NCBI GenBank assembly: GCA_032718865.1
Contig: JALUTQ010000035.1
Span: 620,001-684,000 of the forward strand
Direction: 5' to 3'
Origin: Tilletia caries
Taxonomy: Eukaryota > Basidiomycota > Exobasidiomycetes > Tilletiales > Tilletiaceae
Length of the DNA: 64,000 nucleotides
Every line of letters starts with the position of its first letter. Position 1 is the stretch's first letter. Shown piece after piece: positions 1 to 64,000 of the stretch. Below the pieces are notes generated by a model. That model saw only the letters and a program-made list of their open reading frames with translations. It searched no databases and was not told where the DNA came from. Made by a program: the position numbers and the translations under genes.

Positions 1-134
1 GGGAGTGGGGTTAAGGGTTAGGCCTTAGGCGCTAGACTTGCAGAACCTGGGGTTCAGTAGTGTAAATTGCCTGACAGCGCCACAAATATTCGTTCGGAGC
101 GCCACAAAAGTGTGTTCCATGCACTGTATACATA

Positions 135-203
135 CAGCAACCTGCAAAATGGATGACACTCGATAAATTGGGTGTGCACACACTTTAAAGTTTGAGACCC
201 GAA
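135..203 (+). repeat. Left terminal inverted repeat of the Tc1/IS630-type element
   Basis: 69 bp, identical to the reverse complement of 6209-6277. Homology stops exactly at the TA outside and at position 203 inside. Confidence 0.9.
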
Positions 204-301
204 CTTTTCTCCGTCGCCCACCAAGCACCACGTTTTTCTCAGTTGCACCCTTGATCCCTAATCCCTATCATCTCATTCCAAATCATTGCAGCGGATTCAT
301 C

Positions 302-2499
302 ATGCCACGCGAACCAGGTCAGGCGAAGCCACGTGTAGAGCCAGCCCTCAAACATCACATTACTGAGCTGGACGACACAGGAAAGTTCGACCTCGACGAC
401 CTTCTGAACGGCAAATACAGCCGCAGCACCCACTTTCGTTACAAGGCAGAGAAGAAGCGCAGCAACGGCGCGCTCGTCAAGCCTGGGAAGAGTACGGGTC
501 GGAAATCCAAGGCTTCTTTGGCGGACAAGGAGTGGATTTTACAGCTGATCCGCCATCGGCCGAACATCCAGCTGCGGGAACTCCAGCTTCTGCTCAGCAA
601 GTTTGTCGGCGTCGACATAGACGAAACCACTATCGGTCGCTGGCTCACATCTCTCAACGTCACGCACAAGAAGCTGTCTCCTCGGGCACGGAAGCGCGAC
701 CCCTTGCGTAGAACGGCATACCGGCTGACGATGGCGCAGTTCCGGCCAGAGCAGCTCGTGTTTGCCGACGAAACACACTCCAACCAACGCACGGCATGGC
801 GTTCGCACGGGTACGCCAAACGGAACGAGCGCGCGGTCGTATACCAGGACCTGGAGCGAGGCGTAAAGTACACCCTACTGCCGGGCATGACCCTCGACGG
901 CGTCATTGCGCCGTTCATTGTTCCAGGTCCTGTAACCCAAGACATCTTCGACTACTGGGTCGAGAAGTTCCTTCTCCCCGAGATGAACCCTTGGCCGCAG
1001 CGGAACTCGGTTCTCGTTATCGATAACTGTAGCGTTCACAAGAGCGACCACGTTCAAGAGTTGATTCGGGCCAAAGGTGAGTCTTCTACTTTCTCACGAT
1101 TGCTCGTCTCTGTGATCCGTCCTTGCCTTCAAGCACACAAGCTTTTGCTGAGTTTCAATTACTGACGCTACTCGGCCGTCACCACTTTCATACGGCTAAC
1201 GGCATACGCTCGTTTGCACAGGATGCGTGCTCGTATTTCTCCCTCCATATTCACCAGATTTCAATCCCATCGAACTCGCTTTCGGAACCATCAAGGCAGC
1301 AATCCGCAGAGAGGAGAACCCTTCCCAATGGTCAATCATGCGCAGGGCTCGGCAAAACTAAGGCGACTAAGAAACTAAGACTATCCGACTAAGCCTTAGT
1401 CCCGACTAGACTAGACTATGACTAAGGGTTTTTGGCATCCGACTATGACTATTACTAAGGCCCCGCCAGGTCCGACTATAGTCGGTCTTAGTCTGTTAGT
1501 CAGACCCTTTTTTGGGTTTTCGTCCGGGCTGAGATGCTTGGAAGGTCCTCCTTTGCATTCGCAAACTATTTCGAGTCGCGCATTTCGAATTAGTAGGAGC
1601 ACATAATTGTGACAGATATCTCAGACTAACATCCGACGATTCGTCGGATTATTCCGACAAATAGTTTGAAGTGTCCGACATCTGACTAACATCGCATTAG
1701 CTGAGTCGCTATTACATAATGTGTTATGTACACAGCTTTCCGGGTGTGGTACCTCGTCCACCTCTGCACGTCCGCTTGCGTCTTGCGAACGATACGGGGG
1801 TCATAATCTTAATACGACGATCTCAGTACCAGTATCCAGTGGTGCTATAGTAGGACTATAGTACCAGTGGTCGGTGCTATAGTAGGACTATAGACTATAG
1901 TAACAGTGATATAGTTGGTGCTAACTGCTATAGTACCAGTACCAGTTATCAGTGCGATAGTAAGTATTACAGTCTTACAGACAGAAGTGCTATAGTAGGT
2001 GCTATAGGAGTGCTATGGGAGATACTATAGTAGTGCTATAGTACTGTCTGTCTGAAAACAGCTGCAAAACAGTACGAGAACGGCTCAAGAATGGCCTGTG
2101 AGTCAGGATCCCGAATCACAGGCCATTCTCAGCTCGTTTCGCAGTATCGGCCGTAAGTCTCAAGACTATTTGTCGATCAATAGTCTCATAGTCGGACTTA
2201 GTCTAACTAAGGAAACTAATAGTCGGTTAGTCACACGTTAGTCACACGCTAGTCAGGTCCGCCTCCGACTAAGCCAAACTAAGAAACTTAAGTGACTATT
2301 AGTCCCGATTAGACTAGACTAACGGACGGTCCAGGTCAATGTGACTATGACTATGACTAAGGATCTCAGAAAAGTACCGACTATTAGTCGTTGCCGAGGC
2401 CTGATCATGCGAGCTGCTTTGGGAATCACAGGCGCGCATGCAAGGGCATTTTTTCGGTCTTGTGGATACGGTATGGATTATGGAATGAATGATGAATGA
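302..2499 (+). pseudogene. Tc1/IS630-type DDE transposase, disrupted by a MITE
   Basis: Probable start is ATG 302; the frame is open from a TTG at 251. Exon 1 ends at 1076, a 145-nt GT-AG intron follows (1077-1221), and exon 2 starts at 1222. Catalytic motifs are visible: LVFADETHSNQRTAW (first D), SVLVIDNCSVHKS (second D) and, after the intron, LPPYSPDFNPIELAF (third acidic residue). An N-terminal helix-turn-helix region (about residues 60-115) precedes them. A hAT MITE inserted at 1343 makes the frame stop at 1361. After the duplicated ATCATGCG the frame resumes at 2412 and ends ...ARAFFRSCGYG... with a TGA at 2497-2499, the usual C-terminus of this family. The enzyme is probably inactive or altered in its last ~35 residues. 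Confidence 0.85.
1343..2403 (+). mobile_element. hAT-type MITE, TAGTC-rich
   Basis: The ends read CAGGGCTCGGCA (left) and, as reverse complement of the right end, CAGGCCTCGGCA. The 8-bp duplication ATCATGCG is present at 1335-1342 and 2404-2411. TIRs starting CAG and an 8-bp duplication are hAT hallmarks. No coding frame fits. The outer parts are dense in GACTA/TAGTC in both orientations; the centre (about 1840-2060) is dense in CTATAG. A hairpin with arms AATGGCCTGTGA and TCACAGGCCATT lies near 2090-2127. It shares its end sequence with the MITE at 55094-55811. Confidence 0.88.
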
Positions 2500-2638
2500 C
2501 AGCTGTTCAAGTTTCAATATGTATGCGTAATGCGAGTGTGCGAGTGAGGGATGGCGATTGGCGGCTGGCGCGTGGCAAGAATTCATGAAGGGAGCAGCAA
2601 GAGAAAGATTCTGAAACCAAAAGCGACGTGAAATGTGG

Positions 2639-3211
2639 TCACTGGTCTGTGGTAGAAGTGCCAGGATCCGTAGCCAGTCTACTTGAAGCCGATGGGATGT
2701 CCGATGAAAGAGAAAGAGTTTCCGTCGCAAGATTTCCACTTCGACTTGGCTGTAGAACATCGCGGTCATTGACGCCTCCGTCCGCAGCCTGAACCGCATC
2801 GACGGCCCTGGCCTTGCCCTTTCCAAGGGGCATGTTCTCCTTCCATCGAAGCAAAGCGCTTTTCAACACCACGCGCTCCCCTAGGATAAGGCCGACCTTC
2901 TTGTAGTCGGTATCCGGGTCGAGCTCAGCGATGGCGAACGAGTCTGAGATCAGGTAGTCTCCGAGCTTCTTCAGGATCGATTCGGAGAGGCCATAAGCGC
3001 TGGCAAAGTCGTTGAGTAGCATGTATGCGCCTCTGATTGTGCCAGGACTGGCCGCCCATCGATTCAGAGCACTGGTCAACACCAGACCTTCTCCTAGAAT
3101 GAGCCCCATGTCCTGGTAGTCGCAATCGGGGTCGAGCTCGGTCATTATGTAGGTGTCTGGAATGAGGAATTTCTCAAGCTTCTTCCGAATCGACTCCGGA
3201 AGGCCATAGGA
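2639..3211 (-). pseudogene. Downstream in-frame continuation with two SAM-like repeats
   Basis: Immediately after the TAA at 3214-3212 the same frame stays open for 191 codons. It contains two ~68-residue repeats (YGLPESIRKKLEKFL...VGL-type and YGLSESILKKLGDYL...) with the pattern GAYM.LNDFA, YGL, ELDPD.DY, LILGE and a closing RW, like sterile alpha motif repeats. In the second repeat the codons at the stop position encode FASAYGL, so the stop looks like a recent mutation or a small indel rather than the natural end. The gene could be a pseudogene, or truncated but expressed. Confidence 0.55.
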
Positions 3212-4730
3212 TTAAGCAAAGTCGTTCAGAGGCATGTAGGCGCCTCGAGCCCTCTTCCGTTTCGTTGAAGGATTGTTGGGGATGAAAGCTTCCAGACCAG
3301 GTTGCGATTGCTGACGATTGGTATCGTCGCATGGTTTTGCGGCGGCAGCGGTGCCATCCGAGTCCGAATCAGAAATTATGAAAACCTTCCTGTGCCCGAC
3401 GAACTCGACATCGGAACTTGGCGCGGAAGTACGCTTTCGCTTGGAGTTGCGTCCACTCTTGGCCTTCTTCGACTTCGGATTGGTGCTCGAGTTGCTGTCG
3501 GTTGCGTCTCTGTCCACAATAAAGGGTGGGACTCGTGGCGGGTATCGCTCGCCGATGTCGGGCTCTTGTGCAGCCAGAGCAGTCGCCCAAGGAAGGACTA
3601 TCGCCTCAGTAAGGCAGAGATGGTCTGTGGTCGAAGGAATTGGCCAGCAAGCTGGGTGTGCGATTGATTTCTTGCCGCATGATTGGTCGTTGCAGGTGTT
3701 TGAGCTGATGATTCGTTCCGCAGCGGCGGCAACTTTGGGATCGACGTGCTGAAGTGGTACGCGATTCTCGTCACCACCTGTCGTGACGATTGTGCTCTTC
3801 GCAATGCCGTATATCTTGACCGCAGCAGTACGACCCTCGAATACGAGCTTCAGCCACTCCGCATACGTCGTCGCGCACCGCGCATGATTGAGCTCGAGAG
3901 CTATTCCATCTTTGAATGCATCGGTCCGTCCCTTGGTCTCCAGCGCGATGAGCCATTGTTGGCGCGTACCGACTAGCTCGATAGATGCTGAGGTTTCGAT
4001 CTTTGCTAGGAACTTGTCGAGAACGGTGTTGTGTCGAAGGTATACGAATCGTGTGAGCCCGAATTGCTTTTCAGTCTTGTTGGAGCTGAAAGCTGCAACC
4101 GGATAGCATTTTACGCTGATGTGACGCTCTGTGTTACGCAAAGGGGAACATTTTAAGTCAGCTGATGTCCAGTGTGCGCCGTCGTATGATTGTATGGAGA
4201 TACGTACCTCTCCCAATCTCTCCTGATACAATCCCGTCCTCTCCTGGATCCTCGCCCCCGGAGTCCTCTTCGCTGCTTGTTTCCGCCGACTCCGAAGACG
4301 TCTCAGCCGCTTTCGTCTCTTTCTTGAAGACAATCTTGATGCTCTTGCCTTCCTGCTTGATGTTGCTGTGCTCCTTCTTGATGCTGCTCTTGCCCTCCTT
4401 CTTCACTGGCTGCGAACTTTCTTGGCCCTTCACCGGTGACTTGGCCTTCGTTGCAGGAGCAGCTCGGGGCCTCTTGGTCTTCTTCTTACTGGCAGCAGAC
4501 GATGCGGACCCGGAAGCTGCCGGAGCTGGCGCCATCGTGCTGCTACTTGCCTTGCTGTTGGTGCTGGCGTCTGGGAGCGGTTGGAGAGGAGGCTGAGGCT
4601 CAACGGCGTGAGACGCGGGCAGCTGAGCAGAAAGAGGAAGCGAAGGTTGAAGTGGGGCCTGGCCGCCTGAGGGAGCAGGGGTGCTGGCGTCACCAGTTCG
4701 AGGTCGAAGGACTCTGTCTTGTGTGAGCAT
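3212..4730 (-). CDS. Lysine-rich nuclear-type protein ending in a SAM-like repeat
   Basis: Start ATG 4730. Exon 1 is 4730-4208, the intron 4207-4129 (GTACGT...ACAG, 79 nt), exon 2 4128-3212; this gives 479 aa. Residues ~1-170 are low-complexity Pro/Ser/Ala then Lys/Ser-rich (SIKKEHSNIKQEGKSIK), with an acidic SSEEDSGGEDPGED stretch. The middle (~180-330) is a globular region I do not recognise. The next part is basic and acidic again (nuclear-localisation-like KRKR clusters, FIISDSDSDG). The last residues RGAYMPLNDFA begin a repeat that is cut by an in-frame TAA (3214-3212) and continues downstream. It lies inside the Tc1-type element. Function unknown; SAM resemblance is by pattern only. Confidence 0.6.
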
Positions 4731-4820
4731 GCTGAAGGCCAAAGGGCTTGATCCTCCTCAGTAAATGCTGAGAACGATGAATGCTGATCCTCGATCCTCA
4801 GAGGAGAATGAAATTGTCGA

Positions 4821-4908
4821 AAAATGGATGTAGAGCTGAGAAATGAATCCCTGCTCACTTTTTACAATTTATTCTCCATTTCCCAGCTTTCGAAATCGAG
4901 CTTGAGCC
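4821..4908 (+). repeat. Dispersed ~85-bp repeat, copy 1
   Basis: It starts AAAATGGATGTAGAGCT and ends CGAAATCGAGCTTGA. The inverted copy lies near 50010-50098, and a shorter relative near 37972. It lies directly upstream of the SAM-like gene (ATG 4730, minus strand), so it may be part of its promoter. Confidence 0.7.
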
Positions 4909-5077
4909 TTGAAACGAGGTTAGGATCAGGCTGGGGGCTACCGGCCCCGAAAGGAAGAGAGCAAAAGACCTCATCCATTCCGGTGTCTAACATAACATAT
5001 AATAGACCAGCGAGAGAGGAAGGTAATGTATGTTGTCCGCACGTTGACTTGTCGCGAGTAGTGAGTACAGCCCAGTA

Positions 5078-5204
5078 GGGCCGCATGGAGGCAGCGGCAG
5101 ACGAGGGCCGCACGAGGCAGGAGGGCCGCACGAAGGCAGGCGAGGGCCGCACGAGGCAGCAGGGCCGCACGGAGGCAGGCGAGGGCCGCACGAAGGCAGG
5201 CGGA
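5078..5204 (-). repeat. CTCGTGCGGCC minisatellite, cassette 1
   Basis: About six imperfect ~20-bp units of the type GGGCCGCACGA(A)GGCAGGCGA. The same unit recurs at 38659-38712, 39778-39915 and 46221-46263. Here it lies at the downstream side of the exchanger exons on the minus strand. Confidence 0.85.
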
Positions 5205-5427
5205 CGAGAAGTCGAGAGTACATGTATCAGTGCACTCACCGGTTAAGAAGCTGGGTACGCTTGCTGCTCGTGAACTTCGCCTTCGGAGGGGTAGTGCATG
5301 GGTGCCTGTCTGGGAGGCTCGTACGAAGGGGGCTGAGCGGCGGAGAAGATTTTACGCGTCAGAGAGATGTGTATATGTTTGTGTGAGCGTCGCGACGCGT
5401 GCTGGAGCGGGGAGACAGATAACTCAC

Positions 5428-5822
5428 CGAAGCTGTCCTTGAGTCAGGGCAACAATGGCAACAATGAGCTCGACGGCATTCCGATTCACAGAAATGATTC
5501 AAACAGTCAGCCGAGTGCAGCGAAAGGGCAAACATCTGGGATTCCGTGGAAAGATACTCACTCCGAAGGTGACATTTGCGAGAGCGCTGAGGGTGGGACC
5601 GAGCTTGATGCTGACCTGCTCTGTGCAGTCACCAAGGAGCTTGGCGAGGGGAACGAGGGCGAGGAAGTTGAACACGAAGATTATGAGGGCACCCCAGTGC
5701 AGGTGCTCGGCAAGGACGCTGAGAGGAATGGGGACCATGAGCACGTTGAGCCATGATGAGGTGAAAAGCCACCAGAAGGACTTGGCGAAGGTGGGAGCGG
5801 AGGAGTGGGAGCTTCGGTGCAT
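5428..5822 (-). pseudogene. Ca2+/H+ exchanger (CAX/VCX1-type) exon fragments
   Basis: The first exon-like block (5' limit unclear, end 5562) encodes SSWLNVLMVPIPL and VFNFLALVPLAKLLG and ends SALANVTFG before a GTGAGT donor. A second block, 5480-5428, encodes NAVELIVAIVALTQGQLR before another GTGAGT. This is the first repeat of cation/H+ exchangers, including the GNAVELI core motif. The acceptor before the second block reads GG instead of AG, and no later exon of the ~400-residue protein is found. Downstream are unrelated Pro-rich codons and then the minisatellite. It is a captured or truncated gene fragment, not a working transporter. Confidence 0.75.
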
Positions 5823-5949
5823 GGGCAGGCCCAGTGCGTCTGAACCGTGATGGGCTGGAATGGCATAAGTGAGATCATGAACGCGTATCGACGTAGGGTA
5901 TCAAAAGGGTTGGGGGGATGGCAGATGTGGGACCGGGACGACTTACCAG

Positions 5950-6150
5950 TTGTGACTTGTGCCAGAGAGAAAGGCCCACCGAGCGAGCATTCATTCGCGG
6001 CGAGCGCGAGAGAGACCGAGTGAGCATTCAATCGCGGCGAGCGCGAGACATTCGCGGCGAGCGCGAGAGTGAGTCGAGGGAGCATTCGCGGCGAGCGCGA
6101 GAGTGGTTGATGGAGGAGAGGAACAAGCAGTCGGCGAGGCGGCGTCACTT
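5950..6150 (-). repeat. Leader module with tandem CGCGCTCGCCGCGAATG units, cassette 1
   Basis: On the minus strand it begins GCCGCCTCGCCGACTGCTTG, then TCCTCCATCAACCA, then about four units of (T)CTCGCGCTCGCCGCGAATG, then GGCCTTTCTCTC. The same order recurs on the plus strand at 38198-38395. It lies upstream of the exchanger exons. Confidence 0.8.
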
Positions 6151-6208
6151 ATGAAATGTGCACACACTTGGGACGCTTGAGACGCTCAGACTCCCCCGAT
6201 TCATTTTT

Positions 6209-6277
6209 TTCGGGTCTCAAACTTTAAAGTGTGTGCACACCCAATTTATCGAGTGTCATCCATTTTGCAGGTTGCTG
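6209..6277 (-). repeat. Right terminal inverted repeat of the Tc1/IS630-type element
   Basis: 69 bp, perfect inverted match of 135-203, followed by TA at 6278-6279. Confidence 0.9.
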
Positions 6278-6279
6278 TA

Positions 6280-7070
6280 TATATGTACGTCTATAATACT
6301 GATCTTCGCCAGATGACACTACGATTGGCAATAATTGACATAAATAAGCACGGAGTGCTCACGACCATCGGACGGTCGGACCACACGTCCATATTATTCC
6401 GTACCTGCTGGCGCCTGGCATCGAGGGACGCGCAGCATCATCCATCGCCTTGGCCGGTGATATACGCGTAAAGAGTGGACTTCCAGGACCTAAAGGTTGT
6501 ATGGGTGCCGCCGCCCATGCTCACCACGGGATCTGACGCTCGCCAGTCGCCGCGCTGCGCGCTGAGTAACCTGCGTCCTTTGTCAAACACTCATACTTCT
6601 ACAGAGACTAATAACGATATACAGCTTGCGTTCATTTCTGTTGACGCACGCTGCGCACCGCACAGCTTCCGTTACACTGATGATTCTGAATTCTGATCAC
6701 CTTTTTGTACTCAGGCTCCTCCGCTGTTCCGACAATCCCCTCCTGGCACTAAGTTCATGTGGAGTGAAAGTATCACAATAGCCCATAATCCAAGCTACAA
6801 GCTTCGCGCCTCACGCCTCACGTCTGAACATCTGAACTTTGAAGCTCATTCCTTCTCTGTTCTGTGCAAGAGTTGTGGACCGTGCTCATCAAAGACGCCG
6901 GCGCTGAAGTGTCTCGATAACCCGAGACAGCCATCGTCGAAGGCATAAAAGCAGCCATCCTCCGGCGATGTGACCTGTACCTGAACCCTTCACACCCACA
7001 TCCCGCCTATTCCACTCATTATTCCCCATTCCATTATTTCACTTCTTCAACCTTTAACTCCTTCTTCACA
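6280..7070. other. Intergenic; promoter region of the first secreted-protein gene
   Basis: No credible coding frame. The last ~130 bp resemble the region upstream of the second paralogue (11108-11248), including AGGCATAAAAG, so the duplication included the promoter. Confidence 0.6.
6944..6951 (+). promoter_or_regulatory. TATA-like box of the first secreted-protein gene
   Basis: CATAAAAG about 120 bp before ATG 7071, in a context (AAGGCATAAAAGC) conserved before the tandem paralogue. Confidence 0.55.
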
Positions 7071-8470
7071 ATGAAGTTCACCCTCGCCTCCACCCTCGCC
7101 CTCGTTGGCGCCGCCGCCGCCGCTACTGAGGGCCCCTACTCCATCGGCGCTGCCCCCGCCGGCACTGAGGTCGGTATTCTCAATTCCACCCTCTTGTGCA
7201 ATGTGTCGTCCACCGGCCTCAACCTCAAGAACCAGCAAATCCTCTTCGGTGTCGCTGCCCAGCTCCCCAACCGTGTCGGCCTGAACCAGCCCTTCTTCGT
7301 CACCGCTGCCACCCGCCTGATCGTCCCCCGCGTCGATCAACAACCTGGCCTACGGCTTCGGTGCTCGTACCTACGCAGGTAACGCCACCAAGGTTATTGT
7401 CAACGCCAAGGGCTCCACCCCTTCCTTCGTCGACGCTGCCGCGACTCCCCTCGCCATTCCCTCGGCACCCGTTGTCTCTGGCGGTGTCTCCATCCTCAAC
7501 GTTCCCGCCATCGGCCAGTCCCTCACTGTTGGTCCCTTCAAGGGCGCCACCGCCAACTCGAACATCGTCTTCTCCTTCGGTGACATCAACGCCATCGTCA
7601 AGACCTACAACTCCACCGGCGGTGCTACTTTCCTGACTGCTAACATTACCTGCCCCTCCCAGGCCCGCCCCGCCTCGCTCGCCTATGTCGCCGTCGGTGC
7701 CACGACCAACACTGCCACCGTCACTCCCCCCGCTGTTGCCTCCATCCCCACCATCCCCATCAACTCCACCGCTGGCCTTACCGGCTACACCTACAGTGAG
7801 TTTTCCTCAGTTCCGCACTCGAACACATGCAGACCGCCCTAGACTCACATGATCATTCTCTGGGACCTTGAACAGACTGCACCTTCACCGGTGTCGGCTC
7901 CACTGCCGTCAACGTCTCGCTCGGTGGTGTCAAGGCCAGCAACGCCCCCGTCGCCTCCGGCTCGACCATCGCTCTGTCCCAGGGCCAGGGCAACATCTTC
8001 TCTTCCCAGGCTCTCGTTAACCTGATCAAGGCCAAGTACAGCACCGTGAGTACTGTCTGCGTCTTCAAATTGTTACTCACCTGCGTACTGACCATTCACC
8101 ACTCTGGCACGTCCAATTCTTTCCCTCTTTCTAGGCCACCGCCTTCTCGCTCGCTGTGTCCACTCTCAACTTCAACGCCGTGAACGCCACCCCCTCGTCG
8201 AAGAACGGTCTCCCCTCCACCCAGACCTCGCCCATCCAGGCCCTTGCCGCCAACGCCGTTGTCGGTATCCCCAGCACCGCCCCCACCACCCCCCTCCCCG
8301 ACGTGACCTTCACCGCTGGTGCCTCGGGCAGCACCGCCCTCCTCTCCCTCGGCAGCGCCGCCGGTTCGCTCACTGTCTACAACAGTGCCAACACCGCTCT
8401 GGCCACCGTTGCCTTCTCGTGCCCCGCGCTCTCCCCCGCGGTCCCGATCTTCCCCTTCGACATCCAGTAA
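7071..8470 (+). pseudogene. Secreted protein, tandem paralogue 1, with a +1 frameshift
   Basis: Predicted exons are 7071-7795, 7876-8045 and 8135-8470 (about 409 aa if the frame is restored). The N-terminus MKFTLASTLALVGAAAAATEG is a signal peptide. Several N-glycosylation sequons and few cysteines follow, and the end is FSCPALSPAVPIFPFDIQ. At 7325-7329 a run of five C replaces the four C of paralogue 2, shifting the frame at RLIVP and giving a stop at 7380. The exon-length arithmetic works only if one base is removed. It is either a recent pseudogene or a sequencing/assembly error. The first of the three introns of paralogue 2 is absent here. Family: a beta-rich repeat pattern reminiscent of the actinobacterial DUF6801 group, by eye only. 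Confidence 0.75.
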
Positions 8471-11248
8471 ATGGATCGTCCTTTACGGCCCAGGGTGTTC
8501 GGAAAGCTTGCCTTTCCCGTGCCCAACCAACATTTCACGATTCGACAACGATTTCGCCCTTTCAGATTTCAACCCCCCCCCCCCCTTCTCCCATCCCTCT
8601 CTCATCACCCAAAACAGAATCAATGTATTTATCAACACCGTCACGGGTATCATCGGGTAGGACACTCACCTGTCCTTTCCGCAATGGAGCATGTGTCATG
8701 CCTCCCAACTCTTCTCGCCTGTGCCTGTACCCGTGCGTCGTGCGAGTGTTGCTTGACATGCGTCCTCCTCAGCTGTCAGGATCGGCAATTGGCCTTGTCT
8801 CTCGGGGGTCCTCCACTTTGAGAGTCTCCTGCTCATCTTGTCAACATTCTGTGCGGATTGGTACCGGAGTGTTCTCGGGGGGACCGTCATGTTGTCGAGG
8901 TGATATGTATTGGGAAAAGGAGTTTAAACAAAGTGACTGGGAAGAGGGTGTACATCGTAGACCAGCGGTCACGGATGCGTCTTCTTCCCTGGATCAATCT
9001 GGGAACCGTTCAACAGGATCAGAATCTCGGCGTGGAGAAGATGTTTGTACGAGAACACGGCCGATCTGATCACGTTTGCCTTTCCGCCATTTATACACTT
9101 TCTCGGGGGCACGCTCCTTTACACTCTGCTTCGAACTTCTGCTCTGAGGAAGCATTGAGGGATCTCCACCACCACACGGGCAGCAGAGCTAGGGGAACAG
9201 GCGGGTGGCTCGTTGATATAATCAAGTGGCGGTGGCTATGGAGACATGATGAAGAAGAACGTCGACGATCAACAACGCATATGTGTTTATACATTTAATA
9301 TTTATGTAATTATCAATTTCCCACGGTGTTGCGATTCTATCTGGTAGACAAAGGGAAAGCTTACATAATGAGCGTAATTTAGCGCAACAAACAAACAGTC
9401 GAAAAAGGCTGGTTGCTGGTTGCTGGTTGCTTCAGTTCTTGAGACTTGAGATTTGAGACTTCGAGAGCTCTCTTGTAATTGAAACGGAGATCGCCTGTCA
9501 AGTTTTGGAAGCACTTCCGTCGGTCTAATAATGTGCTCATACGCTTCAGTCCATTTGCCAGGCGAAGGTCATACAACTAACTACAGGCTTCATTGTTTAC
9601 TCTTATCATTCTTTGCGTTCGATGAACAGTTCAGGACTCAGGACGGTGTTGCCCGAAGGGTTCAGAGTCAACGAGCACGACGCACGACTGGCGCTGTTAG
9701 TATCAGCCCGCGGAAGCCAGGGCTGGCGAGTCTGATTGATATCTAGTTTTTTCTATGATCCGTGCTCGATGGGCTATGGACAATACATAGCACGAACTGA
9801 CTGATACCTCATACCTGCACTGTAAACTCTTGCCATTCACTGAGCTCGCAAGCATGAGCTGACTGATGCAATGTGCCTGAAGTATTGAGCTGTTTCTTTT
9901 GAGTGAACACCTGTCTAACTATGGAAGTTCTTCAGCATATCACTTCTGCCTCATATCCCCGATCAAGGAAACATCGTCAGGCCTCCGAGACGTGAGCAAC
10001 ATACCGTTCTGTCAGGCCCGTTGGCTACGGGATGCCAATAATCATATCACTACTCTTGACAAAGGAGGCATACGCAAGCGTGGAGCCAGCCGCGCCGGCA
10101 ATATCATATTTTTGTGATGAACGATGAACAGGGGACTGAGTATGCACGAATGGTGTATGTGGTGAGGGACTAGGAAGGCCTTCACAATACATAGCTTCCA
10201 CGGAAGGGTCAAATATTCCACTTGTAGGCAGAAGGAAAATTTCGGCGGGAAAGATCTCGAGGTTAGACTGGGTCATAAGCGCTAAGGTCACAGAAGCTGC
10301 TGGGCTCGGGCCTCCGGGGTAAATCAGCTACATCCGCGATAATAGCCACTCCAGAAGACGTTTGTTTCAGCTCCCAGATTTCTCAATTCTCATGGCCAGA
10401 TATCTTCTATGTATGTATAATGTAACTGACTTCCATGCGTCCCGCTGACCGCTGCGCTGAGCGAACCTCTCCTGTAATTACCATCGGGCATCAGGCGTGT
10501 CCAGGCCGGCAGCAGGTACGATTATACCTCTACCAAACTTCGGTAGTAAGATTATAGCTAATTGACAAGCATCTACTCATCTCTAAGTCCAAGAAAGAAA
10601 GCGGACCTTGTCTCAAAACTGGCTGGTTTTGGCGTGATGCTCCATCTCCGGCGTCAGCTTCGGCAGCAGATTGCGTCGAACATCGTTTCAAGAGGCTCAA
10701 CCCTTCTCTAGGAGCTCATCTCCATCGTTATTTGTTCATCGTCCTCAACGTCCCATACTCGCCAGAGGGCACCTGCGCTATATCTTCAGCCTTGGTATAG
10801 TCGATTCTATCACGTCTTACATGTACTGTTATGGGGGTGCGCACGGTTCCCGTCGTCCTGGATCAGGTCTTCCTCGTCGCCAGGATACCTCACGGTCCTG
10901 ACGCCTGGCTCGTAGAATTCAGCTCGGGCCTTTGCGGGGTGAAATATTGTGGAGAGGGAGTAGAAACTCGCGACTGTCTCATGGGTGAGCATCACGATCT
11001 ACAATGTGAGGATCTAGAGTCTGGTTACCACCAGCCCCTCTCTTCCGCAGAATTGTTGGACCGATCTCATCGAAATACCGGTGCGGTGCCACAGCCATCT
11101 CGGGACACGAAGCAACCTTCGCAGAAGGCATAAAAGCGGCCCTCATCCAGCGATGTGACATGGATCTGGACTCTTCACCCTACCATTCCTCTGCCCCTAC
11201 ACTGCCTCCATCCAAACCCTCCTATCAAACGTCTACCTGATTTCCACC
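8471..11248. other. 3' region and long spacer between tandem paralogues
   Basis: 8471-8570 is the 3' region and is nearly the same as the 3' region of paralogue 2 (12693-12790), showing that the duplication unit includes it. The rest to ~11100 has only short, unconvincing frames. A GCTGGTTGCTG triplet repeat is near 9410. The last ~140 bp are promoter. Confidence 0.55.
11129..11136 (+). promoter_or_regulatory. TATA-like box of secreted-protein paralogue 2
   Basis: CATAAAAG 113 bp before ATG 11249, in the same GAAGGCATAAAAGC context as paralogue 1. Confidence 0.55.
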
Positions 11249-12692
11249 ATGAAACTCGCCCTTGCCTCTTCTCTTGCTCTGGTCGGCGCCGCTTCTGCTG
11301 CGACGTCGGGCCCGTACAATCTCGGCGTCTCCAACTCCGGCTTCGAGACTGGTGTGCTCAATGCCACTCTCCTGTGCAATGTGACCTCCACTGGTCTCAA
11401 CCTCAAGAACCAGCAGATCCTTTTCGGCGTTGCCGCCATCTTGCCCAACCGCGTTGACGCAACCCAGCCCTTCAACGTCATCGCTGGTACCCGTCTGATC
11501 GTCCCCGCCTCTATCAACAACCTCGCCTACGGTTTCGGTGCTCGCTACTATGCCGGTAACGCTACCAAGGTCATCGTCAATGCCCAAGGATCTACACCTA
11601 CGTTTATCGACGCTGCTACTAAGCCTCTCCCCATCCCCTCCGCACCCGTTGTCTCTGGCGGTGTTTCCGTCCTCGAGGTTCCCGGAAAAGGTGGCGTCAT
11701 CACTGTCGGTCCATTCAAGGCAGCTTCAGCCAACTCCAACATTGTCTTCAGCTTCGGCGACATTGCCGCTGTCGTCAAGACCTACAACGCTACCGGTGGC
11801 GCCACTTTCCTCGTTGCCAACATCGCCTGCCCGGCTCAGGCTCGTCCCGCTTCCCTGGCATTCGTTGCCTCTGGCGGCGCGGGCAGCACCAACATTGTGA
11901 CTCCCTCTGGTGGTGGAGGTGAGTGGATCTGTCCTTGAGCTGCGAACGCTCTAGGACACTACGCTGACCACTTATGGGCTCGTACAGCTATTACAACAAT
12001 TCCCATCAACTCTACCGCTGGATCCACTGGCTACACCTACAGTAAGCATCCGAATCGGCTGAAGAGTCGTCGTCGTCGACGTGATTGCTGACATGAATTT
12101 GCTTCACACAGGCTGCACCTTTGATGGCATCGGCACCTCGCCCATTACGCTGTCCGTCGCTGGTGCCAAGACCAACAATGCCGCTGTTGCTTCGGGCTCC
12201 AACGTCGCCCTCTCCCTCGGACAGGGCCAGATCTTTGTCGAAAAAGCTCTTACGGACCTTTTCATTGCCAAGTACCCCACTGTGAGTCACACCGCGCAAA
12301 ATTCACTTCCATTTGCTCTGACTCTGACCATATTCTTCCTCCTGTGTCATCAGGCTAATGGTTACAAGCTGAACGTCACTACCCTCAACTTCCTCGCCTC
12401 CGGTGCCAGCCCCGCCTCCAAGAACGGTGTCCCCTCCACCGGCTACGCCACCCCCATCACCCCCGTCTCGTCGACCACGACCGCCCTGACCATTCCCGAC
12501 GGCGCTCCTACCAACATTCTTCCTGACATCTCCTTCACTGCTGGTGCCTCCGGCGGAACCGCCCTTCTCTCCCTCGGCAGCGCCGGCGGTATCGTCACAA
12601 TCTACTCGGGCAACGCCGTTGTCGGCACCTCTGCCTTCTCGTGCCCGGCTCTGTCTCCCGCCACCCCCATCTTCCCCTTCGACATCCAGTAA
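11249..12692 (+). CDS. Secreted protein, tandem paralogue 2 (intact)
   Basis: Exons are 11249-11918, 11988-12041, 12112-12281 and 12354-12692, all GT-AG and phase-consistent; 410 aa. Signal peptide MKLALASSLALVGAASA. The mature protein is Ala/Thr/Val/Gly-rich with several NxT/S sites. It contains two related halves: an N-terminal unit with LLCNVTSTGLNLKNQQ and FGVAAILPNRV, and a C-terminal unit beginning YSCTFDGIGTSP. The conserved end is FSCPALSPATPIFPFDIQ. It is probably secreted or wall-associated. The alternation of Cys-containing beta-like units recalls DUF6801-type bacterial surface proteins, but I cannot confirm homology. No catalytic motif is seen. Its neighbours are paralogues at 7071 and 19204. 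Confidence 0.88.
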
Positions 12693-13009
12693 ATGGATCG
12701 TCCTTTACGACCCAGGGTGTCCGAAAAGCTTGCCTTTCCCGTACCCAACCAACTTTTCACGATTCGACAACGATTTCGCCCTTTCGGATCTCAAACTTCT
12801 CTTCTCCCATCCTTCTCCCATCGCCCAAAACGGAATCAATGTATTTATCACCAGCATCAGGGGGATAATCGGGCAGGATACTCACTTTCCCTTTTCGCAA
12901 TGGAGCATGTGTTATAACTCCAAACCTTGCTCGTCTGTGCCTGTCCGTCGTGCGTGTAAGGACGCACCTCAACTGTCATGTCTTTGAGGTCTTCCAAGCA
13001 CATAACATA
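12693..13009. other. 3' region of paralogue 2
   Basis: Non-coding; nearly the same as 8471-8760 after paralogue 1 (for example GATCGTCCTTTACG and CACGATTCGACAACG). Confidence 0.7.
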
Positions 13010-13484
13010 CGAGGCCGTTGTCAAAAGTATCCGGACACTAAATTTTTAACCATACGTTTACTAAGTGTTCGCCTCTATTTCACCTTAAGTCAAACTTGGT
13101 CAGTATAATCTGTAAAAATACACCTCTTAGCTGACCTTCTAGCGAGAGCGCAGGAGCATCGGAATATGTGACTCAAAAAATTGAGAAAAATTGAGGAGCT
13201 GGGTTGAGTAAGGTGGGTGTGAAGGAGTTTGAAATCACCTAGTAAATTACTAATTGAAATCGTTTCTTCCTCTTTCCACTTAGAGCAACCTGTCTTCCAA
13301 GTCAGAGCTGGGAAATCTCCAAAGAGAGAAGTTGTTCTCCAGTATAGAGGCTTTCCAAATGGCCCGTCATTGAGCGTCTTCCATATCCATGTCTTTGAGT
13401 TGCATCGAGAGCCCAAAACAGGCGATTACTTAGTAAACGTATGGTTAAAAATTTGGTGTCCGGATACTTTTGCAAACCACCTCG
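13010..13484. mobile_element. Tc1/mariner MITE with CAAAAGTATCCGGACAC ends
   Basis: 475 bp, flanked by TA at 13008-13009 and 13485-13486. The inverted ends are ~50 bp long: CGAGG, a 7-bp variable stretch, CAAAAGTATCCGGACAC, then AAATTTTTAACCATACG and TTTACTAAGT, with few mismatches. There is no transposase; it is non-autonomous and unrelated in ends to the Tc1-type element at 135-6277. Confidence 0.88.
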
Positions 13485-13618
13485 TATGTGGGTGGCCACG
13501 AAATTTCCCCGGTAAAACACGTCACAGGAAACAAAAACTTGATCCCCCTCCAACGACCTGCGCTGCGGCTGACCCTCACCTTCGATTCAGCATTGTTGCA
13601 AGTCCCTGTGAAGAAGCG

Positions 13619-14143
13619 ATGGCTACAGCCAGCAACGAAGCGGCGCCCGCGGTAGGCGAATTCCAGCATTCCTTGTGAGCAACAACTGCCTAGCACACCA
13701 CTCAGAGCGAGAAGGAACAGACTCTGACATTTGGACTGACCCCCGTCCGTCCTCTCTTTCCGGCATATGTCGAAAGAACACTGACACTGCCCTTTCCTGA
13801 CGAACGGTCGGCGTCAATCGTGAGGGACGTTCTCCGTGTTGATCGTCAGATTCGACCCAAGGAAGTCACCGTCGCGTACGAAGTTTCAGGGAGCGATGTG
13901 ATCGTGTGAGTTTCCCTCTGATTGAATCATGCTGGAGATTCCCTTTTTCTTGCTGATGATCCTTCGTTTCTTTGTTCGCCCTGGCCATGTCGTCGGCTAA
14001 GTACGATCGACGCGACTTCTGTCCGTCAACTCAGGCTGAGCGTCAATGCCGCGTTGGAGAACACCGCTCTGATCGTGAAGACGATCGATGCCTTCGGAGC
14101 CTCAGCACAGCATATACCTCGGATTCAAGCGAAGGCAACGTAA
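13619..14143 (+). CDS. PCC1: Pcc1 homologue, EKC/KEOPS complex subunit
   Basis: Three exons fit in phase: 13619-13651, 13706-13905 and 14002-14143; 124 aa. The fold-defining motifs of the Pcc1 family are visible: TLTLPFPDERSASIVRDVL (strand and first helix), RPKEVTVAYEVSGSDVIV (two strands), then IDATSVRQLRLSVNAALEN and LIVKTIDAFG. In other fungi Pcc1 dimerises and contacts Kae1 in the complex that makes the t6A modification of ANN-decoding tRNAs. The first intron starts GTAGGC; a longer first exon ending at TGA 13678 is the alternative. The tail after DAFG is longer than usual and not conserved-looking. Confidence 0.82.
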
Positions 14144-14539
14144 GGGAAACATGATCTTTCTCTGTCTATCCTGTTTGTGCCTGGCACTGGCTCCCGGCAC
14201 TGACATGCCGAAAGCAGGGAGCGTTCATTGAACAAGCTTCCGGAGTTGCGAACGAAGTCAGAATTGCGAAAAGCAGACTCGGATTCATCAAGGGACGGGG
14301 TGTATCGAGGCTCGACGGAAGCGGTACATATGTGTACAGAGAAGAGAGGAGTGGAAGAAGAACAAGTAGGACTGTGTCGGCGATGAGATGAGGGAAGCCG
14401 ATAGCTTGTGCGAGCTCTGACAGTTGGAACCTTTGACAAGCAGAGAAGTGGAAAGTCGCGAGGGCTCAGATCACCGAACAAAGCTGAGCCCGGCCGAAAG
14501 CGAAGCAAGCGCAGGAGAAGGACATCAGCTTTTTGTGTT
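14144..14539. other. Intergenic between convergent genes
   Basis: 3' regions of PCC1 (plus) and of the GATA-like gene (minus). A minus-strand open frame crosses it but is low-complexity and has no supporting motif. Confidence 0.5.
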
Positions 14540-15733
14540 TTATGACTCGAATGGGTGAGGCGGTTCGGGTTGGGTGTTGTCGAGGTAGTGGGGGTGGCCC
14601 ATGCTCTGCGCCGAGAGTTGGGAGAGGGGCTCATTCAGCTGTTGTTGGAGATGAGCAGCGGCAGCGGCCGCGGAAGCCGTCGCCGCCGAAGCTGCATCGC
14701 CTCCGTGATCTTCGTTCATGGTGCTGTTGGTGATACCAGCGTCCTGGTCCTCCGCCTTCCGCTTCCTCCATCGACGCTGGTAGCAGGTGTGGCAGCACAT
14801 GTCTCCGTCGAAGCGACGCCACTGTCTGGATACCTTGGCTTCGCAGTCTGCACAGTTGTTCGAGGTGATTTCGAGCGAGTGTCGGGCTTTGCGACGGGCG
14901 ATGGTGTCGTGCTCGTTCTCGGGTGGAGGCAGATGCGAGGCCGTACGCTTGAGCCCAGCCATACCGCCGAGCATGCTGTTGTTGAGCGATGATGATGGAC
15001 TGCTGAGATTGACTCCGAGTTGGGCACCAATCGCGCGCAGAGCAGCTATATTGGCAGTGGGATTGTGAATGCTGCCATTGTTCCGGAGCGGGGTCCCGCT
15101 TGAAAGGTTGGAAAGCCCGTTTGTGTTGCTGGGCTCGCCCATGGAGAAACCGGACGCGCCGGGAGCCCGAGACGAGGCAGGCAGACCGGATGCGCCGGAG
15201 CCAGGCGAATGAGGGACTGCAAGTCCGAGGTGGGCAGCAATGCTCCGAGCGGCGGCATAGTTGTCGAGATCATTGCTGACATCGGCGGCTGAGCCCACTG
15301 AGTTGTCACCGGCGCCGCGTGATGTACCGGGATCTATGACGAGAGCGGCCGAGAGCGCGGCATCGACGACTTCCTGGTTGGCAGTTGCGCTTGCATTCTC
15401 AGCAGCAGCGAGGACAGCCTCAGCCTCGTCGGCGTCGCGACAGGCTATGTTGGCACGGTCACGGAGAGCCTTGGCACGTGCGCGGACCTCCCGGACGGTT
15501 TCGGCTGCAGTTGCGGCGCGTCGAGCCGCATCGACGGCGCGATTGGCGGCTGTGATGGCGTTCTGGGTGATGCTGTGCTGAGCCGCAGCGTGACTTGCGG
15601 CTGGATTCGGCGACACGTGGGACGCTTGATTGGCCACTGGGTTTGGGGCGGTCGCATCCGGGGCACCCACTGCACCTTGAGCATTAGGGTCGACGTTGAG
15701 ACCATTACGATGCTGATCCTCGGCGGACGACAT
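14540..15733 (-). CDS. GATA-like single zinc-finger protein
   Basis: Intronless, ATG 15733 to TAA 14540, 397 aa. A C-terminal finger CADCEAKVSRQWRRF...CCHTCYQRRWRKRK has C-x2-C-x16-C-x2-C spacing and a basic tail, close to fungal GATA fingers (usually x17-18). Residues ~50-130 are Ala/Arg/Glu-rich, predicted helical or coiled coil (AVDAARRAATAAETVREVR). The rest is Asn/Ser/Gly/Ala-rich and ends with an Ala run and QLQ. It is probably a nuclear DNA-binding regulator. It is divergent from the related gene at 16448 with which it shares a 714-bp upstream region. Target unknown. Confidence 0.82.
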   Translation of the reverse strand: MSSAEDQHRNGLNVDPNAQGAVGAPDATAPNPVANQASHVSPNPAASHAAAQHSITQNAITAANRAVDAARRAATAAETVREVRARAKALRDRANIACRDADEAEAVLAAAENASATANQEVVDAALSAALVIDPGTSRGAGDNSVGSAADVSNDLDNYAAARSIAAHLGLAVPHSPGSGASGLPASSRAPGASGFSMGEPSNTNGLSNLSSGTPLRNNGSIHNPTANIAALRAIGAQLGVNLSSPSSSLNNSMLGGMAGLKRTASHLPPPENEHDTIARRKARHSLEITSNNCADCEAKVSRQWRRFDGDMCCHTCYQRRWRKRKAEDQDAGITNSTMNEDHGGDAASAATASAAAAAAHLQQQLNEPLSQLSAQSMGHPHYLDNTQPEPPHPFES

Positions 15734-16447
15734 CGTGCTGAATGAACATCAAGACGCGTCGGGGGGAGTCAGCGAGGGACTCTTGTGACGCGTGAGTCTG
15801 ACGCGAGACGTGACCTACTCTGTGAGATGGGTGGGGACGGATGGCCACCACGTCTGAGGGGCCGATAAGGTGGACAGACTGGGCGGCGAGCTTAGCTACC
15901 ACTACCACTCGCGCGGGCAGCAGGCAGCAGAGAGAGTGTATTGTCTTTGGGAAAAAAGTGTTGATGTGTTGGTCTCGCGTTCCTTCTTCGCGCAGGTCGT
16001 GATGCGTGATGCGTGACGCGAACTTGGGAGGCCGAACGACGCGAGGAAGACTCTGGTGTACGTTGGGGTTGGGTGAGGTTACGAGATGGCGACGAGGTTG
16101 TCATGAAGGTCTTGCTCCCGGCGGAGGAGGACAGTGAGACGCCACCACTTGAGACACATGGAAAACAGCGCAAGACTCGTCACGTGCTGCTGCGTAACCA
16201 CGTGGGAATGACCAGTCAGCGATCGAAGCGTTGCCACGTGGGGTTGGATGCAGCATCGACCGCACTCACTTGAACAGTGAATAGAGTGAATAGTGAACTC
16301 ACTTCAGCATCCACAGCCAGGACGGCATCCCCTTACAATAGTCTGCATTGTCTCCCGGCTCTCCTGTGCGCAGTGCGGCCCTCTCTACCTGCCATAGCTT
16401 CTGTGGAAACTCCCATCTGTCTGCGTCGCCTAGCATTCGTTCCGACC
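15734..16447. promoter_or_regulatory. Shared upstream region of two divergent GATA-like genes
   Basis: 714 bp without convincing coding sequence, between ATG 15733 (minus) and ATG 16448 (plus). It contains a CACGTG cluster (16181-16240) and a GATGCGTGATGCGTGACGCG tandem at about 16001-16020. Confidence 0.65.
16181..16240. promoter_or_regulatory. Three CACGTG boxes in 60 bp
   Basis: CACGTG at 16181-16186, 16199-16204 and 16235-16240. This is the binding core of bHLH regulators in fungi; the spacings are 18 and 36 bp. Function inferred only. Confidence 0.5.
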
Positions 16448-17657
16448 ATGGACCACGGTCTCATCGGGGTTCAACAACCAGGGGGATCGATCGATCTCGA
16501 CCCCAACAGTGACAATCCGTCGCTGATCAGCGAAGCCACAGATGCCATTCGTTTGTTGCAGGACGCTTCGGAGCGGGAGCATGTTCTGCTGGCCTTTCGC
16601 AAAGCGGCCGCAGAGGCGGAAGCTCGCGCAAAGACACTCGAAGAAGAGGCCCGGGAAGCGTCAAAGAGGGCCATCGAGGCTCGCTCGGCCGCCAACCATT
16701 TGATGTCAATCATCCATCAAATCGAACGAGGCCCTGGCGCCGTCCAACAACGTGAGTCTTTCGCTCCTCTACGCAAGAATTCAGTTCGCCTCGAAAAGCT
16801 GACATCTCCGATTTTCCCATTTCGACTGCTGGTACTCTGGTCGAATTGCCTCTCCGTCGACTCTCGAATCAGAACCACATCAAAATGACGTCTCACGCCT
16901 CGACCCTTTTCTCGCCTCGTTACAACCTGCGACAAGCTGTGAGTATATCTTGTGTTTCCTTGATGCCGAGCCTGTTGGTCCCACCAGCCACGGACCGATT
17001 GATCTTTAACTCTTTGAACTGGTCCAAACAGCCGCGCAAGGTGCCTTTTCGCTCACATCCACCTTGGGCTTGCCCGACGCTACCGATGTCGGCTCTCAAG
17101 ACGGTGCCGGCTTCTTCTCGACCGGCCCTACGGCATCCACTTCCGGATCCCAAATTCTCAGGCTGCCAGACAGCACGAGCGGTTCGAATCCCCTGCTTTC
17201 GTCGTCGACCATACCCGCCCGTCCCGCTCCTCCGCCTCCATCTATGCCTACGCCTCCGCCTCCGGCACCGGCTGCTGGCCCTTCTGCCGCTCCGGCTTCT
17301 GCCTCCACTTCCACCGCTGCAGCTTCGTCAAGTACTCCCACAGCCGACGGGCGAAAGCGTCCACGTCCTGCCAATAACTCGCTTGAAGATCGCCGATGCG
17401 ACGGCTGCGGCACATCAGATACGGTTCTCTGGCGACATATCGACCAAGAGGTCTTTTGCAATGCGTGCGCCCTCCGGCGGAGGCGGGCGACGAAGCGTGT
17501 CCATCTCGAAGCTAGGAAGATGGCCGGTGCGGTGACAGCCTCGTCCTCTGGCGCGGGCGGGTACGAAGGGGCTGTCGCGGACTTGGGCATAGGCCCCACA
17601 GATGGCCTTAGCACTACTGCCTCCGATGCGGACAACGGCGGGGATGCTTCGCTTTGA
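16448..17657 (+). CDS. GATA-like single zinc-finger protein, divergent partner
   Basis: Exons 16448-16751, 16873-16938 and 17032-17657, phase-consistent; 331 aa. The N-terminal part is helical (LAFRKAAAEAEARAKTLEEE, coiled-coil-like), the middle Pro/Ala/Ser-rich. The C-terminal finger CDGCGTSDTVLWRH...CNACALRRRRATKR has C-x2-C-x16-C-x2-C spacing and retains the TxLWR and CNAC core of GATA fingers. Same architecture (helix, spacer, finger) as the 14540-15733 gene, so the two are likely ancient paralogues. The small middle exon is inferred from splice signals and phase. Confidence 0.8.
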
Positions 17658-17783
17658 TCTCTCGCTGCAGCTTTTCTCACACGATCCACCCAACGATTGC
17701 ACGAACGATGGCAATTGCTTTGTAATCTATCAGACATACAGCAAGTACGATTTTTGGTTCTTCGGCGACCTTTCGACACCTTG

Positions 17784-18238
17784 ATGGGAGGCTCTCCTAG
17801 CAAACCCGACTTCACCGCTTCCCCTGTCGTCGAAATCACCGCATCTCCTCTCTCTTCCAGCCTCCAAAAGCAGTCTGAGGTCGGACCCGTTCAGCAGCCG
17901 AAAATCCGAGCGAGCCTGTCACAAGTCACAATCACACACCGTATGTATGTACAAGGTTTAACGCCGCCGCCTGCTTGGCAGATTCCGGATTCCGACTGCT
18001 GCGACGATGCGGGGCGATTGAGCCTTGTGCCTTTCATCTGGTCTCGGAACTTGGCAATTGGCATGCCCAGCAGCCAGGATACCCAACGATCAGACAGGGT
18101 ATGTGCGCTCCAGAGACCAGAACGTCTGGAGTCATCGTAACGGGAACATGGGGGGTCGATTGCGGGGAGGACAATGAAGCGACGATTAGGCATGAGGCGA
18201 TGAGGTCCGTTCTCTTTTTTGCTCGTGACTCGCGGTGA
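17784..18238 (+). CDS. Possible small two-exon gene, N-myristoylation-like start
   Basis: Exons 17784-17940 and 17982-18238 join in phase with a 41-nt GT-AG intron and give 137 aa beginning MGGSPSKPDFTASPVVE. The start resembles N-myristoylated proteins. The second exon has RRCGAIEPCAFHLV but no domain I recognise. The codon pattern is not strongly coding, and it begins 126 bp after the GATA-like stop, so it could be 3' untranslated sequence. Confidence 0.33.
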
Positions 18239-19203
18239 ACGGTGAGTCTAACTAGCATCTCGGGTCGGCATTCAGTATACTCAGCACTCAGCACTCAGTA
18301 CTCAGCGCTCAGCAGGAGCCAGGACATCGAGGATAGTCCTGCGGCCAACGAGGTGGTGGACGCTGCTCAGACGATGTTCTTGCGCTCTCCGAAATCTCGA
18401 CACCGCAAGTCTACCGTCCGCTCCCCCGCGGCAAAGGACGCGGCGCGTTGCGCGCTTGCGGGTCTGCCAACTTTAGCCGATGATCTGCACAGGCTGAAAC
18501 CATGATCTGTGTTGCCGCTTGCCGACCCAACTAAAAAGGAATCTTCATTTTTGTGTTGCTGGGACAGTAGTGGGACCATGCATGTCGAGCTCGCCCCTCG
18601 GTGTTGGATGCTGTGACACTACTGTGACAGACTGACAGCATGTAAGACGGGGCTTATATACCCAGGTGAGCGGGGCTGGGTCAGTCAGTCAATGGATGTT
18701 TTTCTTTGGTCTGCTCTAATAATAATAACTCAGTACTCAGCGCTCAGCGCTCAGCGCCTCAAGCCTCAAGCCTCAAGCCTCAAGTAGTGCGCAGTGTGTA
18801 CACATGTACACTTAGCAGCACACTAGTACTGTGTGGTGACCAACTTGCTTTGTAGCTAGTCGCTAGTCCGCGGCACTTATTTGCCAACTTATTATTCCAC
18901 TTCCTTTTTCAGGATGAGATGAGTTCAGAGTACTCACTCTAACCACGCTCACCTACAGCTACCACTACTCCCAAGGCGGGGTCGAACCGCGTGATTGTTG
19001 TGATCGATGACATTCATCTGTTCCACACCCCAGTTGTAATGAGTGAGGGCAATGCAAGGCTTCCTGCTTCCTGCTTAACAGCGTCGGGTGGCTTCCTTCC
19101 GCGAATATAAGAGGACTGCCTACACTGATTTCTATTCCTCCCCTGTCGTCCCCCATCCCATATTCTCTCACATTCTTTACATCCCCCCACAGTCTTTTCT
19201 ACA
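18239..19203. other. Intergenic with heptamer repeats
   Basis: Tandem ACTCAGC/ACTCAGT heptamers at about 18277-18314, and CTCAGCG followed by CTCAAGC units at about 18730-18785. No coding frame supported. The end is the promoter of the next gene. Confidence 0.6.
19106..19111 (+). promoter_or_regulatory. TATA box of secreted-protein paralogue 3
   Basis: TATAAG about 98 bp before ATG 19204; a pyrimidine-rich leader follows. Confidence 0.55.
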
Positions 19204-20586
19204 ATGAAGCTTACCGTCGCCTCCGTCCTCGCCCTCGTCGGCGCCGTCTCCGCCGCTACCGACGGCCCCTACGGCCTTGGTCAGGCCCCCTCTGGCTTCA
19301 TCAAGGGTGTCCTCAACACGTCGCTGAGCTGCAACATCTCAGCTCTCGGTATCTTACCGCTCGGCCAGTACCAGATCCCCTTCGGTGTCTCGGCTGTCCT
19401 GCCCGACAAGGTGAACGCCAACCAGCCCTTCAACGTAATTGCCGGCACCCGCCTGATCGTTCCCCAGAGCGTCAACTTCCTTGCCGCGCTCTTCGGTGCC
19501 CGCTTCTACGGCGGTGTGGCCACCAAGGTCATCGTCAACGCCGCCGGCGCCAGCCCCGCGTTCATTGACGCCGCCAAGAGCCAGACTCTGACCATCCCCC
19601 AGGCTCCCATCAACGCCAACGGTGTCTCCGTGCTTGAACTCCCCGGCAACGGCAACATCATCACGGTCGGCCCCTTCACCGGCGCGACCGCCAAGTCGAG
19701 TGTTGTGCTTTCTTTCGGTGACATTGCTGCCACCATCGACACCTTCAACGCTACTGGTTCCAAGACCTTTATCACTGCCTTTGTTGTGTGCCCTGCTGCT
19801 CAGCGCCCCACCTCGCTCGCCTTCGTCAACACTGGCGGCTCTGGCTCGACTGCCACTATCACTCCCCCCGCCAGTACCAAGGCCGGTGACATCAAGACCG
19901 TCCCCGCCAACTCCACTGCTGGTATTGTCGGACTGACCTACCAATGTAAGTGCACTGGAAGCCAAATGGAAAGAGACCAAGTTATTATCCGCTGACCCTG
20001 CGATCACACATCCACAGGTGACTTCTCTGGTTTCGTCCAGGGTGCCGTCCGCATCTCCGTCGGTGGCTTCAAGCCCTCCAACGCTGCTATCAACTCTGGT
20101 GACAAGATCGTCATCTCCCAGGTCAGTCTTCTGTTCTCGCGCTCTGCCCATCCTGCATCTTTAGCTGACCCTTACCTGATTCTTAAAATTAAGGGCCAAG
20201 GAAACGTCTACCTGACCAAGAAGCTCATCAGCGACATCAAGGCCATCGTCTCCATTGCCGACTCGACCAAGATCACCCTCAGCACCCTGAACTTCAAGGC
20301 CATCAACGCTACCCCTGCCACCAAGAACGCCCTCCCCGACGGCTTCACCACCACCGCCAAGCTCAACACCAACGCCATTGTTGTCCCCAACGGTGCCCCC
20401 TCCAAGACCCTCCCCGACATCGTCTTCACCGCCGGCAAGTCTGGCTCGACCGCTCTCATTTCGCTCGCCGATGTTGCTGGTAACGCCTCGCTCCTCGACG
20501 CCGACGGAAACGAGATCCTCGCGATCGACTTCACTTGCGCCGCGCTTTCGCCCGCAACTGGTCTCCTCCCCTTCGACATCCTTTAA
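19204..20586 (+). CDS. Secreted protein, paralogue 3
   Basis: Exons 19204-19945, 20018-20121 and 20194-20586, in phase; 412 aa. Signal peptide MKLTVASVLALVGAVSA, then ATDGPYGLGQAP like the two paralogues at 7071 and 11249. Shared landmarks are SLSCNIS, FGVSAVLPDKV, RLIVPQSVN, the GVSVLELPG strand region, FSFGDIAA-like LSFGDIAATI, VCPAAQRPTSLAFV and the end FTCAALSPATGLLPFDI. It is more diverged than the tandem pair, so older. One intron position matches paralogue 2 in the TY-Cys codon. Probably secreted; function unknown. Confidence 0.88.
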
Positions 20587-21074
20587 ATGGATTGATCGTC
20601 AACCCACATCTTCGGATTCGAATTTGGTCCGCGGGCCTCCCTCCTCAGTCCCACGCAGTTCCAATCTGTTCCATCTTCGCTGTATCTTTCACTCCTTCAG
20701 GATGCAGTCCTTTCAACCCAAAATATATTATTTGGTATCTACCCATCTCTGTCTGCGTGATCGTGGAGAAATATGTCTGTCTGCGTGCCATGTCTTGAGT
20801 CTTGACATCCAGAGAGTCCATGACCGGGAGCGACCGGGAGCAGAACGGTGCAGGACTAGGGGGAAAAGATCTTTTCAAAAACCACTACTCCTGGCATATG
20901 GCATCCTGGCACGTCTTCCCAAAACAAGACGCGAGGGGGTCCCAAAGCCAACACCCACCACAACATTCAATTTCATACGACGCGCTCTTCCACGGATCTC
21001 CATTATCTTGCCTTCATTCATATTCACACGCTCTCTATCGCCTCCTCTTGCTCGCCCGCAACGACGACGTCGCG
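20587..21074. other. Intergenic
   Basis: 3' region of paralogue 3 and upstream region of the next gene; nothing further recognised. Confidence 0.5.
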
Positions 21075-23208
21075 ATGAACCCGACCTTCCACCACGGCCA
21101 CAGCGGGCCGAACCCAAACCCAGTGTTCAGAAGGAGACATCTCAAGGCGTCCGCATCGCTGTCCTCAAGCTCGGTCGCCAGCGGAGCAGGAGGGTCGGGC
21201 ACTGGTCTGATCTTGCCTACCTCCTCATCTTCCCACCGAGCGCCGCCGACGTCGCAGGATCATCTCGCAGGACCGAACATGTTGACCAAGAAGCGCAACT
21301 GGACACCGTCCTATCCCGTCCTCCCACCCGACTTCAACGGCAATTTCGTCGTGGGAGCCGGCGGTAGCAGCGGTAATGGAAGCGCGGCCAGTAGCGGCTT
21401 CCACCAGATGACTGGCCCTTCGTCAGGGTCAGGTGGTGCGACAGCTGCAGCGATTTATGGCCTTCCTACCGCCAATATCCCCCTGCCATCGTCCCGGGCC
21501 GACGCGGCCTATGCCGATCATACTCAACAGCAGCACCTGCAAGGACTGGGAGAGTCGACTTACGCTTCGGCTCACGCGACCTTCAGCGCGACACAGTCAG
21601 GCACAGCTCTGAATTCCACAGCACGTCTACATCAACAAAGCCAACAGCACCAGCAGTCCCAAGCTAACTTTCCACAAGAGGAACACACCGATGGACCCGC
21701 GCCAAAACGGAGAAAAGGTGTCGCCGGTGCGATCATCGATGGAGCTCTCAGCGCGGCCATCGGGACTCTCGCAGCGGGTCTGACCGCTTGGTCGCTTTAC
21801 TCGACCTGGGGTCAGCGGGCGGAGCATGCAGCGAGAGAGGAGCTGATGCATGACGAGCGAAGCCCTGCTCCTGGTCAAGGCAGGAGAGTAGAGCGGGCCG
21901 AGGGAGAAGAGGAACAAAGGAGGAGGAGGGGTGAACGATTGCAGTCGCCTGTTGTGGGACCGCACGAAGAACCGCCACCTCCCTATCACGATGTAAGTGC
22001 ATCTCCAGATCTGGTCGTACACTTCGCATATACATCTTATGCTGATCAAGCGGAATGTCTCGTTCCCTGACTGCGCATCTCATCTTTACCTTGTTTTGAA
22101 ATAGGATCTCTCACTCTCAACCCCTGCTTCGCCCGGCGGCAGAGGAGGCGGCGGACCTTCTCGCTCTGGTGTCCGACAAACACCCATCTACATCTCAGGT
22201 CAGCGCAGAAAGACACGACCCAATTACCGCTCCTACCGTTCCATGCGGACTGGCAATCTGGCAGGCGATGCGGGTTCAAACTCTGGCGCGAGTACCCCAA
22301 ATCGACCAGGTATGTTCTCGCAGCGGCAGAGCTTCAGCCAGGCGGGCATGTCATCGGAACTCTCCTTAGGGTCGGCTCCACATTCTGTTCCTCCGCCTAT
22401 CCCTGCTCCGATCGAGCCCGTCACCGCGGTCAAAGGCGAGGGGGATGACGACGACGACGATGCCTTCATGCGGGTCAACACTAATCTTGCTTCGCTCATT
22501 GCTGAGGGACAGGCCGCGCTCAACGCACCGGTCGACGATGACATGAACGACGACGACGAGGACGAGCATCTGCCGGCGTTGATGAACCCTGCGATGCATA
22601 CACCACTACACGCTACGACGAGAATGCCTCGTGGCGGAGGTATCTTTGGTCATCCTCAACAGCAACAGCAGCACCAGTTCTCGGCACGGGCGGCACCGAA
22701 TTTCGATTTCAACTTTGGAAATCGAAGCGAGGGGCCGCGATCCCATTTTACTCCGGGAGGGTCATCGACATCGGCGGCCTTGGGTACGGGTTTCCAAACG
22801 CCTCCATCAACCTCACCCTTTGTCTTCTCCGGTGGAGGAGGAGGCAACCGTGGCGGTGACGGCGGCGTTGGAGGGATGACAACACCACCGCGAGGCTATC
22901 TCCAACAAGGTCAGCGGTCTTCGCACCTCCCCCGGCCGTCACCCGGCAATCCTGCGAGTCCGTACGCGCGGGGATCCACGGGCCCGTCGCGAGCTGCCGG
23001 CTCAGGATCAGGCCCAAGCTCGGCCTCAGGCGGTCTGTTGCTGCATCGTCGGACGGCCGGCGCTGCTAGAGGGCGGAGTGCTGGCAACACCCCACAATCT
23101 GCTTCTCGTGCGGCTGCCAGTGGAAGTGGCAAAGGTGGGAGGCAGGTCACCAGTCCGGATCTGTACGGGTCGGACATCGGACGACGCGAGCGACCGCGAT
23201 GGGCGTAA
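21075..23208 (+). CDS. Low-complexity protein with one hydrophobic segment
   Basis: Exons 21075-21992 and 22105-23208 (intron 112 nt); 673 aa. The frame is open further upstream but ATG 21075 has a clean context. The N-terminal half is Ser/Gly/Gln-rich. A basic KRRK is followed by GVAGAIIDGALSAAIGTLAAGL (about residues 218-245), which could be a membrane segment or amphipathic helix. Then come an Arg/Glu-rich coil, EPPPPYHD, an acidic GEGDDDDDDAF stretch and a Gly/Ser/Pro-rich tail ending GRRERPRWA. I do not recognise the family; a nuclear-envelope or scaffold role is only a guess. Confidence 0.75.
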
Positions 23209-23654
23209 CGTCAAGCGGCTTTGACCCTTCATGCCTCATACATCATTATCCTGTTGCACCTCTGCTCCAATGCGGCCTTATTTGTCAGGCACCGACTTCA
23301 ATCTGTATCGTCCAGGACCGCTTCGAAAGACTGCGACACGCTTTTCGGATTACGTCGCTCTAGATGCTTGCTCGTTCGCTCTTCTGCCCTTCAACTCGAA
23401 TCACTACATACTCAGTTCGGTTCGACTTTCCATCACCATCCCTCTGGCCATCAGCGCTTCAGCCTGAGATTCGGCTTCGCAGACACAGTTCACGCACTCT
23501 TTGCCTACTTTACCCATCTCTTATAATACCATACTCGTAGCGATTTGGATGTGCGCACGATCGAAGAGAAAGAGAAGAGAAAGATTTGTCTGCATTCTCG
23601 GAGCGGATAAAGAACACAGGGAGAAGGACAACATTAGGAGTGCCGCGCTGCTTC
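23209..23654. other. Intergenic
   Basis: 3' region of the preceding gene; short frames only. Confidence 0.45.
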
Positions 23655-24179
23655 TTATTGCCTTACTATTATTAATAGCTCTGCTTCTAGCCTTGCCAGC
23701 GCTGCACTTTGCTGTCTTTCAGGCTGTCCTCCGAACCAAAGCGGCTGCTGCGCCGCTTCCCTTTCCAGCGTCGGAAGTCGCTCCACGAGGTGGTTCCAAT
23801 TGGCAGCGTGAATCTCTGCTCCGAACAGTTAAGGTCGAGCTCAATGAATGTCAGATGTACATGTCACTGGAAGGTTGCTTGCTGAACATGTGTACACTCA
23901 CCGAACACCTGGTCCAGATGGACTCCGCTCCGACTACTGGTAGGGCTCCTGCTCGCTATTTGAGCTGCAGGGCACCCAGAATGAGCGTGTCAAAGGTCTG
24001 ATCGAAGACGTCTAGACTTCATGCGTGACGATCGGTGCACTCACAGTACATAGTATAGAAGGCTGAGCCAGAGTTGGGCAGGAAGGGAAGATCGCTTTCG
24101 GCAGAGGTGCAGAGTCTGCTCCTGTGGTGAGCAGGAGCAGAAGGCAAGGAAGAAGAAGCAGGGGTTGAGGATAGAACAT
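23655..24179 (-). pseudogene. Decayed paralogue of the small secreted-protein gene
   Basis: Exon 1 (24179-24045) encodes MFYPQPLLLLPCLLLLLTTG and then SAPLPKAIFPS, a signal peptide parallel to the gene at 24869-25434, followed by the same GTGAGTGCACCGATCGT donor region. The equivalent of exon 2 (23964-23902) starts LK and meets a TAG. A later block encodes EIHAANWNHLVERLPTLERE, similar in position to DIHRGNYYRLQDALG of the intact gene, and ends at TAA 23655. The in-frame stop indicates loss of function. Confidence 0.65.
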
Positions 24180-24868
24180 TCTTTCTTGGAGGTAGTTGTG
24201 ACATTGGTGACAGCAGAGGATGCGCAGCACAGCGAGCTGTAATGTAGAAGAAGAGATTGAGGAGTATGTCAAGCACGAGGGGAAATCATGAATCAGTATG
24301 GACAGCCTGCCCGTATGTATACCGTTACTGTACCAAGCGAAGATGTCAGTATTGGTTCATCTGTGAACGTGCGCGATAACGTTTTGTGGGTCTTTGATTG
24401 TTTGCAAAGTATAGAAGCGTCGAAGCGTTCTGGATTCTGGAAGCGTTCTAAATGTCTAAATGAGAAATCAGCAACGTAACGGAGATTTGTGTGATCAAAT
24501 GCTTCGCTCTGCATGCTGATCAAGGGAAAGATACCGACGATGAGCGGAAGGCTCCAGGTGATGCACGCCAGTGTTGGCTTGCGAAAGACGTTGGCGAATG
24601 AGGAACGCTTGTTTTCCGGCGCATCCAGTGAGAATGCAGTGTAATAAGTAATGCTCTCATCATCACATATCACACCAAGAACGAAAAATGAGCAAGAAAG
24701 TTCAAGGTGCGACGTTTCTGGAACAGCCGCAGGATGGCAAAGAAAAGGAACAGAGTCGAAGAGGGAAGGCAGAGCTCCGCCTGTGTTTTTGAGGAGGGAT
24801 AGGGAGAAGGAGGGATTCGTGAATTCTTGTTATTCATACCCCTTCTTGCGAAGACAGCTTCAAGCGCT
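24180..24868. other. Intergenic between secreted-protein paralogues
   Basis: It contains the upstream region of the decayed copy (minus strand), with a TATA-like GGTATACATACGGGC near 24313 that parallels the one at 25561. The 3' region of the intact copy lies at the right. Confidence 0.5.
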
Positions 24869-25434
24869 TCAAGCCCCCCCGAGAGGTCGCAACATCTCTG
24901 CATGGATTTTCGACAACTTCCTGTAAGCCTCTTCATATTGTTTTACCAGCGGCCACACCTGTCGATTCCATTCCTCGGGCGTCAAATTGAGCTCATTGCT
25001 CGGCCACCCTAACCTGCCCAGTGCATCCTGGAGACGGTAGTAGTTGCCTCGGTGGATATCTGGTCCGCGCGATCGAAGGTCAGATCCTGTAACCTAATAC
25101 TGTAGTTGAAGGATTACTTCATGCTGGACATGTGAACACTCACCGAAATCGTGTTGAAGAGCACTGAGTCTTAATATGATTGGATGGACCCCAGGTAAGT
25201 CTCCTGCACCTGCACGGACTTCAAGCTGCACATCACGACAACATACAATCGTAAGTGTCAGATCGAAGGTAGCCAAACATCAGACGAGACGATCGGTGCA
25301 CTCACATTAGGCGCCTGGGACAGGTTCGGGCCGGAGAGACTGCTCGTCTCCGGCAAAGGCAAAGGCGCAGCGACGGCTCCTATGGGGAGAAGGAGCAGAA
25401 GAGGAAGGAGGAGGAGGTGGCGAGCGTAGAACAT
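24869..25434 (-). CDS. Small secreted protein (142 aa)
   Basis: Exons 25434-25306, 25225-25144 and 25086-24869, all GT-AG and in phase. The N-terminus MFYARHLLLLPLLLLLPIGA is a strong signal peptide, cleaved probably after VAA. The mature ~118 residues have no cysteine-rich pattern; they contain SDLRSRGPDIHRGNYYRLQD and then LTPEEWNRQVWPLVKQYEE, predicted helical. It is unrecognised; small secreted proteins of this kind are often candidate effectors or surface proteins, but nothing here proves a role. A decayed paralogue lies 690 bp downstream in the same orientation. Confidence 0.75.
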
Positions 25435-25560
25435 TGTTGTTGATGTAGATGTGGTGGCTTGTGAAATCAAGAAGAGTGCACCACGTCGAGCTGTAGAAGG
25501 AACGGAGAGTCTATGGAAGATGGGGAGGCAAAGCTTGGGGTCAGCATGGACACCCCGCCC

Positions 25561-25570
25561 GTATATATAC
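25561..25570 (-). promoter_or_regulatory. TATA box of the small secreted-protein gene
   Basis: GTATATATAC within GGGTATATATACGGGCGGG on the minus strand, 127 bp before ATG 25434; a diverged copy precedes the decayed paralogue. Confidence 0.55.
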
Positions 25571-25667
25571 CCTTTCGCCGCTTAAACGCTTCACCGTCCA
25601 CGGTCCAACAACGATGCGAGACTCAAGCTGATTGAGAAGCACCGGGGCGTATCCTTGAAATGAGAGC

Positions 25668-25899
25668 AGTTGAAAGGGCGTGCTCGGGATGAGACGCTAC
25701 GTGGAGGTACGCTCGGAGGGAAAAGGGTGACAGCAAGGGGAAGGTATCGAAGAGCTTCATGAATGTATCCTCCTCGCACTCTCCTTCACGCAATCAGACA
25801 GACACACACCTTGAGCCAAGAATACTGGTCAGAGGTACGTCTGAGATTGCCCTACTCCCTGAACCTCTGCGCGCTAGTACGGAGGACCGTTACTCAACT
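25668..25899 (+). repeat. 5' LTR of the copia element
   Basis: 232 bp, direct repeat of 31948-32180. Confidence 0.93.
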
Positions 25900-25940
25900 T
25901 GGTAGCTCCGCCTCGTCCCCTACAGAGACTCTATCCAAAA

Positions 25941-27786
25941 ATGTCCACTCACGGTTCGACGAACCTTCTCAATCCCGCCTCCGCTGGCGATGACACCTCT
26001 GCGCAGCGAGAACCCACGCTGGCAGACATCTACAAGGCGGTCATGGACATCGGCCACCGGGTCACCGTCGTTGAACAAGAACTTGCGGCCCAGAAGAACC
26101 TGAGCTCGATCCGCCCTGGAGAGGGCAGCGTCTTCGGGACTCCTCCCACCCAGACCGCCGCCGGTACCGCTTCTCAGGAGGTACGTTTCGGCTCGGACCT
26201 TCAGACGGCCTTGGGCCTAACCCCCACCGGCCCGACAAATTTTCCTCCAAGCAGGCCGGTCCGGGGGTCCATACGGCCTGACCCCGACGGTCACGGAGAA
26301 CGAGAAGCGCCACGCCCGCGCTCGACCCAGTATGGGTGTCTCCGGGTTCCCACTTCCACCACAGGCGAGCCCAACGGCATATCGCGGTCAGCTCAGCCTT
26401 CAGTCGTACGCAAGGCCGGCCCCGACTCCCTACCGATCTGCGCCTCGTGATTCCGACCCTACGATGAAGGGAATCAAAGAAGACCTCTTTGTCATCCACC
26501 AGGACTACGTGCGGTCGACGAAGCCGGAATGGACGGAGGAGCAGGTCTATCGTGAGGCTACGCAGAAGACTGCCGAAGATTACCTCGCTATGAGGAAGCG
26601 GGCGATCGAGGAGACACTTGCCGGCACTGTTGCTCCGGCCAAGACAGCCTCGCATCACCAAGACTCTGGTCGCACCTACCGCCGCGTCAACTGGGACATG
26701 GTCAAGATCATCACCAAGCTCGGTATGGACAACTGGTCCGACTGGCGTTCGAGCTTGTACAGTCTCCTCGGCACTGTACCCGGCGCTATCGGCATACTCG
26801 AGGGAACCATCTTCGGACCGCTATATCTCGGCCCGAATGACTTCACCTCGCACCCTGACTACGACGAGGCTCTCGATTTGGAACTCGGCCAGGTCATACA
26901 ATCTTGCACCGAGCCGTCAGCCAAGTCCCTCCTTCTCAAGACGACCTCCGAGCAGGAGCTTCGTGGTAGCTTCTTTTACAGAGACCTCCGAAACTGGCTT
27001 GTCCCAAACCAGGGCTACGCAGCACTCAAGCTCATTGCAAAGATGGGCCGGCATCGGCAACGAGAAGAAGAATCAGTGCGCGAGTTCGGCGAACGTCTCC
27101 GGCGCTTCTACCTCGAGCTTCAATCTGCTGGAGAGAACCTCGACCAGACCAAGCAAGTCGGCTTCCTCCTCGCTGGGCTGCGCTTTCGGTTCCAGACCGT
27201 CAGGGACAGCGTCGTCTCCCGACAGGCAACAGGTGAGGTCTTCACCTTCGAGAAGGCCCTCCAGATTCTTGCGGAAACCGAAGAGTCGTTCGACGCATTC
27301 GATGATCGACGTCGCAACGCTCCTGCCACCCGATCTGTTCCCCCGCTGTCCCGACCGTCCGCCCACTTTGCCGAGCCTGACACCGAGGAGGATGGGTTCG
27401 ACACCGACCTCGACGATGAGGAGGTACAGGCTTTCGCAGCACACTTCGCAAGACAGTTCGTTGCGAGGCGAAAAGCAGGGTACGGTAAGCCGTTCACGGG
27501 AGCCTGCTTTGTGTGCAAGAAGACGGGACACCGTGCCGCGGAATGCCCGGAGAACCAAGAGGCGAAAGGTCAAGGACCACCTCATTCCGGTCCATCTCAT
27601 TCCGGATCAACAGCCCGGGCCCTCTCCGCCCTGACGCCAACGACCGTGGCTCACACCTGCGACAAGGACGATGGCAGGGCATCTTACGCCAATGGCATTC
27701 CAGCAATCGGCGCGTTCGAGGCGCAAGTGTGGGAAGATGAGCTCGATGCTCTCCCCTCGGCGCTGAACGTCATCACGTCCGCATAG
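25941..27786 (+). pseudogene. Copia gag-like polyprotein, frameshifted
   Basis: Starts ATG 25941 (MSTHGSTNLLNPAS). The frame shifts near the five-G run 26263-26267: removing one G joins SRPVRG to PYGLTPTVTENEK and then to the long frame ending at TAG 27786. The main part is the retrotransposon gag core (NWDMVKIITKLGMDNWSDWR, RRFYLELQSAGENLDQTKQ). It is followed by an acidic linker and one CCHC knuckle CFVCKKTGHRAAEC. A stop separates it from the protease frame that starts at about 27793. Confidence 0.85.
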
Positions 27787-27792
27787 GATAAC

Positions 27793-30700
27793 GTGGCGGT
27801 GCGGGAAACCCCCGTTCCGCCGCCCCCACCTCTACCAGGCGAAGCATGGCCGGTGCGCTGGATCCTTGATTCCGGCGCCACGCACCACTTCATCAACGAC
27901 GTCAACCTGCTGGAGGACGGTACCCTGACGAGGGACAGCAAGATGATCCGAATCGCCGATGGCAAGAAAATTGCGGCCACCCACCGGGGCTCCTTGACCA
28001 TGCGAGTCCGGACCACCCCTGTCCTCGTTATCACTCTCCATAATGTCTACGTCGTCCCGACGTTCCCGCACAATCTGCTGTCCGTACAGAGATTGAATCA
28101 AGCTGGTGTGGATGTCAATTTCCCACACACAGCCTCCACCACCCTGTTGATCAGCAACGGGTGTGAACACAGACTAGAACGCGACGCACACAGTGGTGCC
28201 ACTGTTGTGTTGTCTCGCCCATACGGGCCACATCGCGCTACCGGAGCGGTTATAGCGGTTCATGAGTGTGGTCTAAGGTGCTCTGCATCACCTCCGCATG
28301 GGCCGATCCTTATGCCGGGGCGCTCTGCATCACGTCCCGCCCCGTCCCCCTGTTACACCTCGGTGTATTCGCTCCACAGGGAAGGGGCACATCCCTCAGG
28401 TACGTCCTCACAGACCGTACCAGCTGCTAGATTGAGAACCCAAGATGACTCCTCTACCCCATGTTCCACAGAACACCTGACTGCCACGGTGGCAGCTCAG
28501 GAGGGCAAAGAAGGAGCGTCTGTGGGAGCAGCAGCGAAGGGGATAGGGGACATTGAGGTCGCAGAGAAGGGAGGGGATGAGGGTGGGACCGATGGAGGAA
28601 AGGGCGATCAGGCTGGTGAGGGGGGGGGACCAGGCACATCGTGCTCTTACGCAAGAGCGAATGGTCATTCGGTGGCATCAACGGTTCGCACACATGAGCT
28701 TCGGCTCCATTGCGCGACTCATTGGGCTCGGTGTCGAAGGACTGCGGCACCTCAACAAGAGTGCAGCTCTCCGCCTCGTGGACCGGGAGGATCGCTGCGA
28801 TGCGTGCGCGATCTCCAACCTGAAGGAGGCTTCCTTCAAGTCATCGACCTCTCGGGCCGACGACATCGGTGACCTCGCTCACTGCGATCTTTCGGGGCCG
28901 TATACAGGAAACAACGAGTATACGCACTGTCTTAGCACCCTGGACGACCATTCCCGAAAAGGATGGACGTTCCCGATCGCCGACAAGTCCAGCACAACAG
29001 TGACCAAGGTTCTACAGCGCTGGGCTCGTCAAGTGGAGACATATACCGAAAAGAAGATCAAGACTCTCCACACCGACAATGGTACGGAATTTGACAACAA
29101 TGCGATGGATTCCTGGGCTGCGAAGGAAGGAATCAGCTGGCGATGGACAGTACCAGGCTCCAGCGAGCAGAATGGGCGGGTGGAACGGTTTCAGGGGGTT
29201 ATACAAGAGCGTGGACGTGCGATGTTGACGGCGGCGCGGCTACCGATTGGTTTCTCGGTATGCGGCGTACTTGGTCAATCGCACGCCCCACCGCAGTCTC
29301 GGGTACCGGATCCCACAGGAGCTATGGTCCAAACAACCTGTCGACCTGACCATGCTTCGGACCTTCGGGTGTTTGTGCTGGACGATGCAAGATGCCCGAC
29401 ACCGTTCGGACGGGAAGCTGTCGGCCCGAGGCGTGCGTGGGACCTTCCTTGGCCTGTCGGAGGACCGGAAGGGATGGCTGGTGTACGTACCGTCAGACGT
29501 CACAAACCCCCTTCGATACAGCAGATCTGTTTTGTTCGATGAGACTCGGACATACGACGAAGGCCGGTCCCTCGACATCCTCCAACAGCACGCATCACGA
29601 CCCGACGACCATTTGGAGATGGTCCTTCCTTACCCACGACGTCGTCGGCGCCGCGTCGGGGAGGGGGAGAAGGCTCTCGATGTTCCTTCCGACTTGCGCG
29701 ACGACGAAGAACTGGGCGGCATCACAAGAGACGGCGAAGTTACCATCTCGACTCTCCCAGTTCCAAGCACTACGACAATGGACCCACTGGAGACGAACGA
29801 GGAGGAGCGGCACGAGGACGCGATGGAGCAGGAGGGGGTGTAAACGAGGAAAGGGGGGGCTAGTGATGCAGGAGGTGGTAATTGGAGAGAAAGACGAGGA
29901 TCTAGCGATGCAGAAAGGGGACATGGTGATGCAGGAGGGGGGGTACTTGGGGAGAAGAACGGGCTGGAAGAGGCGTTGGAGAATGGGGTGGCGCAGAAGG
30001 AGGTTCGGGTCGGAGATGAGGTGCATGAGAGAGGGAAAGGAGGATCTGTGGAGACGAGAGGGCAGGAGAGGGAGTCTGTGGGGAAAGCGGGTCAGGATGA
30101 TGTGGTGAAGGGCTTGGAGGATGATGGGAAACGGAAAGGGAAGATAAAGGGATCGAAACCCATGCGCAAGAGTCCGAGGCTGCACGATGTGCAAGCACTA
30201 GGAGCATCCCTACAGCTGCGCAAGTTTGATGACGAGTGGTCCAAGATCGAGCTGGTTGGTATCACGGAGTGCTCGGAGGTCGAAGGGATGGCACTGCTGG
30301 CAAGCCAAGGACGCGAGGCTCGGACACTAGACGGACAGCTTCTCGAGCCGACCACATTCGCTCAAGCACTGTCGCGCTCGGATAAGGACGAGTGGAAGGC
30401 GTCCATGGACGACGAGCACAAATCGCTAATCGAGATGGGTATTTGGGAGCTGTGCCACCCACCCCCGGCCGGAAACTCATTGGCTGCCGGTGGGTCTACA
30501 AGGTTAAGACGGACCCGGAGGGACGGGCGATTCGGAAGAAGTCTCGGCTGGTGGCGCAAGGGTTTACGCAGGTAGAAGGGATCGACTACGATGAGACGTT
30601 CGCTCCAGTGGCCAGGCTCAGCGCCCTACGGATGATGGTCACTTTGGCCATTCAGCTCAACCTCAGGCTCCACGGGATGGACGTCAAGACGGCGTATCTC

Positions 30701-31972
30701 AATGGGGAATTCGACGTCGACATCTACATGCGACAGCCCCCTGGGTATGACGACGGATCAGGGAGGGTGTGCCGTTTGCTCCGGACCCTCTACGGGCTCA
30801 AACAATCCGGGCGGTATTGGTATCACACGCTGCGCGACAAGCTCCTTGAGGCAAGCTTCAAACAGCTGAAGAGCGAGCCATGTCTTTTCCACAAGACTAC
30901 GAGTCAAGGCCCAGTCATCATCCTCATCTACGTCGACGACGTGGCGATCGCAGCGCCAACAGAGGAGATGATCAACGAGATCAAAACGCAATTCACTTCC
31001 TGGTTCAAGATGACGGACAACGGCCCATTGACGTCGATGCTCGGGATCCGGATCAACAGATCAAAGTGCGGCCGGATTGCGACGATGAGCCAAACTGGCT
31101 ATGTTGACCAGATCCTTCAGCGGTATGGAATGGCCGAATGCAAACCCTCCGACACACCAATGGCAGAGGCTTCCAAACACCTCCGGCCCAGAGAGGGAAC
31201 GGCCGCCACAACGCAGGAACGACACTACTTCGCGGGCCTAATCGGATGTCTGCTGTGGCTTGCACAGGGCACGAGAATGTACATCGCGTTCCAGGTTGGA
31301 AAGCTGGCGCGCTTTATGGCAAACCCCTCCGAAGAACACGTAGCGGCAGCAAAGAGGGTCCTGCGATACCTCGCGGGGACACGGGAACTTGGGCTCCGCT
31401 TCCGGCACAGCGAGCTCGCTCAGCTGGTCGGGTATTCTGACTCGGACCATGGCGCCGACCCGACCACTAGACGGAGTGTCACTGGCTACGTCTTTTACCT
31501 CTATGGAAACCCCGTCACCTGGAGGTCGAAACTTCAAGACACGGTCTCGATATCATCGACCGAAGCCGAGTACATTGCGCTGTCGGAGGCGACAAGGGAA
31601 GCTATCTGGGCGGTACAGCTGTTAGAGGAGCTATGCCTTCGGGTACGGGAGCCAGTGGATATGTTTACCGACAACACTGGGGCAGAAGCGCTCGCACGGA
31701 ACCCAGGGTCCCATCATCGCACAAAGCATATCGGCATTCACCATCATCTCGTTCGTGACAGTAACAACGACAGCACGATCAAGGTCCAAAGGGTACACAC
31801 CGACGATAACCCAGCCGACCTCCTCACAAAGACGGTCACATTCGCAAGGCTCACCTCGGGGAGGAAGCAGCTGGGGCTGGGGTCAACGGCACTGGTAGCC
31901 GAGTTCGATTGTTTCTGGGCGGCGCTCACCGCGAGCACGGGAGGGGGAGTTGAAAGGGCGTGCTCGGGATGA
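27793..31972 (+). pseudogene. Copia pol (protease, integrase, RT, RNase H) with frameshifts
   Basis: The protease site DSGATHHF is at about 27868. A frame change near 28630 leads to the pre-integrase WHQRFAHMSFGSI region and the integrase core (HCDLSGPYTG, LHTDNGTEFDN, SSEQNGRVERF). A second change near 29250 continues into YLVNRTPHRSLGY. TAA 29841 closes that frame; another frame from ~29976 leads to a further change near 30480. After that the reverse transcriptase is intact (KSRLVAQGFTQVEG, DVKTAYLNGEFD, LYGLKQSGRYWY, IYVDDVAIAA) and is followed by RNase H (VGYSDSDHGAD, SISSTEAEYIALSEA). At least four disruptions mean it cannot make a full polyprotein as written. Confidence 0.9.
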
Positions 31973-32180
31973 GACGCTACGTGGAGGTACGCTCGGAGGG
32001 AAAAAGGGTGACAGCAAGGGGAAGGTATCGAAGAGCTTCATGAATGTATCCTCCTAGCACTCTCCTTCACGCAATCAGACAGACACACACCTTGAGCCAA
32101 GAATACTGGTCAGAGGTACGTCTGAGATTGCCCTACTCCCTGAACCTCTGCGCGCTAGTACGGAGGACCGTTACTCAACT
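31948..32180 (+). repeat. 3' LTR of the copia element
   Basis: 233 bp, direct repeat of 25668-25899; one extra A and one C-to-A change. Confidence 0.93.
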
Positions 32181-32185
32181 AGAGC

Positions 32186-32928
32186 CGAGTCCGGGGCGTA
32201 TCCTTAGAATGAGAGCCGAGGCGACTGAGACGAAATGTCGTCCGCAAGAATGCGTTGCCATGCGCCCTGCTTCTTCTCCGCCAAATCCGTCCCTTACATG
32301 TACAATGTACATACATATGAGCGACGGCGACTGTGACAAGAAGGGAGAGGAAAGAAGAAGGAGGAAGCGCGCGTGGAACGTTTGTTGAGGTGGAAAACAG
32401 TTTGTTCAGCCAAAGGGTTTGGATCAGCAGCCGAGAAGCACAACCCTTCAATGCATCTCTCGTCTATCCATGCGGTTACGCATCTCATGCTACTTCCGAA
32501 GCCGTCCACCCGTCTCTTGTGGCTGCAAGAAGGAGCCGCCTCTGTCGGGTTGAGGATGAAACGTATGGCCGCAGCAGCAAACACGAAGAGCGGTAGCAAG
32601 AATTCAGCACGCACGACGTGCAAAGCGAGAGACAAAGCGAGGAGGAAGACGACGTGTATTTACGTACCAGCCGTCGGCCGGAAAAGGGGGAGCAAGAAAT
32701 ACAGAAACAAAGGGTGGGGGCGTCGTTGAGGCGTTGAGGTTCGGTGAGGCGGTTGAAGAGCTTGAGAGGTAATCGAATTTCGGGGGTTTGAAAGAACCAC
32801 CTTGTTAACGTAGAGTGTCCGTAGTTGATGCAATGTATAGATGTGCATGGAGATTGTGACGAGAAGGGGTGGCACCGCGAGAAGGGGAAATTTGAAAGCA
32901 GAGAGCGGTGGAAAAGGAGCCGTGAATA
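32186..32928. other. Intergenic right of the copia element
   Basis: The first ~35 bp repeat the left flank of the element (CCGGGGCGTATCCTT then GAATGAGAGC). The rest is the downstream region of the channel gene; no supported gene. A minus-strand frame (32635-32294) begins hydrophobic but lacks other support. Confidence 0.45.
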
Positions 32929-35900
32929 TCATCTCATTGGATGATATCCGGTCCCATTCCCGTTCCCTGGCCCGGGGGGCCCTCCAGGACCGCGATATCC
33001 TCCCGGCGGGCCACGGGGAGGACCGGGATACGCACCTCCCTGCGCCGGTCCCGGTCCCTGCCCATACGGCGATTGACCCTGTCCCTGCCCCAGTCCAGGT
33101 CCATATCCTTGCTGCTGCTGCTGCTGAGGCCACTGCTGCTGTTGTCCTCCCCGCTGCTGTTGCTGTTGTTGCAACATCATCGACTGCCGCTGCTCGTACT
33201 GCGCCTGCACCTGCCCCGCCGGCGAGACAGGTGACGACGCCTCGTTATTGTTCGACGGAGGAGGTAACATCATCCCCATCGAGCTGCCCGTGCCTTGCCG
33301 CTGATGATGCATCTGCAGCTGCAGTTGAGGCGGACCCTGTTGTGCTTGTAGCTGATACGCCGGGGCCCCACCCCATCCACCAGCAGACGATACCACCGAG
33401 CCCGCTGTGCCCGTACGCGAAGGATACCCCTGACCAGGTACCGGCGTCCGGCTCACGAACGGCAGCGAGCCATTTGAGCGCTGGGCCGCGTGCATTGACC
33501 TCGGCTGTCCCTGTCCTGGTCCCTGCATCTGCATCTGACCCTGCGAAGCATACATCCCCATGCCCGCGTCGCCAGACGTACTCTGCGCATGCTGCATCGG
33601 CATCCCCCCGAACGCATTCAAAGACTCTTGACCTGGCGTCTGCGTCGGTGAGGCGTAATACTCCGCATACAAATCCCCCGAGCTTTTCTTTCCATGCCCA
33701 CCCTGCTGTTGGTACGCCACATACTGCGGGCCACCATGTCCCACAAGTACGGAATCAACGTGGTCGAGGAGGTTATCACGACTGCCCTTGTTGGGATAAT
33801 GTCCCATCTCAAAGTCATCCGTCATCGTCCCACCCATACTCGGCGTGTGACCCCGCTCCACGCCTGCCCCTCCTGCCAGATACGCGGCATACTGCGACTT
33901 GAAGTAATCGTTGGGCCCGCCCGCGCCAACACCGACCTGCGTGCCCGGAGAGCCAGGCCCGCGGGGCGTGAATCGACCGTTGCCGGGACCCATGTTGCCT
34001 AAGGTGGTCGACGACATGATCGAGCGCGCATCATCGTCTCGCTCTCGATTCCACTCGAGCTGATTTTCCTCAATCGCAGCAATCTTCAGTCCACCGGTGA
34101 CTCGTGTGGATGCCGTGGTGTCGCCGTCGACCTTGGACATCTCGTCGATCCGGCCGGAGTAGACTCGCGGGAGGAGGTGCTTCACCTTGGCGTGCACCAT
34201 CGGCGTGAACAGTTTATCGTGCAGGGCTGGGTGGCCGAATCGGCGTTGGAGACGGTTGTGTCGCGAGTCACCGCTGTGGATGGTTTCCTTGGAGAGCTCG
34301 GCGGGTGTGGGAATGTACCATGTGAAGTGCCGGTCCATCGTCTTGCGGAGGTAGAGCTTGAACGCGAGCACGAACAGGATCGGCGGCAACGTTGCCACCG
34401 ACTTGATGTAGCCCTGATCGAGGGCAATGGCGAGCGTGAGGATGAGCTGCATGAAGACGATGCAGACCAACATCCTGTTGACCACCACGCGCCACAGCCG
34501 ACCGCCGGACTCGTTCTTGGTGGTGAAGACGTACATGAGCTGGTACTTGTACACGCCCGAGGACACCCAGAAGGCCGCGCTGGAGAAGACGACGACGAGG
34601 GGCACGAGGGGTGCGTACAGCATGGCGACGGCGAACATGAAGAGCAAGTTGGCGTAGTAGATCGCGTAGTCGAAGCTGGGCGGTTTGGTGTACTCGCGCA
34701 CGTCGCGGGGCGTGCGGCCGAAGAGGCCCTTTTGGAACCAGACCAGGACGAGCTTGACCACCTGGGCCAAGTCGAGCACGGCCAAAAAGCCACGAAGGGG
34801 CAGCCAGGTCAACCAATAGTTCGAGGTGAGGAAGTACTGCCGCTTGATTTGGCCGGGCAAAGACTTTTGTATGTGTTCGAGGATATCCTTGTAATTTTGG
34901 TGCCGTGTCGTCGCTGCGGAGACGATGTAGGCGACCATGGTGATGATGATCCCGATCAAGGAGAAGACCAAGAATTGGGAGATGACGAGGAAAGAGAAGT
35001 ATTGGCCGACGATGACCCGATCGCGTCGGGACTTTGTTAAGACCCCGCGGTACTGTGCCAGACGTCGCATGAGGATGGGAAGGAAGTAGCCCATAACACC
35101 TGTGATGGCGGGCGGGACCAAGGCAGCGACTGCAGCGAAGCTGAACTGCGACTTCTGATACCAGCCGTCGAGCCAGCCGAGGCCGTTGAGGAAGCGGAAA
35201 GAGGCCATGTTGGTGATGAGGGAGACGGCCAAGAGGGGCACAGCGTTGAAGAAGAGGAGCACACAGAGAAAGAGAAAGCCGATGACACTCGACCGGAAGC
35301 GCTGGCCCTGGGTGAGGTTGAGATTCTTCCAGATGATGTCCTTGGGTGCGGGGGCGAGATCGATGACGAGACCCCTGGGTTTCTTGTTTTTGAGGGATCG
35401 TGCGGCAGCGTGAGCGTATGCGACGGCAGCGAGAGATGCGAAACCGTATGATTCGGGCTTCCTCTCTCCGATACGCTCTCTCCAGTTCTCGATGGCGGTC
35501 TCGCACTTGTTGATCTGGTCGGTATAGTAATCAATGGCATCTACGCGCTTGCCGCCACAGCCCATTGAGCCTCCGATGGTGGTCGTGGGCCGTTTGGAAG
35601 GGAGGTTTCTAGGGTCCTTGAGGTAGGTAGCAAAGACGCGTTCGAGGGCGCGAACGAAATCGTTGTGTTTGTCGATGAGGTCGGGCAGGGCGCCGACGAC
35701 GCGGCCGATGTGGACTTCTGTTGTTGGGTAGGGCATTCCGATGGAGGAAAGCACGCCGGAGAGGGCTTCGTCTGACTGCATCTGCTTCTTGACACCGGTG
35801 ATCATGAGGGTTCTGGAGTGGAACTGGGACTGATACTGTGGTGAGCGGAACCAGGCATGACGGAGGACGAGCATGCGCTTGTAGTTGAAGTAGATGAAGC

Positions 35901-36521
35901 CGATGGCGAGGAGGGAGCCAAGGTAGCTCATGGCGACGTGTGCCCAGATATAGGTGCCGGAGACGCGGGTCATGGAGATGCGGTCGAGGAAGGAGATGCC
36001 GGATCGGGAGCGGGATGGGTTCCTTGCGTTGTATGCCAGGTTGACAGGCATGAGGACGACGGACATGAGGATGGCGAGGGCGAGGGTGAGCCATCGACAC
36101 ATGCGGAGGAAGCGGAGGAAGGTGACTGCGTCGAGGCCGATGATGGGGAGCAGGTCTGCCTCGTGGTATTTGAATAAGGGAGGCAGCCAGGAGAAGAAGC
36201 CATCTTCGATCCGTGGAGGAGCCTTCTCATTTTTTTCTGCGTACTTGAGCTTGGGTGCATATACAATCTGTTGATGCACGGGGAGTGGAGGGATAAAGAG
36301 GGTGAGCGGGGCGAGCAGAGGGCAAGCGGAGCGTGGTGTTGGTGGAGACTGACCTTGTTGTTGGGCCTGAGCAGCTGGAAGAGGAAGATGGTTGCGAGGG
36401 AGAAGCCGATCCATGATCCTGCCGAGATGGCCACTGCGGGGGCCTGCACCTGAGACGCCTGCGTGAGTGCGAGTGTGGTGAGGCACAGGGGATCCTGGGA
36501 GTCTTGGTCGCAGTCGGACAT
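32929..36521 (-). CDS. CSC1/OSCA-type calcium-permeable stress-gated cation channel
   Basis: Exon 1 is 36521-36354, the intron 36353-36268 (86 nt), exon 2 36267-32929; 1168 aa. The first membrane segment (VAISAGSWIGFSLATIFLFQ) is in exon 1, and the junction gives LRPNNK-IVYAPKLKYAEK, the conserved N-terminal linker. A long cytosolic loop (about residues 200-390) with RTLMITGVKKQM and later IIWKNLNLT precedes the RSN1/DUF221 membrane domain (about 400-740) with ~9 hydrophobic segments. The C-terminal ~350 residues are Gly/Gln/Pro-rich with polyglutamine runs, longer than in most family members. It is a plasma-membrane or endomembrane mechanosensitive channel by family. Upstream DNA has GGTCGT tandem repeats. 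Confidence 0.93.
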
Positions 36522-37971
36522 GGCGATGGGACGCGAGAGTCCTGCTCTTCGACCTTGCGGTTGCGGTCCTCGTTGTCGGCGTGGTCGTGGTCGTGGTCGT
36601 GGCTGCGGGCCTCCTGTTGAGGTTCAGAGTGGCGACTGACTACTGACGATGCTTTGCTCCAGCGCTTCTGCCTGGCCGTAAGATGAGACAACGGGGAGCG
36701 AAGATAAAGGAAGAGCGAGCGCCGAGCGAGCTTGGCTTGGGCCTCCTTTCCAGCCGCTGATCGCTGATCCCAGTATAAGTAGTGTGTCCGCTGATGTACA
36801 GTATCCACGTCTGTGCGCTCAGCTCGAGAAAGGAACTTGAATATATACAGTGCTGATGCTGATGCTGATGCTGTCGGCGTCGTTGTTGCTGCCGTCACCA
36901 CCGTCGCTGCTGCTGATGACTGCGGCACATCGCGCGTCCTCTGTGCTGCTTGATGAGGTCGGACAAAACACATGACTTGGGGGGTAGCCGACAAGCGGGC
37001 GGGAGTCTGAACCTCAGAGTCTGAGAAGTTCACGTACAAATCACACACTCTCCAAGAATTCATTGACTCTACCTGCTACCTGCTGAAGGCCTTGGAATAC
37101 TTATAAGTAGGACAGGGGAGATATACACAGAAGTGACGTCGCTGAATTGCTCTGATTACACGTCCCCCCACCCCCCCGCGGAGCGACCGGACGTCGTGGC
37201 AAAGGAAAGGAGGGAGAGCGAGAAAATAGAGAGAATAAAAGGAATCAGAGAAGAGAGAGGGGAGAGAGAGAGCGGCGAGACAATGGGGACGAGGGAGGGT
37301 AAACATGAGAGGAGCGAGGACTACTACAGAGAAGGAAAACGAAGTGAGGAGAGAGATATGTAATAGCATGGCGTGACGAGGGGTGAAGCAGAATGCAGAT
37401 TACTGCGACGGCGTGCGTGTCAACGAAGTAGACCAGAGACGAAGTGAGGAGAGAAAGAGTCAAAGAGACAAGAAGACGGAGACAGGAGAGAAAGATGAGT
37501 CATGAGAGGGAAGTGAGGAATAGTAGCAGAGAAGACGGAAGTGGGACATGGCATGCCCGCGTGCCAATGGACGAGAGAGAGGCGCAATAGGTTCTGGTGT
37601 CATTGAAGCGGAAAACGCCTGCGCGTAGCGACTGGCGGGCGAGAAAGGGGGAAGGAGAAAGGAAAGAGGTAACAGGTAAGAGAAAAGAGAGAGATTGTGT
37701 GAGTCCAAAGTATAGAGAAGCCAGAAGGGAATAAGTAATGATTAGCAAACATCGTAAAAAAGAGAGATCAGCAACGAGCAGGAGCGGGACTGTGGGAATG
37801 CGCACTGGCCCACGAAGTAACCACTAGACATGTACAGTAACGCACAGTACCGTGGATTTGTCCAATCGGAATGGAGGTATATACTTAGAGACCAGCTGAC
37901 AGTGAAAGGGCGAGAGGATGTGGAAGGGAAGGAGAATTTGCCAACGAGGCATGTGTGATGAGCTGTGAAGC
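36522..37971. repeat. Intergenic with a purine-rich plus strand
   Basis: 36522-37100 is the upstream region of the channel gene (GTGGTC repeats near 36580, GATGCT repeats near 36855). About 37190-37760 is strongly purine-rich on the plus strand (GAGAGAG, GGGAGGAA runs). Frames there are low complexity and not supported as genes. Confidence 0.6.
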
Positions 37972-38090
37972 TCAGTGGAAAACGTAATGGACGATCTATG
38001 GATGAAAAGTGGATAAAAAGGTGGAAATGGTCCGAAAATGGGCTGGAAATGAATATGGCCATTTCAATCCCGGAGCTTTGTCGCCAACCT
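37972..38090 (+). repeat. Dispersed repeat, diverged copy
   Basis: GTGAAGCTCAGTGGAAAACG, then AATGGACG and ATGGATG, recalls the inverted segment ending at 50107 and the copy at 4821. Confidence 0.4.
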
Positions 38091-38197
38091 TATTTCCAAA
38101 TTAAGGTTTTGGATCAACTTGTCTGGATGCACTGTTTCCCATGTGGCAATTTTCACCAGTTCCCATGTGGCGGCGGCCGCCGGCCTCTCCCTTTCGA

Positions 38198-38395
38198 TGC
38201 CTCGCCGCCTCGCCGACTGCTTGCTCCCTCCTCCATCAACCAGTTACAGACAACACGCTCACTCTCGCGCTTGCCGCGAATGCTCGACTCGGACTCGCGC
38301 TCGCCGCGAACGAATGTTCGCTCTTGCCGTGCATGCTCGTCCTCCGCCGGCCTTTTTCTCTCACAGCTTCCCTTCTTCGTCCTCATCGGCAAGGG
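38198..38395 (+). repeat. Leader module with CTCGCGCTTGCCGCGAATG units, cassette 2
   Basis: CTCGCCGCCTCGCCGACTGC, then TTGCTCCCTCCTCCATCAACCA, then three to four diverged CTCGCGCTYGCCGCGAA units, then GGCCTTTTTCTCTC. This is the same order as the minus-strand leader at 5950-6150. Confidence 0.8.
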
Positions 38396-38660
38396 CAAAA
38401 TTGAGGAGCTGGGTCCAGACTCCAGAGTTGGCTCCGTATGAAGGCAACGTGGATGTCATCGTGTCTGAGTGGATGGGGTGAGTACATGCGATATAGCCAC
38501 CTGTCAAGAAAAGGAGATATTCTGATCGATCTGCTGCCTCCGGCTACTTCCTGATCTACGACGCCATGCTGCCTTCCGTGCTCCATGACCGAGACCTGTA
38601 CCTCCGCAAACCCAGCCAAATCAACACCGACAATGGCACCTCGACCGACGGCGGTATCCT
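38393..38660 (+). pseudogene. Protein arginine methyltransferase exon fragments
   Basis: The first block has GKIEEL, a frameshift, then PYEGNVDVIVSEWMG ending at a GTGAGT donor. The second block begins YFLIYDAMLPSVLHDRDLYL and continues to TDGGIL. VDVIVSEWMGY is the double-E loop of class I arginine methyltransferases. The intron between them (about 67 nt) ends GG rather than AG. N-terminal SAM-binding motifs and the C-terminal barrel are missing. The second block runs straight into the minisatellite. It is a captured or truncated fragment. Confidence 0.78.
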
Positions 38661-38712
38661 CGTGCGGCCCTGCGGCCTCGTGCGGCCCACGCTTGCTGCC
38701 TCGTGCGGCCCT
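38659..38712 (+). repeat. CTCGTGCGGCC minisatellite, cassette 2, first block
   Basis: Three units of CTCGTGCGGCCC(A)CG type between the methyltransferase fragment and the ManC remnant. Confidence 0.85.
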
Positions 38713-38717
38713 GAGAC

Positions 38718-39765
38718 ATGTGGTGCGTTGTTCCCGCCGGTGAAGCCGGGACCCGTCTCTGGCCGCTCTCGCGCGAGTCATACCCGAAATTCCTCCTCGA
38801 CTTCACCGGAACCGGTCGGACGCTGCTCCAGTCCACATGGGACCGTCTCGGCGTCTCTTGCCCCTCTGCGGCTCGTCCCGGCTCATGGTCGTCACCGGAT
38901 CAGCTCACGTTGGAGGCGTGGGTGCCCAGCTTCCCGAGCTGTCCGAAGCCAACTTGCTCGCAGAGCCTTCGCCCAAGGAGAGCATGGCTGCCATCGGTCT
39001 TGCAGCCGCCGTCTTCAAGCGTCGTGATCCAGAGGCGGTTCTCGGCTCCTTTGCGGTCGATTACATCATCTCTGGTCGCGACGCGTTCGAAGGCGCAGTC
39101 GCAGAAGCTGTCGAGACCGCCAAAGCAGGGTACCTCGTCACCATCGGTATCGCGCCCTCGCACCCCTCCACAGGCTTCGGTTACATCAAGCTCGGCGAGA
39201 AGCTCAACCTCGGCGCGGCCCCGAACGCGCGACGCGTCACCGAGTTCAAGGAGAAGCCCGACGCTCGTACCGCATCGGCATACCTCGCCACAGGCCAGTA
39301 CCGCTGGAACGGAGGCATGTTCGTCGTCCAAGCCAAGACCCTCCTCAGTCCAACAGTCCATGCCGGCCCTGTACGAAGGCCTGGATCAAATCGCAGCCGC
39401 ATGGGACACCCCACAACGCGCCGCGGTCCTCTCCGAGATCTGGCCCAAGCTCGACAAGATCGCAATCGACCACGCCGTCGCAGAACCAGCAGCCAAAGCA
39501 GGACGCGTCGCCGTCGTGTCCGCGACTTTTGGTTGGGACGACGTCGAAGACTTCGCCTCCCTCGCCGACCTGCTCCCCTCCGAGAAGGGCGAGGCATGTA
39601 TCCTCGGCGATCCCCGTCTCGTCGTGACCGAGTCCCAGGCGGGCGGTCTCATCGTGCCCGCGGCCGTCCGGCCGAGGGCGTCCCTGGGTGTGGACGACGT
39701 CGTCATCGTCGACACGCCGGACGCGCTCCTTGTCACCACTCGTGCACGCACGCTCGCAAGAGGTC
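38718..39765 (+). pseudogene. Bacterial-type mannose-1-phosphate guanylyltransferase (ManC-like), frameshifted
   Basis: Begins VVPAGEAGTRLWPLSRESYP, the nucleotide-binding signature of ManC-type enzymes. A frameshift near 38860 leads to LMVVTGSAHV, LLAEPSPKESMAAIGLAAAV, LVTIGIAPSHPSTGFGYIKL, VTEFKEKPDA and YRWNGGMFV. A second shift near 39345 leads to KIAIDHAVAEPAAKAGRVAV, FGWDDVEDF and VVIVDTPDALLVTTRAR. A third, near 39755, precedes QEVKKIV. Fungal GDP-mannose pyrophosphorylase (Psa1 type) has a different N-terminus and length. The pattern recalls actinobacterial enzymes, suggesting ancient transfer. Minisatellite flanks both sides. Not functional as written. Confidence 0.8.
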
Positions 39766-39777
39766 AAGAAGATCGTG

Positions 39778-39915
39778 GCCTGCCTCGTGCGGGCCTGCTG
39801 CCTCGTGCGGCCTACGCCTGCTGCCTCGCCTGCCTCGTGCGGCCCACGCCTGCTGCCTCGCCTGCCTCGTGCGGCCCACGCCTGCTGCCTCGTGCGGCCC
39901 TCGCCTGCCTCGTGC
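39778..39915 (+). repeat. CTCGTGCGGCC minisatellite, cassette 2, second block
   Basis: About six units combining CTCGTGCGGCC and CACGCCTGCTGC. Confidence 0.88.
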
Positions 39916-39916
39916 G

Positions 39917-40024
39917 GAGTCGGATTGGAGTCGAAGTCGAAGTGGAGTCGGATTGGAGTCGGATTGGAGTCGAAGTCGGATTGGAGTCGAAGGAGTCGAA
40001 GTGGAGTCGGATTGGAGTCGGACC
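39917..40024 (+). repeat. GGAGTCGGATT / GGAGTCGAA minisatellite
   Basis: About eight to ten short units of GTCGGATTGGA and GTCGAAGTGGA, directly after the other minisatellite and about 40 bp before the histone TATA box. Confidence 0.85.
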
Positions 40025-40064
40025 CTGACCCACTCTTCCGTATGTGTTGCCAGATTTCTGCAGG

Positions 40065-40070
40065 TATAAA
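40065..40070 (+). promoter_or_regulatory. TATA box of the histone H3 variant gene
   Basis: TATAAA 180 bp before ATG 40245; a pyrimidine-rich leader with TTCTTC and CCTCC runs follows. Confidence 0.6.
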
Positions 40071-40244
40071 GAGGGACTTCCTTCTGCCCTTCGGACCCTC
40101 CTTTCTTCATCCCATCCCACCACCCTCCTTCATCCTTCTTTCTTCTCTTCTCTACCTCCCTCTCTTACTCACATCCCACTGCCTTCATCTTCCCTCCCTT
40201 TTCTACCTTCCTCGTCCATAACCCAGTCTCACCAGTTGCCATCC

Positions 40245-40807
40245 ATGGCCCGAGTCAAGCAAACAGCGAAGAAGTCCACGGGTGGCAAGGCACCTCGTCC
40301 GGCGGTCCCTGCTTCGAAGAAGGCACTCAAGACACCCTCGGGCGTTGGAGGTGGTGAGCGCAGTGTGTTTTTGAGTTTGCCAGCCACGTTGTATTGACTT
40401 GTTGCATTCCCATTCGCCTTCACAGTCAAGAAACCCCACAGATACAAACCTGGCACAGTTGCCCTGCGAGAGATACGTCGGTATCAGAAGTCGACAGAGC
40501 TTCTGATCCGCAAACTGCCCTTCCAGCGCCTGGTCAAAGAAATCTCCCAAGACTTCGTCACGGACGTTCGCTTCCAGTCGGCCGCCATAGGTGCTCTCCA
40601 GGAGGCCTCTGAGGCGTATTTGGTATCGCTCTTCGAGGACTCGTGAGTTTCCGCACTTTCCTCAGACCTGCTTGCGGCTGCCATTGATTGCTGACGCTCT
40701 CACTTGTCCCGCATGCCAGCAACCTGGCCGCCATTCATGCCAAACGCGTCACAGTCATGCCCAGGGACATGGCTCTCGCTCGTCGTCTTCGCGGTGGCCG
40801 CCTTTAA
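40245..40807 (+). CDS. Histone H3 variant
   Basis: Exons 40245-40353, 40426-40642 and 40720-40807; 137 aa with Met, one longer than usual. The fold core is well kept ([69 protein letters not shown]). The tail differs: [17 protein letters not shown] has T3V and R8K, and the K18-S28 region is replaced by [15 protein letters not shown], so the ARKS motif around K27 reads ALKT. K79 is V ([10 protein letters not shown]) and the residue at K122 is R ([10 protein letters not shown]). The alphaN helix is canonical and the L1 length normal, so it is not a CENP-A type. It is a replacement-type or specialised H3. Confidence 0.9.
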
Positions 40808-41057
40808 AGCCTGTTGATGTTATTGCCCAGGGTTCCAACTATCTCCCGTTGTCTTCGAGAGCCGCAATTAAACACTGTACCTGTTCTTTCCTTTCATCAG
40901 TCGTCGGAATCAGACAGTACGGACAGTAGCTTTACTCAGAAAAAACTCCAAAATTGGGAAAGATGTTTGTCATTTGCCACAGAGAAGAGAAGAAGTGCAA
41001 GTGCGGTCTGCGGATGAGGTGGGAGCTGAGGTACGTGCTTCTAAGGGAGATTGCCCT

Positions 41058-44000
41058 TCAAGATTCGACATCATCGTCATCTGCTTCTTCTCCCAGTTCT
41101 CCCTGATCTTGTACCGAGCTGCGGCTGCAGATGTACACGGCTTCCTCGATGTGTAGAGCGGCAACGACCTCGAGGATACAGTCGGCTCGAATCAGGTCCC
41201 ACGCTCCGGTCCAACGCCCAACGTCCATCGACCGTGACGTTTCCTCCGTCTCAAACCGTTCAAGGAAGGCGTAGGCCTCCATCTCGTCTTCTGTGAACAC
41301 TGCCAAGAACTGACTGATGCGTCCCACGTGTCTGTCGGAACCTGCACCCTGAAACTACAAGGTCACGCAGATGTAGGACGTCAGAATGCATCTGACGATT
41401 CGCGACATGGTAAGAGACTCCAGCAGCACATACCTTGACGACCGCAGAGCTCCTTGAATCATCCTGCTCGCAGCAGAGACCGCGAACCCGTTCGCCGCGC
41501 TCCGTCGAAAAGACGCCGTATGCGACCACTTTGCTCCTGCTTGGAGCGACATCGGCCAGCAATTCGTCGAGCCGACCCCGCTGTGAATCGCCTACGCGCT
41601 GGTGATGGTGACCGATTCTGAAAGAGAGCATTAGCTTCGGAGGATCCGGAGGAGGCTGGGCTAAGTCCATGCCAAGTCGGATACGGGACAGCGTTACCTG
41701 CGTCCGGAGGACACACCGATGAGCCATAGCTCCGTACGGGAACCGAAATGTTGACAAGCCTTTCTTCAGGATACCGATGTGCCGTTCGCACGTCGCCTGG
41801 GATGATCCTCGGATGGAACCAAGCATCAGGATCTGCTCGGCGACATGTAGTAAGTGATGCACTGACAGTCTGAAAGAAGTAAGTCGGAGAAAATGTAGTA
41901 TACCGCATTCAACTAACGCATGGAACTGCACGCAATGAACAAAGAGCATCCTTCACTCACGTAGCACGGCCAACCGCCTCGTCCGACGATGCGTACAAGC
42001 GCTCCCAAGCCTGGACAAACGAGAGCATTAAGACTCGTACGCGATTGACCTGGAAATAGCATAGCTCATAACATCACGATACGTCAGTTTCAGAAGGGGA
42101 CAACCCTGTCGGAGGGTGAAGAAGAGGGGGGGGGGGGGGCAAACGTTACTAACCTGAGCGACGGCCAGTCCATTTCTGCTCATGGCTAGATCGGTGCCAA
42201 CAAGGAAATCGTCCAGCATTGTTCGAAAATCCGTCGGGGCTCCCAAGAAATGTAGGTAGGCTGGTAGAAAGTGATGGAAAACACTTCCCCATTCGACCAT
42301 GCGATAGTTAGAGTTTCCGTGCTTCGCAATGTCGCGGGGGGCGCGTGAAGAGAACTGGGACGGGTAATTGCGACTGTTGCTGGCAATGAATTGGCCGAAG
42401 TCGATCCTCTGTGTGTCGTTCCAGCCATATTCTGATGCCAGTGGATTGTTTAGTGTCTTCCAAATCAGACACGGTACGTTCATGTTGAAGAGATGAAAGG
42501 GATCGAGGGGAAAAGAATCCGGCATGCTGAAGAGGCGGGAGAAGGCGACGAGTGGGAGGGTGACAACCCCCGTATCTCTTTGTATGGCCAGACGTTGAGG
42601 ACCTGGGGCCAATCCTAAACGCTCGATGGCATGCGCGTAACCGATCGTTGTTCTAGTTGGTAGGGCTTGGGGGTCATACACCGGCCGTTCTCGATTGCCG
42701 TCCAAACTCGAGAGCAACTTGCAGAGAGGAAAGTAGGGACAACCGCGAGCTCCCCGCTTCACACCGCGGATCTCGCAACAGCGACAACCATAGAGTCCTG
42801 TATGTCCGGTGAGGCGGCTCAGCTTAGCTGAGGCTGGCTGGTCGGCCAGGACACCACCGAGGTGGACTCGTAGTTGGAACCATTCGGACGTCAAGGCATC
42901 CCAAGTCGGGGCTCCTTCCTCCCCCAGCATGGCAAGTTCGGCGCAGAGGGGCCAAAAGAAAGATTCGAGATTATCGGGATTGCTCGGACCAGGGATGAGC
43001 ATCGAGACGTGTAGGTGATCGGGTTTGAAGCGAAACGCAGGCGGAAGGTTCAGGAGCTGAAGCAAGACGATCCACGCCGAGGATGGCCGGCGGTTGTCGA
43101 GGATCTGCGCCCCGTCCGTTGAGATGTAAACGACACAATCGCGAGGGTCGGCAAACGTACTGGCGTTCTCGCTGTTCGCAAAACCGTCCGTAAGATCGGC
43201 AAACAGATGGGAGACATCGGCAGGACGTCGACCGTCTTGAAACGCGTGACAGGCCTGTTGAGCGCGCTGGTGTCGATATCGCAGCAGCTCAGCCCAATGA
43301 GAGTCCGAGTAATAGGCCTGAAGTCGGGGTAAAACCGGAGTGTACTGATATGTCTTGAAGGAGGTACGGCCGTCGAGTCGGTACCGATCCAAATCACACA
43401 GGGGACAAGCGCGGAGGTCCCGATAGGGTCCAGAGAAAGACATACACGAAGAGCGGCACATATCGTAGGTTACCGGGTTGGTTTGGCTGTGTTCCTTCAC
43501 CATTTGACGAGCCTTGAACAGGTTTAGGACCTTGAACCCCTGCCCACGCAACACATCCGCGTGTCGTTCGTATGCGGCATTTGTGCCTCCCGTGTCCATC
43601 CAGGCTGTATAATGATCCAACGTGACTTTATCGTCCTCGCTGACGGTAGTGAGGAAGTCGCCGGGAGGTTCGAGTGTTTCCAAGGCCGAATCGTCCAACT
43701 GAAGACGCGCATACATAGGGTCGGCGGAGAGCACTCGTCTCAATTCGCTCCCTAGATCCGCCGCACCCTGGTTCGATTCGTGGTCGGTAGTCAAGGGCGC
43801 AGCGAGCGCAGCGGACGTCACATCGCTTCTGATGGCCGCGCGCAGCAAAGCTTCCTCGTCGGCCAGAAGAGGATCATCGTCCGGGAGGGGAAATGCGGGA
43901 GGTGAGGACAGCCCTAGATGCGACTCATCCTCCAGGAGCGCCAACGTAGGTTCTGGATGTGGAAATTCAGCTGCGGCAGCCAGCTCGCTGTCGTCTACAC

Positions 44001-44494
44001 CAACTACGCCTTCGGACCAGATGAAATAGTTCAGATCAAAAGTGCATGTATCGAGATTTGAGCGCGTAGGCTTAGAAATCCAACTCACCAACGCTCTGAG
44101 AACGGGCGCCGGACCCAACGACTGGGATGGGAGAACCAGAGACCGATGATGTGGCGGAGACCGATGATGTAGCTGGGAGTGCGAGCGGATCGCCGGCTGG
44201 ACTCTCGGCAACCGCTGCACTGCTCGACGCAGAGGCAGAGAGACTTGACGAGAGTCTCGCGGACGCGAAGGGAGCGGCAACCAAAGGGGGCAGGCAATTG
44301 CGGTTGTATGCGTACCGAACCCGCTCTTCTTCTCGCGCAGTGCCGAAAGCGCGGGTCATGATGATATGAGCATCTGCCGCTCGATGCCGGTTTCGCGTCG
44401 TAACAGAAACAACGCAGCCTTCTGAACCATATCGTCGAGCGCACCTGGCGTAGCAGAGGCATACGACGTCCTTACGCAACTGTGGCACGATCAT
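41058..44494 (-). CDS. tnp2-type (CACTA-like) transposase, five exons
   Basis: Exons 44494-44089, 44003-42154, 42049-41961, 41869-41434 and 41348-41058 join in phase to 1023 aa without an internal stop. The N-terminus is a Cys-rich region (DVVCLCYARCARRYG). The central part has landmarks of fungal transposase family tnp2: TYDMCRSSCMSFSGPY, ACPLCDLDRY, VVYISTDGAQILDNRRPSSA, SMLIPGPSNPDNLESFFWPL, YGCRCCEIRG, DPFHLFNMNVPCLIWK. The C-terminal exon 4 has SVHHLLHVAEQILMLG and ATCERHIGILKKGLSTFRFP. The last exon is acidic at its end (EEADDDDVES). It appears intact and may be active. A plus-strand coiled-coil gene begins 306 bp away. Confidence 0.85.
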
Positions 44495-44800
44495 CAGGGT
44501 GGGTCAAAAAAGGATGATAGCGATGAGGAGAGGACGCGCGGTGGACGGGGCGGAGATGACGCGACGTGACATGCACAATTCGAGCACAATTCGAGTGTTA
44601 CCTAAGCGCCAGCCGCCAGCACACCCACACCAAGTAAACCTCACGCAACATGCCCACCTGCAACACCGCAACACGCTATCGCTCAAAACTCTTTCGGGTC
44701 TCTGTCACACTGTCCACACCCGCCGATCACGAGGCAGCCGCAACGGTCTGCCTGCCAACGCGCCAACCCAACGCGAACGATTAGCCCACATCTCCTCTTC

Positions 44801-45861
44801 ATGGTACCGGAGACACAGTCCGAGACTCAGAGCGAAGAAGAAACGGACGGCATGTCCGACGCTCAGGACCCGGACAGAACGCTAGACGGACACGCAGGAC
44901 CAGCGAACAGGAGCCTAACCAAGGACGTCCCCATCACCAGGAACCATTCAACTGCAACTTCGCCGGCGCACCTCCGTCCCTCCGTGTCCAACACCAGAAC
45001 CTTCGACCTCAACAGACAGCTGGAACACCTCCGGCAGGCAAAAACCAAGAGACGACCAAGCGCGCCGAGCTCGAGCAGGAAAGAGTCGGCTTGGTGGAGG
45101 CAAGGAACGCCCTGGCCGCCGATAAGCAGTGGCTTATCGCGGAATGCGGAAGACTGAATCAAATCATCGTCCAAGAGCGGGCGCTTGCGGACACATTGCG
45201 GGATGATGTTGGACGACTACAAGAGGCGTTGGATAGCAGCGGAGGAGACCGAGAAGGGGCGTCGGACGGTGGGGCAGTCGAGCGACGAGACGGCACCATG
45301 ATGGAAGCGACCATACCGGAACCACCGGACGGTCGCAGCAGTCCGCCGTGGCTGATGGACGGAACGGAGGAAGACACGTACGAGGACGCGCGGGAATACG
45401 CACGGGACACATCGTCGGGTGACTACGATGCTGACCCGTTCACGCGCGGTCGTCATCACATGCACTCAGTGCTCAACAGGTTTGCGCCGGAAGCCAGGAA
45501 GGGCCCCTTTCTCGCACTCGTCAACCAGAACGGGATCAAGATCACTCAGCTGTCGCAACAACTGCACCAATCTCAGAGCGACAACACGCGATTGACGGCA
45601 GCGCTGGCGGTGGAACGCGAGAAAGCGGACTTCAGCACAAAGGGGTGGATTCGATCCCGGGCAGCCCTCGAAGGGATAGACGAACCATCATCGAGCACGC
45701 AAAATGAACCTACGACAGCACTCAACCCCAGATCCACCGTGCAGGAAGAATGCTGCTCAGCGTTTGCAGCAAGACGGATCATTAGAGATGGCAACGGCAA
45801 ACGAAGAGGTGAGGCAGCTCTGAGCTCACGATTAACCCTTGTTGGAAGCCTTGTCTTTTAA
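44801..45861 (+). pseudogene. Coiled-coil protein with a frameshift
   Basis: From ATG 44801 (MVPETQSETQSEEETDGMSD) the frame runs to RTFDLNRQLEHLRQAK. It then appears to shift by one base in an A-run near 45040, joining KRAELEQERVGLVEARNALA and GRLNQIIVQERALADTLRDD, a clear coiled coil. Acidic/Pro linkers and a second coil (QLSQQLHQSQSDNTRLTAAL) follow. The end is uncertain: the open frame stops at 45861, but a GTGAGG donor near 45805 could splice to TTTTTG near 45890. It is divergent from the tnp2 transposase and may be an accessory gene of the same element. Confidence 0.5.
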
Positions 45862-46390
45862 CTGAACCCTTTTAACCTCCCCCTCTCAGTTTTTGTGCCC
45901 TCGAGCCAGAGTGCATCCGAACATCGTATACTCTGATCGGACCAACTCTCTGCTTCCCATCTCCACGTATCTAGGATGCAGCGACCAGACCCTTCCCTTC
46001 CTCGAATAATAGACAGACTTGCTTCTCGACTCGTACCTCATCACTCTCGGAAAGTCTACGCCGAGAAGCCGGCATTCATTGTTACGTTCATTTATGATTG
46101 AATCAGACAACATCCCACGAGGATCAGACAACATCCCACGAGGACTTCAGTTTAGAATATAGAGTGATGATGCCAGGGGGAATAACCCATCCGCTACTGC
46201 GGCCGACATCGCCGGAATGCGCACGAGGCAACAGTGGGCCGCACGAGGCAGGCGAGGGCCGCAGGCTTGCGGTATCTCCTAAGAAGGTGGGGGCGCAGAT
46301 GTATCTTGATGACCGTGTTTGGCGAGGTTTGCCGTCCGGCCGACTTTCTCATGGCGAACCGTTCCGCACGCCGAGCAGCACCACCGCTCC
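45862..46390. other. Intergenic with a minisatellite fragment
   Basis: A GATCAGACAACATCCCACGAG direct repeat lies at about 46100-46145. The CTCGTGCGGCC-type minisatellite (minus orientation) lies at 46221-46263. No supported gene. Confidence 0.55.
46221..46263 (-). repeat. Short copy of the CTCGTGCGGCC minisatellite
   Basis: GCACGAGGCAACAGTGGGCC then GCACGAGGCAGGCGAGGGCC; same unit as in the two cassettes, but no leader or gene fragment recognised beside it. Confidence 0.75.
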
Positions 46391-47320
46391 CTAAGAAGGG
46401 GAAACCGGGCCGCACGATCGTGAATGGGCCGGCAGAACTGCAGCGAGCGTCTCTTCGGCCTCGATTTCCTGTAAAGAAAGAGATGGGCCAGTTGTTGAAC
46501 CCTTAGACCAGCGGAAAACCCCCGCGTATTCCCACGGAGGGTGACCTCCCGCGGCGATCGCTGCCATGTTCTCCCTGGCCCTCTTGCTCATGGCACGGCC
46601 ACGCAACGACAACGGTGACGAGGGCGACGCTGTTGATGATGCCGATTCTGCTGGAGGAGAAGCCAACGGACCTGAAGGCTCTGAGGGCGGTGGCGGTGAT
46701 TGGAAGATCGAGCCCGGAGCAACGTTCGACAAACCATCGTAAGATCCGGTTCCAGACCTTGATGGCGAAGCAGGCTGCTGTGGCGGTGGAGCGATCGTAT
46801 CGTATCGAGACGTGGAAGATGAGGCGGTGACCGGCGAGCAGACGGCAGGGGGTGGTGAGCCGCGCAACCCATCTGCTGAGATCGTAGACGGCAGCACGGG
46901 TGCGCCAGGAACAACAGCACCCTCAGCAACGGCAGCAGCTCCCGGCGCAGGAAGAGGGGCCAAGAACAGCTCGATTGTAGCTGAATCGAAGTACTGTCGC
47001 AGAGCGTCGATGACAGCACGCTGCATATCGGCCGGGGCGCGATGGAAGTAATCCCGCTGCAGATAAAGGAGCTCTGGTCAGCACTCAGCCGTTCGTTGCT
47101 CAGGACAGGGCGAGCAACGGCGCCATACACATACCTGGATAGCAGCAAAGTCCGGTCGCAGACCGGCAGAAGTGGCGGTCTTGATAGTACGGTAGGCGGC
47201 GGAGAGAGCCTCGCGCACATCGCCGCTAAGGGTTGCCAGCACCTGCTGACTCGCCGTAGGTTCCAGCGCCACCGTGAAGTCGAAGTTGTTCATCATCTCG
47301 TAGAACACTTTCTCGTCCAT
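46391..47320 (-). CDS. Unrecognised protein in the tnp2 region
   Basis: Exons 47320-47135 and 47056-46391 with a 78-nt GTATGT...CTGCAG intron in phase; 283 aa. The start MDEKVFYEMMNNFDFTVALE leads into a helical region (VREALSAAYRTIKTATSAG, ADMQRAVIDALRQYFDSATI). The C-terminal half is Pro/Ser/Ala-rich low complexity with SKRARENMAAIAAGGHPPWE. No family recognised. It is divergent from the gene at 47887. It could be an accessory protein of a CACTA-like element. Confidence 0.6.
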
Positions 47321-47886
47321 GTTGCTGCTCTGCTGTGAGGGAAAACGGAGGCGACAACGACGGGCGAGAGTGTGTTGATGGTCCGGTCGTTGTTGAGGCG
47401 GGCAGGGCGACATCGCGAGGTGATGCGACTGACGTAAGCAACCTTCCTTCGCAGAGTTTTCTCTTCTTCGCCCGCACCACCTCTCTGCGCACCCGCACCA
47501 CCTCCCTGCGCACCCTCTCAGCCTAGCCCGCTCCTGCCCGCCAATCGACACTCCAATACCGCCAAAACATGGCGGAGACGAATTTCCGGGACGACGAGGA
47601 CGACAGACCTGGAAGTGGGCTCGAGATAACTCTACGGCGTGCAGCCAACTAGGATTGGCAGCCGCAAGACCGGTCAAGGCAAGCGACGGGCTCCAGCGGC
47701 TGGACAGGCTCTGTCACGTCCTCCATCGTCGCCCAGCAACATGCGGACAACGACGCCTTCAACAGCTCGTGGGATCCGTACCAAGACAGCGCCATCGCTT
47801 AGATCCCGGAACCTATTCTGAAGTAGCAACCATACACCATCCGACTTCTGGAACTGATCGCGTCAAACGCGGAACAGGCACACCGG
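47321..47886. other. Upstream region between divergent genes, possible 5' exon
   Basis: ATG 47569 opens a short acidic frame (MAETNFRDDEDDRPGSGLE) that stops at 47651. It may be a first exon of the next gene, but I could not connect it. CGCACCACCTC tandem units lie near 47470-47515. Confidence 0.4.
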
Positions 47887-49223
47887 ATGCACGAGAAGAT
47901 CGCCGACCTCGAGCAGCAACTCTCAGCCGCCAACAAAGCGTTGGCGGAGCTGAAACCCGCCCACGACGACAGAACCCTCCTTACAGCAGGACACGGAGAC
48001 TATTTCTCAAAGTCGCAACAGCAGTGGGTGCCCCTCTCGGTGAGCTGGTTTGTTATCTTTCGCCTATGAGACCGCCGCCGAAATGCTGACACCGCGGAAC
48101 AATCACACAGGATGAATTCAAACTACAAATTATGTGGCACGAGACAACTGCGCAGAAGAAGTTCGACGTGCAGGAGACGCTGAACCTGCCACTCCAAAAA
48201 TGCATCTTCACCGAGGACGGCACTCCCATAGCAGACCACGTATACAGGTCGATGCGGACCGACGCCAAAGAACTCATCCTCCTCCAACTTGCCGGCCTAC
48301 CAGACCAACCGATGGCAACGAAGTATCGGATGCTGGCTTTCTACAAGGCGAGATACGCGCCACAACTGTCCAAAGTGTGCCGAACTCTGTCGGAACGGTG
48401 GTGCGAGCTGGCGATGTGCGCCAACGTCTGGAAGGCTCGGGCAATGATAGGACGAGCCTTACGTGCCATAGGTCAAGTCAGCGTTACCGACTTCCGGGTT
48501 GCCGACGAAGCCGAGTCCTCTTCCACACCTTCAGGTGGTCGGTCTCGACTCAGCAGCACGTGGACGACACCAAAGACGGTCCCAAGCAGCCCGACAAAAG
48601 CACCGACTTCGGGCTCCACGTCTAAGGTTACTATCAGGGCGCGGGCCGTGGCCGACGCCTTCGGTTCGAACCCTAACCCTCCACCCGAAACGACAACGTC
48701 TGCTCAACCCCCGTCGACGCCTTCGACGAACCCAAACCCTCCGCCTGAAACGACAACGTCTGCTCAACCCCCGTCGACATCGTCGACCGCTATGGCCTCA
48801 ACGTCCACTCTCGCGCTCACCGATCGCTCCAATCTAACCCCCAACGCAGCTTCGATCCCCACGCCCGCGTTCACGCTCTCAGGGTCTCAAGCACCGACGA
48901 AGGATACCACCTCTCTGTCTACGTCGGAAGTCGAGGTGAGTTAACCATTTACCCGTCCCCACTCCCCAGACAATGCGCACTGCTCCTGTCCACCAGTTCT
49001 GACTCTCGGTTCATGCACACAGGCTATCGACAAGAACGTGGCAATAGCCCTCTTGGAGGAACGCAATGTTACGACCCACGCTAGAGAGCACGCCAGGACG
49101 ATCACCAAACTGCTCGTCAAAAGCCACGTATCTCAGCCGATCCGACAAGAAGATCTCCGCACGGCGACGGCAGCGGTCTCCAGCGCTGCATCAAAGCGAC
49201 GTAAGGGCAACCCACAAGTCTAA
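47887..49223 (+). CDS. Unrecognised multi-exon protein with coiled coil, start uncertain
   Basis: Exons ~47887-48039, 48111-48935 and 49023-49223 join in phase; 392 aa from ATG 47887. The frame is open upstream to a TAG at 47825, so the true first exon may be missed. The N-terminus is coiled coil (MHEKIADLEQQLSAANKALA). The middle is globular (TTAQKKFDVQETLNLPLQKC, ELILLQLAGLPDQPMATKYR, MCANVWKARAMIGRALRAIG). Then a low-complexity region has a perfect 20-residue repeat NPNPPPETTTSAQPPST. The last exon is helical (KNVAIALLEERNVTTHA). Unknown role, likely part of the transposon region. Confidence 0.6.
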
Positions 49224-49482
49224 CCCCTCGGCCCAACCCCAGCGCAAACCCCGGTCGCAAACGTCTAGACGCATGCCTTTATCCTCTTCACCCAATCGCT
49301 ACTCCCGCTTCAGCTTGCTCGTCCTCACCCCTCACAGCAACTCAGCCGGTCTCCTCGTTAAACAACGTTCGGCAGTTCGGCTCCACAAACTACTTCAGAC
49401 GTTTTGTCGACTTTGAAGGCATCATTTCTCAACGCTAACTCTCTTATCAGGTTCAGCCCTCCATATTATACGGACACTGCAT

Positions 49483-49612
49483 ACTAACTACTGACTACGG
49501 ACACTGACCACTGACTACTAACCACGGCATACTAACTACTGACTATGGACACTGACTACGGACACTGACCACCGACTACTAACCACCAAGTACTGACCAA
49601 GCACTGACTCTT
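49483..49612 (+). repeat. ACTAACTACTGACTACGGACACTGACC tandem-like array
   Basis: Repeated CACTGACTAC, TACTAAC and GGACACTGAC units over 130 bp. It could be subterminal repeats of a CACTA-like element whose end lies near here; no matching left end found. Confidence 0.55.
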
Positions 49613-49984
49613 ACATCTTCCAAGGGTTCTATGTCCCCACCCCACAGCTCCAGAGCCGACCCACACTTACAGACCAGCTGCTGGGGGAGCGAGGAGGTAA
49701 GTCTGGCTCGAAGCATCTGATCTCGGCGCATACCATAGAGACCGATGCTGACGATGATAACGTTCCTCTCACACACGCGAGACAGTGGCGCAACCACGGA
49801 CCACGGTGCACGAGGTGCTAGGAGCGATTGAGGGAGATGCTAGGAGCGATCGAGGGGGCACGGAGGCGGTCGAGGGGGCGCGGAGGCTGTTCGCCGCCAA
49901 CGAGCTGGGTATGAGAGCCAGCTGGGAAATGGATGTGGACGCAGAAAAATGAATGTGGGAACCTGATATATTGCAGAAAAATGA

Positions 49985-50107
49985 ATGTAGCCATTGGGTC
50001 AAGCTCGATTTCGAAAGCTGGGAAATGGAGAATAAATTGCCAAAACTGCACACACATTCATTTCTGAGCTTTACATCCATTTTCCGTCCATTTCGTTTTC
50101 CACTGAA
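49985..50107 (-). repeat. Dispersed ~85-bp repeat, copy 2 (inverted)
   Basis: The reverse complement of about 50010-50098 matches 4821-4908 at most positions; it ends directly at the gypsy LTR. Confidence 0.7.
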
Positions 50108-50231
50108 TGTGAAGCGTCAATCACGAGCTGAACCAGAACCAGTGGTCGGCACTGACTTTAAGTCGCCATTTTTTCAAAAAGTCAAGTCTAAGTCTAAGTC
50201 ACATTTTAGAAATTTTCAGAAAGTCAAGTCC

Positions 50232-50902
50232 AGTGTTGAACATACTATTGGAGTATGGAGTATTCCTATATACTATAGTATATATACTATTTGCAAAAAC
50301 ATACTATATACTATCGGGTCCCGGGAGATTTTTTTGGAAAACATACTATATACTATTTCAAAATCTGGCGGAGGTTATAGTATACTATAGTACCAATTTT
50401 TGGTCCGAGACCCCGAGCACGTCGTCTCAAAGTACTATAGTATATCTATAGTATACTATACTCCCTGCAAATTGTACTATACTCCTACGATAGTACAAAT
50501 TAGTACTATAGTATACATATACTCATCAGTATACTATACTACCTGCCAATTATACTATACTTCTACGATAGTACATGGTAGGACTATAGTATGCATATAC
50601 TATTACTATAGTACTACTATAGTATATCATTTTTGCCTGGATTGCGTTTGAGAAGGAAGTATTTAAGTATTACAATACTACTATAGTATGATGGAAAAAT
50701 TTGCGCATACTATAGTAGTATTATCATAATACTATAGTACTACCCCCTTTTTTTGGCCTTGGAGTATAGTAGTATTATAGGAAATACTACCATACTATCC
50801 TATCCTATATACTACCTTCGCCCTCCCGACGACCAAAGGTAGTATGGAGTATACTACCCGAGCCCCTGAAAACAGTATACTATAGTATGTTGTTCAACAC
50901 TG
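50232..50902. mobile_element. hAT-type MITE rich in AGTATACT/TATAGTA
   Basis: 671 bp with inverted ends CAGTGTTGAACA and an 8-bp duplication GTCAAGTC at 50224-50231 and 50903-50910. The interior is mostly TATAGTAT, AGTATACT and similar, AT-rich. It is nested inside the kinase-bearing element. Confidence 0.9.
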
Positions 50903-50942
50903 GTCAAGTCTAAGTCGGACTTAAGTTGCCAAGTCTGACTTA

Positions 50943-53031
50943 CTCGGGCCCAATGGTTGTAAACAAATTTTTTTGGCGGTCGCAAAAAAAGCCCTCTCCT
51001 GTGGAGAGGGCCTGCAAGCTCAATGCACATTCCTAGCTCAATGCCCACGTCCCCCGAACAGATCGTAAAGACGTGAACGCGTCCCTCCCTCTCTTTTCTT
51101 CCATGTACCACCAGGCTTCAAATACAATTCATCATTCAGGAATCAACACTATCGCGCTCGTTTTCGACATGACATCGAAATACAAAGAGGAAGAAGAAGC
51201 CGTCGAGTGCGCGGTTGAAGAGGCACAGGCTATCGTTCGGAATGGAGGCAAACCAGATTTTTCAACTCTTGGCCGCAAGCACAAGGTGGATCGCCAGCGC
51301 ATCTCAAGGCGATATCATAATGGATTAAGCAGATCTACACGTCCTGCCAACAATCGGCTGCTCTCAGACAGTCAGGAGGCCGCGCTCGTTGCTTGGATTC
51401 GCGTGTTGGACGATCTCGAAGTAGCTGCTCGCCCGGCATTGATAAGGGCCTCTGCAAATCAACTCCTTCGCGTTGCGTGGGAGAGCAACACATCAACAAA
51501 GGCCACAAATGAGGCGAATGCGCCCACCGAAGTGGGCGATCACTGGGTCCATAACTTCGTCAAAAGGCACGAGGAGCTTCATTTCCTCAAGCAAAAATCG
51601 AGGGAGCTCTCGAGAATGACTATGGATTGGACAACAATTAACTGGTTCTTCGTCAAGCTGGATAAAGTCATCAAACAGCATGGAATATTGCCTGAAGACA
51701 TCTGGAACGTTGATGAGGTCGGCTTCCGTGTAGGCATAGGAGGGCGACAATGGATCATTACGCTGGTTCCATCAAAAGACGCACACCTTGCGTCGGAGAC
51801 CTGCCGGGATAGCATCACCGCTATCGAGGCCGTCAATGCAACAGGACAGCATACTGAACCGATGATCATTATGTCTGCAAGCGTGCACTCTGAGGCGTGG
51901 GTGGACAACAAACTCGAGGACGAGACTCTCCTCGCCGTTTCTCCCAAAGGATACACCGACGATATCATTGCGTTAAGGTGGATCAAACACTTCGCTGCCC
52001 GGACCAAAAATATGACCAAAGGCAGCAAACGGCTCCTCATTTTTGATGGACACGGTCTCATTGCACGAAGCAATTTTTGGATCACTGCGAGAAGAATGGA
52101 ATCATACCCTTCAGCCTTCCGCCTCATTCTTCCCACGCCCTGCAGCCTCTCGACGTCTCTGTCTTTCAGCCGTATAAGCATTGGCACAGAGAGGCTGTCG
52201 ATGCTGCAACACGAACCGGCTGCACAAATTTCAACAAGATAGAATTTTTGGCAGCCCTCCATGATATTCGAACGAAGACGATGAAGCCCAATACGATTAA
52301 GGCGGGATTCAGGCGCACGGGAATCTGGCCGTACAATCCAAATGAGGTCCTGTCCAAGTACCCCAACCCAAAATACTCCGGTACTTCATCTCACCAGGCC
52401 ACCTCATCTCAGCCTAATGTTCCTTCTTCGCCGAGTCAGCCCGAGCCTCCAGTCACGCCGCGCACTGTCCGGTCCATCAGGCGCTCTGCTCATGAGATAG
52501 AGAAGCGATACGATCTCTCGCCGACTTTAGAGAAATATATCAGAGGCACCGTGGAAAATGCGCAAACAGGGAGCCTCGCAATTTCGGCACTCGATCAACA
52601 AACAGCAGCACAAGTGGAACGAAACAAGCGTAACGAGCGGCAGCGCAAGGTTACGCAGTCGGGAGGGGTACTGTACGCGCGGGAGGCCAGAGAGATAGCT
52701 CAGGAGAAGTTGCAACAGGAGGAAAAGGAAGAGGCAAAGCGGGAATGGGTGAAGACGAAAAAAGAGATCAAGAAGCGCAAAGATGAGGGATGGGCTAAGG
52801 TTTTTGTCGAGGTGCGCAAGGTAGCCGCAAAGGAGGAGGTCAAGCGGGCGGAAAAACGAAGGCGTCTTGAGTAGATTCTCATTTCATGTAGTACAACGAC
52901 GAAATGAAGAGGGACTGTTAGGGGACGTGGGCATTGAGCTAGGAATGTGCATTGAGCTTGCAGGCCCTCTCCACAGGAGAGGGCTTTTTTTGCGACCGCC
53001 AAAAAAATTCTTTACAACCATTGGGCCCGAG
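50943..53031 (+). mobile_element. pogo/Fot1-type transposon
   Basis: 2089 bp with ~112-bp, nearly identical inverted ends beginning CTCGGGCCCAATGGTTGTAA (50943-51054 and 52921-53031), flanked by TA (50941-50942, 53032-53033). Each end contains a palindromic CCCTCTCCTGTGGAGAGGG. It encodes a DDE transposase with one frameshift. It is inserted in the AAGTC-rich part of the hAT-type element. Confidence 0.92.
51169..52874 (+). pseudogene. pogo/Fot1-type DDE transposase, one frameshift
   Basis: ATG 51169 (MTSKYKEEEEAVECAVEEAQ). Order: an N-terminal helix-turn-helix, then a CENP-B-like DNA-binding part with LLSDSQEAALVAWIRVL and HWVHNFVKRHEELH. The DDE core has WNVDEVGFRVG (first D) and KRLLIFDGHG (second D). 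One missing base near 52053 shifts the frame; the other frame continues with FSLPPHSSHALQPLDVSVFQ (third D). A Lys/Glu-rich C-terminal coil ends at 52874. With near-identical ends, the loss of frame is recent or a sequence error. Confidence 0.88.
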
Positions 53032-53448
53032 TAAGTCACATCGTTTTTTTTCTCGAGCGAGAAGCAGAGACTTTCCGACTTAAAGTCAGACTTAAAGTCG
53101 TAGCAAAAGTCACATATCCCGGATGATCTAATGTTCCGACTTAAAGTCAAAAAAGTCAGACTTACAGTCACGACTGAAAGTCTCATTTCTCAAAGTCCCA
53201 CGGTCACCTGACTTTTTCCAGACTTTAAGTTCCCCAAGTCTCCGATCATGTGACTTTCAACGGTAAAAAGTCTAAGTCACAAGGTCGTTTTTTTCACACG
53301 TCTGCTTCTCACGCCGGTTCCAGCAGCTCCTGAATAGGCAGCCCCATCATCTTCCTCACCAGCAACCAGTCACTTCCCTCTTCCCGTGCACCCTTCCACC
53401 ACTATCCCTTTCTTCCCACAGCCCCACCCACCCCCTCAACGACCACCG

Positions 53449-54235
53449 ATGTCGGGCTCTCAACCCGACCCAAGGGAAACAGACCCCGTCATTTTCGACA
53501 TCTTCGGACAACACATCTTTGGAGATCTTGGAGTTGGTCCCTTCCAGCTGCAGTTAGAAGAGCTTGGCCTTCCTCCGAACCAGAGCCAGCGATGGTCGGA
53601 ATTCTCACAATGTCAGCAGTCCCTGAACCGGAACTTTCAATGACAGATGTATTACATTTCCCTACCAGTGCAACGTCGCTCATTTCGACGTCAAGCCTTC
53701 AAATATACTGATTTCGCTAGACGGCGACGTGCGGTTGTCGGACTTCGGCCTGGCGGAGGATGTCAGTCAACCGGATCCACCCACACGAACAATGCCGGTC
53801 GTCAGTGTGTGGTATCGAGCTCCAGAAGTCCTTCTGCGAGCCCCGAAACTGGGGACAGCCGTGGACGTGTGGGGCTTTGGAGCGGTGGTGGCGCAGATGC
53901 TCCAACCGAATGGTCAGCCGCTCTGGTACGCGGGGCGCCCGGACGAACTGTTGTGTCAACAGGTGAGAGACCTGGGACGGATGGGCGTGGAACTCTGGCC
54001 AGGCTCGGACTCTTTTCCTGGCGCTTTACCGGACGATCAGATGCCGTACAACTCTCTCTGGCGGGGTAAACATCGATTTCTCAACTCCGACGGCAGTACC
54101 ACTTCAAGCTCTTTGGCAGAACGTCTTGCCTTGCACACCTTCAATTATGCGGGACTCATCCGCTTTCTGGGATTCGTGCTGGTTCTGGATCCGGATCGGC
54201 GACCAACTATGGATCAGGTCTTGAATGAATGATCG
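53449..54235 (+). pseudogene. Protein kinase fragment (CMGC-like C-lobe) carried by the hAT-type element
   Basis: A short frame from ATG 53449 (MSGSQPDPRETDPVIFDIFG) stops at 53643. In another frame from about 53627 the catalytic loop AHFDVKPSNILI, the VRLSDFGLAED activation start, VVSVWYRAPEVLL and the helix-F region TAVDVWGFGAVVAQML follow. The C-lobe continues to VLDPDRRPTMDQVLNE and a TGA. The glycine loop and the catalytic Lys of the N-lobe are absent. YRAPEVLL and the DxWGFG style suggest CMGC/CDK relatives. It is enclosed by the element's AAGTC arrays and ends, i.e. a captured host gene piece. Confidence 0.78.
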
Positions 54236-54795
54236 ATTCTATGGCCTCGACAGGAAAGATGCGGACCCCCTACCATTGTTTCCCGAGCACCACAGTGATG
54301 AGAAGCCTCCTGCTTAGTAGAAACACGTAGCAATGCACTGCCATTCTTACATCTGTAATGCGACTTACTGACTTATTGTCAGACTTAAAGTCTGATAAAG
54401 GACTAAATGTGACATAAAGTCTGACATAAGTCCTGACTTAAGTCATTCTGAAGACTTACAGTCTGACTTTAGTCGGACTAAGCGACTTATTGACGACTTA
54501 TTTTTCACGCGAAATTTAAACACCACGTATCGCTCGTAGATGTCGAAAATGATTATCGATGGCCATTTGCAGATGACAGATTCATGTTTGGCCGTGGTAG
54601 GTCAGTTTTAAAGGTGATTTTCGGTCGAGACTTAGTAGACTTTTTGGACTTTAAGTCTGCGCCGACCAAAAAAAAGTCTAAGTCTAAGTCACATTATAAG
54701 TCACAAAGTCAAAGTCACAAAAAAGTCTAGACTTTGACTTTGAGTCAGGTAGTAAGTCTAAAAGTCACATAGTTACGCCGACCACTGACCAGAAC

Positions 54796-55071
54796 CGCGA
54801 ACGAAGAACGAAAAGGAGTCAAGGAGAGTCTGAGAGAGAGGAGATGCTGTGTGTGTGTACTTGATATTCTGAGGGGCTAGAGAGGGGAATGAGCGTGGGT
54901 CGTTCCCCTCTTATATACACTGAGGGAAATGAGAAGATGGAACGCAACTACCGTGTAAGGACAGTGAAGGCGCGACGTACGGATACGTCGCGACTGAGTC
55001 TGGAACATCGAATCGAACCAAATCAGGAAAATGAACGTTACCAATGCAGGGCCCTCAGGCGGCTCCTTACA
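54796..55071 (-). repeat. Larger part of the gypsy LTR
   Basis: 276 bp; with 50108-50139 it forms one LTR split by the hAT-type element. It contains a TATA-like TATATAAGAGGGG on the minus strand at about 54897-54915. Confidence 0.65.
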
Positions 55072-55093
55072 TACGCCCCCGCTTACACTGCCC

Positions 55094-55811
55094 CAGGGCT
55101 CGGCTCCGACTATAGTCGCACGTTTTTGGCATAGGCATAGTCATAGCCGTAGTCGTAGGTGTTCTTTGAACATTCGAAATAGTCATAGTCGTAAGTCTGA
55201 CTATAGTGGCATAGTCGACTATAGTCGCAGGCTTTTGCGCAGCCAAAATTTGCACTATAGTGTGACTATAGCCAAAATTGTAACACCTGTGCGCCACTAT
55301 AGTCGGACTTTGGGACAATCATTTTCGCACTATAGTTGCACGTCAAATTTCAGACTATAAATAATTATAGTGTAGGTCGCTTTTAATTGTCTAAAATCGG
55401 ATATAGTCAGGCTATGGTTCGACTATCCAACAATAATAGTCGCACTATGACTGGCTATAGTGTTTCATGGGCAATGGATGTCATAGTCTGACTATAGCGG
55501 TGGCGGTCGGGTCTGCGGCTATAGTCGCAACTCCAAGCTATCGTCAGACCATGACATGCTATAGTCGGACTACAGCCGAATTGTTTGCTGCGACTATAGC
55601 CTTGACGTCCAGCTATTGTCCGACTATAGTCGCAAAATAATTTTAGACCAGATTTTTAATGACTATGGCGACTATTGTCTTACATTTTCTGGAGCATAGT
55701 CATAGTCATAGTCGTGAGTGCGACTATCAGCGGCTATGCCTATAGTCGCTCATAGTCGTATGAGGCTATAGTCGTAATAGTCGTAAAATCCCATAGTCGT
55801 GCCGAGCCCTG
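55094..55811. mobile_element. hAT-type MITE rich in GACTATAGTC
   Basis: 718 bp; inverted ends begin CAGGGCTCGGC; 8-bp duplication CACTGCCC at 55086-55093 and 55812-55819. The interior is packed with CGACTATAGTCG-like motifs in both orientations. It shares the end sequence and motif core with the MITE at 1343-2403, so it belongs to the same family. It is inserted in the last codons of the gypsy pol. Confidence 0.92.
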
Positions 55812-55819
55812 CACTGCCC

Positions 55820-57667
55820 TCGTCCGCGAGGGCTGACGTCCCGAGTCCGCAGCCAACACAGCTTGATCCTCCTGCTCGTCGGCCTGACGGGCTTCCTCCT
55901 CGTGTCCTGGGAGAATGATGGTGGTGGCGCGGGGCAGACGGGTGACGCATAAATGCTGTCGTGCCGCCTTTTCGAAGTCCCGCTTTGCCCAGGCGAGATG
56001 AAGGAGGCGAGAGTCTTGCTGCCAAGTGGGTGGCTCATTGGACCACTCCACCAGGTAATCAAATGCCTTCCCATCGTCGAAGAGGGTGGGTCGGCGGCCG
56101 AGATAACCGAACACATGCTGCTCATCCTCTCCTTCCGCACTATCGAGGGCGTGAACAGGGCGAGGCCGCACCTTAGACGCTTCGCCTTGGAACCGAACGA
56201 GGGCGTCGACTGGGAATACGTCGTGAGCACGAAACCAGCCGGGGAGATGAAGTCGGTACGCCCGCTTTCCCACCACCTCGACGACCCGAAAAGGACCCGC
56301 ATATTTGGCCGAAAGCTTGCGCCGTGCGACCGCCTCCGAATCCAGCGGCGCGTAGTAGTTTCGAAGGTCAACCCACACATAATCTCCCTCTTTGAGGACG
56401 AGCTCGTCGCGATGGGCGTCGAACCAGACCTTCTGTCGAGCAGAGGACATCTCGATCGCCACTCCCGCCTCCGTGCGTGCCGCTCGCAGGTTGTCGACCC
56501 AAGCAGAGTGAACGGGCGTTTCTGTGGAAGCTGTGGTGTCCTCCTGCAGGCCGAAAAGACGAGGTTGCTGCCCGAAGACCAATTTGTATGGAGAGAAGCT
56601 AGTGCTCGAGTGTCGCCGGTTGTTATAGGCCATAGAGACAATCGGAAGCTTGGAGTCCCAGTCAGTTTGACGCACACTGACGTAGTGACGGAGCATCGTA
56701 CACATCGTTTCGTTCAGCCGTTCCACCTGTCCATCGGTCTGTGGGTGGTAAGGGGTGCTCATGCCCAGCGTGATCTGCAGGGACGAAAACACCTCCTGCC
56801 AGAACGCGCTGGTGAACCGGGCGTCTCGGTCCGAATCAACTTCTGTGGCAGGCCTGTGAGCGGGAAGACGTGCTCAAGGAATCGCTGAGCGGTCTTCTTC
56901 GCATCGTCCGTGTTCTGGGAGGGGTAGAACATTGCGAATTTGCTGAACTTGTCCGAGACCACTGTGATCGTGTCCATCCCTGACTCGGTGGTGGGCACCC
57001 CGGTAACGAAGTCGATCCCTAGACATGCCCAAACCTCGTGGGGCTCCCTGAGGGGCTCCAGAAGTCCATGCCTTCGTTGACGTCGATTCTTGTTGGTCTG
57101 GCATTCGTAGCACTCCAGAATGAACTGTTTCACCCGCGCTCGCATGTCGTGGAAGAACATGTGCCGCTGTATCAGCTCGACCGTCCCGTGCACCCCCGGA
57201 TGCGCCGCCCGAATGCTGGAGTGGTACTCCCGCAGCACCTCTGTAACCCGTGCCTCCGGGACACAAAGCCTCTTCCCGTCGTCCGCGCCCGGCTTTGGCA
57301 ACCAAATCCGTCCCTGGTCGAGGACAAACGGCAATGAGGGCTGCTCGGTCGACAGGCGCAGCCAAATTGTCCGCCAATGCGGGTCCTGGCTGTAGGCTCC
57401 GTCCCACGAGGCGCCCGGATCTGTGTCGTGAGCCACGCTGACCGTCCCGGCGCCGAGACCACGCACCGCAGAGCGGCCTGGAGGCTCAGCTGCCTGAAAC
57501 TCGATCTCCACGGTCGACTCTTGATCTGCTGCTTCTGGAAGTACTGGGACAGGAGCACGGGAAAGAGCATCAGCCACGACATTGACCCCCCCTGCCTTAT
57601 GCACCACCTGTACCTTCCCCTCCAGCGGCGCCAGCGCAAGACGAAGCTTGTCCAAACGACCTGTCAT
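55820..57667 (-). pseudogene. Gypsy pol fragment: RNase H end, integrase, chromodomain-like tail
   Basis: From 57667: RNase H end (VHKAGGVNVVADALSRAPVP), the integrase zinc-binding H2C2 (HSSIRAAHPGVHGT ... CYECQTNK), then core GIDFVTGVPTTESGMDTITV and DKFSKFAMF. A one-base shift near 56838 breaks SDRDARFTSAFW. The other frame continues TPYHPQTDGQVERLNE and AYNNRRHSSTSFSPY, a GPFRVVEVVGKRAYRL module, and a chromodomain-like YLVEWSNEPPTWQQ near the C-terminus. It is a chromovirus-type Ty3/gypsy element, 5'-truncated at 57667 where sequence changes abruptly. The C-terminus is cut by the MITE at 55811. Confidence 0.88.
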
Positions 57668-58480
57668 GTAAGGTTTCCCAACTACAAGAGAGCAATCGAC
57701 CTAGTAGATTCGGTGTTGGACAGTCCACGTGTAGTACCGCTCGTTGTATGGAGACAGAAGTGACACGCTGCTAGAACTTTGGCCTATGTCTACTGGGTTG
57801 ATCACTGATCTAGATGTTAGTAGTCCTACAGGAGGTGTGGTGTATAAAAAGGTAATAAAGTGTATGAGACTATTTGTTGAAACTTAATGAGACTCAGACT
57901 TCACACGTTTGACTTAACTCTGCAATGTTATGTGATTGCCAAGTTAGGTGTCAAGGTGTGTGAAAGTATAGAGCTGGGGGGGACAGAAAGGGAGGAAAGG
58001 GCGAGAGGGGCGCTCCTTTTATACCTTTCAGGCTTCCCTGGTGCGCAGCAATGCGCAGTAATGCGCAGCAGTGCGCAGCACACTGTGTGGTGCCACTGCG
58101 CCAGTCACTCTGTCGACACAACCTTATATAAGTACAGACACAGTCAAAAAGGAGTGACCTAGGAACGGGGGTAGTCGATACTCGATAGTAAAAAAGGGGG
58201 ACAGAGTACAGACAGAGCGAGGGTCGACAGAGCAAAAAAGGGGAAGAGGGAGAGACAGAGAGAGTCAGAGTGGGCAGAAAGAGAGTGAGAGAGGATGAAG
58301 CGGTGAATGGTGATTGCGCCCTACGGCTACCGTGCGGGTGGTGACTGGTGCACGGAAGAGAGAGACAGAGATAGGGGCGAATCAGTGAGAGAAGATGAAA
58401 CGGTGATTGCGGCATTGCGCCCTGCAGGTTACGTGCGGGTGGTGCACGGACGCACGACGCGCGTCGCGGGTTGGGTGAGA
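57668..58480. other. Intergenic with small repeats
   Basis: No supported gene. It contains ATGCGCAGC-type units near 58045-58075 and two ~70-bp related blocks, each with ATTGCGCCCT...ACGTGCGGGTGGTG (about 58305-58350 and 58410-58450). TATA-like boxes are near 57842 and 58015. Confidence 0.5.
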
Positions 58481-58504
58481 AAATAAACGTGGGGCAAAAA
58501 GAAC

Positions 58505-58600
58505 TGATAACCAAAAAGTCTCCGACAAAAGGATTCGAACACACGACCTTTTGTCGACACAAATTTTAGTCAACCATAATACCAACTAGACTATGCAGTC
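58505..58600 (-). other. tRNA-like sequence with Pol III A and B boxes
   Basis: On the minus strand TAGTCTAGTTGG (A-box-like) is followed about 50 nt later by GTTCGAATCC (B-box-like). It does not fold as a normal tRNA: the acceptor arms do not pair, and an extended stem GACAAAAGG/CCTTTTGTC replaces the T arm. It is probably a tRNA-derived SINE head or a decayed tRNA. Confidence 0.4.
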
Positions 58601-58855
58601 ATAAGTTGGAAACAATAACCAGTTGGTTATTATACACCACCATGCTCAAACCCACTATTCACTAAGTGAAGGCGCAACAACAATTCATCATTGATGCCCA
58701 CATTAGTATGAACATTGAGGGAGACTAATAAGATATGTGAAAAGTAGTAATCTTGTATAACTGTAGGATATGGAAGAGTGGCTGCGAGTGATCAGCACAC
58801 TCGACCACAAGGCTCGGCAAGCTACTAGAGTTACCATTTTTTTTTTTTTGAAATA

Positions 58856-59075
58856 GTATAGTCAAGTTATAGTGAGTGGTCGCCCCGGCGCGAGATAGTA
58901 TAGTCAAGTGAGACCTAGCCACTATAAAAACTAATAGTTTCTATTTCAGATGTGCAAAATTTTGGCAGGCTTTTTGGTGAAATAGTCGCTATATTGGCTC
59001 GTAGTAGCTACTAGTAACTATTTCAGTGCAAATTACGGTCACGTGAACTAGCAGCTACAGTGACTCCCAGTGACC
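58856..59075. repeat. Left subterminal AGTAGCTACT-rich array
   Basis: Repeated TAGTAGCTACTAGTAACTA, GAAATAGT and CAGTGACTCCCAGTGACC motifs in both orientations, matching those at 63715-63945. Confidence 0.65.
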
Positions 59076-59232
59076 ATCGAGTCACGTCACAGTCTGTGGC
59101 TTCTTACTTGAAACTTTTCACGCCAATCCTCGGACTCCCAGAGTCCACAAGCTGCCACAGCCTGCCACTATTCCATATCCCCCCTCACCGCAACTCTCCA
59201 CTCTATCGCCCAGCCCAAGACTGGCATCCGAC

Positions 59233-62200
59233 ATGACGAGCAACGAGCGGGCCTTGCCCAAGTTCGTAACCCAGGCCGTCGCGCAACGCGAGGCCGCCGC
59301 CGAACAAGACCAGCCAGACAATGCCGCCGCCTCCGCCGCGATCGCGCCAGCCGAGCAAGACCGGCGGTGCTTCGACATCGCCTGCTCTTACTTATTCGGC
59401 GATCTCACGTTAAGGATGGGCGCGGAGGGCCCCGGAGTGCTCCGTACTCCGGGGCCCCTACTCCGGCTGAGTCCGGCTGATTTTCAGATGCATTTTCGCG
59501 CTCCGTACTCCGCTCATTTTTAGGCAGTCGCCCCAACTCCACTCCGCGCTCCGCACAAAATCTCCCCCATCTCATTGCGCCAGCTCCGTACTCCGGCTAA
59601 ATTTCAATAAATTTCAAAGTCCACTCCGCACTCCGGGGTGACGAAGCGCGACTACTCCCCCGAAACTCCGTACTCCGGGGAACGTTCGCAGAGGTCCTAC
59701 AAAACTTGAGAAATCGGGACCCTTACATTGATTGCCGCCCTTCCATCCACGTGTTTGTTCGACAGAATCATCGTTGACGGTCGTAGAGCTCACCAACACA
59801 CAATATGAACCCCAAATGAGAAATCTGAAAAGAATTTTGCTAAATTTTTGAAATTCAGAGCAAAATATGACCATTTCTGACTGAAATTTTCAAAATTGCG
59901 ACCTGATTTTGGAAAAAGGCAAGGCCCCGGAGTGCCCGGGAGTTTCGGGGAAACTCCGCACTCCGTCTGGCATCCGAGCTAGTCACTCCGTACTCCGGGG
60001 AAAAATCAGCTCCAGGCCTTGCCGTACTCCGTACTCCGGGGACATGACAGGCTTGCGCTCCGTACTCCTGCAGAATCCAATCAGCGGGAGTAAATCCTCG
60101 AAAATGCACTCCGTACTCCGTACTCCCCCGGAGTGAGGCCCCGACTAGTCGGGGAACTCCGGGAAACCTACTCCGGGGCTTACTCCGCGCCCATCCTTAT
60201 CTCACGTTAATGCAGGCCGGCGAACAACTCGACGCCCTCTCTCTCGGACCTCTGCGCCGCAAGAACTTTGGCGCATTCTTAGGCGGATTCGACGAGGCCA
60301 AGTCCACCGACGGCTTGACGACCACGTCAGATTGCTGGGCCATTATGGTGAGTTCTTTCTAACCCTTGCCGTTGTCATTACTCATTGCACTGTCGACTCA
60401 CGCCTGATTGTCCCCCTGATTGTCCCTCAGCCCGCGTCTGCCACGCAAGAAGGGGACAAGCTGTGGGCCGCCTTCCAGGCGGATCCCACTGTCGGCAACA
60501 GTCGGCAGCTGCTCAAGGGTTACCAGGCGGGCGAGTCGGCACTCGGCAAGCGTCGGCGTCGGGCGCCCAGCGGCCTTTCCGACTATGCGACCGACGGCGA
60601 CGGCGAGGGGCGATCATCAGGCCGGCAGGGAACGGCAGCATCTGGGAGCGCCACGGCCATCCGGCAAGCGAAGCAGCCTCGCTATGTGGCTGCGCCGAAG
60701 GGCGCCCCCACCACCGGCTCAGACGGCAACGAGACCGAGCGCCCCATTCCTCCTGGCCGCTCGAAGGGGAAGGGCAAGGCGGTCCCGCCCAAGGCTCCCC
60801 CGAAGAAAACTCAGTCCTCGACCAGCAAGACCACCAACCCTTTGCTGTCCGACAAGCGCCGCGCCCTTACGGCGTCGGAGAAACGGGTCATGACAAAGGC
60901 CAGGTCGGGGAAGCCAGGGTCCGACTCAGGTTCCCACGGGGGGGCATGACCTCCGAAGAAGAGGAGGAGCTGCGCGGCCCGTCGGCTCGCACACGCACGG
61001 CCGGCGAGACCGCATCAACCCAGTCCGGCGAGGTCGATCAACAGGACAAGGGTTCGGAGGGTGATGACGAGGATGACGATCTCCCCGAGATGGAGAATCG
61101 GACATCCACGCGGTTCTTCAAGTTCGTCCGGGCGACCAAGAAGCCCAAGACTCGCCGGACCGGCGAGAAGTACGTCGGTACGGACGAGACTTGGCAGTGC
61201 CGTCTCTGCGGTGGCCACTACACCGCCCATCCGGAGAACCGCTCGAACTTGGCCTTACATCTCAATCAGAAGGTCAACGGCTCGTTCTGCAGCCGGCTGT
61301 TCGACCCCATTGACAAGTCCTTCGCCGGGACTTTCCAGCGCACGAATCAAGACGCCGGCAAGGACAAACTCGCGTCGCCCGCCATGTCATCTTTCTCGAC
61401 TCCATCGGTTCGGCCGGGACGGGGTCAGCAAGGACTCGACGGTTGGATGAGCTCACAGAAAGCTCAGGCGACGGAGGCCAAGATCACCGAAGTACGCCGA
61501 CTGGTACTCAAGTGGGTTATCGCGTCGAACCAGCCGTTCACCGAGCCTCAGAACCCCCACTTCAGGGAGATCATCCGGGCAATCAACCCTTCCCTCTCTC
61601 CGGCGCTCACCTCGGCCCGGACGGTTCGTCGCGACCTCGAAGCCGCCCACGGAGAGATCCTCCGCGAAGCGGTTGATCATTTAAAGCGGAATCAGCTCAC
61701 TTTCAGTGTCTCCCACGACGGCTGGACGTCGCCGTCTCGGCGATACACGTTCCTCGCCTTCGTCATCAACTACGTTGACACCGACTGGAGTTTCCAGCAG
61801 TTTATCCTCAGCTTCACCGTCTTACGCGGTCCACACACCGGAGCTGCTCTCGCTGGGCACCTTATCCGCGCTCTTTCAGAGCACAACCTGCTCGATCTGT
61901 GGTCCGGCATTCTCGTCGGCGACGCCGCCTCGGCGAACAGGCGGATGTGCGACGCTCTCGAATACGAATTCGCCAAGGATAGAGACGACCTTCAGAAGGC
62001 GGTTGAGCATCGACGCGGGGACCACAACATCTTTTGCTTTAACCATGTCCTCAATCGAGGCATGGTCGACTTCTATCGCGGAATGGGCCTCAAAGCCGAT
62101 GCCAATGATGGTGTTCTTCGTGCGTCCGCGGATAACCAGAGGAGTCCAAGGAGTCCGTTGCCGACGATCCCGTCGATGACTCGGATAACGAGCCGCTGTC

Positions 62201-63683
62201 GGACGACGAAGGTGCCGCTGAGACCGAAATCACCTCTGCGGGCAACGGAATCGGAGGTGCCGAAGGAGAGAAGGGAGGGGCTGGAGACGATGCTGCGGTT
62301 GTTCAGGCGGGAGGGGTTCGTGAAGGCGAACTGGAGCCAGACGATCCGGAAGCGGAGGAGGCCCTTGTGATGTTTGCGGACGTTCGCTGCAAGTTGGCGA
62401 CGGTGGTTGAGGAAGACGAAGAAGACGGAGGGCCTGGAGAGGGCGGTAACGAAGGTAATGATGATGCCGAACAGGGGGATAAAGGCGAGGGCACCAAATC
62501 GGGAGCGGCCGACGTCGAGGGCGAGGACGACGAAGATTTGGCCAATCCTCTGAACAAGATCGCCCGCGTCATCACCCAGATCTACAGCTCGTCCGATTCG
62601 CTGCGAGAGTTTAAGAAGTGGATGTCCATGGCCTACCGCGATCATGACAACCCCAGGCTGGTCGACAAGGTTCCTCCCAAGCTGAATCAAACGAGATGGA
62701 ACAGCCGTTACAAGCAGGTGCAGGCCGCACTCAAGATCCGAGAAGGCCTGTTGCTCTACAGCAAGAACTCCACTCGCCCCAAGGTCACCGCGATCGGCCT
62801 GACGGAGCGCGACTTCGATATTGCTCAACAAATCCGGCTGGTATCGTCGTATGTGCACCGGCAAACATTGCTGTTCGAGCGGAATGCGAGCAACGCCTGC
62901 TTGGTCTTACATCGGTTCGGCGAACTCGTTCACATCCTCTCGGTCGAGATCGAGGAGGCTGGTAGCAAGAACGGCGACGTTGCTGCGGAACTGAAGACTG
63001 GGTTGATGCAGATGCGGACCAAGATCAAACGTTACCAGGAGGCGGCCGTTCAGAACAAGACGCTGCTTCTCGCTGGCGTCCTCCACCCGCGATACCGCCT
63101 CGACCCTTTCGAAGCCGACTACCCGGACAAAGTGGAACGCGTCAAGACATTGCTCAATGAAGAGGTGCGAGCACTCTCTGACAGCCCATCTGGTCCGTCC
63201 GAGTCCGCCGTTCCAGGTTCCTCCAAGCATAAGTCTGTTCTTCCGAAAAAGTGGAGGCGCGAGCTGCCGAATGCCAGCTCAGCGGCGACCATCCGGGCCG
63301 AGCAGACGGAGGTAGACGCCTACCTTGCGAATCGGAACCCTTATCGACTAGCCGAGAAGGGGTCAAAGGTCCCTGGTGATACGGTGCTGGGTTGGTGGAA
63401 ATCACACGAGGCTCTTTACCCAACTCTCGCCAAGCTTGCTCGTAGGGTCCTCTCTGCACCCGGATCGACTTCCGAGGTTGAGCGCGTCTTCTCGCGTGCT
63501 GGACGTTACGTGTCAGGACGCCGTCCGCTGGGTCCGACAGCTTTGGAACAGCTCGTCGTCACCAGTCAGCTTCTTGCCAGAGGCTTCACCGCCTCCTTGA
63601 CCGCTGCTACTCCCGCTGCGACTCCCAGCCAACCTGAGCGCGTCGGCAAGGCACTCCGAGGAGCCAAGCAGCCTCGCAAGTAA
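59233..63683 (+). pseudogene. hAT transposase with BED finger, split by a MITE and frameshifted
   Basis: ATG 59233 (MTSNERALPKFVTQAVAQRE). The first exon is interrupted by a MITE (59412-60198); without it, 59233-59411 joins 60209-60347 in frame. An intron 60348-60430 leads to exon 2. Frame breaks lie at a seven-G run (60938-60944) and near 62143 (one G missing). A BED-like finger WQCRLCGGHYTAHPENRSNL is near 61195. The catalytic core includes SVSHDGWTSPSRRYTF, GILVGDAASANRRMC and FCFNHVLNRGMVDF. The C-terminal dimerisation block is WWKSHEALYPTLAKLARRVL and STSEVERVFSRAGRYVS. Three disruptions make it non-functional as written. Confidence 0.88.
59412..60198. mobile_element. Mutator-like MITE packed with ACTCCGTACTCCGG
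   Basis: 787 bp; inverted ends AAGGATGGGCGCGGAG; a 10-bp duplication ATCTCACGTT at 59402-59411 and 60199-60208, in the range of Mutator-like elements (9-11 bp). Both arms and part of the centre consist of CTCCGTACTCCGGGG and its complement. No coding sequence. Confidence 0.88.
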
Positions 63684-63714
63684 TCTCAGTGGGGTTTTAC
63701 ACTGCATCGATTCT

Positions 63715-63945
63715 AGAAGAGACCAAAAAAGTGGCTATCAGTAGCTAGTAGTTACTTGTAGCCGCAACCAGTAACTCCCAGTTCCGAAATAGTAGCTGTC
63801 GAGCCGCAAATAGTGACTGATTCCAAGCGGAGTTATCAATGTAAGGTCCGAAATAGTGGCTAGATAGCTACAGGTAGTGACTGGGAGTGACTACGAAGCT
63901 ACAAGTAGTGACAAGGAGTAGCTACCAGTCGCTAATGGGGCATAC
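63715..63945. repeat. Right subterminal AGTAGCTACT-rich array
   Basis: CAGTAGCTAGTAGTTACTTG, GTAGTGACTGGGAGTGACTA and similar units directly after the transposase stop. Confidence 0.65.
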
Positions 63946-64000
63946 TTTACAGATTTATGGGTCAAATATCGCCTGTATCGACGCTGATGCAGGCGACTAC

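Follow-up and report, generated by a model that had tools for sequence, protein, structure and literature searches.

Cut-and-paste transposons that capture fragments of host genes are well known from plants; reports from animals are more recent, and those from fungi are sparse. Gene reshuffling by transposon capture is already known, and the fungal form found in this study is unusually elaborate. The closest systems are compared here as described in the available sections of each report. The Pack-Mariner/Pack-TYPE transposons of rice and maize are non-autonomous and carry host coding DNA, sometimes from several loci (PMC8903248). For the Pack-TIRs of animals, gap-filling and fork-stalling/template-switching (FoSTeST) models were proposed (PMC8277862). 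Transduplication was reported in Pyrenophora tritici-repentis, in which hAT and one Tc1/mariner family carry an extra gene within their inverted repeats (PMC3538342).

We analyzed a 64-kb window, that is, one whole stretch of 64,000 nucleotides of DNA from the wheat-bunt fungus Tilletia caries. The original prediction described two cassettes with a common leader, a common minisatellite, and host-gene pieces between them, and this layout was confirmed by motif counts against shuffles and by locating the donors. Its proposal of a gene-fragment-collecting element was also supported by donors on several contigs, mosaic joins, and dispersed copies. It is likely that each cassette is a chain of host-gene fragments acquired by template-switch capture in a DNA transposon with terminal inverted repeats, of the Pack-type or transduplicating kind.

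The Tc1/mariner element of this study resembles Pack-Mariner in being a Mariner-type inverted-repeat element with host coding DNA; it differs in its length of 5-6 kb, in encoding a transposase frame itself, in the leader and minisatellite that are shared, and in the permuted order of exons (PMC8903248). The animal Pack-TIRs are similar in being inverted-repeat elements with non-element fragments, proposed template switching, and later transposition, but their duplicated regions are small (median 224 bp), and the available sections describe no module common to two transposon families, whereas one is present here (PMC8277862). As in P. tritici-repentis, fungal DNA transposons hold extra gene sequence between inverted repeats; there, each family has one extra gene or ORF besides the transposase, with an ORF of unknown function added in the hAT form, whereas here the chains come from two or more host genes and vary between copies (PMC3538342). 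Gene fragments were captured in a basidiomycete, as by the published gene-capturing fungal Helitrons, but no Helitron feature was found here, and inverted repeats, a TA duplication, and a DDE transposase are present (PMC4289320). The multi-gene mosaics, the permuted exons, and a single leader-minisatellite module beside two transposon families are unusual.

Shared motifs and the Tc1/mariner element of cassette 1

Across the window, the leader unit CGCGCTCGCCGCGAATG (up to 3 mismatches) matched 6 times where 0.46 matches were expected, and none of 100 shuffles reached 6. Four of the matches lie at 5992-6099 (minus strand) and two at 38266-38312 (plus strand). The motif TCCTCCATCAACCA is exact at 6104-6117 (minus) and 38229-38242 (plus); with up to 2 mismatches it had 3 matches in the window, and it is weak alone because 1 of 100 shuffles also reached 3. 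The minisatellite core CTCGTGCGGCC (up to 1 mismatch) matched 15 times against 2.1 expected, a count reached by 0 of 100 shuffles: 4 matches at 5106-5194, 3 at 38659-38710, 5 at 39784-39899, 1 at 46237, and lone matches at 23105 and 46408. A third minisatellite copy predicted near 46221 is present, although it is short (2.2 units) and without leader. The passengers differ between the cassettes as predicted, exchanger in one and arginine methyltransferase plus ManC-like in the other, each with a donor locus elsewhere. The features of the first cassette and its element, on the strands given, are as follows.

135-203, plus: terminal inverted repeat, one end, with tip CAGCAACCTGC and TA at 133-134 (inverted-repeat search)
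251-1361, plus: DD34E Tc1-like transposase, two exons (251-1076 and 1222-1361) around a predicted intron (Pfam DDE_3)
2314-4757, minus: accessory protein open frames with a tandem motif of about 65 residues
4793-5027, minus: right end of transposon family X, shortly past the minisatellite (83% to L080, the family X copy at C30:1216440-1217660)
5096-5202, minus: CTCGTGCGGCC-type minisatellite of cassette 1 (tandem-repeat and motif matches)
5277-5328, minus: 52-bp GPR1/FUN34-type fragment, identical to C34:804815-804866
5333-5830, minus: Ca2+/H+ exchanger fragment, introns kept (donor C4:1946129-1946644, 93%)
5831-5974, minus: segment joining the leader to the exchanger fragment; contains an intron-like GTAAGT...CAG stretch (sequence reading)
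5975-6150, minus: leader of cassette 1, four CGCGCTCGCCGCGAATG-type units (leader matches)
6209-6277, minus: terminal inverted repeat, other end, with TA at 6278-6279 (inverted-repeat search)

Cassette 1 is the cargo of a 6.1-kb Tc1/mariner element (135-6277) with its own transposase frame, and this cargo recurs in dispersed copies of the element. The terminal inverted repeats have 76-nt arms that are 99% complementary, and all 7 of the inspected members with two ends carry TA at each of them (the window, three C34, C21, C35, and C36:1297 kb). The transposase matched Pfam DDE_3 (E 2.8e-14), with HTH_32 below its cut-off, as expected of an IS630/Tc1-type DDE enzyme. Splice reading predicted an intron at 1077-1221, and after this reading the catalytic residues of the window copy are D, D, and E, with 34 residues separating the second D from the E. 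The stretch 251-1165 is 99% alike at three C34 places. The accessory-protein frames are present in two C34 copies and have a gap of about 0.48 kb in the third (C34:1388-1391 kb). Those scanned had no Pfam or NCBIfam match; a partial T. controversa protein is 99% identical to the accessory protein, with 54% of the query covered.

The prediction could not match the cassettes to a known class. For cassette 1 this does not hold, given the Tc1/mariner inverted repeats, TA duplication, and DD34E transposase, which make it a DNA transposon of the Pack-type (transduplicating) class rather than a Helitron. Its host gene fragments lie inside the inverted repeats and have donors elsewhere, and the exchanger cargo moved with the element to 7 places, a movement inferred from ends and flanks. 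The plant definition is of non-autonomous elements (PMC8903248), from which the window copy departs in having a transposase frame; none was seen in a 2.8-kb C21 copy. The exchanger fragment matched a PDB Vacuolar calcium ion transporter (E 4.7e-12), and the C34 donor of the 52-bp piece is the N-terminal portion of a GPR1/FUN34/YaaH-domain frame. The piece at 5831-5974 had no match beyond three C34 element copies.

The exchanger piece keeps its introns and was therefore copied from DNA, and a processed (cDNA) capture was rejected. Gaps in the MFS-type fragment of the leader copy C4_363, intron-like at first, were read as exon-internal deletions, one with 7 bp of shared sequence.

Cassette 2 and the genome-wide copies

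Cassette 2 has a leader and a minisatellite of the cassette 1 type, but lies beside the left end of family X. It is located between a PHM7-like gene and a histone H3-type gene. Its features, together with the third minisatellite copy, are listed below.

37970-38152, plus: transposon family X, left end, preceding the leader (93% to L080)
38198-38357, plus: leader of cassette 2 (leader matches)
38358-38389, plus: 32-bp chloride-channel fragment (donor C22:1029518-1029549)
38390-38660, plus: arginine methyltransferase fragment (donor C5:1281281-1281544, 94%)
38658-38712, plus: minisatellite at the joint of the two large fragments (motif matches)
38714-39779, plus: ManC-like fragment (donor C35:461559-462617, 96%)
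39780-39915, plus: terminal minisatellite of cassette 2 (tandem-repeat and motif matches)
39916-40022, plus: second, different tandem repeat GGAGTCGGATT, abutting the terminal minisatellite (tandem-repeat search)
46220-46263, minus: third, short minisatellite copy, no leader (tandem-repeat and core-motif matches)

The passenger genes named in the original prediction hold in both cassettes, although it missed the 52-bp GPR1/FUN34-type piece in cassette 1 and the 32-bp chloride-channel piece in cassette 2. It placed the cassette 2 minisatellite after the passengers, where it is indeed found, but a further one lies between the two large fragments. The chloride-channel donor frame matched Pfam Voltage_CLC at E 3.7e-5, just below its cut-off, and the arginine methyltransferase donor frame matched PDB PRMT3 (E 3e-11) and Pfam PRMT_C. 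The ManC-like sequence, with NTP_transferase and ManC_GMP_beta-helix domains, is split over two frames in cassette 2 and open in the C35 donor. These cassettes call for caution in annotation: they resemble exchanger, methyltransferase, and ManC-like genes, yet they are fragments of such genes, and at least some can move.

Family X is a second inverted-repeat family, unclassified, whose left end precedes cassette 2 and whose right end follows the cassette 1 minisatellite. Further copies of it lie on C40, C4, and C27. The ORFs scanned with Pfam included no family X transposase. Cassette 2 is a related mosaic with a left transposon end, and the downstream sequence examined for it contained no right one. 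A right end was likewise absent from the flanking sequence examined for leader copies C4_744, C4_363, C27_722, C1_499, C34_1324, and C36_939. Cassette 2 and these six copies may therefore be relics or not mobile units.

The leader was found at 14 places in the genome, and 12 of these have a passenger with a donor elsewhere. Of the 13 occurrences of an exact minisatellite 14-mer, 12 fall within leader cassettes. The pairing of leader and minisatellite is not strict: minisatellite units lie within 2.6 kb downstream at 8 of the 14 leader sites, and a single family of exchanger cassettes accounts for 7 of these 8. At C25:552760 and C33:301362, related minisatellites had no leader in the 9 kb of sequence around each. 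With donor-backed passengers at most leader sites, leader and minisatellite did not clearly occur apart without gene fragments. The leader may act as a promoter, but it does not resemble the usual conserved kind, since at 11 of the 14 sites Tc1 terminal or subterminal sequence is attached to it. The Tc1 terminal region alone was rejected as a full account of the leader, since no Tc1 end accompanies the leader in cassette 2 or in the C1 copy, a family X end lies upstream of cassette 2, and a 1.24-kb two-ended Tc1 copy has no leader.

Of the 7 places of the exchanger cassette, 6 have TA on either side. When the four long copies are aligned, similarity stops at the element ends; it is 96-99% in the longest blocks and 79-86% in the leader blocks. 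Some 0.9 kb downstream of the C27_722 leader, a long frame gave a myosin-head match. From its translation, the C1 passenger is a putative dolichol-phosphate mannose synthase piece; a structure-sequence search of one donor frame gave no match, nor did Pfam on four donor frames. The C6 piece had no match in Pfam or structure-sequence search.

Proposed capture of the gene fragments

In this compact fungal genome, related mosaics form a series whose donors are known, whose members differ stepwise, and whose joins can be read at base level, so that the order of capture events is readable. The series also offers a test of the capture mechanism, template switching versus fragment insertion, and of whether capture is concentrated at a hot spot marked by the common leader and minisatellite. 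The donors of cassette 1 are the exchanger gene (C4) and the GPR1/FUN34-type gene (C34), and those of cassette 2 are the chloride-channel (C22), arginine-methyltransferase (C5), and ManC-like (C35) genes. The 32-bp chloride-channel piece also occurs in the leader copy at C1:499 kb, and it is followed by different genes there and in cassette 2, so pieces were added in steps. In C35, C21, and C36 the exchanger exons stand in permuted order, with C4:1947169-1947639 set before 1946388 onward. The copies C4_744 and C34_1324 derive from one donor region (C34:461996-460310) and differ in their internal deletions. Two separate exchanger captures were rejected because the element copies (C21 left out) have substitutions and a 6-bp gap in common when compared with the C4 gene; from these shared changes, one capture and capture from an older allele look alike without an outgroup.

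In the capture step favored here, synthesis at a break or stalled fork in an element under repair would switch template to unrelated genes, copy a stretch with introns, and then return to the element. Errors at the switch points may leave the tandem repeats. The completed mosaic would travel as part of the transposon, and later rounds could add, trim, or permute pieces beside the leader. We infer this step, whether template switching or fragment insertion at breaks, from its products only, and that no capture event was seen counts against the template-switch reading. Hairpins in the leader and minisatellite were rejected as a switch trigger: their DNA folded no better than shuffles (z 0.68, -0.08, -0.13, 0.75), so nothing found explains capture at these places.

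Extrachromosomal circular or linear gene fragments could instead have been inserted at transposon breaks by end joining, which we regard as unlikely. Captured DNA fragments would give similar joins: the five read between separate donor stretches shared 0, 0, and 1 bp or, in two cases, contained 4 bases that belong to neither side. The permuted exchanger order, in which 1947639 is joined to 1946388, fits a linearized 1.25-kb circle equally well. Fragment insertion, however, needs further events for the differing deletion limits in the two copies of one donor region and for the changes beside the constant leader. Most breakpoints read are internal deletions, not gene-to-gene joins, which slightly weakens the template-switch reading; the seven internal ones share 0, 0, 0, 1, 1, 0-2, and 7 bp.

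A chance pile-up of repeats and gene pieces by nested insertion and segmental duplication, with the leader as an ordinary repeat or promoter, is quite improbable. The window is repeat-rich, and the upstream flank of cassette 2, duplicated in C23 (97%), adjoins the family X end. The flank 36000-38105, meant as a clean control, was half repetitive, with only 36000-36971 free of other matches; with repeats side by side, part of the mosaic could be nested insertion. Against this account, the same gene-piece combinations recur at dispersed sites within two-ended transposons with TA duplications, the exact 14-mers are concentrated in leader cassettes, and the gene pieces are joined directly at base level.

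Beyond the template-switch reading of both cassettes, a tentative and rather doubtful idea is that leader and minisatellite form a portable capture module, a tandem-repeat-bordered slot that repeatedly takes gene fragments and has passed between the unrelated Tc1/mariner and X. If true, it would convert whichever transposon holds it into a gene shuffler.

Rolling-circle capture by a Helitron-like element with a fixed 5' end (the leader) and a variable 3' end, the alternative offered in the original prediction, would fit the constant leader and varying downstream passengers but is highly improbable: Helitrons lack inverted repeats and target duplications and have TC...CTRR ends, unlike cassette 1 with its inverted repeats, TA, and DDE transposase, for which this reading was rejected on these features; no Rep/helicase domain was hit in those ORFs that were scanned with Pfam; cassette 2, judged on its left side only, follows the end of another inverted-repeat family; and 6 of the 7 exchanger-cassette copies have the same right end.

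Cassette 1 as cargo of a Tc1/mariner element

Cassette 1 (6150-5078, minus strand) is the cargo of a Tc1/mariner element. The inverted repeats of the element are 99% complementary over 76 nt, and a DDE_3 frame lies at the end opposite the cassette. With one predicted intron spliced, the transposase shows, by our splice reading, D, D and E, with 34 residues from the second D to E. A protein search with this transposase returned a single match, in Tilletia maclaganii (53% over 57%).

The Tc1/mariner element and its copies
135..6277 of the window: Tc1/mariner element, TA on either side
C34:943-948 kb: two-ended copy
C34:1386-1391 kb: two-ended copy
C34:1564-1569 kb: two-ended copy
C21:9.6-12.4 kb: two-ended copy
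C35:1382-1393 kb: two-ended copy, ends 11.2 kb apart, perhaps composite
C36:1297 kb: two-ended copy of 1.24 kb, without the leader
C21:32 kb: further 1.24-kb copy, known from genome search matches alone
C7:861 kb: further 1.24-kb copy, known from genome search matches alone
C30:734 kb: single end, known from genome search matches alone

TA was present at both ends of all seven two-ended copies inspected, the window copy included. The window copy has about 1 kb more than the C34 copies. A MITE-like repeat of about 104 bp (2300-2403), which recurs in the genome 20 times at 92-99% and twice at 76-81%, sits in the part that the C34 copies lack. In all three long C34 copies (948, 1391 and 1569 kb), one terminal inverted repeat is split by 0.3-0.5 kb and the outer flanks are unlike. 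The accessory protein of the long element (2639-4402) gave a single search match, in T. controversa (99% over 54%). It has two tandem motifs of about 65 residues, SAM-domain-like by eye, and no family match was obtained for the frames scanned.

Leader sites, family X and other elements in the window

The genome search covered the 38.1-Mb assembly of 40 contigs, in which the window is C30:620001-684000. The original prediction located leader units and a minisatellite core in cassette 1 and cassette 2 (38198-39915, plus strand), and both stood above shuffled expectation there. The TCCTCCATCAACCA element matched exactly in both leaders of the window, and the leader was found in at least 14 places genome-wide, with matching rows merged by hand. 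The minisatellite 14-mer GCCTCGTGCGGCCC occurred exactly 13 times in the genome, 12 times within leader cassettes and once at window 46236; its reversed pattern gave 0 occurrences. Minisatellite units lay within 2.6 kb downstream of the leader at 8 of the 14 leader sites. Since a single exchanger-cassette family accounts for seven of these sites and cassette 2 for the remaining one, the coupling of leader and minisatellite rests on two contexts, not eight. A related minisatellite (CTGCCTTCGAGCGGCC) lies at C25:552 kb and C33:301 kb, apparently in an intron of a duplicated gene, and the leader is absent from the 9 kb around each.

Because Tc1 terminal or subterminal sequence lies beside the leader at 11/14 sites, an end of a second inverted-repeat family (family X) at cassette 2 and, as we infer through alignment with cassette 2, the inner part of such an end at the C1 copy (C1_499), the leader adjoins sequence of two unrelated transposon families.

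Family X ends beside the cassettes
37970-38152: left end, preceding the cassette 2 leader
5027-4793: right end, after the cassette 1 minisatellite, with the accessory protein beyond

The X repeats that adjoin the cassettes, at window 37964-38105 and 5027-4792, also occur as a pair at C4:2178 kb, C30:1216 kb, C40:168 kb and C27:980 kb. The C30 copy (L080) is about 1.15 kb long, its inverted repeats start GCTCAGTGGAAAACG, and an apparent 5-bp duplication, ATCAT, was read by eye in this single copy. The leader is absent from L080, and L080 as a query gave 0 matches on C1. No family X transposase was found when looked for. Directly left of the X end at cassette 2, 997 bp (36972-37968) are 97% alike to C23:451151-452135.

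Other elements in the window
7067-20592: three related genes in tandem, blocks 62-88% alike, one frame DUF6801 just above cut-off
25718-32180: Copia-type LTR retrotransposon with frames for gag-type and reverse transcriptase proteins; its direct repeats, of 182 bp, are 99% alike
42028-44280: tnp2-type (Transposase_21) frame
50936-53038: DNA transposon with Tc5/DDE_1 transposase frame; inverted-repeat arms of 89 nt (100% complementary) adjoin arms of 38 nt (95%)
62367-63683: hAT dimerisation-domain frame

Captured gene fragments

Passenger donors were located for 12 of the 14 leader sites.

Order of the two cassettes
Cassette 1, own direction: leader; piece with no donor match; exchanger fragment; 4 bases; 52-bp piece; sequence with no donor match; minisatellite
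Cassette 2: family X left end; leader; chloride channel; methyltransferase; minisatellite; ManC-like; minisatellite; other tandem repeat

The Ca2+/H+ exchanger exons predicted in cassette 1 were borne out, with introns kept, as coming from C4:1946129-1946644 (93%). The 52-bp piece has an exact counterpart within a GPR1/FUN34-type gene (C34:804815), and between it and the exchanger lie 4 bases that come from neither side. On C35, C21 and at C36:939 kb, the C-terminal exchanger half (C4:1947169-1947639, 96-98%) comes after the leader and is joined in permuted order to the N-terminal part from 1946388-1946390 onward. The C36 copy retains more exchanger, to 1946692, and the 52-bp piece was not seen in it. 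Several substitutions and a 6-bp gap relative to the C4 gene are common to the element copies compared.

In cassette 2, 32 bp come from a chloride-channel gene with its donor on C22. The arginine methyltransferase and ManC-like fragments of the original prediction were traced to donors on C5 (94%) and C35 (96%). The ManC-like frame is open for 449 codons in the donor and split over two frames in the cassette. The donor locus (C35:461300-462800) has an apparently intronless frame with a match, short of the family cut-off, to bacterial GMP_PMI (E 1.2e-74), and may have been acquired horizontally. Beyond the cassette 2 tandem repeats, we read a histone H3-type coding sequence from about 40245.

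Upstream of the leader, the C1 copy matches cassette 2 over about 70 bp, and it too has the chloride-channel piece, here 78 bp long. There follow 878 bp like C34:1584174 (72%), part of which also resembles C32:520832 (84%), and a piece of 653 bp that derives from C6 (94%). As different genes follow the same chloride-channel piece, the first captured piece is common to the two and the later ones differ.

Two further leader copies, C4_744 and C34_1324, both carry C34:461996-460310, which holds a DUF1295 gene and, converging on it, the end of a chorismate synthase gene; the internal deletions differ between them. At C4_363 the leader precedes a fragment from an MFS-type gene family (relatives on C36, C9 and C1; Pfam MFS_1 just below cut-off) with exon-internal deletions, and then a C39 piece. 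A myosin-head match lies downstream of the leader at C27_722.

Breakpoints and the capture step

Twelve breakpoints were read, five joins of separate donor stretches and seven internal, with minisatellite joins left out of the scoring. The chloride channel/methyltransferase join of cassette 2 and the chloride channel/next-gene join of C1 (donor only 72% alike) shared 0 bp, and the permuted exchanger join shared 1 bp. The exchanger/GPR1 piece and C1/C6 piece joins each had 4 bases from neither side. The internal breakpoints (C34_1324, C4_744, C4_363) shared 0, 0, 0, 1, 1, 0-2 and 7 bp.

These products are observed; for the capture step, which we infer, the likeliest working explanation is that the template was switched while a gap was being repaired or replication had stalled inside a transposon, after which the mosaic product would have transposed. 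Template switching fits because the exchanger retains its introns, the donors are spread over several contigs, the order is permutable and tandem repeats stand at the joints. A live alternative, well matched by the permuted exchanger, is that circular or linear fragments were inserted at breaks. Hairpins in the leader and minisatellite as triggers of template switching gained no support from folding analysis.

In the part of the literature consulted, template switching in gap repair or stalled replication, followed by transposition, has been proposed for animal Pack-TIRs (PMC8277862). Among titles and abstracts of the open-access literature listed, none dealt with mosaics of fragments from several genes in a fungal Tc1/mariner family. 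Passages of two Tilletia genome papers (PMC9172201, PMC10684912) list mariner- or Tc1-type repeats, and 'gene capture' has 0 occurrences in the available text of PMC9172201. Sections of PMC8903248, whose main text has 0 occurrences of 'fungi', report Pack-Mariner elements from rice and maize. Excerpts of fungal studies report, for Pyrenophora, transduplication through hAT elements and through a single Tc1/mariner family with an ORF (PMC3538342), and gene-capturing Helitrons in Pleurotus (PMC4289320).
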